In this document: piece after piece, positions 1-64,000 of the stretch
Layout: each line of letters opens with the position of its first letter
How positions within the stretch are numbered: the stretch's first letter is position 1
Assembly (NCBI GenBank): GCA_033182465.1
Contig: CP137318.1
Span: forward strand, 4,427,667 to 4,491,666
Source of the DNA: Sanghuangporus weigelae
Lineage: Eukaryota > Basidiomycota > Agaricomycetes > Hymenochaetales > Hymenochaetaceae
DNA: 64,000 nt
Direction: 5' to 3'
Program-made: the position numbers and the translations under genes
Notes under the pieces: model-generated
Told to the model about the DNA's origin: nothing
The model's input: the letters and a program-made list of their open reading frames with translations, nothing else
Databases searched by the model: none

Positions 1-704
1 CCTAAAATGGCGAAAATATCGGTTTTTGCCTCTTCCTTGCATGTGCAATTTTTTCTGTGATCCCTGCTGATCCAGCACCTCCCCAAAGCTATCCAGAATG
101 ATAATATGATTATAAAATGAATTTACAGACTGAGTTTGAGTTGAATTGTGTACCAGAATGTGCTGCTTTGAGCTATGCCTGAATCACTCAAAACTCATCA
201 TTTCCCCCTAGCCTCCCAGGCTCCAGGAAAAATTCTTACAGGCCAGATTCATGCATGTAAATTCATTTTGGATATAATAGACTAGGTTTGTGTACTAGCT
301 AAGGCCTCAGCATCCACTGGTGAGCTGGGCTGAACAAGTGATTCTGGTTGTATGCATCATTTTAGACAGCATCTTCCCAGCTCACCAGTGGATGCTGAGG
401 CCTTAGCTAGTACACAAACCTAGTCTATTATATCCAAAATGAATTTACATGCATGAATCTGGCCTGTAAGAATTTTTCCTGGAGCCTGGGAGGCTAGGGG
501 GAAATGATGAGTTTTGAGTGATTCAGGCATAGCTCAAAGCAGCACATTCTGGTACACAATTCAACTCAAACTCAGTCTGTAAATTCATTTTATAATCATA
601 TTATCATTCTGGATAGCTTTGGGGAGGTGCTGGATCAGCAGGGATCACAGAAAAAATTGCACATGCAAGGAAGAGGCAAAAACCGATATTTTCGCCATTT
701 TAGG
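1..704. repeat. Long perfect foldback element (MITE-like), left end possibly outside window
   Basis: Positions 1-329 are the reverse complement of 376-704 (position i pairs with 705-i at every place I checked), around a 46-nt spacer. The outer end may lie left of the window, because base 1 is still paired. Sequence right of 704, to about 890, resembles the outer arm of the second foldback at 5508-6273 (shared motifs such as a GTGAGATATG block and a TTTTGAGG block), so the two look like diverged members of one family. There is no transposase ORF. The 60-aa ORF at 627-809 lies in the arm and has no coding signs. The element sits directly against the broken 5' end of the membrane-protein gene at 890-1544. 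Confidence 0.85.
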
Positions 705-889
705 GTCATTTTTCGCTCTATTTTCTCTACAGTTTTCTTTAAGCGAAAGCCCTTTCGAAAAGATGAATTTAGCAACTTAGATGATGTGAAACCGTTGAGA
801 TTTGGGTGAGATATGATTTTATCTGTGTTTTGAGGCTCTCATGGCGAGAAAAGTGGTGAAATCACGTGATTCTCATTACTTTTGCAAAC

Positions 890-1544
890 GGCTGTAAGCT
901 AAACTGACACCTGTATTTTGCAGCTACTTTCGTCAACCTGGGTCCTCGGTCTGAGCTGCGAATGTGTGTCCCAGTGAAATTGGATGGTCTGTTCAAGGTT
1001 TTCTGGATTCCTTTGCTGGTGAACGAAGCGCTGCTTGCGTCACTGGCCATAGCTAAGTGGTCCGAGAGCCCTGGGATGCATGGCATACAAGCGACAGCCG
1101 CGAGGGAAATGGTGAAAGACCAGGCTATATACTTCATTGGGTACATATCCATTCCCTTCTTTATGATATACCCATATCTTCATACTCATGCGGCATACTC
1201 AGAACGTTCCCATTTTCACTTCTTTGCCAGCTTGTTTGGGCGATCGGCGGTGTGGGTGACTGACATTTTCTACGCACGAAGGGAAGCTGATCTTTTTGAC
1301 TACAGGAGAGATACATTGAACTGCCCAATGGATTTTCCATAGCGATAGGCAGTATTGCTTCTCAGATACTCCTTTTAAACGTGAAGAAGTATCATTATGG
1401 GCAACGGTTCGATCCGTCAAGAGCTTGTTTGGACGATCGGGTGGACGACGTTCGGAGGATACCTTTCGGCGAATGCAATTTGGAATTGGTGAACATTAGG
1501 CAGACTAGGTCCGACACAAGCTCGAAACGAGACGAGTACATTTA
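890..1544 (+). pseudogene. 5'-truncated DUF6533-type membrane protein gene
   Basis: Only the C-terminal half of a basidiomycete seven-TM DUF6533-family protein remains. The exon beginning near 926, after a TTTTGCAG acceptor, reads into MCVPVKLDGLFKVFWIPLL, then a membrane segment and the MVKDQAIYFIG block. After an intron comes a TFPFSLLCQLVWAIGG segment, and after a second intron (about 1256-1305) comes ERYIELPNGFSIAIGSIAS, followed by a hydrophilic tail that ends at a stop near 1544. This order matches the C-terminal half of the complete gene at 18621-20286. The N-terminal half, with the first membrane segments and the YD...W signature, is missing; the foldback element lies where it should be. 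This is a relic rather than a functional gene, unless exons lie left of the window. Confidence 0.75.
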
Positions 1545-3052
1545 GGGATCAGAATGCACTTGCTCAGAGCGGGGGAAGTAGCAACTCTCAACCGAGTGAT
1601 TCTTACCATGTTTATCGTATGGCATGTATCGAACGAGCTCCTTTTGCGTCGAGTTCTTCCGCACGGAATATAAGTATACGATATATTTTGAATCTCTCTG
1701 ACAAATCTACTAATCAGAAGACAATGAGACTAACCTCTCGCATACTGAAGGTGATACGTTACTTCTGAAAATGAAACCTTCGGGTTACGCTGAATGGTGC
1801 ATTCCTCTTTACTGACGCATCTGAGCTCGGTCTTGATTGGAAATGATGAAGAACAATAGAACAAGCCCAAAATTTCTGGAAAAATACGAGACGGCGTCAG
1901 TCTTTTCTGAAGAATGGACTATGCGACAGGCTTACAATTGAATTTGTCGTTTTCCTAAATCAACTTGAGCATCACTTCAATATACACTTCGTGCATGTTG
2001 GCCGCTGTCCCCCGTCATCATTCGAGATGTGATGTGTGCTCCGCAGCTTCTGCATCAAACAAGATCAAACGCCGCGCACAATCGGCATCAGACCGGAGTC
2101 CAGATCATTCACCAGCCGTGATCTATCGAGAACAAAGTCATCCGTCGAGTCACCTATCTTCACTGTCAGCCATGGGATTCATTCGCTCGAAATGGAGAAG
2201 CTTCGTCCCTCAGAATTTATAAGAGAGGGCACGCCTGGCCACAGACACGCAAGACCGTGACGTCGGTTGGAAAGATGGGCCTGAACAACTCCTGGAGTCG
2301 TATAGGCGCTCGTCGGTTTGCGGATGTATTAAATCGGCTCACGTTTTAATGAAGCTGAAAACGCTTCCATTCTGGGAGTTTCTTACCGTCGGCAGACTGG
2401 TTAATAGGTCTGAGCTATGAGGACGAGAGAGAGGATGGAAACGTCTACCTAAATCAGCACGTGCTTTTTACAGCAAGATTGATTGCATCAAAGCTTTTCT
2501 CCCACCGGAAACGGTGTTCACAGGGTCCGTCTTATATGACGTTCTGGCGCACGGCGCACCTTATCTTTCAGTGGCCTTGCATCATACGGTGCTAAGTTAC
2601 TTAGGGAAGATGGATACCCACTGACCATCGGGGGCATCAAGATACTCGTTCATCATCGCATCTTCCTCTGAATCTGGTCCGACTTCATGATTTCGTCGAA
2701 TGCGCATAGCAATCTAAATAAACGAAGACTGACTGTACATTTATCATTCGGCGAATGTTTACTTGCCGTTCGGTATTTCGTAGACACAATCGAGTTTCAC
2801 GGCCTCTATTGGGCTAGAATGGCATCAAACGATCAATTGGAGCTACATACAACAAAAGCAAACACTAGTACTCGCGGAGACGATACTGCCCGCTATACTG
2901 AATCATGATGCAATATAATTATCTCCGTGATCGCATCTTTCCGAACATCATCTAGAATTTTTCGAGAAGCACTATCTGACTGAAGCAATCTTTCCTTCAA
3001 GTATAATTGCGCATCTCAGATACTCTTACCCACTACCGGTTCTCGTACGCTA
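1545..3052. other. No gene recognised
   Basis: Short ORFs on the plus strand (1965-2222, 2036-2260, 2687-2908) overlap each other in different frames and show no recognisable domain. The stretch has no clear tandem or inverted repeat. It may hold the decayed 3' part of a former gene, but nothing can be named. Confidence 0.5.
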
Positions 3053-4587
3053 ATGACGAGCTGTTCTGCATCCCCTCGACTATGCGAACTAATTTCCAAG
3101 CTCGAGAACGGAATCTATGCCATTCAAATAACAAAACTATCAAGCGGTGAGCTGTCCTGACTGACATAATGCACCGAGAAATACTCTCATACATTTCTTT
3201 AGTTTCGTCGCTTTCTCTTTATATCTATAATCTTCGTAAGCTATCATTGTGTCGACTTTCCGAGCCTTTCAACCCACTCAGCTCGCAGTCTTGACGTGCG
3301 ATGATGAACACTCTTATATGTGGGTGAGTATGGTAAACGACGGACGCTGAGATTCGCGTAACGTATTTTATCTTGATCATGCAGACGGCCAAAATTGGAC
3401 CGGGGAAGGTCGTATATTTCTTGGTAAGTATCTGAAGTGATGTATGTGGTTACCTACTTTACTCACCCTTCTCCTAGATTCGTTACTTGTCCTTATTCGT
3501 TATGCTGTGAGTGCTTTGTGCACTCAAAGACCAACCGCTCGCTTAAAGGTTTTCAATTTAGATTCATCAACGTTGGCAAGTGATGTCAAGGTATCTCTTC
3601 CAGAAGAGTTTTACTGAAGTTTAGCAGTCATATTCCTTCCGCATGCAACGTCTATGGTATGTCGTTTGTCCATTTCCCGGAACGTCGTATAATTGTTTTC
3701 TATTAGCTGTACGTCGTTTGATCGTAAAAACTCCTAGAGCTAGCTACAACAACTCTTTCATTCTATTTATCTAGATGTAAGTAGTACAGGGTTTCCTACT
3801 TCAATTCTGATGAATCGCATCAATCAGGTCTCTTCTGGATACGATTTCACTGGTCTCCGGCATTCTCATTGGCGTTTTGACAGAAAGTGAGTCAAATATT
3901 TCCTGGTCACATCTCTAGACGCATACCTCGATAGCTGACAGAAAATTAGTTCCGCTCCTTCTTCGTATTTATGCACTCTACAATAAGAGCCGAGCAATCT
4001 TGACGTTGGTGACCTCGTGCCTTGCCTTGACTGCCATCAGTATGACAGTCATTGCTTCAAAGGTGATGGATACTGAAGAAGGTGGGAAATAGTACTATAT
4101 GCACGCTTCGTTTGCTTATATTATATTTTTAATCTACAGCACAGATGGATTACTTCGGGTCAGCATCTGATTTTCACATGTGCATCCCAACTACCTTGGA
4201 CAGGTTATACGAGGCATTCTGGATTCCCTTACTATTGAATGAAACCTTGCTTTTATCACTGTCCTTGATCAAGTGGGTCAAAATCTCTGGACGAAACGGA
4301 GTACAGACATCTGCTGCGAATTCTATGATCAAAGACTCGATCCTCTACTTCTTCGGGTATGGTGTCCTCCGAACGCTGTTAATTATCTTGCCAAAGGATC
4401 TAGCTCATTATTTCATTGCAGGACCTTCCCCTTCTTCCTCTTAAGTCAGCTCATGTGGGCATTTGGAGGAGTTAGTTAAATATTGCTTATTCGCGGGTTG
4501 ATTTGATATATAACTTATTTGAAACAAAATGCAGGAGAATTACATCGAGTTTCCGGTAGGACTTGCCATCACGATGGGCAGCATCAT
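3053..4587 (+). pseudogene. DUF6533-type membrane protein gene, C-terminus cut by a hAT-like element
   Basis: The ATG at 3053 opens an exon reading MTSCSASPRLCELISKLENG, which aligns with the start of the gene at 18621 (MSETSCGLIPLSCAELEDNL). Short introns (GTGAGC..TTTAG, GTAAGC..GCAG, GTGAGT..GCAG, GTAAGT..) join small exons giving a CDDEHSYMW block, TAKIGPGKVVYFL and IRYLSLFVML, the usual DUF6533 core. The later exon at 4145 gives FHMCIPTTLDRLYEAFWIPL and a MIKDSILYFFGYGV block. The last exon reads ENYIEFPVGLAITMGSII and is then interrupted at 4588 by a transposon end. No continuation of the C-terminal tail is visible beyond 5245, so the gene has lost its end. Exon limits are read by eye; the function of the family is not established. 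Confidence 0.75.
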
Positions 4588-5245
4588 TAGGGTTCCGACC
4601 GTATCGTATACGGATACGGCCGTATAATTTAGACTCTATACGGATACGGCCATATAGATACGACCGTATATTTGAGTACTCAGACCTTTATACGCATACG
4701 GGAGGCCCGTATATGGCTTATATAGCGCATACGGCAGCATACTTTTTTAGAAAAAATAATTAAAATAATTACACGGTCGCTTTAAGTGTTTAAGTATCAT
4801 AAGGTCCCTAACTGTTCCTGCCTTCAATCTAGCATGTCAGAGAGCAATTGTGTCGCATCCGCTTGAGAAAATACGCTCAACAGCAACGAGCCTGAACAAT
4901 CTTAGTAAGCAATTAGTATAGTACAAAGGACAAAGCTTACTAGGAATACAATGAATGTCTCTGGTAAGACGAGATAAAATGGGAAATCAAGCACGGCCGC
5001 ACGGAACTTGTCAATGTGTGTGACACGAAGAAAAAAAACTCACCGGAACTCCTCTACTCAGTGCCGACTAGTACTGTGCCGTATATGGCGCATATGCCGT
5101 ATACGGCATTTCTTTCCCAACTCTATATGGGATACGGCCGTATATATACGGGCCGTATATTTTCTTCTTTTTCTCTTATACGATACGGCTGTATTGCGTA
5201 TACGGAAAGCTGTATACACATTGTACACATACGGTTGGAACACTA
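4588..5245. mobile_element. hAT-like non-autonomous element with CCGTATACGG-type subterminal repeats
   Basis: It begins TAGGGTTCCGACCG and ends CGGTTGGAACACTA, an imperfect terminal inverted repeat shared with the copy at 7215-7824. Both ends are crowded with variants of the palindrome CCGTATACGG; subterminal repeats of this sort are typical of hAT elements. The central part (about 4755-5060) is unique and differs from the other copy. No transposase is present. The 8 bp left (AGCATCAT) and right (ACTGAACC) do not match, so either the target duplication has been lost or the flanks were rearranged. Confidence 0.75.
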
Positions 5246-5507
5246 ACTGAACCAAGCAGAAACATTCGTGGGGGAATGGTATCATCCTGAAGTCCCAACT
5301 CATGGCAAATCCTGTAGATGCTAGTCCCGTGGAGACCGATGGTCATATAGAAAAAATACAAGCATCATGCCTGTCGCGCACACATACATATGCACGGTCT
5401 GAAACCAAGCTTTCATGTTAAGTCGAAATAGTGGCGGTAAGCACATTGAACCTGGTAATACAGTCGAGAACACTTATCTGATATTTACGTAACGGGGTTT
5501 CCGACGT

Positions 5508-6273
5508 TTACTGCCTTTTTCATATGTATTGTCACTCGCGACTTCTGTGATTTTTGTCACACAGAACACCTCAAAGTATAAAAATCACCATATCTCACTC
5601 AATTCTTGACAGTTTTGCATAATCTAAGTTGCTAAACTCATAGTTTTAAAATATGTTTCAAAGTCTAACAAGGATGAAGAGAAATGAGCAAAGAATGAGT
5701 GAGATATGTCGTAAAAGGTCGATTTTAGACACATCTTTCATGTGCAGTTTTTCCTGCCCTCATCCCTGCTTCTACAGTCCTATAAGCAAGTCCAAAATGA
5801 TATGATTATTTTATTTTAAGTTTACAGGCTGACTTTGAGCTCTATTCTGTGTTGTATCTGCTGGTTTGATGCATGTCTGGGCTGAGCTCAAACCTACCTT
5901 TTCTCAAGGACCCCCAGACCTCAAAATAAATTTATTCTTAGGAAATCTGATGTCTTCAAATTCATATTATACCAATAGCATCACTTTGGTGCAGTCTAGG
6001 CTGTTGTAGCACCCAGTCTGAGGGCAGGAAAAACTGCACATGAAGGAAGTGTCTAAAATCGACCTTTTACGACATATCTCACTCATTCTTTGCTCATTTC
6101 TCTTCATCCTTGTTAGGCTTTGAAACATATTTTAAAACTATGAATTTCGAAACTTAGATCATGCAGAACGGTCAAGAATTGAGTGAGATATGGTGATTTT
6201 TATATTTTGAGGTGTTCTGTGTGACAAAAATCACAGAAGTCGCGAGTGACAATACATATGAAAAAGGCAGTAA
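5508..6273. repeat. Foldback element (long inverted repeat, MITE-like)
   Basis: Arms 5508-5765 and about 6016-6273 are near-perfect reverse complements (position i pairs with about 11781-i) with a few mismatches in the middle of the arms. The loop of about 250 bp has no coding potential. The tips read TTA-CTGCC and GGCAG-TAA, compatible with a TA or TTA target duplication. The arms share blocks with the foldback at the left edge of the window, which suggests one family. Confidence 0.85.
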
Positions 6274-6749
6274 TACGGTCATATGGTTAGGTCTCTAACC
6301 CTTCGACACTTTTCCCAGTCGCAAATCAAGATTCAGAATAGATAAATCACTCTCCGACTCAAGCATATCCGACGAATCCTTGGTGAAAATGATCGAAGTT
6401 TGTCCCTGAAATCTCGGCATTTTTCTTGACAGTTCTGATATCTATGTTTTCCTGGAGAAAGGAAAAAAAACAGTATCTCTACTGGCTCACAGTTTTGACC
6501 TACAATATCTTTCATGGACGTACCACTTCCGTGTTCCCCTCAATCGACACATATGCTGAGGTGTTAAGGAATAATACGCGGACACTACCTGCGGGAAGTT
6601 GTCTTTCAGACCATTGGACATCCACCTACATGCATTATGGATGACTTGCCATATTCAAGTAACTATCTCTTCCTACTTTCTTTATTCCATCCAGGTGTCG
6701 ATGCACTTACTTTACTCCCAGTTTCCAATGTAGATTGTCCAGAAAAGCA
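6274..6749. other. No gene recognised
   Basis: Short overlapping ORFs on both strands only. The right part may be decayed N-terminal sequence of the acyltransferase remnant that follows. Confidence 0.4.
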
Positions 6750-7100
6750 AAAGACCCTGCTGAGGGTTCATGGGTACAATTTTTGTCATTCGCTCGTCCT
6801 TCTGGCATGGCGCCAGTACGGGACTCGTTTGGGGAAACATGCGGGTTTGGCTTCAGCATCCAGCCGACTACAGTGGATTTCCGCACTTGCAAAGTTTCGT
6901 CCGTTCACCAGTTGTCATCGTACGGCATCGACTTTGACTGCCCAGACCTCCAAAGGGAAAGCCGTATACCGCCGGAGTTGCTGTGAGGTTGGAGTAATGT
7001 TCTCGTTCCATGTAGTTGATCTGGATAGCGCTGCAGACGCGGAGACCTTACTGTTGGATGAATGACGAAGCGAACATGAGTGATGCTGTGAAAGTGATAA
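6750..7100 (+). pseudogene. Remnant of a siderophore-type N-acyltransferase gene (copy 1)
   Basis: Read across frames, this stretch matches the better preserved copy on the minus strand at 34650-35230. Shared blocks are the ARPSG/LLRSAFWQVAG-like part, a GLVWGNM-like stretch, DLQRESRIP against DLQIHRKEKP, and GVMFSFHVVDLDSAADAET against GRMFSFRVVNPDDTADMEA. The blocks lie in different frames, so at least two frameshifts are present, and the sequence stops resembling the gene soon after a WMNDEAN-like block. The family assignment rests on copy 2. Together with the gene at 8667-9818 it forms the left arm of an inverted segmental duplication. Confidence 0.6.
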
Positions 7101-7214
7101 TTTAACGAAGCATCGGGCTCATGTTCAACAAGTCGTCTATGTCCTTGCCGCATTCCACTTGATAAAGAACTTCAATAGTGAACTCATGGGGTATTGTGAG
7201 ATGCTGGGTATAGG

Positions 7215-7824
7215 TAGGGTTCCGACCGCATCGTATACGGATACGGCCGTATAACTCGAGTCTTATACGGATACGACCGTATATTTGGTGGTCAAGGTCT
7301 CATACAGATACGGAACACCCGTATACGGGAATACGGCGTATACGGAGGTTCCGTAACTCTACCACATCAGGACATACTAACAAATTTTTTTTCAAAGTGT
7401 TCAAAGTGTATTTCGATGCAATGAAGGTTCTGTTCACTGATAATGGTGCTTAGGGATGATTTTCATAGCTGTCCGAGAAGATCAGCGTATATGTGCTCAC
7501 CGGATGTGTGTGAATAATCGCTTACCTGGTTGCATATCGCCAAACTCTTTGCTGACACCAGTCCTGCCGTGCTTGGTAACACTCAAAATTATGATTTCCA
7601 AAGAAAACAATCTGCTCCCCACATGGAAGGCAGGGACAAATACCCTTCCAAAGAGCATGCGAGGTGGAGTTCCGTATATGGCGCATATGCCGTATACGGC
7701 ATTTCTTTCCCAACTCTATACGGGATACGGGCCGTATATTTTCTTATTTTTCTCTTATACGATACGGCCGTATCCTGTATACGGAAGGCCGTATACGCAT
7801 TATACGCATACGGTCGGAACACTA
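7215..7824. mobile_element. hAT-like non-autonomous element with intact 8-bp target duplication
   Basis: 610 bp. Starts TAGGGTTCCGACCG and ends CGGTCGGAACACTA; flanked on both sides by GGTATAGG (7207-7214 and 7825-7832). The 8-bp target duplication and the TAGGG-like tip are hallmarks of the hAT superfamily. The ends carry many copies of CCGTATACGG-like palindromes. There is no transposase ORF; the ORFs at 7456-7896 run through repeat sequence and are not genes. Confidence 0.9.
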
Positions 7825-7832
7825 GGTATAGG

Positions 7833-8666
7833 TGAGAGGACTCGCTGTTTAAGAAGATTTATCGCACTGACCGAAAACCACCAGTTCCTTACATGACAAC
7901 GGAATGCAAACTATGATCGATGATTGCATCTCGTTGTGGGCATGAACAAGTTGCATGGACTTGCTTGCTGCATGTTTGCTTGAAAGTCGCGCACATGTGT
8001 ATCTCTTCATGGCGAGTGTCCGGATACGCCATTACATATTACGAGCCAACTCGCGCATGGAGCGACCGTAGGCAGGCTGAAACTTAGTAATACTACGTTA
8101 CTTCATGTTGGCGGCTATGATAACAGCAAACATGCATCCTTCCCTTTTTCTTACAGGTATTAATCTTGAAAACCCGTACCTTCAGACAGCGTTCAGGCTT
8201 TACTTCCATTATAGACCATCTGCACTGATTTGCGGACGTTCTCGAACTTTTCCTCGAAGAGGACATGCTGCTTTGAACTTGACTTACTTTAGACGAAATG
8301 TGCCTTTCACGTCCTTCATTCCGGGGCTGCATAGGATAGTAGGACAGCCATTTGTCAGATCTAACCATTTTCTGGCCGTACTATACGTTGTCCCAGATTC
8401 GTGTACATACGGATTTCGCTGCATATTCAAATAAAGGTCCGATTGAGAATAATAAGCCATTTGCACATCACTAAGTTTACAGTGTCCAAAGCAGAGAAAG
8501 AGCACAGCAGATACTCCTTCATTTTCAATCAGACCCAATTCTTTCACTAGGAAGACGCCTCCTTTCCAGATCGCGTAAGTCTCAAACGGACAGCGCCTAA
8601 CCTCAAGCGCGATCTGAGGCGTTCGCTAGCCTCGACGTCGTCGCGAGAGTATCCAGTCTTGTAATG
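7833..8666. other. No gene recognised
   Basis: Overlapping ORFs on both strands (for example 8105-8434 +, 8093-8368 -) share the same bases and lack recognisable domains. It lies between the two remnant genes of the left duplication arm and shows no clear match to the corresponding interval near 33.9-34.6 kb. Confidence 0.4.
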
Positions 8667-9818
8667 TTATCGCAAGTCTGTTGAAACAGCCATGAGAGCG
8701 GTACGATCACGATATGGAGGTGGAAGTTACTGCACGTCTACTGCATTCTCATGTAGAACAATGTTTTTCGGTTCAAGCACTATGTCGTCCGAAGGAGAGA
8801 CGGCGCAGGTACGTCTGCCTACTTGTACCCGAGTCTCGATCGAGCAATGAACTTGGTCCTACCCATGCGTCGGGCAATATCGCAGGTCGAGGTTAGAAGG
8901 AAGAAGAATACTAGTCCGAGAATGCCGATGATGACAATGGGCATGATGATGATTGCAATGTAATGCATAGTTGGGAAGCAGAATCGGAGTCACGAGAGTC
9001 GCCTTGGTTTGATTGCGACACCTGGAGATCCTGTTGCTTATCGGAATCGGTAGAGTTTGAGGAGAGAGAGGCAGTGCTAATATAGCAATCGTTGATGTTG
9101 TTGCCAGCCGTATTGTAGATCTTGTGCTCTTGGCCCAAACACCAGTCGCATCAGAAATAGACACTGCATTCTGAATGACTAGACGCTCTTGCTTCGGTGA
9201 TAGTCGCGAGAAACGCACCGAGTAGCTGCTTGTTAGGCCCAGCTTGGTTCGGCCAAGCCAAAATGTCATCGTTTCCATTCAGCGTCATGTTGGTACCATC
9301 ATCGAATCCAGTACTGCAATTGAAACAGTATACGGCTTCTGACCACCACTTATTCGTACTTCTAGCGGTTCACACGTTTCGAGAGACTCTGATGTCGAGA
9401 CGCTCGCTGCCAGCGTAATGCTCGTTGAAGGCGACGTCGGCAGACAATTTGTCGTAGTGTTGCTATCTTTGGGCAGAATCATGAGTATAAGGAGATGCAC
9501 CGCCTGACAATGTATACTGACCAGTGATGGTATATATGTAAGGGTCGATCCCTCCGTCCATCCCGCGACTATCAACGACCATCAGCACCAACGTCGAGCC
9601 TTTAAAAAATATGAAGGATATGCAGTAAAAATGATATCGAGGGAATGCTTATCGCTCGCCTGGTTGACCTGCCAGGATAGGCTCGACCTATCCAACCCAA
9701 TATGGCTGACTGTTGGTACACCATCCGCTTTCCATGCCACGAGATAGTACGGTGGGACACCAAAGCTTGTCGAGCCAGACTGGGACACGACAGAAATCTC
9801 ATATGTCCCGCATTCCAT
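8667..9818 (-). pseudogene. Broken copy of a single-pass membrane protein gene
   Basis: This is a diverged copy of the gene at 32739-33933. It begins MECGTYEISVVSQSGSTSFG, continues through the KADGVPTVSHIGLDRSSL block, an intron, the CEPLEVRISGGQKPYTVSIA block and SISDATGVWAKSTRS. The transmembrane segment (MHYIAIIIMPIVIIGILGL) is in another frame from the preceding SNQGDSRDSDSASQ stretch, so there is a small deletion there. In the tail an in-frame TAA stands just before the LPPPYRDRTAL motif, where the intact copy reads ARE. It is therefore non-functional. It is in the opposite orientation to its paralogue. Confidence 0.8.
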
Positions 9819-10451
9819 TAAAGATGGAGCATCCCGGTCATCTATGAGCTAGATAATCCTGAGCTGGATAACGAAATAAGAGAACACTATATATGACGCA
9901 CCCCATCCTTTCATCCCCAGAGAAACGGCACATCTCTAGGTGTACTATCCATAACGTTGAAACCAAGAATTACAGGCCAAGTGTCTACTCCGAATCTCAG
10001 ACTACTACAGATGAAGATGATTGATCAGAGAATATCACCGACGCAATGATTGTAACCCTGGACTCACATCTTGTAATATGCACGGCATGTCATTGACAGG
10101 TATGATCTTTACGAAATCGATCATGCAACGGCTTTTTCATTTCAGCAAGCAGAAGGATGATAAATTGAGGATAACTCGACTCGAACAACAAAACGAGCTG
10201 TAAGCGAGATCTGTCATCGATCAGTGACTAAGCGACGATCGGTCCGGTCAAATCAATCAGCATGTCCACTCGCATGTCCACGCCACGAAGACAGCGTCGC
10301 TTATGCCCGTCAGTCATATGTCCACTGTCCCCATGACTCGAATGGTAATCTAAACAAGAGGCGACGAGCAGAAACATGATTGCTGTCGATTTGGATGTTC
10401 CCGAGATATTGATACTCCAAAACCGGTAAGCATTACAATTTGCTAGGAAAC
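9819..10451. other. No gene recognised
   Basis: Sequence upstream of the minus-strand remnant. One 60-aa plus-strand ORF (10021-10203) without features. The last 8 bases (TAGGAAAC) are the target duplication of the next element. Confidence 0.5.
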
Positions 10452-11142
10452 TAGGGTAGGATAGGAAACTCCGAGTTAGCTGTTTCCACAGTTTCCACCG
10501 TGGTTTCCCACGGTGTATCCAACGTTGGCAACACCATGGGCCGGAAATGGCGGTGTGGAAACTGTGGAAACTCGAAAAGTGTGGGTAAGCTTACCACAAG
10601 CTAGAACTAGATAGTTTATCATCTGAAAAGGAAAGTTTTGTCGAAGCGCATATAAGAATATAAATGAAAACAATTGCAAATACAACAATTAGTGTCTGTT
10701 AGGGTTTTGTCACCTGAAGAACTCGAAATACAGCTCAATCGACTTCACAATATTGTCTTGTATAGTCTTCCCAGTTCACTGCCATGCTCAAGCAATTATT
10801 ATTATTTCATTGGCTTTGGACTTGGGCAATGAGGAGATATGGAAGATGTGATCAATATACATGCAGTTCTGTCGAATTTCTTTGCAACAAATCACTCCCA
10901 GTTCACTCAAAGCTTCTTACAAGCACATTACGTGCTGAGTGTCAAATGCAATCTATTTTTTTTGACTCGATGTATGTACAGCAACAGCAAGACTTCAATG
11001 ACAAATAGACAAAATAACTATTTTTGGAAATATTATGTAGTACATTCCCACGGGTTTCCAACGTTTCCACACCACCCACCTGCCGAGTTTACTTGTGGAA
11101 ACTAGTTTCCACAAGCCCATTTGAGTTTCCTCTCCTACCCTA
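10452..11142. mobile_element. hAT-like non-autonomous element, GTTTCCAC family
   Basis: 691 bp with terminal inverted repeats: the left end TAGGGTAGGATAGGAAACTC equals the reverse complement of the right end except at one base. It is flanked by an exact 8-bp duplication TAGGAAAC (10444-10451 and 11143-11150). Subterminal regions are dense in GTTTCCAC/GTGGAAAC motifs in both orientations. It is unrelated in internal sequence to the CCGTATACGG family but has the same hAT hallmarks. There is no transposase; ORFs inside it (10784-11008 and others) are small and featureless. Confidence 0.9.
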
Positions 11143-11402
11143 TAGGAAACATCACTCCCGTACTGGTACCACACACTTATCACTGCTGTTGCTGCTGTCC
11201 TGTCCATCAAAGTTCCTTACGTATCGGTACATTGGTAAGTGAGAGTTCGATCTGATTATATACGTTGCTTACTCTCAGCGTTTATCTGTAGGCTCTTCCA
11301 TCAGCATCTCGGATATAATTAGTATGCCAACCATTCGATCTGCACGCTGGCACTTGGACATCCTCATCGTTCTATCAATCGTGTATTTCGACTTGCGCTG
11401 GT

Positions 11403-12911
11403 TTGCCCAAACAAAACGTCTTCTCCAATTCGACCTACAGCTTCTCTGGAATGATCACGAAGGAGAAATATATCCTGTCGAATCAGGAAGGAAACTGTTA
11501 TCATTTCGCTGCGAATAGATACTGTTTGGTTGACAGGGGGTCCTTGTCAACTCTCTCGGCGTCTAGCAGACCCGTAACCCTCATTCTTGCTCACGGTCTT
11601 GGTCTTCGTAAGTGAACTATCTGGATTGTTATCTTAATATGTTTGACAATCGAAATCAGATAAAGAGACTTGGGAGCCATTTCTAGAGGATCTGGAGCTT
11701 CTGCAGGCTAACAATGCGAACCCACGTGAAAGCGGTATTGTCACGGATGCCTGGTCTGTTGACTGTCCGAGTCATGGTGATGCAGCAATTCTTAACGAGA
11801 GGAAGCTTCTCCACGACGATACTTTTCACAGTCGGTCGCCTTTTTCTCAACTCCGTTATCTAAAGCTCTTTTTTAAATCTTCACTCCTCCAGGTAGCCAA
11901 GAATATGCACAATCTCTCATGACGCTCATAGAAGCACCTATTTTCGCTTCAGTACTACCTCGGAGAGTTATTCTCGTAGGTCATTCTGGTGGAGCTTGTG
12001 CTGTGTGGGTCATTCGATGTATTTCGCCATCGTTCATTTCCTGAAATTCATTCTAGATCTCTTGTGATACGTGATTGCGTTCGCCGTTGGGGAGTGAGAA
12101 ATACTCCGTTTTACTCGTTTATCATTATCGAAAGTCCCGTCCTCACGACGCCAGTCTGCTCATTACAGGAACGGAGTGATCACTGGACGTTTGTTGGCGG
12201 TTTGTTATCCCAATTCGCTACCAGGAGGCGCGACAAATGGAACACGGTGGAAGAAGCGCACGACTGGCTCAGCAAACGACTCCCGTACAAGGCTTGGGAT
12301 CCGCGTGCGCTTCGTCGATATGTTGTAAGTATATCTCTTCCCGACGGCCTTTTAGTCAATAACATACTGGTCGACAGGAGTATGGGCTGCGACCTCTACC
12401 GACAGCGTTTTATCCGACAGAGCAGGCAGGGTTCACATTGAAGGCACATAAGTCATTTGAAGAAAGGCCTTTTGCTTCACGAGAAGAGGCACCGACGGCT
12501 GGCGCTGTACTAGAGGAATTTCACCCTTTGCTCCCAGTCCATATAATACTAGGGCAGCTCAGCCCTTTCAGGTAGGAACTGTCTTTCTACAACTCCGCAA
12601 TAGCAAATTCTTGTTGATTGAATGATGATCGAAGACCTCCGGATGGAGTTCCCCTTTTAACATCTCGAAGTGGGAAGAATACATTCTATGCCTCCGTGGC
12701 GGACATACCGAATGTTAACCATCTGGTTCGTTCGAAGTCTTTTGCTATGAATTCCCGTGATTCCGTTCTTGGTAGCGTCAAACTTACCTTTTCCCAGCTT
12801 GTCCAGGAAGCCCCGGAAATTGCTGCGAGAGCAGTGCTCGCTACATTGAATGTTCCGCAGAGTCTGGATCGTCCAGGAACTGTTCAGGCTATCCATGATC
12901 TTTCGAGATGA
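11403..12911 (+). CDS. Alpha/beta hydrolase, Lpx1/MpaH-like
   Basis: A multi-exon serine hydrolase. Exon 1 from the ATG at 11403 (MPKQNVFSNSTYSFSG) ends in LILAHGLGL; after a 50-bp GTAAGT..CAG intron it continues HKETWEPFLEDLELLQ, giving the HG-G-HKE-W oxyanion-side motif of this family. Next come AWSVDCPSHGDAAILNE and, after another intron, VILVGHSGGA, the nucleophile elbow G-H-S-G-G. Later exons give FIIIESPVLT, RRRDKWNTVEEAHDWL and KAWDPRALRRYV, and the last, after the acceptor near 12633, PPDGVP...ADIPNVNHLV, which supplies a likely catalytic His. The family includes peroxisomal lipase Lpx1 and the MpaH acyl-CoA hydrolase; the substrate here is unknown. No peroxisomal SKL-type tail is seen: the protein ends DLSR. 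The start is the first ATG in frame and could be further upstream. Exon joins are by eye. Confidence 0.75.
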
Positions 12912-13374
12912 TTGGTGGATAACCCCTTTCCCCTGGTCTCACGAGATTATTTACAAACATGTATCATTCTGAACGGAGGAAATATGGTATTTTCCTGGTC
13001 TGATGTGGTGGCACAGATAGTATCACTGTTTGCTCACACTTCTGGTAGCCCGGCTTGGGCGGATAAACTCATACTTACGATGGCTATTCCGTACGATATA
13101 TAATTTCAGAATGATGCACTGATGAATTCGCACAATCGGTGTCGTTCGCTGCTGATGTGATCTCGGATCTCGACTCCAAACAGCCTGAAACTCCAGGTTG
13201 TCCGATGATGATATGAATTACAGCACAGGACGTGCCTGTCGTTTACATTTGTATCTCCTGTAGGTGAACGTTGCGTCCTTGAGCTGAAACTCCCTGCTCC
13301 ACAACTAGCGGCACTTTCGAGATAGCACGTTCAGTTCTAAGTAGCTCTCCTGCAGTGTCATCTCCTGCAGTATC
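12912..13374. other. Intergenic, no gene recognised
   Basis: Between the hydrolase stop and the next ATG. A 63-aa ORF at 12912-13103 has no features. It would contain the hydrolase 3' end and the promoter of the following gene. Confidence 0.5.
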
Positions 13375-14904
13375 ATGTCTTCACCGTCTGCCATTCTAGG
13401 GAACCCGACTGTGGAGGTTGCTCATCTATTCGCAGTGCGTTATCTGACACGTAAGAATTACGCTTCGCAGTCCAAGTCGAGTCTGACTTGCTTGTCTAGT
13501 CTCGGGATTCACAGTACTTCTTTACGATATTGCGCTCACATTGGGAGAGGAGGTGGAGATAATCTGGTCATCAGGCAGATGGACGATTCTAAAGATCGCC
13601 TATTTATTGAACCGTTACGGAGCTAGCTTCTTGGCTATGTTTTATCTCGCTTGTACGCATTTCATTCCTTTTCCGTGTGATTTGCTCACCTCGTGAATGC
13701 TTGCTAGTCTTGATGCCTATCTTTAAAGGAACGGATGACTGGGTGAGTTGCCAATTAACTAGTACATCATAGTATATTGACTTTCCTCTTCACTAATTGT
13801 CGAAACAGTGCGTATTCTTTACAAATTTGAAGTAAATTTTTGCGTTCCGACATCTTGCGCGTAATTTACATAGGTGCAAAACAGCAGCATCTATCGACAT
13901 GGTATTGGACGTGACAATAGAAACCATAGGCAATGGTAGGCCCGTTTACTTATACTTTATGAAACAATATGAAGTCGAGATTTCCTCAGGAATCGTACTA
14001 TATGAGCTGATTTGTTTGTGGGGAACGAACAAAAGGGTCGCATGCTTCATGGCTGCTGGTTTCATTGTTCTTCACTCTGCGACAATCGTTTCTCTCGGAA
14101 TTGCTGTAGTAGAACTGAGACGTGGGTCACGATTCTTTTTGGATGCCGGCGTGTCATTTTTGATGGACGTACTGTCGTAGAGAATATGTGGTTTGCGCCC
14201 TTAACTGAAACCTTGCGAACTTGCTTTGCCACTGCGAATCCCACTGCGTTCAAAGGTGTATACATCCCAGCAGTAAGCTTTCATCAAACTTTTTCTTATT
14301 TTAATTTCTCATTTAGACCATAGGTTGTTCTTGATGTTTACGCCTTCTTACTCCTTTTGCTAAATGCTCTGTCACGACCACGATCATCTTCCCAGAAGCT
14401 TTTGGATCTCCTTTGGAGCGATGGTGCAGTTTTCTTTCTTGTGAGTGCTTGCAGCGTCGATTGCCTTCACGACTGGAAACTAAACCTTTTAAGACAACAT
14501 TCTGTTAGTTTACGAGTCCGACCCGATTCAGCGTCTCGACACAACTGACATTTCTATAGCCATGCGAATGATGTGCTTGATCATCAACATCACAGCTCCG
14601 GTGGGAAACCATGTCTCACTGCCGGGTACTAACAGACTCTGACTTTTGCGCTTAGCCTTCTTTGTCTGTATTGGGTCTAAGGTGAGCTCGAGATGCAAAT
14701 GAAGAATTTGCGCTTGCTGAATTTACAACTGATAGCTTTGCGAGTGCAATGGTCTCGACGGCTGTCTCTCGCCTCTATCTGCGTTTGAATATTGTTTCCG
14801 TTCGCAATGACCTCGAATTGTCGATATATGGGAGCGCTTGTGCAAACGAGCTTTTGCTGGAAGAGTGCGAGCTGCAACAGAGACAGGCGAAACAGAAGGA
14901 TTAG
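13375..14904 (+). CDS. DUF6533-type seven-TM membrane protein
   Basis: Exon 1 MSSPSAILGNPTVEVAHLFAVRYLT is followed by a GTAAGA..CTAG intron and an exon reading SGFTVLLYDIALTLGEEVEI, then IWSSGRWTILKIAYLLNRYG. This is the diagnostic DUF6533 segment: a hydrophobic helix, YD, LTL-EEV--IW, and a second helix with NRY. Further exons give LYELICLWGTNKRVACFM (the usual LR-YALYG-like position), a hydrophobic helix, a CFATANP loop, more membrane segments and a final FAEFTTDSFASAMVSTAVSR stretch before the stop near 14904. It belongs to the sub-group whose C-terminus carries a short SRL-type motif, like the genes at 30241 and 36060. The family has no known function; it is predicted to be an integral membrane protein. 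Some exon borders in the middle are uncertain. Confidence 0.7.
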
Positions 14905-15812
14905 CCTAAATTGACCTTCCGTTGTTCAGCATGCTTCTATACTTTCTCACTCTCTCTGGTTTGAAGAATGTATTGTTCCAGGTTAGGCCAAGTGACTGCT
15001 GTGGGTTCAATATGAATTTTTAGATAGTTATAGCGACATATCCATTCATTTTGAAATCATATCCATCCATTTTTAAAATCATATACACGCATATGATCGA
15101 TTCAGTCTGCTTTTTCGGCTCGTTAGTTCACGCCAACTTTTCTTCCGCGCGGAACATTTTGAAATTACCATGAGATCGTATGATATAACCCCAGATCTAC
15201 TTGGAGGTACGAAGTAGAACAATATGCTGTTCTTCACCTACCTTCGGGTTTCACGGACATGGTCCGATCATACTGATGGATACAGTTATTGAAATGCCTC
15301 ATAAGAACCGGTCAAGAGAATCCCCGCCATCACCTTTTAGCACCAGAAAAGAGTGAGTCCCGTACACGCTAATTTGGATTAGAACAGTAGCCGTCCTAGT
15401 CGCGCTCTGGCGTTCTCATATCATTGATATAACAAAGGCGGCGCCGCGACTACAGATGTATCAAATGAACGATTTAGACGCTGGGAACGTTCCAGGGCAA
15501 ACTTAAAGTACTAACCGAGGCGGAGCATTTGGTATTTGGAACGGCGGATTTGGACTGCTTTTTCGATATCACTTGGAAGTTCATCCTTCCGAACATTCCG
15601 AAAGATTTCGCCTTCATCATCGGGATTTAAGTTCTTATCGCGGTACAAGATGACCCCGAAGTTCGAACGAGATATACGCGAGAACAATAAACTCTGCACA
15701 GAGTTCACTGCTGCTATTTCGGTCTGGAACCCATTCGGAATAGATTATAAGCCGTCCGGCACGAGCAGCATCGGGAACATTGAGAATATAGACATAATTT
15801 TAAATAACCGGA
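14905..15812. other. Convergent intergenic region
   Basis: 3' ends of the flanking genes face each other here. ORFs at 15511-15708 (-) and 15536-15844 (+) lie on opposite strands of the same bases and look spurious. No repeat is noticed. Confidence 0.5.
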
Positions 15813-18065
15813 CTAAGCACGTTCGGACATCTCGATTCTTGTAGGTTCTCTCTCGGATTCTTTGAGACCCCAGTCCTCATCCAAAGAAGCGTGCAGCGGC
15901 AGTCCTTTCATGAGCAGGCTCACAAGAAATCCAGCTGCGCCTATTGCCAGCAAAACGGCCCAGAATACCCTGAGACTGTCTGCAAAAGCAACACGTACGC
16001 TCGTTCGGAACGGTTCCTCGAGCGTGGGTATGACCGGGATTATCGAATAAGCGACAGATGTGCCTTCAGGGAATTTCTGCAAAAACTCAGCCGGTAGCCT
16101 CTTTTGCAGCTCGTTTTGCAATATCGTTCCACCAACTGTAACTCCCCAAATCTCGATATCTGCGTTAGTTCCCTGCGAGATAAAAATATTTTTAAAGGTA
16201 CCTGGCTGAAGAAGCGCACAAACATAAAGAATGCCAACGCGTTTGCGTTCAAAGAGACGGGTAGAGGCGCAAGGACCGGGAAGAATGCCGTAGTCATCAA
16301 AATCCCGAGTCCAAGTCCGATGAGGACTTGATAGCCAATATACTTTGGACGGCTGCTGTCTGCTTTAAGTGTAAACAGCAAACCTCCTGCAACGATCAAC
16401 GAGACCCAGGCAAGCCAGAGCTGTGGTCTGTATTTTCCAGACTTCGCTACGCTGATGCCTGCAATGAGACCGAAAGGCATAATCGTGCATCCTAGGCCAA
16501 GAAGATCAACTCCAGATCCTACAGCAGAAGCGAATCTGCAAGCCTGGAAGTAAGCCGGAAGGTAATCTAGGAGCTTCTTAATACATTGCATATGGCTCCT
16601 GAACGTAAATATACGTACATATTGATCCAAGCAAGTAGAAATTACAAAAGAAACCCTGGACATATCCGGCCGCACCAGTCCGACTGGACATGACCGCAAA
16701 TGGTACCTGCAAAATGAAATTATTATTGCAGACTCGTTAGAAAGCGTGAATAATGCATACCAAAGGATGTGTGGCTAATTTGGCCTCGTAGACTATGAAC
16801 ACAACGAGGCCAATCACACCAGCAATCAATGGAGTCAAAATCTGAGCCGACGTCCACGGAAATTTGATGCCTCCCCAAGTCAAAGCGATGACCACTGCTG
16901 TCGTGGCTGCGACGACGAGGAAGTTGCCTCTACCGCACATATTTAATATGGATAGATAGATTACATTAATGAAACTTACGTCCAGTCGAGTTGAAGGAGT
17001 TTCTCCCGGATTGTCCCTTTCGGAACCTTCAGGTCCAGGCAGGTAAAGACTAGGATCGCTGTAATTCCACAAATAGGGAGATTCATGTCTGCATGCAATT
17101 AATCAAAATCACTAATAAATGAACGCGGAACACTATGAAGACTCACAGAAGAACCATCTCCAATGACCGCCTTGTACCAGAGCTCCAGCAATGACTGGTG
17201 CACTCGAAGTTCCAAAAGCATAAGCGCTGTAGCAAACGGGCCAATTTGTCGATCATACAACGATGATAATTGAAAGAATAAACATACATCGCGACTAATC
17301 CGTTGAACGTGCCTCTTTCCTGAAGTGGCACAAGATCCGCGATGATTATTTGCGTTAAGGATGCTATTCCACCGGCTCCAACACCCTGAAGAGCTGAGAA
17401 GAGCTGTCAGTGCATCATTCATTAGTGACTAAGGATAGCACATACTGCGCGATGCAATGAGGAAGTTCAGACTTGGGGCTGCGCCACACATGGCACTCCC
17501 GACCGCAAAAAGGAAGACCATTGACAGCATGACGATCCTGCGTCCAAATACCTACCGAGAATCAATACGAATTTTCTAAGTCGACAAACCGAAGTCCTAC
17601 TTGTGCGAGTCCGCCACTGAGAGGCAAGAAGGCAGTCGCTGAGAGCGCGTACGCAGAGCCAACCCATTCAAACTCCTTGCCATGAAGATCAGCTACTATT
17701 ACCGGAAGTGCAGTGCCAACTCCAGACTACAGATGAATAGCAGTCAATATAATGGTCACAAAGACGATGAAGCGTTTACCAACCAAATCCAATACCATGA
17801 GGAAGGAAGAAACCATGATAGCTACGATGCACATCCAAAAGCGCAGTCCGCGCTCCTGGGCGGGAGGCTCTTTCGTTGGTAAGTCCGAGTTCGTTGGCAA
17901 CGTGAATACGTCCTCCTTCGAAGCTACCTCAGCAGTGTTCCTTGGTGCATGTTTGGGATCCCTTTCTCGCAAAATATCATCAGTAGACTCGGACGACTTG
18001 CTTGATGCTAGCTTGCCCGTCAAATTGTGAGAGGGAAACTCCTCGATGTAAGATGTCGTGGACAT
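15813..18065 (-). CDS. MFS transporter, DHA2 (14-TM drug:H+ antiporter) family
   Basis: Starts at MSTTSYIEEFPSHNLTGKLA with a hydrophilic cytosolic N-terminus of about 75 residues, then RFWMCIVAIMVSSFLMVLDL as TM1. After an intron comes SGVGTALPVIVADLHGKEFE, then FGRRIVMLSMVFLFAVGSAM (motif A-like GG-AQVFGRR), and the DHA2 signature QGVGAGGIASLTQIIIADLV followed by PLQERGTFNG. Central exons give NFLVVAATTAVVIALTWGG and a PFAVMSSRT-like loop, and the C-terminal half has YLPAYFQ, GLGLGILMTTAFFPVLAPLP, a long GTSVAYSIIPVIPTLEEPFR loop and a last helix before DEDWGLKESEREPTRIEMSE. At least six short introns. It is predicted to export small molecules at the plasma membrane by proton antiport; the substrate is unknown. 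It shares a 555-bp divergent promoter region with the gene at 18621. Confidence 0.88.
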
Positions 18066-18620
18066 GGCTGAGAATGGGAGAAAGGGGTGAGCGTACTGGG
18101 ACTTTGAAGAAAAAGAAGCGTGAGCCGCACAAATATCTAGTCTCCGGTAAATAGATGAAAGAGTATTATCGACTCGACGGGGCTACAACCGTTCTAGGAC
18201 CGAAGGGCTATTGCTGGCTCCGATCTAGGCAACCAACTACGTTACTCGTGTTCAGAATTCAAGCTCCGACTCATCACTCCGATCATAATTGCAGATGGTA
18301 TCTGCGAGCGAGACGCGTGTAAGGTGTGATCATGAGAAAAAAGAAACTCCACTCCAAAACGAGACGCGAAAGAATTGATGTGGCTGTGCAGTGCCCGACC
18401 ACATCTTGCACCGCACCACCGTAACAGCAGTGTCCAATCGCGTCGGTTCTCTTCCGTTTATTTCATCACAATCTGTGAGAGGTCTCCGATGTCGGTGCTG
18501 TAATAGCGGCGTCTAGAAATGAGCCGGTCAGCTTGGTATCAAAGGTATTTGAGTCCATCCCACTTGCTTAGCCCTTTGGTCACTTTACAGTCTACTACGG
18601 CCTGCTCACGACGATTAGTG
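18066..18620. promoter_or_regulatory. Divergent intergenic region between the MFS and a DUF6533 gene
   Basis: The two genes are transcribed away from each other, so this 555-bp stretch should hold both promoters. No specific operator or TATA site stands out. The ORF that begins at 18519 (MSRSAWYQRYLSPSHLL) is in a different frame from the family start at 18621 and is not used. Confidence 0.5.
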
Positions 18621-20286
18621 ATGTCCGAAACGTCCTGCGGTCTGATCCCGTTGTCATGCGCCGAGCTCGAAGACAACCTTAAGGCGATATTTCAGACAAA
18701 ATTAGTCAACTGTCGGTCATTTACTTCAGCCTCCATATTGTTTGTTTACAACCGATCTCCTCCAATTTAGTGTCTGCATTCGCCATTCTGGTTTATGATT
18801 ATGGTACGCACGCTATTCACTTTGATATTTGTGCGTTACATACATCAATACAGTGATCACTATTGGAAGTGAAAAGAACTTGGTCTGGGTAAGATCTCGT
18901 CGCGTATCCTAGTCTTCACCAGGCTGTATAAGCCACCTAGTTCAATGGTCCGCGACTAGGCTGGGGCACAGCACTTTTCATTGCAGTAAGCGATTGTTAA
19001 CTTCATGATATGCGTCGACCCGCTTTATAACTTTTCTTTCAGATTCGATATAGCACGCTCATTTTTGTTACGTGAGTTAATTCTCTGATAATCAAGCAAG
19101 ATTCCCAGTTAGCTAATACCGTTCTGTAGGTTCATCATGGCTGGTAGTTATCATCCAGTATCTTCTCAGCTCCATTTTCCTAACGAAATATCAGTACTCT
19201 TCGCATCGAATGTGTCTGTCGAGGTAAGAAAGTACGACCCTGGTCGAATCCGTTATCTAACGTGAAGGCTTCAGCTGTTCGTCTATACTGATTTCTAAAT
19301 ATCGTTGAATTTTATTAAGAACTGATCAAATTGCCCTCAAATACAGCTGTAAGCAAACTTTCTCTTTGTCTGTGAGCTCATGATGTTGACGGCGCAGAAT
19401 TTAGGCACTTCGTTGGTCAAATTTCAGTGGATCGCAGGGGTAATAATCGTCATGCTCGCTGAAGGTACACAAACAATTTATATCACAAGGTCGTTCTCTC
19501 AGCGTTTGGCAGTTACTCTCCAGACAAGAATCTATGCCATGTACGGAAATACGAGGAACATGCTCTATTTCCTTATTTTCACGTTCGCAGTGACATTCGG
19601 GATAATTCTGTCGTTTATAATACGGATCATAGTCAAAGAACAAGGCGAGTATCATGCTCTTCATTTGGAATGGTTTTCCCTGATATCGTCTGTTTTGAAT
19701 AGGAACTTTCTTCAAACTTACACCGACTTTACCATCCATATGTGTCCCGCTGAATATCCCCAATTTCTATAGCGAAGTCTGGGTTCCGCTATTCATCCAT
19801 GAACTCATTTTGTGCATGCTTGCATTGTATAAGGGGTATCAAAATGTTCGATCCTATGGAAAAATAGGTCTCGCAAGCCGGTTCACCATGTTCTTGGTTG
19901 CCGACTCCGTCGTTTACTATTTTGCGTGAGTTAAGATATGGCGCTCTGATCTGACATTATTTTTGATTTAATATTTGTTCAGTGTCTTTGCGGTATTCTT
20001 CTCTTTAGAGATTGTTTGGGTTACCAAAGGTGTAAGTTTTTGTATGTACTGTGCTGCGTTACTTTCGTTGATGCATTTCTATGTCGGGCAGCTCAACTAC
20101 ATCGAGTTGCCATTTGGACATGCCGTTGTTATCGGAAGTATCATGTGCCAGCGTCTCCTACTCAAGACACGTAGTCGTTACTATGCGCCGGATAAAGAGC
20201 AAGTAGCGCTGGGAAGAAATGGAATCGCCATGGAAGTCGAGGACATTCACGAGGAGTACTTAATGTCGACGTTCCGTACTGAATAG
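18621..20286 (+). CDS. DUF6533-type seven-TM membrane protein
   Basis: The most complete member of the IELP sub-group in this window. The ATG at 18621 gives MSETSCGLIPLSCAELEDNL; later exons, split by 50-60-bp GT-AG introns, give VSAFAILVYDY, VITIGSEKNLVW, FNGPRLGWGTALFIA, IRYSTLIFVT and FIMAG, the DUF6533 block. Then come a QWIAGVIIVMLAEG helix, RLAVTLQTRIYAMYGNTRNM (the conserved R-YA-YG), a FLIFTFAVTFGIILSFIIRI helix, an extracellular loop with Cys, EVWVPLFIHELILCMLALYK, RFTMFLVADSVVYYFA and the last block QLNYIELPFGHAVVIGSIMC. A hydrophilic tail ends STFRTE. The role is unknown. The start was chosen because it aligns with the broken paralogue at 3053. Confidence 0.78.
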
Positions 20287-21417
20287 AATCGAGCTTTGAT
20301 GTCTAATTCAAAATTATTCTTGTGCAAATGTCCCTGCGCTTTATGCAGAAACTAATCCAAGCGGCGGACAAGATATCGCGACTCTGGATACTGGGCACAA
20401 AATCTCAGATAGGTAGTGACGGGCGGAGATAGTTTGCTCTTCCGTACGTGATGAAATGATTGGTCCAAATTCGCATCTTGATGCAGCGATTTTCCGGAGT
20501 AAGTTTTCGAGTTATGCATGATACGGAAAAGTGGCGGCGCATCGCCTCACAGTATTGGTGAGTCCATGTGGTTTTTGTTGTGAGGCTCTATATATAGACC
20601 GGAGAATACACACGATTGACCCGTTACGCAGATTGATGAATTGCGTTACAGGAGCATCATCCCTCTAAATTATTGGAAAGCGTTGGATGGTAAGCATTAT
20701 TGTAGATCTGTCACATCAACCTGGTATGTACCGTTATTATTATAAGCTCCACTTATTTGTTGTCGAGGAAAGCAGTAGAAATATGAAAATTGAGAAGCCA
20801 AGTCAAATAGGAAGAGGCGCCGAGTCAAAACCAATCCAAAAGCAGAAGTTATATGCACTTTAAGGCCATCTCTATTCTTGCCAGCACCTCCAATTCGGCA
20901 TTATTCATGTCTGTTATAAAACTTCACGCCGTTCATAGAGCAGCTTACCGGAGGCCAAGCAGCGATGGCTCTGCATAATAGTGTAATATAAACGTAGCCA
21001 GACATCAAATGCGACATGAGCACTGATTTGAAAAGGTCTCCTTGGAGTTTGTATGCCAGGGAGAAGTTCATGCGCAATGAAATTCCCTTTCAAGAATTCT
21101 TGAGTAAACTTGGTGAAAAGCCCCATCTGAAAGCTCGTTTGGACGACTGGTATTGTTCCGCCATTCATCGTTCCTCGAATCTTTGACGCCATGTGCCTCA
21201 TGCAGCGAAAAATCCATTTCATTGTCTTACCTGTCTAAAGTAGAGTAAAAAAATGAAGAGCGCAAATATTTGCATTCATGTGGCCGGAAGTGCCGGAAGT
21301 GGGGAGAACGAGCAACATTCCAAGACTGTGTCCATGACCGTATGCTTCTGGCTTGTTCACAGTCTGATTTAAGCACCATCAGTAGGTTGGCGCCGATCCG
21401 AGAGATCCGTTCCAGAC
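20287..21417. other. No gene recognised; one unassigned minus-strand ORF
   Basis: A 102-aa minus-strand ORF (20914-21222) reads as a plausible protein fragment with TSFQMGLFTKFTQEFL and SAHVAFDVWLRLYYTIM but has no recognised family or clear exon partners. The rest is intergenic. The last bases before 21423 include the ATAAT target duplication of the copia element. Confidence 0.4.
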
Positions 21418-21422
21418 ATAAT

Positions 21423-21738
21423 TTTTGTAATTCTCAGTCGAAGTAGTAGTAGACGACTCTGTGTATTCACCTTTTGTAATTCTACATGAACAATATGATG
21501 AATATAATGGAAATAAGATAAAGGCAAGAAAAATACCCACCTCAGTCGAAGTAGTAGTAGACGACTGAGGTGAGTGGCACGCACAGTAGTTGTTGATATA
21601 GGCTGTGTCAGCCGCGTGTGACATAATAGGTGAAGAGAAAGGAAAATATAAAGGATTCTGCACGTGATCAATAAAGAGCTATTTGGAGAAAGAAATAGAA
21701 AGTCGGGAACAAAGGTCGAGTCGCACATATTTTCAACA
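21423..21738 (-). repeat. 3' LTR of the copia element
   Basis: 316 bp; on the minus strand it begins TGTTGAAAATATGTGCG just after the polypurine tract and ends ATTACAAAA. It differs from the other LTR at two positions that I can find. A sub-repeat (CAGTCGAAGTAGTAGTAG) occurs twice inside. Confidence 0.92.
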
Positions 21739-23132
21739 CTCCCCCTCGACGAGACTCTAGTTCATTCCAAGAAGGGATAGGCATTTGCGGTGGGTCTCGG
21801 CAGATAGTGGCTTGGTTAAAATATCCGCAGGGTTTTCATTGCCAGGAACATGGACCAGTTTAATACGTTGTTTCTGAACTTCGTCTCGTATGTGGTGGAT
21901 GGGTATATCAATGTGTTTGGTTTTGGAAAGATAGACGGGGTTCTTGGTCATCTGAAGGGCAGGCTGGTTGTCTGTATAGATAAGCAGCGGTTGCTGAAAT
22001 GCGTGATTAATTTCAGAAAAGAAATTTATGAACCAGATTGCTTCTTGAGCACAAGCAGAGAGCGTGATGTATTCGGCCTCGGCAGTAGATTTCGCAACGA
22101 CGGATTGTTTACGAGATCTCCAGGCAACTGGACCACCTTTCAGCATGAATAGAAAACCGGTAGTAGATTTCCTATCAGAAAGATCACTTGCCCAGTCAGA
22201 GTCTGAGTAAGCGACAGGAATTTCAGACCCATTGAAGAAGTAGACCAGACCGAGATCCCTAGTACCCTTAAGGTATTGAAGAACACGTCGAGCAGCTACC
22301 CAGTGGACTCTACCTGGTTTGTGCATATATCTAGCTAGAACATTCGCCGCGAAAGCGATGTCAACTCTGAGGATGGTAGCCATCCAAAGCAGCTCACCAA
22401 CAAGCTGGGCATACGGCCAAGGTGGGTTATTGAATTATTCCCCTTTGTCACGATCGAATACGGTGAGTGCTCCAACAGCTATTGGAGTTTTGACAGTCAG
22501 TGCATCATTAAGTCCATATTTTACGAGGGCACGGTCGATTTTCTGTCGTACAGTAAGCTTGATGACACCTCGGTCTCGAATTAGTTGAACATTCATCCCT
22601 AGAATGATGTTTTCGATGTTCGAATCTTTCTCTTTGAACTCAAAAAAGCGGCCGATACCGTTTTTGAAACGATCAGTCTCGGCCATTTGTTCGCCAGAGA
22701 ACGTTGTGCATTTTGCATTGCAATCATCGATGTGAGTTACGAGTATCGTCTCCCCCTCGTTGTCTGAGCGAACATAAACACTTGGAGCAGTGATGCATTT
22801 CTTATAGTCGAGTTCACCCAGTTTGAAAGAAAAGTGTTCTGACCATGCTCTTGCGCCTTGCTTGAGACTGTAGAGAGCCTTTGAAAGGTGGCATACGGGA
22901 TGGAGGAAACTGAGAACTTCGAAGCCAGTGGGGTATTTGACAAGAATGTTTTTGTCTAGAGGACTATTGAGGTATGCAGAGGTAATGTCAATTGTAACGA
23001 GGTTACTGTTCGAGGTTGCAGAGAGAGCAATCATGATTTTTGCCATAATGAAGTCCCCGGATGCAGCAAAGGTTTCCCCAAATTCAAGGCCAGGGATCTG
23101 AATGTTGCCTCGAGCGACCCAGCGGGCGCGGT

Positions 23133-24572
23133 GTAGCGCACACCGCTATTCTGGGTGTCAGCGGTCGAGTATTGTACATACTTCACCAGTGTCCAACACA
23201 CTGGTGTATCACCTGCCCGAGTGACTCCAACAGTCACAAAGGGTGTATATGACTCAATTCGATCCTTCCGAGCAGTCCGCCATACCTTAGGACGCGCCTG
23301 AGACTTCGTACATATCTTGGCTCACCCCATTTCACTTTCCATTGCACATATGTCACATTCCAAGACCCCGAAGACCCGTTAATACTGCGCGATAGGCGCC
23401 ATGCCATATTTTGTTGTCCATACTTTGTCACACTACCACTTGCCGACCTCCGCCTCAGTCACCTGAGCAGATATCGGCACTCCAAAGCCTGGACCCAGAC
23501 TCCTGAAGGGACCCTAGGCCTTTTCATCAGCATTTCACACCGCCAGGGATCATTCCGACCTGTTTCGAGGTACCCAACGATCGCGTACCTTCATCCCAGA
23601 CGTTCCACGAGATGCGCTCCATTGTTCGGACTTTGCCAAAGTGGTCTCCGAGGTTCGGACTTCCGATCGGAGTTTGCTGACTGGTACATCTGTTCAATCT
23701 CTCCATCCGGTTTGTTCACCGACTTGGTTGCGCGGTTCGGAGGACCCTTCCTGGACAGTTTTTATGTTGTTTCACATTACCTTGCAGTCCGTCTGACCCT
23801 TATCGCGTCAGTTTCACACTCCTTGCTATGATTTCATCCCGTTTCACAGTTTCCTGTAGTCCACTAGACTTCTGTCCTGTCAGTTTCACGCTCCTTGTTG
23901 TGGTTTTATTACATTTCACCTCACGTCTTGTCACGATCCTCCCCCAGTCCCAGATCAGTCGTTTTGTACATGTTTTGGACGCCCATAGTCTATAAAACCT
24001 GCCCAGATGTCGTAGTTTTCAGAGAGCGAATACCAGAGATCTGTTCAGCGCACACGTCCTCTGTTTCGAAGCCTCTCAGACCATCCCGACCGACTCTGTC
24101 AGTCATAGAAAGCCGTAGTACCCCCCTTGGGTGTCTCGTCTTCCTTGCCTAGACTAGTCCGGACGTCCCTGGGGTGACTCGGATACTCTCAGCTTGTCTT
24201 CTTTCTTCGTCGACTCATCTCCAAGGTGATCAAGTCGCCGAAGTATTCACTCGGTTCACTGCAGCACGGCCGGATTGGTCCCCCTAGATGACCATTGAGT
24301 ATCACATATTGCCTACGTGTATTCGCTCCCCCTTTTTCCCCTTTTTAGATAGTCCACACCGGCCGTCCGGCCGGAGGTATTCCGTCTATCCACGGTTCCC
24401 ACAGAGTAGGCCGGAGTCTCGGTCTGTCTCAAGGGAGTCTTCTGGATCACCCTTCTTTGTTCGGTTTCCCCGATTCGTTCTCGCTTGCTCCCTATAGGAT
24501 CGAATGCCCTAGCCTGCTAGGATCGCACCTACAGACCTAGTCCAATTGTCCACCCACCCTATCGATCATACA
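23133..24572. mobile_element. Solo-LTR-like insertion inside the copia reverse transcriptase
   Basis: About 1,440 bp, CT-rich on the plus strand, with no coding domains. Read on the minus strand it starts TGTATGATCG and ends GTGCGCTAC(A), so the tips resemble the TG..CA of an LTR. It is flanked by GCGGT (23128-23132) and GCAGT (24573-24577), an imperfect 5-bp duplication. Leaving it out restores the copia frame as SLDYC-ARWVARGNIQIPG, close to the conserved KAR-VA-G region. It contains small hairpins such as CCAGTGT..ACACTGG. Exact ends are uncertain by a base or two, and the family is not identified. Confidence 0.65.
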
Positions 24573-27381
24573 GCAGTAATCCAGCGACCTGTCGGGTTGT
24601 TCCTTGAGGTTGTATACCCACATGCCCTTGATGATATGTTCGTTCAGTGGACATTCGACGACCTGCCAGTAGTTCATTTCGGTAAGCTTGTTGTCTTCAT
24701 ATTGCATCGCTTTTATCCATTCGTTTGCGTGTTGAGAATGGAGTGCCTCTTCTAATGTCTTGGGAATGGGTGTGTTGGCGACGAAACACGTTAGACCGGC
24801 TGAATTGGTGAATTTGAATAATCCAGGGAGCATGTCGAGATAACAAAGGGTGGACTGTTGTTGTTGGCTGGCTATAGATCGTTCGGTGGGCTTATGAGGG
24901 CGATTGGAGCATCTTAGAGCTTTGGTGGGTGGTTTCAAGATTTCGTAGGGTAGTTTTGCATTGTCATCTTCATCATGTAGGTAGATTTCATTTGGTAAAG
25001 AGGGATCGCAAGGAGAAGAGCAAGAGTAGCTCTTGAGTTCATCGAAAAGCACATCGCGAGAATAAAAAATTTGACGTGTTGTTGGATCCATCAGTCTGTA
25101 TGCCGAGTCATCTCTGTATCCAAGAAGGATACATTTGATTGATTTTGGATCGAGCTTTTTGTGCTTTTCGGGTGGAACACGCATGTATGCGACAGTGCCA
25201 AAAGTACGAATGTGACTGACATCAGGTTTTCTGTCGTATAGTACTTGATATGGCAACTTGATTTCGACTTTGGATTTACCGACACGATTATGGACGTACG
25301 TGAAAGTAGCGTAAGCTTCTGCCCAGTAAGCTTCTGGTAGCTGAGCAAAGGAGATCATCACTCAAACAGCATCAGCTCCCGTTCTGTTCATGCACTCTAT
25401 TCTGCCATTCATTTCGTGGCGATATGGAACAGTCAAGTGGTGATGGATCCCATTTTCTTGATTGAAAATTGACATAGCGTGATTGACGAATTCAGATCCA
25501 TTATCTGAGTGTAAAGCCTTTACAGAAAGTCCGAGCTGATTCTTGAACTCGGCGCATAAGTGCTGCCAGAGACTCAGAATGACGGTGGAATCCTTAGAAT
25601 TGATCGCATGGGCCCAAACATAGTTTGAAAATTTGTCTACAAGCTTCAGGGAAATCTGAGCTCCTGAGAAAGATTTCGTGCTCATGAATTCGAGATCAGT
25701 GTGTATGATATCTCCAGGTCTGACAGCCCGGAGCTCTCAAGAATGGGATGGCTTGGCTATCATTTTTGACAGCACGCAAACTTCGCAGTTGACGTCCCCA
25801 CCCTCCTTGATATGGAGGCCATCGACGATCCGTTTTGTGTGGATTTCTCTGATCCTATCAGTGTTGAAGTGAGTGAAATGCTGATGCCACACGCCGAGCG
25901 GTTTTTTGATTTGATCGGCTGTGGAAGTGAGGTTGACTTTTTGTGGGGTATTGGTATCAAATAACCATTAGTCCCTGACTGGAGTTCCGCGCGCAATTTC
26001 TTTGTCGTCGAGCATTAATATACACCATGTTGGCTTCTTGAATAGAGTCTCGACACCGAGGTCATGAAGCAATTTGATAGTTGAAAGAAGATTGTATCTA
26101 ATAGATGATACATGGATGACATTGTGAACCACGAGGTGCGTGGCACAGCCATTGAGGTTGAATTGCAAACAAATTGATCCACATCCTACAGCCATCATTT
26201 TGGTATGATTAGGAAGGCCAACTTCTGTATTAAGGGGCTCATAGTCGATAAACAGTGATCTGTCATTCGTGAAGTGAGAAGTGGCTTCTGAATCGATGAG
26301 CCACGAAGTAGATTTGGCATGACGTTCAGAAACGGCCATCATGAACTGTCTTGAAAGTTCAGTAGTGACGTGTGCAGCTTGGGCTGGCTGATCTGTGGGT
26401 GTGGTGGTCATCATAGCTTTCTGTTTGTCTTCAAGCTCTTTTCTCATCGAGGCCAAGTGGGCTCGTTCTCTGTGGAGTAAGTTGGTTGGGACTTTATACC
26501 CGGGCGGACGATTACGGATGCCACCTCCCCCTGGTGCCCAGCAGCTCTGGATGCTGTGGTACCCACAATTGCAATTGGAGCATAGGGGTCTGTTGGTATT
26601 ACATCTAGCGCGAGCAGGTCCGACGAAAGCAGAGTTGGAAGGCTGAGGTGCGGATGTTTGACCCATCGCAAGAGCAGTTTGAGGAACCGATGGGGAAGAG
26701 GGACTTGAGTTTTGAAGGTTGTGGAGTTCTAGTGCCATAAGTATTGTTTTGCCATTTGCGAAGAAAGATCCCATATTGGCGACCATCTCCCATTTAGGGT
26801 GGCCACCAAAAGAGGCGACGATGATTGAAGTCCATTCCTTGTCAGAGAGATCGAGTCCTGAGTCTAGGACATCAGCTTTGAGTTTCCTCAGTTGAAAGTT
26901 GTGTTCTTTGACGGCTTCGGTGAGTCCGATACACTTGTTCCTTAATTCCATTATCGTCTTGTTTTGCAACATGGCGTTCTCAGTACCGAAGCAAGCCTCT
27001 AGTTTCATCCACAAATCAGCTGCGCAAGTAATCCCTCCGCACAAGTTCTGGTAGAGGCCATTGTCCATGTTGAAGCTGAGTTGTCCTTTGGCTAGGTTGT
27101 CGACTTAGTGCCACACCCTCCATTTCTCGGGTTTGATAAGTCTATCTGGGCGAAGAAGGGACCCATCGATGTGCTCAAACCAGCAGTTTCCATAGAGAAT
27201 TTGCTCTTGAAGATCTTTCCAAAGAAAATAGTTTGATCCATCCCCCTTGAGTTTTGAATTCGAGTCAAAGTCCTTGATATGGTATTCTTCAGGCCGCTTG
27301 ACTAGAGTACATTGGTGCGTTTCCATTTCTGGTTGTGATTGAATGCGGTCTAGGAGGACTGGTGGAGAACTGGTATGTTGA

Positions 27382-27489
27382 TGTGGAACAGGAGATGAAA
27401 TACTACGTTCAAGTGGATGTGGAACAGGAGATGAAATACGATGTTCGAGTGGATGTGGAACAGGAGATGAAATACAACGTTCGAGTGGC
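27382..27489. repeat. Three tandem 36-bp repeats in copia gag leader
   Basis: Copies begin at 27382, 27418 and 27454, each starting TGTGGAACAGGAGATGAAA. On the minus strand each encodes a 12-residue unit of the form ISSPVPHPLE-R. The length is a multiple of three, so the frame is kept. Confidence 0.9.
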
Positions 27490-27936
27490 TGACGAATGGA
27501 GGTAGAAGGCTCACCAGCCACGATTTGATAATAATTTGGTTGGGTGGCACGGCTGACAGTAAGTGGCCGTATACTACGGCTGCGGGCTCTAGATTCACGG
27601 CTTCTGGATCATGAGGGAGGCATATCGCTTTCACTTAGTAATGAGGTGAGAGGGCTGTTGCCAAAAATGGGGGGCGGCAAATGCTCTTCTGGCAGTTCAA
27701 TCACTTGATGATTGTTGACGTCCGGTGGGTTGTTTTGCAATTGCTCTTCCGGCGGTTCAATCACTTGATGATCGTCAACGTGCGGTCGCTCATTTGAATT
27801 CCAGGGGTCCAAATCAATCCAACCAAGTTGAATATGGTCGCGTTGTCTCTGGCCTCTGGTTGCTGTCATGCATGACGGATCTACGTGGCTGAAAGCAAAT
27901 AATGTAATTGATTACTGAGTGGCAAGGCTCATAACC

Positions 27937-28252
27937 TTTTGTAATTCTCAGTCGAAGTAGTAGTAGATGACTCTGTGTATTCACCTTTTGTAATTCTACA
28001 TGAACAATATGATGAATATAATGGAAATAAGATAAAGGCAAGAAGAATACCCACCTCAGTCGAAGTAGTAGTAGACGACTGAGGTGAGTGGCACGCACAG
28101 TAGTTGTTGATATAGGCTGTGTCAGCCGCGTGTGACATAATAGGTGAAGAGAAAGGAAAATATAAAGGATTCTGCACGTGATCAATAAAGAGCTATTTGG
28201 AGAAAGAAATAGAAAGTCGGGAACAAAGGTCGAGTCGCACATATTTTCAACA
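27937..28252 (-). repeat. 5' LTR of the copia element
   Basis: 316 bp, nearly identical to 21423-21738. The two differences seen are GATGAC/GACGAC near 27968 and AAGAAGAAT/AAGAAAAAT near 28043. It is followed on the right by the ATAAT duplication. Confidence 0.92.
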
Positions 28253-28257
28253 ATAAT

Positions 28258-30240
28258 TGAGCACGGTGCTCCTTGATCGGGCACGTTGATAGCTGAATCC
28301 AACTGCCAGCGAAAGTATCGACACGCACTCTCGGATGAGACTGTAAACGGAGTATTTGGGCATAAAGGAAATAGGCTGAATTAAAAACGAACCATTTATT
28401 GTTGATTTGTTAACGTTCTGGAAATGGACTGCTTGTGAGTTGCTCCCGAAAGATGGAAATTTATTGAAGTCGTCTGCTTGAGCCAGTCAGATTCGGGGTA
28501 CGCTCAAAACGAACGAAAAGAATAGTAATGTCCAAGCTACTACCTGGTCGATCCACCAGAACTGAGCGCCTGTCCAGACTAGAGCTAAAGCAGTCGCAAT
28601 CAATGAGAAAAAAAAATTGCCGCTACGATAAGCAAGGATGAGGTCGGAAGGTACACCCAGTCCAATTTGGGAAGTTCCACTTGAAACCTTAGAGGTCAAG
28701 ATGTCAAAGATGAGATGCGCACTGATAATGCAGACGAGGTCTTCGTTAAGTTCGAATCACAAAACGCAAACAATGGACGAGGTCGGACGAGCCGGGCAGT
28801 TGACGCCCTTGTGCCGGATGCAGTGATTCAACGGCATGCTCAACGCCAGAGATCCAGTTGCTCCTTTTGAGGTGCATAAACAAACAGAATATTAAGGCAA
28901 TCAGGTAATAGAAGAAAAAGATGAACAAAGAGTTCATCGGACTCGTTATCTGTTACCTCTGCGAAAGGTGTTTGAATCATACTTCACCGCGGCTTGAGAT
29001 CTTCCTTACGTAGGCAAGAACCGAATATTGCGTGGGAGCGATGTATCCTAACCTAGATGCCAGACGCATTCCGAAGCAAAGAGACGAACCTGGCGAGAAA
29101 GAGAAACGAGCTCAAAGGTAAGAGAGGTGAAAATTTCAAGAAGAGGCGACTTCTTCACTGCAAGAGATGCGGGATCAGAATACGCTGTGAAATAAATAGA
29201 GCAGAAAGGAAACCAACCGCACCTGATCGCATTGGGAATGGTTCGGTTCAAAATTGGATGATCGGCCAATATAACCACGTAATATGTAAATTATTATGTA
29301 ATTGGCCTTATACTATGTGCGTGCCATCTTTTCCTATACTCAACTTTATTCTCAGTGTCCGTTGTTTAACTTGCTATGGATTGAGTTTCCTCGGCCTTCC
29401 TTTCGACCGGTATTCAAACATACAAGGTAGAAGAATCAGGAGAGATAGATGGGAAGGAATCGGACTTCGAGTGAAACTTACCACTATCCCTTGTCGTCAA
29501 TGTTGGCCGATAGGTCTCGAAACCTATATCAATGACCAGTGCATTCTTCTCTCCGACGACTAGACAGTTGCCGTGCCGCCGTCCGAACGTCTTGATTATC
29601 ATGATGTATCGAGACACCGGGGCTTCTCGTGTGCACACTCTGTGTGCTAGCGGCCCGTTGTTCCACCACCTCCGACGTGTTTCCTGTCCGGTATGCCCGA
29701 GTTGAGTAGGGCCCGCGCAACACAGTCCATATCTTTGTGATAAACCAGGACAATGGGTTGACATCGTCGTCTTTCACTGGAAACGGGGAACGGTCTCAAG
29801 CAACGTCTCAGGTGAGTACGACGTCTCTGTCTTTTACTGTCATGATCCGTCGTACGCATGGCCTGTAGTGTCGTAGGTGCCTTCTCGCCGGCAAAGGATA
29901 TCAAGGCAAGAAGCGCGAACCCAGCCGAATCTTGGCGCAATCTAGATGGTCGTCTCATTCCTTTCAACACTCGTTACCCGGGGCACTCTACCTCTTGAAT
30001 ACGCTTCAGGATCTTTCCAATTGAGGGGGAACTGTATGAATCGACTCCTGTTGCGAAATGCCGGAAGCAAGTTTTGACGGGGTCACCTTCATCAATGTAA
30101 TTCGAAGCAGTCGCTCGGACATCTGGGGGATCGGAATCGACCCGCTTCTGCTGCTTTAGCAGGGATATAAGGTATAAAGTTCTCCATCGTTCTTTGCCGT
30201 GGAAGCATCTTGGACGACTTCGTCACTTCATTCTAACGAC
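28258..30240. other. Gene-poor; a possible decayed membrane-protein gene on the minus strand
   Basis: On the minus strand, 28937 down to 28487 holds two hydrophobic ORFs (SLFIFFFYYLIALIFCLFMH, then GNFFFSLIATALALVWTGAQ followed by FWWIDQVVAW). These could be exons of a cation-efflux-like or other multi-pass protein, but no motif confirms it. ORFs at 29414-29970 (-) overlap in different frames and are not recognised. The remaining sequence, including the promoter of the gene at 30241, shows nothing else. Confidence 0.35.
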
Positions 30241-31843
30241 ATGTCTCTTGTACTCCGATCCCAGATCCCTCATTTGAGCGCAAGCAAAGTGCCAGGCTGG
30301 ATCTATCGCACGACTATAGCAAAGTACTTTCAGTTCGCGCTGGTGACGCTCCTAGTGCACGATTCAGGTATGCAAGTCAACTTTGTACGAGAATCGCTGA
30401 TTAATTATGTTTCCAAGTCACGATGATGGATAAAGAGGTGATTATGCTCTCCAAATTGTTAGTGTCGAAATAGGACCTGACGTTGATTGTGTTGAACAGA
30501 TCAAGTACTTCTGGGTATGTTCCAGGATGCCTCGATGCAATGTTTCAATAACCGGGTCTTCATTGCTGTAGAAATTTCCACTGAACACCACGACTGTCGT
30601 TTATTTCGCCGTAAGTGTAGTTCATACAGCGCAGGCAACCTCTGAATACTTATTTCTATTCATCAGAATCGGTATACCGGAATACTAGCTATCGTTGCGC
30701 AATTATTCTGTGAGTTTATTTTTCTTTGTAGTTTGTCGAGCCTCTCATACCCGTCTCTTCTTTCCAGGGTACTCGTACGATGCAAACATTACATTGTTGG
30801 TATTGCGTTCTCTGCGATATGAAGCCTCATTTCACTGACCTAGGTCGTCGATCAGGTGTAAGAGTTGTGAACGCAACATGTGTCAAGGTATCTAAGGTCC
30901 GACACTTTTAGGTAACTTCTCTGAATGGACACGGGAGATCTGCAGTATGTAATTCACAAAATCGTATGGCGCAAGTGCTGACCTATGCTCAGACTGGTGC
31001 ACTATAATCCTAATTGATTGCAAGTTATCTCCTGCGGGTACGAACCCTGTATGCTGACGTGTCACTTCACTTCCAATAGATATCCTTATGATGCGCGTCG
31101 TTGCGCTTTATTCTGGAGGTAGGTTTCATTTTCTGCGTATCTGTGGCGGATATTAACTTCCAGTCAGACCGAAGAGTGACAGTATTCGTCAAAGCGCTAC
31201 TCTTACTGGAAGCAACTTTCAAGCTGGTGCTCTTGATATACAGTACGCTTATCATGGAAGGTAGGGACAGTGATAGTTGCGCCGGCCATAGGTTGAATTT
31301 TGCTCTAGTCACTGTTGTGTCTCTTGCTAAAGGGATGGTCGCTTGTGCATCAGCAGGTCGAGTACCTGTCATTTGGGGAGTCATGGACTGGTAAGTCGAC
31401 ATATTGACCGAGTGCAATGCATCTTACAGTGGAAGTCAGGTTCATCCCGATGATTTACGGGATCGTCCTCATGGTCCTCGTTGTGTACAAGTCGACCGAG
31501 TATTGGAGACTCTCGAGAAAGTTCAAAGGGTTTCACCTAATCAAGGTGCTCATTCGGGATCAACTTCTGTATTTCTTGCTGTGAGATCGTCATCATCGTG
31601 ACCGGCATCCTCCTGATGATTATTTCCAGAGTCATGTCGTGCAGCGTTTTTAAAATGCTGCAATACGACATAATAATCAATGACAACCTGACGTTGGCAT
31701 ACATTGTAGAGGCCCTGGGAAGCCCGACGTTCCTTTGTCTTTTGGGTAGTCGACTGTTGATCAATCTGAAGGAGGCTGGAGAACTCGGAGCGAACGGAGG
31801 GACAGACTATAAACATACCATGAGTGACATGGTCTTCGCGTAG
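30241..31843 (+). CDS. DUF6533-type seven-TM membrane protein
   Basis: Exon 1 reads MSLVLRSQIPHLSASKVPGW to IAKYFQFALVTLLVHDS, then short introns and exons VTMMDKEV, IKYFW, KFPLNTTTVVYFA and NRYTGILAIVAQLFW. This is the DUF6533 helix-loop-helix with the W..K and NRY positions. Then DILMMRVVALYSG fills the conserved R-YALY place, DRRVTVFVKALLLLEATFKL begins the next helix pair, and KVLIRDQLLYFLA, TGILLMIISRV and ALGSPTFLCLLGSRLLINLK close the protein, which ends DMVFA. The GSRLL-NLKEAG ending puts it with the gene at 36060, its closest relative here. Function unknown. Some middle exons are uncertain, and I cannot exclude that one is disrupted. Confidence 0.7.
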
Positions 31844-32738
31844 CTCGTGATGGGCAAGGGAGTTGCAGCTCTGCAGAGCTCCACTTTTTATAATTGATTG
31901 ACCGCGTGTAATAGTTAGATACGCGGCTGGCCCGTGTTGTGTTGTGGAAACTGATGATATACCCGTCCTTGATATTACCCAACTGCAGATCGTTGCTTAG
32001 TCACTGATCGACTAAGATCCACTGGCACTGGCACTACTTCTTGCACTATCCTTCTTGCTGAATGCTGAATGAATGCCTGCTTCATCTGCCCATGTCTACC
32101 CCTGCATAACTGCTTACGCCGCATGGAATAGATCAGAATAAACTATACATGCCAAGTGCAGGCTGTGAGTCCAAGATCAGGGTTGCAATCATTGCGTCGG
32201 TGATGTGTCTTGATCAATCATCTACAGCGCTTGAATAATGCATCCACAGAACGGTTGTGATGCGCTCCAAACTTCGGTGTGAAGTCTAGAGAGAAAGCTT
32301 CGCACGTTCACGACTTCATCAAAGCGCAATCAAAGTTGCCAGTCTTTTCTTCTGGAGTGGAATTACGCTGCCGAAGTAATGAGCCCGTCACTGAGGTGAG
32401 GCAATGCGACGGATCAACGCCGAAGCGACGGGATTATACCCGGGCGCTGTTTGTAAGTAGTGTCGCTTGGTGTTAAGCGCTGATTTCCGCGCACCAAAGA
32501 TTGTCCCCTGAGGTAAATAAGTTAAGTACTTATTGATGTGTGTACTTGACGTGTTCCTCTTACCACCAGCCTCTTCTCCACGTACCCAACGTTGCGCCGC
32601 CGTCGAGTAGACATTTCCGAGGAATGAGTATTGTAGACGATACACCTAGAGATGCGCCGTTTTTCTGGGGATGGAAGAATGGAGTGCGTCGCAGTGTTGT
32701 TTATTCTATTTTTCTGACTCAAGCTTCGTACGTTACAG
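31844..32738. other. Intergenic, no gene recognised
   Basis: Small ORFs on both strands without features. The right part precedes the membrane-protein gene; no convincing signal-peptide exon could be joined to it, because MECVAVLFILFF (about 32690) is followed at once by a stop. Confidence 0.45.
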
Positions 32739-33933
32739 ATGAACGAAACATCTTTAATGGAATGCGGGTCATATGAGATTTCTGTGGTCTCCCAGCCTGG
32801 CTCGACAAGTTTTGGTGTCCCTCCGTACTATCTCATGGCATGGAAAGCGGATGGTGTACCGACAGTCAGCTCTATTGGGTCGGACAGGTCGAGTCTATCC
32901 TGGCAGGTCAACCAGGCGAGCGGTAAGTATTACCTCGATACCATTTTTATTGCATATCCTTAATATTTTTCAAAGGGTCGACGTTGGTGCTGACGGTCGT
33001 TGACAGTCGTGGGTTGGACGGAGGGATCGACCCTTACATATATACCGTCACTGGTCAGTATACATTGTCAGGCGGTGCATCTCCTTATACTCATGATTCT
33101 GCCCAAAGATAACAACACCACGACAAACTGTCTACCGACATCGCCTTCAACGAGCATTACGCTAGCAGCGAACGTCTCAACGTCAGAATACCTGGAAACG
33201 TGTGAACCGCTAGAAGTACGAATAAGTGGTGGTCAGAAGCCTTATACTGTGTCGATTGCAGTACTGGATTCGATGATGGTGACCAACATGACGCTGAATG
33301 GAAACGATGATGTTTTAACTTGGCCGAATCAAGCCGGGCCTAACAAGCAACTACTCGGTGCGTCTTTCGCGACTATCACCGAAACAAGAGCGTCTACTCA
33401 TCTAGGATGCAGTGTCTGTTTCTGATGCGAACGGTGTCTGGGGCAAGAGCACAGGAATCTACAGCACAGCTGGCGCCAACACCACCGATTGCTCCATAAG
33501 GACTACCTCTCGCCCCTCAGGCTCTACCGATTCCGACAAGGATCCCCAGGCATCTCAATCAAACCAAGGCGGCACTCATGACTCTGGTTTTGCCTCCCAA
33601 CCATGGCATTATATTGCAATTATCGTGCCCATTGCTATCATCGGCATTCTCGTCGGACTTGTGTTCTTCCTTCGACGGCGCCGACGACAACGAGGAGGAC
33701 TGAACGAACCCCAACCCGCGATACTGCCCGACGCATGGGTCGGACCAAGTTCGTTGCTCGATCGAGACTTGGGTACAAGTAGGAAGACGTACCTACGCGT
33801 CTCTCCTTCGGACGACATACTACCTGAACCGAAGGATGTTGTTCAACATGAGGACGCTGCAGACGCGCGGGAACTTCCACCTCCATATCGTGACCGTACC
33901 GCTCTCGTGAATGATTCGACCGACTCTCGATAA
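32739..33933 (+). CDS. Single-pass membrane protein with Ser/Thr-rich stalk
   Basis: Exons joined by three short introns give MNETSLMECGSYEISVVSQP, a KADGVPTVSSIGSDRSSLSW block, GSTLVLTVVDSRGLDGGIDP and a Thr/Asn/Ser stretch. Then come CEPLEVRISGGQKPYTVSIA with NMTLNGNDDVLTWPNQAGPN, and VSVSDANGVWGKSTGIYSTA. A Ser/Thr/Asp-rich stalk follows, then one transmembrane helix (WHYIAIIVPIAIIGILVGLV), a stop-transfer RRRRRQR cluster and a cytosolic tail ending with PPPYRDRTALVNDSTDSR. The layout matches a type of basidiomycete surface protein with two paired extracellular modules (C-x-L-x-x-x-x-x-GG-x-PYT). No signal peptide is seen at the chosen start, so an upstream exon may be missing. The function is unknown. 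A broken inverted copy lies at 8667-9818. Confidence 0.72.
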
Positions 33934-34649
33934 CATACGAGGACTGGAATACCAACGCCCATGCCCACGGGCCTTCCTTGTTGTTGTGGAAATACGTGCG
34001 AGTCGTTTGTAAGCTCCGCGAGTTCGGATAGAGGCGTTATCCAAATAGACGAAAAGGGTTTCACTGGCTTGAGGGTTCTCAGACCGACTCTTGTTTTGCT
34101 TTGGACATTCTATGGATACCTTCCGCAAAGCGATCGTAATGTAATTTTAATTTATTGCTATTATCTGGCATGTTCTTTAAGAAATTCATAAGTACACGAA
34201 TTGATTCGGGTTTAAGGTATTTCGCAATCGAGAAACTATTAATGGATTTGAAATTATGTTGAATAGCCATACTATAATCCCCAAAGTGCAAAACATGTCG
34301 AAGACACCATCAATCTCAATAGAAAATACCAGCTCAGAACAACATGTACTCTTTGGAGAAACGTTTGCGCAGCCTATACATGAGCACAGATTGCTTATGA
34401 GGGAGCAAAACGTCTGAGGAACGAAAGTATGCGCCACCAAGGCCAATGCTCGCAAGGGGAGGCGCCAGCCGACTTGAAGCACCGCAGTGTTACTCCGCTT
34501 CGGAATCGCTCCATGTGAGGGCCCGCTAGAAAGATATAATGATGAATGTAGTGGACCTAGGCTCTTGCTATAACAAAGATATGCTTGAGACCTACAAGAA
34601 AAAGTAAAAGACGAAGTTGACAAACAGTGTGCAGATCCTCGGAGCTCGT
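33934..34649. other. Intergenic, no gene recognised
   Basis: Lies between the tail-to-tail membrane protein gene and the acyltransferase remnant. A 161-aa minus-strand ORF (34186-34671) overlaps the acyltransferase remnant by a short stretch (HLLVGEDELRG) and then runs into featureless sequence. Confidence 0.4.
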
Positions 34650-35230
34650 CCTCTCCAACAAGAAGATGCACTCCGCAGTCGCAGTCGTGCGCTCCATTCG
34701 GTATGTACGGCGCGAGATAGTTCTCCTAAATCCAGATCAGTACGATGTACCGCCTAGAGCGACTAGACCTCTCACCTTGAGCCAGAACATCTCGCAGTAC
34801 CTCATGCGCTCACCATCTCAGCTCATAACCAAAGGGAGTACAGCAGGATCGTCTAGCGCCCGCTGAATGTCCGCTCGATGTTTCGCTAGATCACCATGTT
34901 CGCTCCACCACTCGTTAACGCATTTGTCATTCAACCAATAGTGAAAGGCCTCCATGTCTGCCGTGTCATCCGGATTGACGACACGGAACGAGAACATCCT
35001 TCCCTTCAGAGCAATACCGGCGGTATAAGGCTTTTCCTTTCGGTGGATTTGGAGGTCGAAGTGGATGTTGTGCAATCATAGCCGAGGAACTGGTAAAACT
35101 TTGCGTAGGCGGAGATAAACCGTAGTCGGCTAGATACCGAAGCCAGCCTCGCATATTTCCCCACACGAGTCCCGTACCCGCAACTTGCCAGAAGGCCGAG
35201 CGGAGGAGGAAAAGCGTGTTCTAAGTGGGA
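34650..35230 (-). pseudogene. Remnant of a siderophore-type N-acyltransferase gene (copy 2)
   Basis: On the minus strand, from about 35230: LFLLRSAFWQVAGTGLVWGN, RGWLRYLADYGLSPPTQSF, then in another frame DLQIHRKEKPYTAGIALKGR and FHYWLNDKCVNEWWSEHGDL, then RALDDPAVLPLVMS. A TGA stop follows where Trp is expected, before DGERMRYCEMFWLK. After an intron-like gap come PNGAHDCDCGVHLLVGEDEL and RG. The H-W-N, E-H, P-V-S-W-DGE-GY-E-W and H-LVGE---RG pattern is that of the GNAT-fold acyltransferases that acylate N-hydroxyornithine or N-hydroxylysine in siderophore synthesis (Pfam PF13523 type). The frameshift, the stop and the missing C-terminus make it a pseudogene. Confidence 0.7.
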
Positions 35231-36059
35231 TCGAGCGGGCGGCGGTCACAGAATTAGACGCGATTTGGAGGTAATCGCTCGCTGGTTTGTCTTGAGCTTC
35301 TCATTATCCAGGTATCCAAGGTCCATTGTAGTTTGAAACTAGCGGACAGTGGGGTAAGATATGAACTTGGTAGGTCAGAGGAGATGATGGAAGTAAGGTG
35401 CAAACACGAGGATTTTCCTATTGTTCTCATGTCCCGAAGTTCGTCGTCCACGCGTGTGATACGCTCTGCAACCTGCATTTGTTTTATCGAATCGAGGCAG
35501 CTGAAACTAGTACTGGTACGGGCATTAAATCATCTTCTTAAATATTAATCCTGGTAAAAATGCCACATAATTTATATACTACCACACAAATTTTAAGGAT
35601 CGCGAGAAATTTCGGAATTCCCCGGTTTCTTACCTTGCGCCGCTTCTCTTTCTCTCCTCCTCTCTGTTACCGTCCGGTGCCGTTTGTTCCGCTTTACAGC
35701 TCCTTCTCCCCGGACCCATGTCCACGTATAATAAATACACGCAAAAAAGAAAAATCTGAAAGCAGGAGCATTGCCTCCGCAATCAAAACTTTACGAAGTC
35801 ATCTTTGAGTTCGCGGTGGTTTTTGCGGTTCCTCATGATCAATGGACACGTCCATTGGTTAGTTGATGATATGTTCTCAGGTTATCTATGCAACAAAGTT
35901 ATGATTTGATAAGTTTTCATGGTTTTTCCTGTCTTCCTCCCTTCCATCACAGCGCTCAATAACAGCGGCCGCTGGTATATATCGCGTGCAACTTTGTCCC
36001 CTTGAGCCAACGACTACTCACTTCGCACAACAACCTCTTCATACGGCGAAACAAAAGAC
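35231..36059. other. Intergenic, no gene recognised
   Basis: A few short ORFs only. Pyrimidine-rich stretches at about 35640-35720 and the bases just before 36060 probably belong to the promoter and leader of the next gene. Confidence 0.45.
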
Positions 36060-37655
36060 ATGATTCTTACAACTCGATCCGACGTGGAGCCTCTCGATCC
36101 GAGTCTGGCAGTTCCTGTAGTTTTGGAAACGGTCATGCTGCAATATCTCCAGTTCGCGACAGTCGCACTACTGGTGTACGATTCTGGTGAGTCCATCCTT
36201 ATGCCTACTTTTGCAGTCTGACAGACCACCGCTTCAGCTATGACATTTGACCAAGAAGTTTGTCTTGTTCCTCTGATCTAGAACTGAACTCAAATTAGCG
36301 AATAACCAGTTCAAATATTTCTGGGTAAGTGCCATTTTTCAGTATCTCGTTGGAACCAGATATCGACTCAGAGAGTCGTAGAAACTGCCCGTGAACTCCG
36401 TGAACTCTATTTTCTTTGCGGTAAGAGAATTGTAATGTTCTTGGCCGTGTAAAATTGACAAACAGGGATCAGAACCGTTACATCGGGATTTTTGGTGCCG
36501 TAGCGTATCTTTTTTGTGAGTGTTACATAATTTCCGTGCTCAGTCCGGCTGACCTTTCGTTGCGTGCAGTCAATACACTCCATTCTAATCTCATGCTGTG
36601 AGTCTGGTTCATCGATTTATCTTGTCTAGATCGATTGACAGCGTGACTTTCAGATGTATGTGCGCCGTTTTGTCAGGTTTCACGCTGCTAAAGTTTCTGC
36701 AGGTCAATTCGCATATTGGAGCAGAACATTAGCGAGTGAGCACTGAACTGGCTCTTCAAATATGCCTTAACTGATACTTTTTCGTTCAGATTGGTTTATC
36801 GTCATATTAATAGACTGTCAGCTATCATTGAAATTTGTACAAATTAAACGGATAACTCTAGCTTCTCGATAGACATACTCATGATCAGGGTACTTGCCCT
36901 CTTTTCTCAAAGTACTATGTTTCAGTACTTTACCTTGTAACGCGACTGATCATTACTACTGCGATAGATAAGCGACTAGGGATTATCCTCAAGGCGTTGC
37001 TCGTTTCTGAAGCTATTATCTTACTCGCGGTAAAGATATACATAAACGTCGCAGAAGACAGTATGTCTGAGGATTCGGAAAAAGTTCTCTCCCAGCTAAA
37101 ATGGTTTCGTATAGTTGCTGTTGGAGGAGTTTCTGCAGAGATCGCAGTCTGCGGAACTAACAATGCTGCACCACAGGCGGAAACTATCATTGATTGGTGA
37201 GAAGAGAACTATCAAACATATCGTGCTTCATGTACTCAATCGAGTCAAGGGTTCTTCCAATGGCGTTCGGAACGACACTCCTCTCACTGGTCTTATACAA
37301 ATCAATCGATTACTGGAAAATGTATGGACGACTGAACGGAGCTGGACTAGTCGAGGTTATTATTCAAGATCAAGTCATCTATTTCTTTCTGTAAGTCGCA
37401 TCTTCTGGCATAGGAATAATCGCCGCTTATTCTATCAGCGTCGTCATATGCTGTGTCCTTAACATCATCCAAGTGAAATTAGAGGTACCAAACGAGGTCG
37501 TATCGATCGCACTCGGGATGTGCGGGAGTCCATCAATTCTATGCATCATCGGAAGTCGGATGTTGGTTCATTTGAAAGAAGCGGGGCAGCGCGGCGTCAG
37601 CGATGGGACGAGTTATAGACTAACATCTATGACCGCAATCGAGTTCTCGAAATGA
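36060..37655 (+). CDS. DUF6533-type seven-TM membrane protein, last gene before the telomeric array
   Basis: Starts MILTTRSDVEPLDPSLAVPV, then VMLQYLQFATVALLVYDS, AMTFDQEV, FKYFW, KLPVNSVNSIFFA and NRYIGIFGAVAYLF across short introns, parallel to the gene at 30241. Later exons give ILMIRVLALFSQ, DKRLGIILKALLVSEAIILL, a Cys-containing loop, a DQVIYFFL block and IALGMCGSPSILCIIGSRML; a VHLKEAGQRG stretch leads to the end TAIEFSK. It is predicted to be an integral membrane protein of unknown role. It stops about 320 bp before the first telomeric repeat, so it is the most distal unique gene in the window. Confidence 0.7.
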
Positions 37656-37974
37656 CGATGCAAGATCTATTTTATCTTATCTTCTGAATTATGGAGATGA
37701 GATTAACTGCGTAGTATATGCTATCATCTTATGTGTAGTTGCCTCTTGATACTAAATGTTTCTATATTTATGCAGAATGAAACGTCGACATGGAATATTC
37801 TTCGCCTGCAAACACGATTTCAATCTGCAACGTGGAACATTGTGAAACGACTTCTGAACCCGGTCTTTTCAAACGAACAAACACTTTCGACCCCTTTATA
37901 TACAGCGAGCGCATATAATATTAGCTCATGGATAAGCAATGGTACCATACTTTGTGGGAGTACTCAGGAAGATG
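37656..37974. other. Last unique sequence before the telomeric array
   Basis: AT-rich 3' flank of the preceding gene. An 88-aa ORF (37731-37997) runs into the telomeric repeat and is not a gene. Confidence 0.5.
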
Positions 37975-37992
37975 TTAGGCTTAGGGTTAGGC
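37975..37992 (+). repeat. Interstitial telomeric repeat at the proximal edge of the array
   Basis: TTAGGC-TTAGGG-TTAGGC, three hexamers, G-rich strand to the right. It marks where an earlier chromosome end stood before the first PLE was added. Confidence 0.9.
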
Positions 37993-38024
37993 GGTGAAGC
38001 AAATATCCCAAAAGCGAGCTAAAA

Positions 38025-38105
38025 GACTAATCAGCTATTGGTGAGTGGGGGAACACACACCTCCAATTTCGCCTTTTTATAAGGCTCGTCAGGCTGTACT
38101 TAGTC
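38025..38105 (-). ncRNA. Hammerhead ribozyme, unit 1
   Basis: Same fold as described for unit 3 (45029-45109). It differs at the cleavage-site base: position 17 is A instead of U, and both are allowed (H = A, C or U). Confidence 0.85.
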
Positions 38106-38813
38106 AGTCATGTTAGTCAGTCCACTCCGTGTCGGAGTCGGGGTTAGTCAGTCAGTTGTCAAAAATTATTACTCACCGATCTTTCCGATTGGTTGGAGCA
38201 TCACGTGCTGTCATGTGAACGGGCCGAAACGTAATATCGTCAGTGTAAACACTTAGTAAGGCCGCGTACCTTTTTCCGATCACGGGTTTGTGATCGGATC
38301 TTGATCCTATCATGCCGGTGCAGATCCGAGTGATGTCCGATTTGATCCGAGTTACGTAATCTAATGGAATCACCTGACAGTGTATGTCACGCACTATCAA
38401 AACATGGGTTAGCACCTCTAGGAGTTTAGGTGTTAGGCTTAGCGTTAGGATTAGCTAAGGATATCAAGAACATGTCAGAATAATTGACTTATATACGATT
38501 AAGTATAGTACATACGGTTAGGCTTAGGTTCAGGTTAGGCTTGGGGGCTCTAAAAGACCACGATTAATAAAACCGTAACGAAATAGTACCGTAGTACCTA
38601 CCGACTGAATGTGACTGTCCTACAGAATACACAAAGATTTACTCTTCCTTCACTAACGGCGCTCGGAGGGTATTTTTACCTACTGACGGCTAGATCTGGT
38701 AACTCAACAAAGATTAACAAGTGCATAAATACGGCTCACCTCGTCGCTCACACGTTTCGGGTGACCCATGCCCTTACTATGAGGAGTCTGTAGTTCACCT
38801 ACACACCTGCTTT

Positions 38814-40597
38814 TCATCGCCAAGCTGTAGAGTTGTCTTTGGGTGAGGCCCGTCCAATAATAATTTCGTCTCCATCTTCGATCGGTTTACCATCTGCCCT
38901 TCGTCGGGGCGGCGTACCAGGAGGTATGTTAATATTGGCGGGTGTAGCGATAGTAGCTGGAGGAGGGTCTGTTTCCATTATCCCTCCTTCGTCCTTGGCT
39001 ACTAACTCATCCAAGTGTTCAAAAACTGTCTTTTTCCATAATGATGCGAGATCAAATAAATTCCTTGTTCGCTTTCGTGAGACAAGGATTCTCCGGTTAA
39101 GGATATCTAGCTTACGCACGTCAGGTACGAAGATTTGCTCCGTCCCAGTCGCATTGCGAACCCCCGTAGAGGCGGCCGTAGACCCTGAGATATCATCACC
39201 AACCAACGACATCGGTGCTGGGAACTCTATATTATAAGGTTCACATCGTTCGGCTCTTTCGAGCCACTCGACCCAGTATCCGAAGATAGTTTTTGATAAT
39301 TCTGTAGCTGAAAAGTAATTCCAGACCATGTTATATTCTGATTTAAGAACAAGAACGTTTGCGGGCTCCCGTTTAGGACCATTGGAAGAGATCCGATTTT
39401 GCCATCGTTCTTGGATATTATTTTTAAGCCATGATATAACAAGTTCACGTGGGTAACCACGTTGCACGTATAAGGAGACTAATCCATGAAGTGCATCAGA
39501 GTAATGTGACCATGTACTGCTGAGTGTGGCTAAGCGCGACATTTCGCCAATGAACGTACCTCTTTTGACATCCATTGGGTGATGTGATATGAATGGAATT
39601 CTTTCTTGATGGTTCCGTGCTTTGCGGTATGGCATGTGTTGGAGAAGACCGTAATGGTCTCTGTATATGTACATGTCAAGGAAGGGTTGCCCGTAGGCAG
39701 ACGCGGACCATTCAATGGTGCAACCATCGAACTTTATGAGACTGCTGACGAGATTACATGCTTCAGTTTCGCTATCAGCATATACTAGTGCAAGGCAGTC
39801 GTCGATGTACCTTCCGTAAAATGGGATTGACGGATGGGTAAGAATGTTGGCTTTACTTTCAAAGAACCAACCGAATAAATTAGCAAGATCCGGTGAGTCT
39901 GCGACACCCATTGCGAGGCCGCGGATTTGAAGGTAAAACTGTTCTTGAAATTGCAATACAAGATCGGTATTAGCACAATATAGAGCGTGTTTAAAGAACT
40001 CTTGTTGTTCTTTCACGAAAAACGTAGGTTCGCGATTGTCTAACATTCGTTGCCAATAATGGTTAATATACATGTCGTACACTATATCGAGACATTGTAA
40101 TAGAGGAATGTTTGGGTAGAATGCGACTACGTCACCGGTGACTATAAACCATCGGCGATGTGTGCTAATATTGATTTTGCTGAATTTTAGCGCCAGATCT
40201 TTTGTACCATGTATAATGGTAGGCGCCGACTGGATAATCGGTTTCAGCATTTTTGAACAATACTTTGCATAGGGGTTTTGCATGGCACTATGACATGGAA
40301 CAATCGGTCGTAGTTTGACGGGTTGTTTATGGATTTTGGGTATACCATAAAAGGTAGGCACATGATAGTTACGTTGAAATGCATTAATAAAATCGTTGTC
40401 TTCCGGTAATTTAGACCGCAAAAAGTCAGCGACTGATCCGTATTGATATGGGACATATGCATCAGCGTCTTCAGATAATTCTGAGCAAAGTTTGTATTTA
40501 ACGTCAAGATATTTCCAAACTTGTGTACGAGTCAAGGGTTGATAATCCTTTTCTGACTTGAGAATGTCGAGACATTTGTCTATGATCCAAGTTCTCT
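38814..40597 (-). pseudogene. N-terminally truncated PLE reverse transcriptase
   Basis: Open frame from the truncation at 40597 to the stop at 38814, about 594 codons; the first internal Met gives 573 aa. All reverse-transcriptase motifs are kept (TGDVVAFYPNIP, GLAMGVADSP, YIDD), but the N-terminal 570 residues of the full protein, including the TDKNLG motif, are missing. Confidence 0.88.
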
Positions 40598-40602
40598 TTG
40601 GC

Positions 40603-40620
40603 TTAGGGTTAGGGTTAGGC
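40603..40620 (+). repeat. Telomeric repeat between units 1 and 2
   Basis: TTAGGG-TTAGGG-TTAGGC. It shows that unit 1, after truncation, was capped by telomeric DNA before unit 2 was added. Confidence 0.9.
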
Positions 40621-40652
40621 GGTGAAGCAAATATCCCAAAAGCGAGCTAAAA

Positions 40653-40733
40653 GACTAATCAGCAATTGGTGAGTGGGGGAACACACACCTCCAATTTCGC
40701 CTTTTTATAAGGCTCGTCAGGCTGTACTTAGTC
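40653..40733 (-). ncRNA. Hammerhead ribozyme, unit 2
   Basis: Identical in core and stems to the unit 3 copy (45029-45109). Confidence 0.88.
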
Positions 40734-41440
40734 AGTCATGTTAGTCAGTCCGCTCCGTGTCGGAGTCGGGGTTAGTCAGTCAGTTGTCAAAAATTATTAC
40801 TCACCGATCTTTCCGATTGGTTGGAGTATCACGTGCTGTCATGTGAACGGGCCGAAACGTAATATCGTCAGTGTAAACACTTAGTAAGGCCGCGTACCTT
40901 TTTCCGATCACGGGTTTGTGATCGGATCTTGATCCTATCATGCCGGTGCAGATCCGAGTGATGTCCGATTTGATCCGAGTTACGTAATCTAATGGAATCA
41001 CCTGACAGTGTATGTCACGCACTATCAAAACATGGGTTAGCACCTCTAGGAGTTAGGTGTTAGGCTTAGCGTTAGGATTAGCTAAGGATATCAAGAACAT
41101 GTCAGAATAATTGACTTATATACGATTAAGTATAGTACATACGGTTAGGCTTAGGTTCAGGTTAGGCTTGGGGGCTCTAAAAGACCACGATTAATAAAAT
41201 CGTAACGAAATAGTACCGTAGTACCTACCGACTGAATGTGACTGTCCTACAGAATACACAAAGATTTACTCTTCCTTCACTAACGGCGCTCGGAGGGTAT
41301 TTTTACCTACTGACGGCTAGATCTGGTAACTCAACAACGATTAACAAGTGCATAAATACGGCTCACCTCGTCGCTCACACGTTTCGGGTGACCCATGCCC
41401 TTACTATGAGGAGTCTGTAGTTCACCTACACACCTGCTTT

Positions 41441-44400
41441 TCATCGCCAAGCTGTAGAGTTGTCTTTGGGTGAGGCCCGTCCAATAATAATTTCGTCTCC
41501 GTCTTCGATCGGTTTACCATCTGCCCTTCGTCGGGGCGGCGTACCAGGAGGTATGTTAATATTGGCGGGCGTAGCGATAGTAGCTGGAGGAGGGTCTGTT
41601 TCCATTATCCCTCCTTCGTCCTTGGCTACTAACTCATCCAAGTGTTCAAAAACTGTCTTTTTCCATAATGATGCGAGATCAAATAAATTCCTTGTTCGCT
41701 TTCGTGAGACAAGGATTCTCCGGTTAAGGATATCTAGCTTACGCACGTCAGGTACGAAGATTTGCTCCGTCCCAGTCGCATTGCGAACCCCCGTAGAGGC
41801 GGCCGTAGACCCTGAGATATCATCACCAACCAACGACATCGGTGCTGGGAACTCTATATTATAAGGTTCACATCGTTCGGCTCTTTCGAGCCACTCGACC
41901 CAGTATCCGAAGATAGTTTTTGATAATTCTGTAGCTGAAAAGTAATTCCAGACCATGTTATATTCTGATTTAAGAACAAGAACGTTTGCGGGCTCCCGTT
42001 TAGGACCATTGGAAGAGATCCGATTTTGCCATCGTTCTTGGATATTATTTTTAAGCCATGATATAACAAGTTCACGTGGGTAACCACGTTGCACGTATAA
42101 GGAGACTAATCCATGAAGTGCATCAGAGTAATGTGACCATGTACTGCTGAGTGTGGCTAAGCGCGACATTTCGCCAATGAACGTACCTCTTTTGACATCC
42201 ATTGGGTGATGTGATATGAATGGAATTCTTTCTTGATGGTTCCGTGCTTTGCGGTATGGCATGTGTTGGAGAAGACCGTAATGGTCTCTGTATATGTACA
42301 TGTCAAGGAAGGGTTGCCCGTAGGCAGACGCGGACCATTCAATAGTGCAACCATCGAACTTTATGAGACTGCTGACGAGATTACATGCTTCAGTTTCGCT
42401 ATCAGCATATACTAGTGCAAGGCAGTCGTCGATGTACCTTCCGTAAAATGGAATTGACGGATGGGTAAGAATGTTGGCTTTACTTTCAAAGAACCAACCG
42501 AATAAATTAGCAAGATCCGGTGAGTCTGCGACACCCATTGCGAGGCCGCGAATTTGGAGGTAAAACTGTTCTTGAAATTGCAATACAAGATCGGTATTAG
42601 CACAATATAGAGCGTGTTTAAAGAACTCTTGTTGTTCTTTCACAAAAAACGTAGGTTCGCGATTGTCTAACATTCGTTGCCAATAATGGTTAATATACAT
42701 GTCGTACACTATATCAAGACATTGTAATAGAGGAATGTTTGGGTAGAATGCGACTACGTCACCGGTGACTATAAACCATCGGCGATGTGTGCTATTATTG
42801 ATTTTGCTGAATTTTAGCGCCAGATCTTTTGTACCATGTATAATGGTAGGCGCCGACTGGATAATCGGTTTCAGCATTTTTGAACAATACTTTGCATAGG
42901 GGTTTTGCATGGCACTGTGACATGGAACAATCGGTCGTAGTTTGACGGGTTGTTTATGGATTTTGGGTATACCATAAAAGGTAGGCACATGATAGTTACG
43001 TTGAAATGCATTAATAAAATCGTTGTCTTCCGGTAATTTAGACCGCAAAAAGTCAGCGACTGATCCGTATTGATATGGGACATATGCATCAGCGTCTTCA
43101 GATAATTCTGAGCAAAGTTTGTATTTAATGTCAAGATATTTCCAAGCTTGTGTACGAGTCAAGGGTTGATAATCCTTTTCTGACTTGAGAATGTCGAGAC
43201 ATTTGTCTATGATCCAAGTTCTCTCAGACACCGCAATGCCCAAGTTCTTATCAGTATGTGTGATTACATAATTATGTTCACTTAAGAATTTCTCGAGGGT
43301 ATGGATGGCCGGATTGAGAGGTTTAAATTGATCCGGTTCGTCCTTAAGAGGTATTTTTTCAATCGATTTAAATACGAAATGATTACCCTTCTTAAGGCCC
43401 CATTCGAGATATAGCGGTAGCACGGGCGGTTTATTTTTTGTAGTTTTACGCACGTCATAATCGGGGTCATAGAACTCATCGCTTACACCAAAGGGCGATG
43501 CTTTATCAAATGCAAATTTAAGACGCCATCTTAATCTACGTTTGAAGTCATTCCAGGCGCTAGTAATAAGTTTAGCATTACCTGGACGCATGAACATATA
43601 TTTCATGCCTACACTCAGTTGGTGACTTAATTCAGTTGGAAGGCTCACACCAGGGCTGCAATGAACGAGATTCTTAAATTGGGCGGCACTGATAATATCT
43701 ACAGGCGTATTTAAGATTACTATTTTAACTGCATCCATGAAGGGGATATCAAGAATCCAATCCGGAATGAGATGGGGTTTTCCTGGCATATATACGAATG
43801 TGTCTGCGTACCGTTTCATGCCTTGCTCTTTCCCTTTCCCTTTCCTTTCGGAGCTTTCTTCTTTAAAACCGAGGTTTTGGACTTCGGTACGGGTTTGCGC
43901 GAAAGTGCGGATCCGATCTTGCCTTTGCCTTTTCCGAGGGCAGGCGGGATGTATCGCGGCGCGTTTACCGGTTTGGAGGTTGACGACTTCTTTTTCGGGT
44001 TCTGTGGTATTCCAGAATGTCATATCACTGAGTGTACTAGTGAGATGATCTACTGGACTACCGACCTTTTTGCCTTTCTTAGGCGCGTTAACCTTTTTGA
44101 GCCGACTCGATATTGCTTTATCGATCGCAGATTGAATCGATGGGGCGACTTTCGAGCTTGAAGCTGTAGTTGCGTCGGCCATTTCGATGTCGGCTGTCTT
44201 CGCTATCTGCCTTTTGCGATCTTTCTTTTGATCCGCAATAAGATGCCGGCCATTGACGATATCGATAGCGCGGTATACGTAAGCCATACAGTCGCAAAGG
44301 AGTTCTTCGGCAATACGTGCAGCAACGGGGGATGGACGCCATTCGAGTACTTGTTCCTGTTGCCCTGTCTGTTCGTTCATTTTCATGACAAATTCGGGAA

Positions 44401-44938
44401 GCAACTGGGAAGTAGTAAGCACTGCGCCGCGAGCTTTGACTAAGTCGCTGATCTCGCGGAAGAGGCGCTCATGGTTCATACGGTCCTTTAGGAAAATGAC
44501 TTCATCCTCTTTTTCAGCGATTGCCGCTGAGAGAACGTCCTTAAGGTAAGCATCATGAATAGACGCAACCGTAGATTCCACGACCCGCCCCGTTTCAGCC
44601 TTGTATTCCTTCGTCTTTTGGACAGCAGGGGCTTGAGAACGGATAAAGGCGGGGATCTTTCCGGCGCTTTGAGCGCTCCGCCAGTTCTCCAGACTGACTT
44701 TCGCCTTCTGCAGCTTTTCAGCCGTAGACGCGATGGAAAGAAGAGGTGACCGCAGAAGCGACCGGTAGTCCGCAGGGACTAGAGAAATTAACTCCTCCAG
44801 GCTAGAGGCCGCCTGGAGCCGGTGGATGCGTCCATAGCGCGCTTGCGAATTTCCTGCAGATTTACTGAGAAAATCCGAAGGGCCTGCATCCGTCAAAGGG
44901 GACATGGCCCGCAAAAGCGTAGAGGTAAAAGAGTTCAT
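41441..44938 (-). CDS. PLE polyprotein: reverse transcriptase without GIY-YIG endonuclease
   Basis: 1,165 aa; the ATG is in a good context (CCCACCATGA). Residues 1 to about 540 have no recognised domain but carry basic clusters near 286 (KKVNAPKKGKKVG), 338 (PRKRQRQDR) and 365 (SERKGKGKEQG) that could be nuclear or nucleic-acid signals. A TDKNLG motif (D563) precedes the reverse transcriptase. Then come LRPIVPC (R668), motif A TGDVVAFYPNIP (D727), motif B GLAMGVADSPDL (from G798), motif C RYIDDCLAL (D837, D838) and a thumb-like region to about 960. The tail is Ser/Pro-rich. There is no GIY-YIG signature, which is what separates telomere-attached Athena/Coprina elements from canonical Penelope. 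It would copy element RNA onto a chromosome 3' end. A telomerase assignment is unlikely because of the PLE-type motif A (DVVAFYPNIP) and tandem repetition. Confidence 0.93.
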   Translation of the reverse strand: MNSFTSTLLRAMSPLTDAGPSDFLSKSAGNSQARYGRIHRLQAASSLEELISLVPADYRSLLRSPLLSIASTAEKLQKAKVSLENWRSAQSAGKIPAFIRSQAPAVQKTKEYKAETGRVVESTVASIHDAYLKDVLSAAIAEKEDEVIFLKDRMNHERLFREISDLVKARGAVLTTSQLLPEFVMKMNEQTGQQEQVLEWRPSPVAARIAEELLCDCMAYVYRAIDIVNGRHLIADQKKDRKRQIAKTADIEMADATTASSSKVAPSIQSAIDKAISSRLKKVNAPKKGKKVGSPVDHLTSTLSDMTFWNTTEPEKEVVNLQTGKRAAIHPACPRKRQRQDRIRTFAQTRTEVQNLGFKEESSERKGKGKEQGMKRYADTFVYMPGKPHLIPDWILDIPFMDAVKIVILNTPVDIISAAQFKNLVHCSPGVSLPTELSHQLSVGMKYMFMRPGNAKLITSAWNDFKRRLRWRLKFAFDKASPFGVSDEFYDPDYDVRKTTKNKPPVLPLYLEWGLKKGNHFVFKSIEKIPLKDEPDQFKPLNPAIHTLEKFLSEHNYVITHTDKNLGIAVSERTWIIDKCLDILKSEKDYQPLTRTQAWKYLDIKYKLCSELSEDADAYVPYQYGSVADFLRSKLPEDNDFINAFQRNYHVPTFYGIPKIHKQPVKLRPIVPCHSAMQNPYAKYCSKMLKPIIQSAPTIIHGTKDLALKFSKINNSTHRRWFIVTGDVVAFYPNIPLLQCLDIVYDMYINHYWQRMLDNREPTFFVKEQQEFFKHALYCANTDLVLQFQEQFYLQIRGLAMGVADSPDLANLFGWFFESKANILTHPSIPFYGRYIDDCLALVYADSETEACNLVSSLIKFDGCTIEWSASAYGQPFLDMYIYRDHYGLLQHMPYRKARNHQERIPFISHHPMDVKRGTFIGEMSRLATLSSTWSHYSDALHGLVSLYVQRGYPRELVISWLKNNIQERWQNRISSNGPKREPANVLVLKSEYNMVWNYFSATELSKTIFGYWVEWLERAERCEPYNIEFPAPMSLVGDDISGSTAASTGVRNATGTEQIFVPDVRKLDILNRRILVSRKRTRNLFDLASLWKKTVFEHLDELVAKDEGGIMETDPPPATIATPANINIPPGTPPRRRADGKPIEDGDEIIIGRASPKDNSTAWR

Positions 44939-45028
44939 GGTGGGGAAGAAAATACAAGTATGCTAGGGCGACAGGGGATGTAATGGTGGGTTAGGCGGTG
45001 AAGCAAATATCCCAAAAGCGAGCTAAAA

Positions 45029-45109
45029 GACTAATCAGCAATTGGTGAGTGGGGGAACACACACCTCCAATTTCGCCTTTTTATAAGGCTCGTCAGGCTG
45101 TACTTAGTC
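45029..45109 (-). ncRNA. Type I hammerhead ribozyme, unit 3 (reference copy)
   Basis: Minus-strand reading. Stem I 5' strand GACUAA-GUAC-AGC, then core CUGACGA, stem II GCCUU/AAGGC with loop AUAAA, core GAA, stem III AUUGG/CCAAU (A15.1-U16.1 first pair) enclosing a 21-nt partly paired loop, position 17 U, and stem I 3' strand GCU-GA-UUAGUC. Stem I has 3 bp (AGC/GCU), an internal loop, then 6 bp (GACUAA/UUAGUC). G10.1-C11.1 and G1.1-C2.1 are both kept. The internal loop in stem I and the loop on stem II could make the usual tertiary contact. The predicted cut lies between 45040 and 45039, about 43 nt before the element's 3' end. Hammerheads are known in Penelope-like elements; activity here is untested. 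Confidence 0.9.
45078..45085 (-). promoter_or_regulatory. TATA-like box inside ribozyme stem II loop
   Basis: Minus strand TATAAAAA, about 140 bp upstream of the ATG at 44938 of the neighbouring proximal unit. The same site occurs in every unit (starts 38074, 40702, 49454, 49899, 54275, 54744, 59120, 63496). It could drive transcription of the proximal ORF. The match is a short AT-rich motif, so it may simply be the ribozyme loop. Confidence 0.4.
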
Positions 45110-45279
45110 AGTCATGTTAGTCAGTCCGCTCCGTGTCGGAGTCGGGGTTAGTCAGTCAGTTGTCAAAAATTATTACTCACCGATCTTTCCGATTGGTTGG
45201 AGTATCACGTGCTGTCATGTGAACGGGCCGAAACGTAATATCGTCAGTGTAAACACTTAGTAAGGCCGCGTACCTTTTT

Positions 45280-45301
45280 CCGATCACGGGTTTGTGATCG
45301 G
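45280..45301. repeat. 8-bp hairpin in the terminal segment
   Basis: CCGATCAC and GTGATCGG separated by six bases. It is present at the same offset (+283) in each unit I inspected. It is close to a second small hairpin (CTCCG-TGT-CGGAG near 45130) and to repeated TAGTCAGTC motifs. The role is unknown; RNA structure or a protein site are options. Confidence 0.7.
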
Positions 45302-45433
45302 ATCTTGATCCTATCATGCCGGTGCAGATCCGAGTGATGTCCGATTTGATCCGAGTTACGTAATCTAATGGAATCACCTGACAGTGTATGTCACGCACTA
45401 TCAAAACATGGGTTAGCACCTCTAGGAGTTAGG

Positions 45434-45548
45434 TGTTAGGCTTAGCGTTAGGATTAGCTAAGGATATCAAGAACATGTCAGAATAATTGACTTATATACG
45501 ATTAAGTATAGTACATACGGTTAGGCTTAGGTTCAGGTTAGGCTTGGG
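45434..45548 (+). repeat. Telomere-like motifs inside the PLE 3' region
   Basis: Two blocks of degenerate hexamers: TTAGGTG-TTAGGC-TTAGCG-TTAGGA near 45429-45452, and GGTTAGGCTTAGG with GGTTAGGC near 45519-45545. They are in the same orientation as the chromosome telomere. The first block coincides with the break point of the short units. Equivalent blocks occur in all full units. Confidence 0.8.
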
Positions 45549-45816
45549 GGCTCTAAAAGACCACGATTAATAAAATCGTAACGAAATAGTACCGTAGTAC
45601 CTACCGACTGAATGTGACTGTCCTACAGAATACACAAAGATTTACTCTTCCTTCACTAACGGCGCTCGGAGGGTATTTTTACCTACTGACGGCTAGATCT
45701 GGTAACTCAACAACGATTAACAAGTGCATAAATACGGCTCACCTCGTCGCTCACACGTTTCGGGTGACCCATGCCCTTACTATGAGGAGTCTGTAGTTCA
45801 CCTACACACCTGCTTT

Positions 45817-48800
45817 TCATCGCCAAGCTGTAGAGTTGTCTTTGGGTGAGGCCCGTCCAATAATAATTTCGTCTCCGTCTTCGATCGGTTTACCATCTGC
45901 CCTTCGTCGGGGCGGCGTACCAGGAGGTATGTTAATATTGGCGGGCGTAGCGATAGTAGCTGGAGGAGGGTCTGTTTCCATTATCCCTCCTTCGTCCTTG
46001 GCTACTAACTCATCCAAGTGTTCAAAAACTGTCTTTTTCCATAATGATGCGAGATCAAATAAATTCCTTGTTCGCTTTCGTGAGACAAGGATTCTCCGGT
46101 TAAGGATATCTAGCTTACGCACGTCAGGTACGAAGATTTGCTCCGTCCCAGTCGCATTGCGAACCCCCGTAGAGGCGGCCGTAGACCCTGAGATATCATC
46201 ACCAACCAACGACATCGGTGCTGGGAACTCTATATTATAAGGTTCACATCGTTCGGCTCTTTCGAGCCACTCGACCCAGTATCCGAAGATAGTTTTTGAT
46301 AATTCTGTAGCTGAAAAGTAATTCCAGACCATGTTATATTCTGATTTAAGAACAAGAACGTTTGCGGGCTCCCGTTTAGGACCATTGGAAGAGATCCGAT
46401 TTTGCCATCGTTCTTGGATATTATTTTTAAGCCATGATATAACAAGTTCACGTGGGTAACCACGTTGCACGTATAAGGAGACTAATCCATGAAGTGCATC
46501 AGAGTAATGTGACCATGTACTGCTGAGTGTGGCTAAGCGCGACATTTCGCCAATGAACGTACCTCTTTTGACATCCATTGGGTGATGTGATATGAATGGA
46601 ATTCTTTCTTGATGGTTCCGTGCTTTGCGGTATGGCATGTGTTGGAGAAGACCGTAATGGTCTCTGTATATGTACATGTCAAGGAAGGGTTGCCCGTAGG
46701 CAGACGCGGACCATTCAATAGTGCAACCATCGAACTTTATGAGACTGCTGACGAGATTACATGCTTCAGTTTCGCTATCAGCATATACTAGTGCAAGGCA
46801 GTCGTCGATGTACCTTCCGTAAAATGGAATTGACGGATGGGTAAGAATGTTGGCTTTACTTTCAAAGAACCAACCGAATAAATTAGCAAGATCCGGTGAG
46901 TCTGCGACACCCATTGCGAGGCCGCGAATTTGGAGGTAAAACTGTTCTTGAAATTGCAATACAAGATCGGTATTAGCACAATATAGAGCGTGTTTAAAGA
47001 ACTCTTGTTGTTCTTTCACAAAAAACGTAGGTTCGCGATTGTCTAACATTCGTTGCCAATAATGGTTAATATACATGTCGTACACTATATCAAGACATTG
47101 TAATAGAGGAATGTTTGGGTAGAATGCGACTACGTCACCGGTGACTATAAACCATCGGCGATGTGTGCTATTATTGATTTTGCTGAATTTTAGCGCCAGA
47201 TCTTTTGTACCATGTATAATGGTAGGCGCCGACTGGATAATCGGTTTCAGCATTTTTGAACAATACTTTGCATAGGGGTTTTGCATGGCACTGTGACATG
47301 GAACAATCGGTCGTAGTTTGACGGGTTGTTTATGGATTTTGGGTATACCATAAAAGGTAGGCACATGATAGTTACGTTGAAATGCATTAATAAAATCGTT
47401 GTCTTCCGGTAATTTAGACCGCAAAAAGTCAGCGACTGATCCGTATTGATATGGGACATATGCATCAGCGTCTTCAGATAATTCTGAGCAAAGTTTGTAT
47501 TTAATGTCAAGATATTTCCAAGCTTGTGTACGAGTCAAGGGTTGATAATCCTTTTCTGACTTGAGAATGTCGAGACATTTGTCTATGATCCAAGTTCTCT
47601 CAGACACCGCAATGCCCAAGTTCTTATCAGTATGTGTGATTACATAATTATGTTCACTTAAGAATTTCTCGAGGGTATGGATGGCCGGATTGAGAGGTTT
47701 AAATTGATCCGGTTCGTCCTTAAGAGGTATTTTTTCAATCGATTTAAATACGAAATGATTACCCTTCTTAAGGCCCCATTCGAGATATAGCGGTAGCACG
47801 GGCGGTTTATTTTTTGTAGTTTTACGCACGTCATAATCGGGGTCATAGAACTCATCGCTTACACCAAAGGGCGATGCTTTATCAAATGCAAATTTAAGAC
47901 GCCATCTTAATCTACGTTTGAAGTCATTCCAGGCGCTAGTAATAAGTTTAGCATTACCTGGACGCATGAACATATATTTCATGCCTACACTCAGTTGGTG
48001 ACTTAATTCAGTTGGAAGGCTCACACCAGGGCTGCAATGAACGAGATTCTTAAATTGGGCGGCACTGATAATATCTACAGGCGTATTTAAGATTACTATT
48101 TTAACTGCATCCATGAAGGGGATATCAAGAATCCAATCCGGAATGAGATGGGGTTTTCCTGGCATATATACGAATGTGTCTGCGTACCGTTTCATGCCTT
48201 GCTCTTTCCCTTTCCCTTTCCTTTCGGAGCTTTCTTCTTTAAAACCGAGGTTTTGGACTTCGGTACGGGTTTGCGCGAAAGTGCGGATCCGATCTTGCCT
48301 TTGCCTTTTCCGAGGGCAGGCGGGATGTATCGCGGCGCGTTTACCGGTTTGGAGGTTGACGACTTCTTTTTCGGGTTCTGTGGTATTCCAGAATGTCATA
48401 TCACTGAGTGTACTAGTGAGATGATCTACTGGACTACCGACCTTTTTGCCTTTCTTAGGCGCGTTAACCTTTTTGAGCCGACTCGATATTGCTTTATCGA
48501 TCGCAGATTGAATCGATGGGGCGACTTTCGAGCTTGAAGCTGTAGTTGCGTCGGCCATTTCGATGTCGGCTGTCTTCGCTATCTGCCTTTTGCGATCTTT
48601 CTTTTGATCCGCAATAAGATGCCGGCCATTGACGATATCGATAGCGCGGTATACGTAAGCCATACAGTCGCAAAGGAGTTCTTCGGCAATACGTGCAGCA
48701 ACGGGGGATGGACGCCATTCGAGTACTTGTTCCTGTTGCCCTGTCTGTTCGTTCATTTTCATGACAAATTCGGGAAGCAACTGGGAAGTAGTAAGCACTG

Positions 48801-49314
48801 CGCCGCGAGCTTTGACTAAGTCGCTGATCTCGCGGAAGAGGCGCTCATGGTTCATACGGTCCTTTAGGAAAATGACTTCATCCTCTTTTTCAGCGATTGC
48901 CGCTGAGAGAACGTCCTTAAGGTAAGCATCATGAATAGACGCAACCGTAGATTCCACGACCCGCCCCGTTTCAGCCTTGTATTCCTTCGTCTTTTGGACA
49001 GCAGGGGCTTGAGAACGGATAAAGGCGGGGATCTTTCCGGCGCTTTGAGCGCTCCGCCAGTTCTCCAGACTGACTTTCGCCTTCTGCAGCTTTTCAGCCG
49101 TAGACGCGATGGAAAGAAGAGGTGACCGCAGAAGCGACCGGTAGTCCGCAGGGACTAGAGAAATTAACTCCTCCAGGCTAGAGGCCGCCTGGAGCCGGTG
49201 GATGCGTCCATAGCGCGCTTGCGAATTTCCTGCAGATTTACTGAGAAAATCCGAAGGGCCTGCATCCGTCAAAGGGGACATGGCCCGCAAAAGCGTAGAG
49301 GTAAAAGAGTTCAT
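45817..49314 (-). CDS. PLE reverse transcriptase, unit 3
   Basis: 1,165 aa, identical to the protein of unit 2; see 41441-44938 for domains. An intact frame with the same start context. Confidence 0.93.
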   Translation of the reverse strand: MNSFTSTLLRAMSPLTDAGPSDFLSKSAGNSQARYGRIHRLQAASSLEELISLVPADYRSLLRSPLLSIASTAEKLQKAKVSLENWRSAQSAGKIPAFIRSQAPAVQKTKEYKAETGRVVESTVASIHDAYLKDVLSAAIAEKEDEVIFLKDRMNHERLFREISDLVKARGAVLTTSQLLPEFVMKMNEQTGQQEQVLEWRPSPVAARIAEELLCDCMAYVYRAIDIVNGRHLIADQKKDRKRQIAKTADIEMADATTASSSKVAPSIQSAIDKAISSRLKKVNAPKKGKKVGSPVDHLTSTLSDMTFWNTTEPEKEVVNLQTGKRAAIHPACPRKRQRQDRIRTFAQTRTEVQNLGFKEESSERKGKGKEQGMKRYADTFVYMPGKPHLIPDWILDIPFMDAVKIVILNTPVDIISAAQFKNLVHCSPGVSLPTELSHQLSVGMKYMFMRPGNAKLITSAWNDFKRRLRWRLKFAFDKASPFGVSDEFYDPDYDVRKTTKNKPPVLPLYLEWGLKKGNHFVFKSIEKIPLKDEPDQFKPLNPAIHTLEKFLSEHNYVITHTDKNLGIAVSERTWIIDKCLDILKSEKDYQPLTRTQAWKYLDIKYKLCSELSEDADAYVPYQYGSVADFLRSKLPEDNDFINAFQRNYHVPTFYGIPKIHKQPVKLRPIVPCHSAMQNPYAKYCSKMLKPIIQSAPTIIHGTKDLALKFSKINNSTHRRWFIVTGDVVAFYPNIPLLQCLDIVYDMYINHYWQRMLDNREPTFFVKEQQEFFKHALYCANTDLVLQFQEQFYLQIRGLAMGVADSPDLANLFGWFFESKANILTHPSIPFYGRYIDDCLALVYADSETEACNLVSSLIKFDGCTIEWSASAYGQPFLDMYIYRDHYGLLQHMPYRKARNHQERIPFISHHPMDVKRGTFIGEMSRLATLSSTWSHYSDALHGLVSLYVQRGYPRELVISWLKNNIQERWQNRISSNGPKREPANVLVLKSEYNMVWNYFSATELSKTIFGYWVEWLERAERCEPYNIEFPAPMSLVGDDISGSTAASTGVRNATGTEQIFVPDVRKLDILNRRILVSRKRTRNLFDLASLWKKTVFEHLDELVAKDEGGIMETDPPPATIATPANINIPPGTPPRRRADGKPIEDGDEIIIGRASPKDNSTAWR

Positions 49315-49372
49315 GGTGGGGAAGAAAATACAAGTATGCTAGGGCGACAGGGGATGTAATGGTGGGTTAGGC

Positions 49373-49817
49373 GGTGAAGCAAATATCCCAAAAGCGAGCT
49401 AAAAGACTAATCAGCAATTGGTGAGTGGGGGAACACACACCTCCAATTTCGCCTTTTTATAAGGCTCGTCAGGCTGTACTTAGTCAGTCATGTTAGTCAG
49501 TCCGCTCCGTGTCGGAGTCGGGGTTAGTCAGTCAGTTGTCAAAAATTATTACTCACCGATCTTTCCGATTGGTTGGAGTATCACGTGCTGTCATGTGAAC
49601 GGGCCGAAACGTAATATCGTCAGTGTAAACACTTAGTAAGGCCGCGTACCTTTTTCCGATCACGGGTTTGTGATCGGATCTTGATCCTATCATGCCGGTG
49701 CAGATCCGAGTGATGTCCGATTTGATCCGAGTTACGTAATCTAATGGAATCACCTGACAGTGTATGTCACGCACTATCAAAACATGGGTTAGCACCTCTA
49801 GGAGTTAGGTGTTAGGC
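49373..49817 (-). mobile_element. PLE unit 4, short copy (terminal segment only)
   Basis: 445 bp: the 439-bp ribozyme-containing segment plus TTAGGC. It stops at the internal telomere-like hexamer where full units continue TTAGCG. It can be read as a 5'-truncated copy or as the second pseudo-LTR of unit 3. Confidence 0.9.
49405..49485 (-). ncRNA. Hammerhead ribozyme, unit 4
   Basis: Same sequence as 45029-45109. Confidence 0.88.
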
Positions 49818-49849
49818 GGTGAAGCAAATATCCCAAAAGCGAGCTAAAA

Positions 49850-49930
49850 GACTAATCAGCAATTGGTGAGTGGGGGAACACACACCTCCAATTTCGCCTT
49901 TTTATAAGGCTCGTCAGGCTGTACTTAGTC
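49850..49930 (-). ncRNA. Hammerhead ribozyme, unit 5
   Basis: Same sequence as 45029-45109. Confidence 0.88.
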
Positions 49931-50637
49931 AGTCATGTTAGTCAGTCCGCTCCGTGTCGGAGTCGGGGTTAGTCAGTCAGTTGTCAAAAATTATTACTCA
50001 CCGATCTTTCCGATTGGTTGGAGTATCACGTGCTGTCATGTGAACGGGCCGAAACGTAATATCGTCAGTGTAAACACTTAGTAAGGCCGCGTACCTTTTT
50101 CCGATCACGGGTTTGTGATCGGATCTTGATCCTATCATGCCGGTGCAGATCCGAGTGATGTCCGATTTGATCCGAGTTACGTAATCTAATGGAATCACCT
50201 GACAGTGTATGTCACGCACTATCAAAACATGGGTTAGCACCTCTAGGAGTTAGGTGTTAGGCTTAGCGTTAGGATTAGCTAAGGATATCAAGAACATGTC
50301 AGAATAATTGACTTATATACGATTAAGTATAGTACATACGGTTAGGCTTAGGTTCAGGTTAGGCTTGGGGGCTCTAAAAGACCACGATTAATAAAATCGT
50401 AACGAAATAGTACCGTAGTACCTACCGACTGAATGTGACTGTCCTACAGAATACACAAAGATTTACTCTTCCTTCACTAACGGCGCTCGGAGGGTATTTT
50501 TACCTACTGACGGCTAGATCTGGTAACTCAACAACGATTAACAAGTGCATAAATACGGCTCACCTCGTCGCTCACACGTTTCGGGTGACCCATGCCCTTA
50601 CTATGAGGAGTCTGTAGTTCACCTACACACCTGCTTT

Positions 50638-53600
50638 TCATCGCCAAGCTGTAGAGTTGTCTTTGGGTGAGGCCCGTCCAATAATAATTTCGTCTCCGTC
50701 TTCGATCGGTTTACCATCTGCCCTTCGTCGGGGCGGCGTACCAGGAGGTATGTTAATATTGGCGGGCGTAGCGATAGTAGCTGGAGGAGGGTCTGTTTCC
50801 ATTATCCCTCCTTCGTCCTTGGCTACTAACTCATCCAAGTGTTCAAAAACTGTCTTTTTCCATAATGATGCGAGATCAAATAAATTCCTTGTTCGCTTTC
50901 GTGAGACAAGGATTCTCCGGTTAAGGATATCTAGCTTACGCACGTCAGGTACGAAGATTTGCTCCGTCCCAGTCGCATTGCGAACCCCCGTAGAGGCGGC
51001 CGTAGACCCTGAGATATCATCACCAACCAACGACATCGGTGCTGGGAACTCTATATTATAAGGTTCACATCGTTCGGCTCTTTCGAGCCACTCGACCCAG
51101 TATCCGAAGATAGTTTTTGATAATTCTGTAGCTGAAAAGTAATTCCAGACCATGTTATATTCTGATTTAAGAACAAGAACGTTTGCGGGCTCCCGTTTAG
51201 GACCATTGGAAGAGATCCGATTTTGCCATCGTTCTTGGATATTATTTTTAAGCCATGATATAACAAGTTCACGTGGGTAACCACGTTGCACGTATAAGGA
51301 GACTAATCCATGAAGTGCATCAGAGTAATGTGACCATGTACTGCTGAGTGTGGCTAAGCGCGACATTTCGCCAATGAACGTACCTCTTTTGACATCCATT
51401 GGGTGATGTGATATGAATGGAATTCTTTCTTGATGGTTCCGTGCTTTGCGGTATGGCATGTGTTGGAGAAGACCGTAATGGTCTCTGTATATGTACATGT
51501 CAAGGAAGGGTTGCCCGTAGGCAGACGCGGACCATTCAATAGTGCAACCATCGAACTTTATGAGACTGCTGACGAGATTACATGCTTCAGTTTCGCTATC
51601 AGCATATACTAGTGCAAGGCAGTCGTCGATGTACCTTCCGTAAAATGGAATTGACGGATGGGTAAGAATGTTGGCTTTACTTTCAAAGAACCAACCGAAT
51701 AAATTAGCAAGATCCGGTGAGTCTGCGACACCCATTGCGAGGCCGCGAATTTGGAGGTAAAACTGTTCTTGAAATTGCAATACAAGATCGGTATTAGCAC
51801 AATATAGAGCGTGTTTAAAGAACTCTTGTTGTTCTTTCACAAAAAACGTAGGTTCGCGATTGTCTAACATTCGTTGCCAATAATGGTTAATATACATGTC
51901 GTACACTATATCAAGACATTGTAATAGAGGAATGTTTGGGTAGAATGCGACTACGTCACCGGTGACTATAAACCATCGGCGATGTGTGCTATTATTGATT
52001 TTGCTGAATTTTAGCGCCAGATCTTTTGTACCATGTATAATGGTAGGCGCCGACTGGATAATCGGTTTCAGCATTTTTGAACAATACTTTGCATAGGGGT
52101 TTTGCATGGCACTGTGACATGGAACAATCGGTCGTAGTTTGACGGGTTGTTTATGGATTTTGGGTATACCATAAAAGGTAGGCACATGATAGTTACGTTG
52201 AAATGCATTAATAAAATCGTTGTCTTCCGGTAATTTAGACCGCAAAAAGTCAGCGACTGATCCGTATTGATATGGGACATATGCATCAGCGTCTTCAGAT
52301 AATTCTGAGCAAAGTTTGTATTTAATGTCAAGATATTTCCAAGCTTGTGTACGAGTCAAGGGTTGATAATCCTTTTCTGACTTGAGAATGTCGAGACATT
52401 TGTCTATGATCCAAGTTCTCTCAGACACCGCAATGCCCAAGTTCTTATCAGTATGTGTGATTACATAATTATGTTCACTTAAGAATTTCTCGAGGGTATG
52501 GATGGCCGGATTGAGAGGTTTAAATTGATCCGGTTCGTCCTTAAGAGGTATTTTTTCAATCGATTTAAATACGAAATGATTACCCTTCTTAAGGCCCCAT
52601 TCGAGATATAGCGGTAGCACGGGCGGTTTATTTTTTGTAGTTTTACGCACGTCATAATCGGGGTCATAGAACTCATCGCTTACACCAAAGGGCGATGCTT
52701 TATCAAATGCAAATTTAAGACGCCATCTTAATCTACGTTTGAAGTCATTCCAGGCGCTAGTAATAAGTTTAGCATTACCTGGACGCATGAACATATATTT
52801 CATGCCTACACTCAGTTGGTGACTTAATTCAGTTGGAAGGCTCACACCAGGGCTGCAATGAACGAGATTCTTAAATTGGGCGGCACTGATAATATCTACA
52901 GGCGTATTTAAGATTACTATTTTAACTGCATCCATGAAGGGGATATCAAGAATCCAATCCGGAATGAGATGGGGTTTTCCTGGCATATATACGAATGTGT
53001 CTGCGTACCGTTTCATGCCTTGCTCTTTCCCTTTCCCTTTCCTTTCGGAGCTTTCTTCTTTAAAACCGAGGTTTTGGACTTCGGTACGGGTTTGCGCGAA
53101 AGTGCGGATCCGATCTTGCCTTTGCCTTTTCCGAGGGCAGGCGGGATGTATCGCGGCGCGTTTACCGGTTTGGAGGTTGACGACTTCTTTTTCGGGTTCT
53201 GTGGTATTCCAGAATGTCATATCACTGAGTGTACTAGTGAGATGATCTACTGGACTACCGACCTTTTTGCCTTTCTTAGGCGCGTTAACCTTTTTGAGCC
53301 GACTCGATATTGCTTTATCGATCGCAGATTGAATCGATGGGGCGACTTTCGAGCTTGAAGCTGTAGTTGCGTCGGCCATTTCGATGTCGGCTGTCTTCGC
53401 TATCTGCCTTTTGCGATCTTTCTTTTGATCCGCAATAAGATGCCGGCCATTGACGATATCGATAGCGCGGTATACGTAAGCCATACAGTCGCAAAGGAGT
53501 TCTTCGGCAATACGTGCAGCAACGGGGGATGGACGCCATTCGAGTACTTGTTCCTGTTGCCCTGTCTGTTCGTTCATTTTCATGACAAATTCGGGAAGCA

Positions 53601-54135
53601 ACTGGGAAGTAGTAAGCACTGCGCCGCGAGCTTTGACTAAGTCGCTGATCTCGCGGAAGAGGCGCTCATGGTTCATACGGTCCTTTAGGAAAATGACTTC
53701 ATCCTCTTTTTCAGCGATTGCCGCTGAGAGAACGTCCTTAAGGTAAGCATCATGAATAGACGCAACCGTAGATTCCACGACCCGCCCCGTTTCAGCCTTG
53801 TATTCCTTCGTCTTTTGGACAGCAGGGGCTTGAGAACGGATAAAGGCGGGGATCTTTCCGGCGCTTTGAGCGCTCCGCCAGTTCTCCAGACTGACTTTCG
53901 CCTTCTGCAGCTTTTCAGCCGTAGACGCGATGGAAAGAAGAGGTGACCGCAGAAGCGACCGGTAGTCCGCAGGGACTAGAGAAATTAACTCCTCCAGGCT
54001 AGAGGCCGCCTGGAGCCGGTGGATGCGTCCATAGCGCGCTTGCGAATTTCCTGCAGATTTACTGAGAAAATCCGAAGGGCCTGCATCCGTCAAAGGGGAC
54101 ATGGCCCGCAAAAGCGTAGAGGTAAAAGAGTTCAT
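50638..54135 (-). CDS. PLE reverse transcriptase, unit 5
   Basis: 1,165 aa, identical to the unit 2 protein; domains as at 41441-44938. Confidence 0.93.
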   Translation of the reverse strand: MNSFTSTLLRAMSPLTDAGPSDFLSKSAGNSQARYGRIHRLQAASSLEELISLVPADYRSLLRSPLLSIASTAEKLQKAKVSLENWRSAQSAGKIPAFIRSQAPAVQKTKEYKAETGRVVESTVASIHDAYLKDVLSAAIAEKEDEVIFLKDRMNHERLFREISDLVKARGAVLTTSQLLPEFVMKMNEQTGQQEQVLEWRPSPVAARIAEELLCDCMAYVYRAIDIVNGRHLIADQKKDRKRQIAKTADIEMADATTASSSKVAPSIQSAIDKAISSRLKKVNAPKKGKKVGSPVDHLTSTLSDMTFWNTTEPEKEVVNLQTGKRAAIHPACPRKRQRQDRIRTFAQTRTEVQNLGFKEESSERKGKGKEQGMKRYADTFVYMPGKPHLIPDWILDIPFMDAVKIVILNTPVDIISAAQFKNLVHCSPGVSLPTELSHQLSVGMKYMFMRPGNAKLITSAWNDFKRRLRWRLKFAFDKASPFGVSDEFYDPDYDVRKTTKNKPPVLPLYLEWGLKKGNHFVFKSIEKIPLKDEPDQFKPLNPAIHTLEKFLSEHNYVITHTDKNLGIAVSERTWIIDKCLDILKSEKDYQPLTRTQAWKYLDIKYKLCSELSEDADAYVPYQYGSVADFLRSKLPEDNDFINAFQRNYHVPTFYGIPKIHKQPVKLRPIVPCHSAMQNPYAKYCSKMLKPIIQSAPTIIHGTKDLALKFSKINNSTHRRWFIVTGDVVAFYPNIPLLQCLDIVYDMYINHYWQRMLDNREPTFFVKEQQEFFKHALYCANTDLVLQFQEQFYLQIRGLAMGVADSPDLANLFGWFFESKANILTHPSIPFYGRYIDDCLALVYADSETEACNLVSSLIKFDGCTIEWSASAYGQPFLDMYIYRDHYGLLQHMPYRKARNHQERIPFISHHPMDVKRGTFIGEMSRLATLSSTWSHYSDALHGLVSLYVQRGYPRELVISWLKNNIQERWQNRISSNGPKREPANVLVLKSEYNMVWNYFSATELSKTIFGYWVEWLERAERCEPYNIEFPAPMSLVGDDISGSTAASTGVRNATGTEQIFVPDVRKLDILNRRILVSRKRTRNLFDLASLWKKTVFEHLDELVAKDEGGIMETDPPPATIATPANINIPPGTPPRRRADGKPIEDGDEIIIGRASPKDNSTAWR

Positions 54136-54193
54136 GGTGGGGAAGAAAATACAAGTATGCTAGGGCGACAGGGGATGTAATGGTGGGTTAGGC

Positions 54194-54662
54194 GGTGAAG
54201 CAAATATCCCAAAAGCGAGCTAAAAGACTAATCAGCAATTGGTGAGTGGGGGAACACACACCTCCAATTTCGCCTTTTTATAAGGCTCGTCAGGCTGTAC
54301 TTAGTCAGTCATGTTAGTCAGTCCGCTCCGTGTCGGAGTCGGGGTTAGTCAGTCAGTTGTCAAAAATTATTACTCACCGATCTTTCCGATTGGTTGGAGT
54401 ATCACGTGCTGTCATGTGAACGGGCCGAAACGTAATATCGTCAGTGTAAACACTTAGTAAGGCCGCGTACCTTTTTCCGATCACGGGTTTGTGATCGGAT
54501 CTTGATCCTATCATGCCGGTGCAGATCCGAGTGATGTCCGATTTGATCCGAGTTACGTAATCTAATGGAATCACCTGACAGTGTATGTCACGCACTATCA
54601 AAACATGGGTTAGCACCTCTAGGAGTTAGGTGTTAGGCTTAGCGTTAGGATTAGGGTTAGGC
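54194..54662 (-). mobile_element. PLE unit 6, short copy
   Basis: 469 bp. It keeps the 439-bp segment and a further 17-18 bp (TTAGGC-TTAGCG-TTAGGA) of the next region, then changes to TTAGGG-TTAGGC (54651-54662). It is therefore a separate truncation event from unit 4, again inside telomere-like sequence. Confidence 0.9.
54226..54306 (-). ncRNA. Hammerhead ribozyme, unit 6
   Basis: Same sequence as 45029-45109. Confidence 0.88.
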
Positions 54663-54694
54663 GGTGAAGCAAATATCCCAAAAGCGAGCTAAAA

Positions 54695-54775
54695 GACTAA
54701 TCAGCAATTGGTGAGTGGGGGAACACACACCTCCAATTTCGCCTTTTTATAAGGCTCGTCAGGCTGTACTTAGTC
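54695..54775 (-). ncRNA. Hammerhead ribozyme, unit 7
   Basis: Same sequence as 45029-45109. Confidence 0.88.
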
Positions 54776-55482
54776 AGTCATGTTAGTCAGTCCGCTCCGT
54801 GTCGGAGTCGGGGTTAGTCAGTCAGTTGTCAAAAATTATTACTCACCGATCTTTCCGATTGGTTGGAGTATCACGTGCTGTCATGTGAACGGGCCGAAAC
54901 GTAATATCGTCAGTGTAAACACTTAGTAAGGCCGCGTACCTTTTTCCGATCACGGGTTTGTGATCGGATCTTGATCCTATCATGCCGGTGCAGATCCGAG
55001 TGATGTCCGATTTGATCCGAGTTACGTAATCTAATGGAATCACCTGACAGTGTATGTCACGCACTATCAAAACATGGGTTAGCACCTCTAGGAGTTAGGT
55101 GTTAGGCTTAGCGTTAGGATTAGCTAAGGATATCAAGAACATGTCAGAATAATTGACTTATATACGATTAAGTATAGTACATACGGTTAGGCTTAGGTTC
55201 AGGTTAGGCTTGGGGGCTCTAAAAGACCACGATTAATAAAATCGTAACGAAATAGTACCGTAGTACCTACCGACTGAATGTGACTGTCCTACAGAATACA
55301 CAAAGATTTACTCTTCCTTCACTAACGGCGCTCGGAGGGTATTTTTACCTACTGACGGCTAGATCTGGTAACTCAACAACGATTAACAAGTGCATAAATA
55401 CGGCTCACCTCGTCGCTCACACGTTTCGGGTGACCCATGCCCTTACTATGAGGAGTCTGTAGTTCACCTACACACCTGCTTT

Positions 55483-58400
55483 TCATCGCCAAGCTGTAGA
55501 GTTGTCTTTGGGTGAGGCCCGTCCAATAATAATTTCGTCTCCGTCTTCGATCGGTTTACCATCTGCCCTTCGTCGGGGCGGCGTACCAGGAGGTATGTTA
55601 ATATTGGCGGGCGTAGCGATAGTAGCTGGAGGAGGGTCTGTTTCCATTATCCCTCCTTCGTCCTTGGCTACTAACTCATCCAAGTGTTCAAAAACTGTCT
55701 TTTTCCATAATGATGCGAGATCAAATAAATTCCTTGTTCGCTTTCGTGAGACAAGGATTCTCCGGTTAAGGATATCTAGCTTACGCACGTCAGGTACGAA
55801 GATTTGCTCCGTCCCAGTCGCATTGCGAACCCCCGTAGAGGCGGCCGTAGACCCTGAGATATCATCACCAACCAACGACATCGGTGCTGGGAACTCTATA
55901 TTATAAGGTTCACATCGTTCGGCTCTTTCGAGCCACTCGACCCAGTATCCGAAGATAGTTTTTGATAATTCTGTAGCTGAAAAGTAATTCCAGACCATGT
56001 TATATTCTGATTTAAGAACAAGAACGTTTGCGGGCTCCCGTTTAGGACCATTGGAAGAGATCCGATTTTGCCATCGTTCTTGGATATTATTTTTAAGCCA
56101 TGATATAACAAGTTCACGTGGGTAACCACGTTGCACGTATAAGGAGACTAATCCATGAAGTGCATCAGAGTAATGTGACCATGTACTGCTGAGTGTGGCT
56201 AAGCGCGACATTTCGCCAATGAACGTACCTCTTTTGACATCCATTGGGTGATGTGATATGAATGGAATTCTTTCTTGATGGTTCCGTGCTTTGCGGTATG
56301 GCATGTGTTGGAGAAGACCGTAATGGTCTCTGTATATGTACATGTCAAGGAAGGGTTGCCCGTAGGCAGACGCGGACCATTCAATAGTGCAACCATCGAA
56401 CTTTATGAGACTGCTGACGAGATTACATGCTTCAGTTTCGCTATCAGCATATACTAGTGCAAGGCAGTCGTCGATGTACCTTCCGTAAAATGGAATTGAC
56501 GGATGGGTAAGAATGTTGGCTTTACTTTCAAAGAACCAACCGAATAAATTAGCAAGATCCGGTGAGTCTGCGACACCCATTGCGAGGCCGCGAATTTGGA
56601 GGTAAAACTGTTCTTGAAATTGCAATACAAGATCGGTATTAGCACAATATAGAGCGTGTTTAAAGAACTCTTGTTGTTCTTTCACAAAAAACGTAGGTTC
56701 GCGATTGTCTAACATTCGTTGCCAATAATGGTTAATATACATGTCGTACACTATATCAAGACATTGTAATAGAGGAATGTTTGGGTAGAATGCGACTACG
56801 TCACCGGTGACTATAAACCATCGGCGATGTGTGCTATTATTGATTTTGCTGAATTTTAGCGCCAGATCTTTTGTACCATGTATAATGGTAGGCGCCGACT
56901 GGATAATCGGTTTCAGCATTTTTGAACAATACTTTGCATAGGGGTTTTGCATGGCACTGTGACATGGAACAATCGGTCGTAGTTTGACGGGTTGTTTATG
57001 GATTTTGGGTATACCATAAAAGGTAGGCACATGATAGTTACGTTGAAATGCATTAATAAAATCGTTGTCTTCCGGTAATTTAGACCGCAAAAAGTCAGCG
57101 ACTGATCCGTATTGATATGGGACATATGCATCAGCGTCTTCAGATAATTCTGAGCAAAGTTTGTATTTAATGTCAAGATATTTCCAAGCTTGTGTACGAG
57201 TCAAGGGTTGATAATCCTTTTCTGACTTGAGAATGTCGAGACATTTGTCTATGATCCAAGTTCTCTCAGACACCGCAATGCCCAAGTTCTTATCAGTATG
57301 TGTGATTACATAATTATGTTCACTTAAGAATTTCTCGAGGGTATGGATGGCCGGATTGAGAGGTTTAAATTGATCCGGTTCGTCCTTAAGAGGTATTTTT
57401 TCAATCGATTTAAATACGAAATGATTACCCTTCTTAAGGCCCCATTCGAGATATAGCGGTAGCACGGGCGGTTTATTTTTTGTAGTTTTACGCACGTCAT
57501 AATCGGGGTCATAGAACTCATCGCTTACACCAAAGGGCGATGCTTTATCAAATGCAAATTTAAGACGCCATCTTAATCTACGTTTGAAGTCATTCCAGGC
57601 GCTAGTAATAAGTTTAGCATTACCTGGACGCATGAACATATATTTCATGCCTACACTCAGTTGGTGACTTAATTCAGTTGGAAGGCTCACACCAGGGCTG
57701 CAATGAACGAGATTCTTAAATTGGGCGGCACTGATAATATCTACAGGCGTATTTAAGATTACTATTTTAACTGCATCCATGAAGGGGATATCAAGAATCC
57801 AATCCGGAATGAGATGGGGTTTTCCTGGCATATATACGAATGTGTCTGCGTACCGTTTCATGCCTTGCTCTTTCCCTTTCCCTTTCCTTTCGGAGCTTTC
57901 TTCTTTAAAACCGAGGTTTTGGACTTCGGTACGGGTTTGCGCGAAAGTGCGGATCCGATCTTGCCTTTGCCTTTTCCGAGGGCAGGCGGGATGTATCGCG
58001 GCGCGTTTACCGGTTTGGAGGTTGACGACTTCTTTTTCGGGTTCTGTGGTATTCCAGAATGTCATATCACTGAGTGTACTAGTGAGATGATCTACTGGAC
58101 TACCGACCTTTTTGCCTTTCTTAGGCGCGTTAACCTTTTTGAGCCGACTCGATATTGCTTTATCGATCGCAGATTGAATCGATGGGGCGACTTTCGAGCT
58201 TGAAGCTGTAGTTGCGTCGGCCATTTCGATGTCGGCTGTCTTCGCTATCTGCCTTTTGCGATCTTTCTTTTGATCCGCAATAAGATGCCGGCCATTGACG
58301 ATATCGATAGCGCGGTATACGTAAGCCATACAGTCGCAAAGGAGTTCTTCGGCAATACGTGCAGCAACGGGGGATGGACGCCATTCGAGTACTTGTTCCT

Positions 58401-58980
58401 GTTGCCCTGTCTGTTCGTTCATTTTCATGACAAATTCGGGAAGCAACTGGGAAGTAGTAAGCACTGCGCCGCGAGCTTTGACTAAGTCGCTGATCTCGCG
58501 GAAGAGGCGCTCATGGTTCATACGGTCCTTTAGGAAAATGACTTCATCCTCTTTTTCAGCGATTGCCGCTGAGAGAACGTCCTTAAGGTAAGCATCATGA
58601 ATAGACGCAACCGTAGATTCCACGACCCGCCCCGTTTCAGCCTTGTATTCCTTCGTCTTTTGGACAGCAGGGGCTTGAGAACGGATAAAGGCGGGGATCT
58701 TTCCGGCGCTTTGAGCGCTCCGCCAGTTCTCCAGACTGACTTTCGCCTTCTGCAGCTTTTCAGCCGTAGACGCGATGGAAAGAAGAGGTGACCGCAGAAG
58801 CGACCGGTAGTCCGCAGGGACTAGAGAAATTAACTCCTCCAGGCTAGAGGCCGCCTGGAGCCGGTGGATGCGTCCATAGCGCGCTTGCGAATTTCCTGCA
58901 GATTTACTGAGAAAATCCGAAGGGCCTGCATCCGTCAAAGGGGACATGGCCCGCAAAAGCGTAGAGGTAAAAGAGTTCAT
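55483..58980 (-). CDS. PLE reverse transcriptase, unit 7
   Basis: 1,165 aa, identical to the unit 2 protein; domains as at 41441-44938. Confidence 0.93.
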   Translation of the reverse strand: MNSFTSTLLRAMSPLTDAGPSDFLSKSAGNSQARYGRIHRLQAASSLEELISLVPADYRSLLRSPLLSIASTAEKLQKAKVSLENWRSAQSAGKIPAFIRSQAPAVQKTKEYKAETGRVVESTVASIHDAYLKDVLSAAIAEKEDEVIFLKDRMNHERLFREISDLVKARGAVLTTSQLLPEFVMKMNEQTGQQEQVLEWRPSPVAARIAEELLCDCMAYVYRAIDIVNGRHLIADQKKDRKRQIAKTADIEMADATTASSSKVAPSIQSAIDKAISSRLKKVNAPKKGKKVGSPVDHLTSTLSDMTFWNTTEPEKEVVNLQTGKRAAIHPACPRKRQRQDRIRTFAQTRTEVQNLGFKEESSERKGKGKEQGMKRYADTFVYMPGKPHLIPDWILDIPFMDAVKIVILNTPVDIISAAQFKNLVHCSPGVSLPTELSHQLSVGMKYMFMRPGNAKLITSAWNDFKRRLRWRLKFAFDKASPFGVSDEFYDPDYDVRKTTKNKPPVLPLYLEWGLKKGNHFVFKSIEKIPLKDEPDQFKPLNPAIHTLEKFLSEHNYVITHTDKNLGIAVSERTWIIDKCLDILKSEKDYQPLTRTQAWKYLDIKYKLCSELSEDADAYVPYQYGSVADFLRSKLPEDNDFINAFQRNYHVPTFYGIPKIHKQPVKLRPIVPCHSAMQNPYAKYCSKMLKPIIQSAPTIIHGTKDLALKFSKINNSTHRRWFIVTGDVVAFYPNIPLLQCLDIVYDMYINHYWQRMLDNREPTFFVKEQQEFFKHALYCANTDLVLQFQEQFYLQIRGLAMGVADSPDLANLFGWFFESKANILTHPSIPFYGRYIDDCLALVYADSETEACNLVSSLIKFDGCTIEWSASAYGQPFLDMYIYRDHYGLLQHMPYRKARNHQERIPFISHHPMDVKRGTFIGEMSRLATLSSTWSHYSDALHGLVSLYVQRGYPRELVISWLKNNIQERWQNRISSNGPKREPANVLVLKSEYNMVWNYFSATELSKTIFGYWVEWLERAERCEPYNIEFPAPMSLVGDDISGSTAASTGVRNATGTEQIFVPDVRKLDILNRRILVSRKRTRNLFDLASLWKKTVFEHLDELVAKDEGGIMETDPPPATIATPANINIPPGTPPRRRADGKPIEDGDEIIIGRASPKDNSTAWR

Positions 58981-59070
58981 GGTGGGGAAGAAAATACAAG
59001 TATGCTAGGGCGACAGGGGATGTAATGGTGGGTTAGGCGGTGAAGCAAATATCCCAAAAGCGAGCTAAAA

Positions 59071-59151
59071 GACTAATCAGCAATTGGTGAGTGGGGGAAC
59101 ACACACCTCCAATTTCGCCTTTTTATAAGGCTCGTCAGGCTGTACTTAGTC
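59071..59151 (-). ncRNA. Hammerhead ribozyme, unit 8
   Basis: Same sequence as 45029-45109. Confidence 0.88.
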
Positions 59152-59858
59152 AGTCATGTTAGTCAGTCCGCTCCGTGTCGGAGTCGGGGTTAGTCAGTCA
59201 GTTGTCAAAAATTATTACTCACCGATCTTTCCGATTGGTTGGAGTATCACGTGCTGTCATGTGAACGGGCCGAAACGTAATATCGTCAGTGTAAACACTT
59301 AGTAAGGCCGCGTACCTTTTTCCGATCACGGGTTTGTGATCGGATCTTGATCCTATCATGCCGGTGCAGATCCGAGTGATGTCCGATTTGATCCGAGTTA
59401 CGTAATCTAATGGAATCACCTGACAGTGTATGTCACGCACTATCAAAACATGGGTTAGCACCTCTAGGAGTTAGGTGTTAGGCTTAGCGTTAGGATTAGC
59501 TAAGGATATCAAGAACATGTCAGAATAATTGACTTATATACGATTAAGTATAGTACATACGGTTAGGCTTAGGTTCAGGTTAGGCTTGGGGGCTCTAAAA
59601 GACCACGATTAATAAAATCGTAACGAAATAGTACCGTAGTACCTACCGACTGAATGTGACTGTCCTACAGAATACACAAAGATTTACTCTTCCTTCACTA
59701 ACGGCGCTCGGAGGGTATTTTTACCTACTGACGGCTAGATCTGGTAACTCAACAACGATTAACAAGTGCATAAATACGGCTCACCTCGTCGCTCACACGT
59801 TTCGGGTGACCCATGCCCTTACTATGAGGAGTCTGTAGTTCACCTACACACCTGCTTT

Positions 59859-62800
59859 TCATCGCCAAGCTGTAGAGTTGTCTTTGGGTGAGGCCCGTCC
59901 AATAATAATTTCGTCTCCGTCTTCGATCGGTTTACCATCTGCCCTTCGTCGGGGCGGCGTACCAGGAGGTATGTTAATATTGGCGGGCGTAGCGATAGTA
60001 GCTGGAGGAGGGTCTGTTTCCATTATCCCTCCTTCGTCCTTGGCTACTAACTCATCCAAGTGTTCAAAAACTGTCTTTTTCCATAATGATGCGAGATCAA
60101 ATAAATTCCTTGTTCGCTTTCGTGAGACAAGGATTCTCCGGTTAAGGATATCTAGCTTACGCACGTCAGGTACGAAGATTTGCTCCGTCCCAGTCGCATT
60201 GCGAACCCCCGTAGAGGCGGCCGTAGACCCTGAGATATCATCACCAACCAACGACATCGGTGCTGGGAACTCTATATTATAAGGTTCACATCGTTCGGCT
60301 CTTTCGAGCCACTCGACCCAGTATCCGAAGATAGTTTTTGATAATTCTGTAGCTGAAAAGTAATTCCAGACCATGTTATATTCTGATTTAAGAACAAGAA
60401 CGTTTGCGGGCTCCCGTTTAGGACCATTGGAAGAGATCCGATTTTGCCATCGTTCTTGGATATTATTTTTAAGCCATGATATAACAAGTTCACGTGGGTA
60501 ACCACGTTGCACGTATAAGGAGACTAATCCATGAAGTGCATCAGAGTAATGTGACCATGTACTGCTGAGTGTGGCTAAGCGCGACATTTCGCCAATGAAC
60601 GTACCTCTTTTGACATCCATTGGGTGATGTGATATGAATGGAATTCTTTCTTGATGGTTCCGTGCTTTGCGGTATGGCATGTGTTGGAGAAGACCGTAAT
60701 GGTCTCTGTATATGTACATGTCAAGGAAGGGTTGCCCGTAGGCAGACGCGGACCATTCAATAGTGCAACCATCGAACTTTATGAGACTGCTGACGAGATT
60801 ACATGCTTCAGTTTCGCTATCAGCATATACTAGTGCAAGGCAGTCGTCGATGTACCTTCCGTAAAATGGAATTGACGGATGGGTAAGAATGTTGGCTTTA
60901 CTTTCAAAGAACCAACCGAATAAATTAGCAAGATCCGGTGAGTCTGCGACACCCATTGCGAGGCCGCGAATTTGGAGGTAAAACTGTTCTTGAAATTGCA
61001 ATACAAGATCGGTATTAGCACAATATAGAGCGTGTTTAAAGAACTCTTGTTGTTCTTTCACAAAAAACGTAGGTTCGCGATTGTCTAACATTCGTTGCCA
61101 ATAATGGTTAATATACATGTCGTACACTATATCAAGACATTGTAATAGAGGAATGTTTGGGTAGAATGCGACTACGTCACCGGTGACTATAAACCATCGG
61201 CGATGTGTGCTATTATTGATTTTGCTGAATTTTAGCGCCAGATCTTTTGTACCATGTATAATGGTAGGCGCCGACTGGATAATCGGTTTCAGCATTTTTG
61301 AACAATACTTTGCATAGGGGTTTTGCATGGCACTGTGACATGGAACAATCGGTCGTAGTTTGACGGGTTGTTTATGGATTTTGGGTATACCATAAAAGGT
61401 AGGCACATGATAGTTACGTTGAAATGCATTAATAAAATCGTTGTCTTCCGGTAATTTAGACCGCAAAAAGTCAGCGACTGATCCGTATTGATATGGGACA
61501 TATGCATCAGCGTCTTCAGATAATTCTGAGCAAAGTTTGTATTTAATGTCAAGATATTTCCAAGCTTGTGTACGAGTCAAGGGTTGATAATCCTTTTCTG
61601 ACTTGAGAATGTCGAGACATTTGTCTATGATCCAAGTTCTCTCAGACACCGCAATGCCCAAGTTCTTATCAGTATGTGTGATTACATAATTATGTTCACT
61701 TAAGAATTTCTCGAGGGTATGGATGGCCGGATTGAGAGGTTTAAATTGATCCGGTTCGTCCTTAAGAGGTATTTTTTCAATCGATTTAAATACGAAATGA
61801 TTACCCTTCTTAAGGCCCCATTCGAGATATAGCGGTAGCACGGGCGGTTTATTTTTTGTAGTTTTACGCACGTCATAATCGGGGTCATAGAACTCATCGC
61901 TTACACCAAAGGGCGATGCTTTATCAAATGCAAATTTAAGACGCCATCTTAATCTACGTTTGAAGTCATTCCAGGCGCTAGTAATAAGTTTAGCATTACC
62001 TGGACGCATGAACATATATTTCATGCCTACACTCAGTTGGTGACTTAATTCAGTTGGAAGGCTCACACCAGGGCTGCAATGAACGAGATTCTTAAATTGG
62101 GCGGCACTGATAATATCTACAGGCGTATTTAAGATTACTATTTTAACTGCATCCATGAAGGGGATATCAAGAATCCAATCCGGAATGAGATGGGGTTTTC
62201 CTGGCATATATACGAATGTGTCTGCGTACCGTTTCATGCCTTGCTCTTTCCCTTTCCCTTTCCTTTCGGAGCTTTCTTCTTTAAAACCGAGGTTTTGGAC
62301 TTCGGTACGGGTTTGCGCGAAAGTGCGGATCCGATCTTGCCTTTGCCTTTTCCGAGGGCAGGCGGGATGTATCGCGGCGCGTTTACCGGTTTGGAGGTTG
62401 ACGACTTCTTTTTCGGGTTCTGTGGTATTCCAGAATGTCATATCACTGAGTGTACTAGTGAGATGATCTACTGGACTACCGACCTTTTTGCCTTTCTTAG
62501 GCGCGTTAACCTTTTTGAGCCGACTCGATATTGCTTTATCGATCGCAGATTGAATCGATGGGGCGACTTTCGAGCTTGAAGCTGTAGTTGCGTCGGCCAT
62601 TTCGATGTCGGCTGTCTTCGCTATCTGCCTTTTGCGATCTTTCTTTTGATCCGCAATAAGATGCCGGCCATTGACGATATCGATAGCGCGGTATACGTAA
62701 GCCATACAGTCGCAAAGGAGTTCTTCGGCAATACGTGCAGCAACGGGGGATGGACGCCATTCGAGTACTTGTTCCTGTTGCCCTGTCTGTTCGTTCATTT

Positions 62801-63356
62801 TCATGACAAATTCGGGAAGCAACTGGGAAGTAGTAAGCACTGCGCCGCGAGCTTTGACTAAGTCGCTGATCTCGCGGAAGAGGCGCTCATGGTTCATACG
62901 GTCCTTTAGGAAAATGACTTCATCCTCTTTTTCAGCGATTGCCGCTGAGAGAACGTCCTTAAGGTAAGCATCATGAATAGACGCAACCGTAGATTCCACG
63001 ACCCGCCCCGTTTCAGCCTTGTATTCCTTCGTCTTTTGGACAGCAGGGGCTTGAGAACGGATAAAGGCGGGGATCTTTCCGGCGCTTTGAGCGCTCCGCC
63101 AGTTCTCCAGACTGACTTTCGCCTTCTGCAGCTTTTCAGCCGTAGACGCGATGGAAAGAAGAGGTGACCGCAGAAGCGACCGGTAGTCCGCAGGGACTAG
63201 AGAAATTAACTCCTCCAGGCTAGAGGCCGCCTGGAGCCGGTGGATGCGTCCATAGCGCGCTTGCGAATTTCCTGCAGATTTACTGAGAAAATCCGAAGGG
63301 CCTGCATCCGTCAAAGGGGACATGGCCCGCAAAAGCGTAGAGGTAAAAGAGTTCAT
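59859..63356 (-). CDS. PLE reverse transcriptase, unit 8
   Basis: 1,165 aa, identical to the unit 2 protein; domains as at 41441-44938. Confidence 0.93.
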   Translation of the reverse strand: MNSFTSTLLRAMSPLTDAGPSDFLSKSAGNSQARYGRIHRLQAASSLEELISLVPADYRSLLRSPLLSIASTAEKLQKAKVSLENWRSAQSAGKIPAFIRSQAPAVQKTKEYKAETGRVVESTVASIHDAYLKDVLSAAIAEKEDEVIFLKDRMNHERLFREISDLVKARGAVLTTSQLLPEFVMKMNEQTGQQEQVLEWRPSPVAARIAEELLCDCMAYVYRAIDIVNGRHLIADQKKDRKRQIAKTADIEMADATTASSSKVAPSIQSAIDKAISSRLKKVNAPKKGKKVGSPVDHLTSTLSDMTFWNTTEPEKEVVNLQTGKRAAIHPACPRKRQRQDRIRTFAQTRTEVQNLGFKEESSERKGKGKEQGMKRYADTFVYMPGKPHLIPDWILDIPFMDAVKIVILNTPVDIISAAQFKNLVHCSPGVSLPTELSHQLSVGMKYMFMRPGNAKLITSAWNDFKRRLRWRLKFAFDKASPFGVSDEFYDPDYDVRKTTKNKPPVLPLYLEWGLKKGNHFVFKSIEKIPLKDEPDQFKPLNPAIHTLEKFLSEHNYVITHTDKNLGIAVSERTWIIDKCLDILKSEKDYQPLTRTQAWKYLDIKYKLCSELSEDADAYVPYQYGSVADFLRSKLPEDNDFINAFQRNYHVPTFYGIPKIHKQPVKLRPIVPCHSAMQNPYAKYCSKMLKPIIQSAPTIIHGTKDLALKFSKINNSTHRRWFIVTGDVVAFYPNIPLLQCLDIVYDMYINHYWQRMLDNREPTFFVKEQQEFFKHALYCANTDLVLQFQEQFYLQIRGLAMGVADSPDLANLFGWFFESKANILTHPSIPFYGRYIDDCLALVYADSETEACNLVSSLIKFDGCTIEWSASAYGQPFLDMYIYRDHYGLLQHMPYRKARNHQERIPFISHHPMDVKRGTFIGEMSRLATLSSTWSHYSDALHGLVSLYVQRGYPRELVISWLKNNIQERWQNRISSNGPKREPANVLVLKSEYNMVWNYFSATELSKTIFGYWVEWLERAERCEPYNIEFPAPMSLVGDDISGSTAASTGVRNATGTEQIFVPDVRKLDILNRRILVSRKRTRNLFDLASLWKKTVFEHLDELVAKDEGGIMETDPPPATIATPANINIPPGTPPRRRADGKPIEDGDEIIIGRASPKDNSTAWR

Positions 63357-63414
63357 GGTGGGGAAGAAAATACAAGTATGCTAGGGCGACAGGGGATGTA
63401 ATGGTGGGTTAGGC

Positions 63415-63853
63415 GGTGAAGCAAATATCCCAAAAGCGAGCTAAAAGACTAATCAGCAATTGGTGAGTGGGGGAACACACACCTCCAATTTCGCCTTTTT
63501 ATAAGGCTCGTCAGGCTGTACTTAGTCAGTCATGTTAGTCAGTCCGCTCCGTGTCGGAGTCGGGGTTAGTCAGTCAGTTGTCAAAAATTATTACTCACCG
63601 ATCTTTCCGATTGGTTGGAGTATCACGTGCTGTCATGTGAACGGGCCGAAACGTAATATCGTCAGTGTAAACACTTAGTAAGGCCGCGTACCTTTTTCCG
63701 ATCACGGGTTTGTGATCGGATCTTGATCCTATCATGCCGGTGCAGATCCGAGTGATGTCCGATTTGATCCGAGTTACGTAATCTAATGGAATCACCTGAC
63801 AGTGTATGTCACGCACTATCAAAACATGGGTTAGCACCTCTAGGAGTTAGGTG
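63415..63853 (-). mobile_element. PLE unit 9, short copy capped by telomere
   Basis: 439 bp, the same extent as unit 4. At its distal edge the internal TTAGGC passes straight into the terminal repeat; the first base that differs from full units is near 63865 (TTAGGG instead of TTAGCG). Confidence 0.9.
63447..63527 (-). ncRNA. Hammerhead ribozyme, unit 9
   Basis: Same sequence as 45029-45109. It is the most distal copy, next to the terminal repeat. Confidence 0.88.
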
Positions 63854-64000
63854 TTAGGCTTAGGGTTAGGCTTTAGGGTTAGGCTTAGGGTTAGGCTTTA
63901 GGGTTAGGCTTAGGGTTAGGCTTAGGGTTAGGCTTAGGGTTAGGCTTAGGGTTAGGCTTAGGGTTAGGCTTAGGGTTAGGCTTAGGGTTAGGCTTAGGGT
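63854..64000 (+). repeat. Terminal telomeric repeat, 12-bp unit TTAGGGTTAGGC
   Basis: About 147 bp to the window edge. TTAGGG and TTAGGC alternate regularly; near the proximal side two units have an extra T (CTTTAGGG). The G-rich strand runs 5'->3' to the right, so the chromosome end is on this side, and the sequence may continue beyond the window. Confidence 0.93.

Follow-up and report, generated by a model that had tools for sequence, protein, structure and literature searches.

The array that occupies the distal part of the window (the whole 64-kb stretch of DNA analysed) probably consists of stacked insertions of a telomere-attached Penelope-like element (PLE), apparently without an endonuclease, and its cycle would use an uncut RNA template primed by the telomere. 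The element carries a type I hammerhead motif in its pLTRs; the motif, its location, the junctions and the conservation are observed directly. The value of this array is that it offers genomic evidence on the role of the PLE hammerhead. The assembly is near telomere-to-telomere and the insertions are intact and apparently recent, making the role of the hammerhead legible from DNA junctions. The boundaries lie at a telomere-complementary site, not at the cut, which leads to a testable hypothesis: that the template stays uncut, that synthesis starts internally from a telomere primer, and that the ribozyme detaches the ORF from its priming site.

Nine type I hammerhead motifs are present on the minus strand, as had been observed earlier, in the same sense as the 1165-aa ORFs. 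The descriptor used to locate them demands CUGANGA, GAA with A15.1-U16.1, H17, and minimum lengths of 4 bp for stems II and III and of 3 bp for inner stem I. This strict descriptor matches nine times on the minus strand of the window and never on the plus strand, and it finds nothing on either strand of 150 simulated 64-kb windows (second-order Markov sequences). All nine expected copies are recovered, with span limits 38025–63527. They lie, with the position 3′ of which the cut is predicted in parentheses, at 38025–38105 (38036), 40653–40733 (40664), 45029–45109 (45040, i.e., 45040/45039), 49405–49485 (49416), 49850–49930 (49861), 54226–54306 (54237), 54695–54775 (54706), 59071–59151 (59082), and 63447–63527 (63458). 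The motifs have the type I layout, with stem I open and stems II and III closed. In the third copy, stem I is GACUAA(GUA)CAGC/GCUG(A)UUAGUC, the core is CUGACGA, stem II is GCCUU(AUAAA)AAGGC followed by GAA, and stem III is AUUGG..CCAAU. The inner part of stem I, CAGC/GCUG, has 4 bp, so that the stem is 4+6 bp and not 3+6 as first described.

The conserved core (CUGANGA/GAA/A15.1-U16.1/H17) is complete in 9/9 window copies and in 19 of 20 copies genome-wide, which bears out the original prediction that all required core bases are present. H17 is U in eight of the nine window copies, including the second and the third (at 45040), and A in the copy with its predicted cut at 38036, just as had been noted for the first unit. 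The copies are 99–100% identical across one 300-bp stretch holding the motif (repeat family D1), and thus represent a single amplified motif and one observation; nine independent ribozymes are ruled out on the same grounds.

The pLTRs that hold the motifs are arranged in tandem, on the minus strand, at 37984–38416, 40612–41044, 44988–45420 (433 nt as compared, with the third hammerhead), 49364–49796, 49811–50241, 54185–54617, 54654–55086, 59030–59462, and 63406–63838. The fifth hammerhead is in one of a directly abutting pair. Identical 1165-aa ORFs, one long ORF per 4376-bp unit, extend over 41441–44938, 45817–49314, 50638–54135, 55483–58980, and 59859–63356, also on the minus strand. A 5′-truncated ORF (38814–40535, minus strand) belongs to the most centromere-proximal insertion, which is capped by short telomere repeats, then by the next insertion. 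Unit length equals the hammerhead-to-hammerhead spacing, and the predicted cut is 101 nt upstream of the ATG. At the right end of C1 the insertion events are, in order, a truncated unit, two units, one unit, and two units. The insertions are joined to telomere repeats, the ORF reads away from the chromosome end, and the window closes with a telomere array in which TTAGGG alternates with TTAGGC (63841–64000, plus strand).

The element is most likely a PLE without a GIY-YIG endonuclease, attached to fungal telomeres. The genome yields 16 hydrophobin matches, against none in 14 control prokaryotes, in keeping with a filamentous fungus as host. The PLE label rests on the reverse transcriptase (RT) motifs, on the telomeric tandem pLTR arrangement, and on the hammerhead itself. 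In the ORF at 45817–49314, regular expressions find candidate RT motifs in the expected order, namely FYGIPKIHK, DVVAFYPNIP, GLAMGVADSPDLAN, YGRYIDD, FLDMYI, and SHHPMDVK; they are read as PLE-type against what we take to be the PLE/TERT consensus. Pfam and PDB sequence searches with the 1165-aa protein gave no match, and an AlphaFold model of 531 residues, made from the single sequence, had a mean pLDDT of 38 and no usable fold. The GIY-YIG motif is absent from the ORF and from the six frames of a unit, with no Pfam domain at E ≤ 10, which is weak evidence because the RT itself was also missed by Pfam. At least 10 protein matches occur in the element's own genome, all of the same family, and none in the viral contigs searched for relatives. 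Of the earlier reading of a type I hammerhead in a telomeric PLE, the architecture, the PLE context, and the telomeric position are supported, and the reading as a whole is supported in part.

Twelve insertion events were read from the genome copies; recombination may have spread the C1 copies, which are identical to one another, and the events are therefore not fully independent. The centromere-side junction falls at one telomere-complementary site in 12/12 events. The site reads GCCTAAC or GCCTAACCC in 11, and ACCTAACCC, through a substitution, in C10. In the third pLTR it is GCCTAACCC at 44988–44996 (minus strand), the complement of GGGTTAGGC, and the same site, a putative internal RT start on a telomeric primer, is found in each pLTR. 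The predicted cut precedes it by ~52 nt, the telomere-complementary stretch lying 43–52 nt from the cut. Seven of the 12 proximal junctions (A, B, C2, C6, C7, C9, and C12) continue into one or more additional units of the host telomere. That of event D meets element-derived telomere-like sequence, event C abuts the next pLTR (its 24-nt extension is an upper figure), and C4, C5 (after TAA), and C10 continue into other sequence.

None of the 12 distal boundaries is at the predicted cut, a result still compatible with a cut frequency of up to ~22%. Five insertions have their ends within one short stretch where the pLTR starts, and five reach ~380 nt or more beyond the cut. For C7 and C10 the distal boundary lies in non-telomeric DNA and may reflect a later deletion. 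These positions bear on a proposal in which the hammerhead makes the 5′ end, by trimming similar to that of R2-type elements, and inserted copies start at the cut. The sense orientation of the motif upstream of the ORF, with the predicted cut ahead of the ATG, speaks for such trimming. However, no event ends at the cut and five extend well past it. Moreover, a 24-nt stretch 3′ of the cut occurs, with up to three mismatches, at 20 places in the whole genome, all within these pLTRs, so that 52-nt stubs are absent genome-wide. The proposal is highly improbable, and a 5′-end-making role in inserted copies is rejected. The shared junction site in every event and the empty cut site instead suggest that the RNA templates of these insertions had not been cut by the hammerhead and were primed internally by the telomere.

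The favored telomere-primed cycle would run as follows. Transcription would begin at a pLTR or a short way upstream of it, often reading through at least one further unit, and the hammerhead would travel in the pLTRs of this sense RNA. The RT primer would be the 3′ G-rich telomere overhang (...GGGTTAGGC), and synthesis would start at the internal GCCUAACCC in the pLTR leader, ~52 nt past the predicted hammerhead cut on its downstream side. Copying toward the RNA 5′ end would extend the chromosome by a pLTR together with no, one, or two whole units, and telomerase or the next element would afterwards cap the new end. With DNA-yielding templates apparently uncut, the role of the hammerhead would be either structural, its fold presenting the telomere-complementary stretch (a role published for Terminons), or that of a regulated, possibly protein-assisted cut, removing RNA from the template pool or acting late.

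The same junctions have been set against a circular template, in which cleavage at the two hammerheads of a unit would release a 4376-nt RNA, ligation would close it, and the RT would roll around the circle from GCCUAACCC. The hammerhead spacing fits such a monomer, ligation would likewise leave no boundary at the cut, two-unit insertions occur, and retrozymes form hammerhead circles (PMC6155905, Figure 4). A circle, however, has no 5′ end, yet the five insertions noted above end in one short stretch at the pLTR start, and the solo-pLTR insertion C2, which also ends there, is unexpected from a 4376-nt circle. We consider the circle rather unlikely.

At least 20 pLTR copies are found, at 9 of 26 chromosome ends; the one lacking a complete hammerhead is truncated inside the motif. 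Variation affects 28 of 433 pLTR positions and none of the 49 positions of the hammerhead core and stems (P = 0.031). Compared with the C12 copy, the ORF has 65 synonymous codon changes per 775 synonymous sites and 13 nonsynonymous changes per 2720 sites, and full-length ORFs are open in 8/8 compared. In the C9 and C12 copies the 3′ pLTR divergence is 0.46–0.69% vs. 7.5–8.4% at synonymous sites; with the pLTR the more conserved, the stems could be invariant through homogenization and not through selection.

For the isolated hammerhead RNA, folding predictions favor a stem III pairing other than that of the hammerhead. ViennaRNA gives −23.5 kcal/mol for the free fold, with a GGUG/CACC hairpin, vs. 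−20.0 kcal/mol for the hammerhead-constrained fold, and pairing probabilities of 0.88 for GGUG/CACC and 0.12 for A15.1-U16.1. The long stem III loop described earlier contains this competing hairpin and can also hold an inner GUG/CAC helix.

The original prediction had named an Rfam hammerhead covariance-model match above threshold as a check and the lack of one as a refutation; none was found, and taken literally the check came out negative. The hammerhead copies had no match at the gathering score, and a search at E ≤ 10 over 27 kb had none. For a 151-nt piece there were four matches at chance level, RF00008 (12.6 bits, E 4.7) among them, and in a whole-genome RF00163 search the pLTRs were absent among the 73 scored of 7532 first-look candidates. 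As a yardstick, viral contigs were scanned for hammerheads sharing stem II, giving nine loci, of which four (L065, L067, L072, and L073) hold candidate motifs when the descriptor is relaxed to a 3-bp stem III. None of the four viral loci submitted to Rfam (L065, L068, L069, and L072) reached the gathering score. Since Rfam is also silent on L065 and L072, both candidate hammerheads by the relaxed descriptor, its negative result is weighed lightly. A loose hammerhead pattern, with 1100 matches in the whole genome vs. 706 for the reversed control, is too unspecific for use.

A motif that no longer cuts, carried passively in a conserved pLTR, would agree with the competing fold and its low probability for the active closing pair, with the variation of H17 between U and A, with the lack of an Rfam match, and with uncut templates. 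Such a relic is quite unlikely given that none of the 28 variable positions falls in the core and stems and that 19 of 20 copies retain the whole motif. Returning to the telomere-primed cycle, we tentatively propose, as a possibility of low confidence, that the hammerhead acts as a switch of RNA fate through a bistable stem III (GGUG/CACC vs. AUUGG/CCAAU). Uncut read-through RNA would be telomere-primed internally at a site tuned to the host TTAGGGTTAGGC repeat; a cut, perhaps triggered by protein, would sever the body from the priming site and end template use. A 445-bp junction further suggests that an element could prime straight on the telomere-like 5′ end left by its predecessor, with no telomerase repeats in between.

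Among known systems, Coprina-type PLEs of basidiomycetes are telomeric, and stable monomeric hammerhead forms in fungal PLEs are said to have been described by Cervera and De la Pena in 2014. By description, the present element can be set beside the Coprina-type PLEs and those of Agaricus bisporus as fungal and telomere-linked, the latter according to PMC7473861. Hammerheads in PLEs, and Terminons in which telomere-complementary repeats immediately follow the hammerhead on its 3′ side, are already in print (PMC6431247, section 8); the earlier suspicion of an undescribed form is weakened accordingly. The element resembles Terminons, or Athena-type endonuclease-deficient telomeric PLEs of bdelloid rotifers, in that no GIY-YIG is found and it is attached to chromosome ends, in its 5′-truncated copies capped by telomere repeats, in its head-to-tail arrays, and in the order of hammerhead and telomere-complementary sequence (PMC6431247). 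Terminons, however, are giant elements (up to 40 kb) with accessory ORFs, whereas the unit here is a compact 4376 bp with one 1165-aa ORF. Its complement fits a TTAGGG/TTAGGC telomere, stem III is full, and the complementary stretch, 43–52 nt from the cut, would be internal to a read-through RNA.

Retrozymes likewise have paired hammerheads in repeats, but they are short, non-coding, non-autonomous, and circular-RNA based, whereas this element encodes its own RT. The PLE Poseidon of Anolis carolinensis (PAc) shares the pLTR-borne hammerhead, an internal RT start 3′ of the hammerhead, and an uncut RNA template, cutting not being required (PMC11167929). PAc differs in having a GIY-YIG endonuclease and a hammerhead for which only stems I and II are described. 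In PAc the start site has no homology to the target, whereas the start site proposed here is complementary to the telomere.

A strict descriptor of the type I hammerhead matches the minus strand of the window exactly nine times and the plus strand not at all. The nine hammerheads of the original prediction are thus recovered, and the coordinates given for them are exact. The single copy with A at position H17 was borne out by inspection of all nine; the inner part of stem I, put at 3 bp, has 4 bp. As the copies are 99–100% identical across one 300-bp stretch containing the motif, they count as one motif. In 150 random 64-kb sequences, simulated with a second-order Markov model of the window, the descriptor matched neither strand, and a chance origin of the nine hammerheads is excluded.

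The predicted fold of an 81-nt hammerhead piece is more stable than those of all 200 shuffled versions (z −3.1); a longer piece, of 121 nt, gives a z-score of only −1.2. The minimum-energy fold of the 81-nt piece is not the hammerhead. Instead, a GGUG/CACC pairing in loop III captures stem III bases, with probability 0.88 versus 0.12 for the hammerhead stem III pairing in an energy model without tertiary contacts. The energies, also ignoring tertiary contacts, are −23.5 kcal/mol for this fold versus −20.0 with the hammerhead enforced. At about 45104–45160, minus strand, GACTGACTAA or a similar sequence occurs three times, upstream of and within stem I; the upstream copies could pair with UUAGUC and so compete for the outer stem I.

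The absence of an Rfam match had been named beforehand as a refutation. Within the window no family passes its gathering threshold, and a search of 27 kb at E ≤ 10 returned no entry. A 151-nt piece gave four chance-level matches, one of them RF00008, which covers the core and stem II at 12.6 bits (E 4.7). In a genome search with RF00163, which carried 73 of 7532 first-look candidates through to scoring, the hammerheads of the pLTRs are absent from the list and five other places appear, all sub-threshold. The missing match is not accepted as a refutation because two viral contigs, L065 and L072, in which the descriptor, slightly relaxed, finds putative hammerhead motifs, also yield nothing at the gathering score. 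Among the IMG/VR contigs, putative hammerhead-like motifs are found in L065, L067, L072, and L073, with two each, about 650 bases apart, in L065 and L072. In L068 and L069 the stem II pattern is matched twice, 227 bases apart; the full descriptor matches neither.

The assembly comprises 33.87 Mb in 13 contigs; contig C1 ends, on its right, with the window. Sixteen matches to hydrophobin genes, against none in 14 prokaryotes used as controls, speak for a filamentous fungus as the source. The 1165-aa ORF of the probable Penelope-like element (PLE) has PLE-style reverse transcriptase motifs in order, read against the PLE consensus. A motif search of the ORF found no GIY-YIG, and Pfam at E ≤ 10 gave no match, so that the reverse transcriptase is not confirmed by Pfam either. 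At least eight full-length ORFs are present in the genome, all eight open, and the five on C1 are identical. Relative to these, nonsynonymous and synonymous codon changes (2720 and 775 sites) number 13 and 65 in the C12 ORF, 12 and 58 in C9, and 6 and 13 in C5. The ratios, about 0.06, 0.06, and 0.13, show that the protein is under purifying selection. Elsewhere in the window, Pol polyprotein fragments with Pol_BBD and SH3_retrovirus domains mark a subtelomeric LTR-type retroelement (24537–27068), and a 36-bp tandem repeat has three copies (27380–27488).

Across 20 pLTR copies, some truncated, 28 of 433 positions vary. Five lie in the hammerhead: one in loop II, three in loop III, and H17, which is U or A, never G. 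All 49 core and stem positions are invariant (hypergeometric chance 0.031), which is only suggestive of constraint. The whole 3′ pLTR differs from that of C1 by 0.69% in C9 and 0.46% in C12, synonymous sites by about 7.5% and 8.4%, so that the conservation may instead reflect homogenisation of the pLTR.

Telomere repeats occur within the first 300 nt at 24 of 26 contig ends; the array at the window end spans 63841–64000. Two units, TTAGGG and TTAGGC, alternate in the telomere and make it a heterodimer repeat of 12 bases. In those 300-nt ends, 327 units are TTAGGG and 331 TTAGGC, and 588 of 633 steps alternate. A literature search returned no report of such a heterodimer telomere among the matches listed.

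A DNA search gave at least 20 pLTR matches, at nine chromosome ends (C1R, C2L, C4L, C5L, C6R, C7L, C9L, C10L, and C12L), and 12 insertion events were read from the junctions. Four are at C1R: A (a truncated unit), B and D (two units each), and C (one unit). C5, C9, and C12 hold one unit each, C7 a truncated unit, and C2, C4, C6, and C10 a pLTR alone. The centromere-side boundary is at one common site in 12/12 events. It reads ...CACCGCCTAAC or ...CACCGCCTAACCC in 11, and CACCACCTAACCC, by substitution, in C10. The stretch GCCTAACCC is complementary to GGGTTAGGC, where the two alternating telomere units join. Beyond the boundary, host telomere repeats follow for one or more additional units in seven events (A, B, C2, C6, C7, C9, and C12). 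In D the boundary adjoins telomere-like sequence belonging to the element and in event C the next pLTR, at its telomere-like start; C4, C5 (after TAA), and C10 meet other sequence. Neighbouring insertions abut directly at 49796–49811 (445-bp spacing), and only element-derived telomere-like sequence separates them at 54617–54654 (469-bp spacing). Such close junctions look as if the telomere-like 5′ end of one element had itself served as primer for the next.

On the telomere side, the boundary is the pLTR start in five events (B, C, D, C2, and C5), with event C reaching at most 24 nt beyond it, into the 3′ part of a preceding unit. The other seven (A, C4, C6, C7, C9, C10, and C12) are truncated there, and those of C7 and C10 adjoin non-telomeric DNA. 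The predicted cut, which separates positions 381 and 382 of the pLTR as compared, coincides with no telomere-side boundary (0/12). Cleavage of a template at this point would leave a stub of 52 nt; a 24-nt stretch from the 3′ side of the cut, searched for in the whole genome, occurs at 20 places, every one in these pLTRs. With 0/12, stopping at the cut has a frequency of at most 22% (95% bound), presuming that stubs persist no less than longer copies do and that the events are independent of one another, an assumption that tandem copies may violate.

The start site of reverse transcription would lie 3′ of the predicted cut, so cleavage is predicted to separate the ORF from the priming site. With such a start site and no boundary at the cut, the junctions say that templates were uncut or were re-ligated circles. 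A linear RNA with a defined start is favoured, because 5′ ends are sharp in 5/12 events. Read-through RNA across units could give the insertions of zero, one, and two units.

In the literature searched, which leaves the main papers outside its coverage, there is no report of this arrangement of hammerhead and telomeric PLE in a fungus, a weak sign of novelty. Fungal PLE hammerheads, stable as monomers, were reportedly described by Cervera and De la Pena in 2014; on that account the element here is a further case of a known kind. As for the role of the ribozyme, it may serve as a fold beside the telomere-complementary stretch, by analogy with the Terminons, telomeric PLEs of bdelloid rotifers, for which a fold adjoining such a stretch is proposed (PMC6431247). 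Alternatively, its action may be regulated, by analogy with PAc (Poseidon of Anolis carolinensis), whose RNA is cleaved only with its protein present and whose insertion is independent of RNA cutting (PMC11167929).
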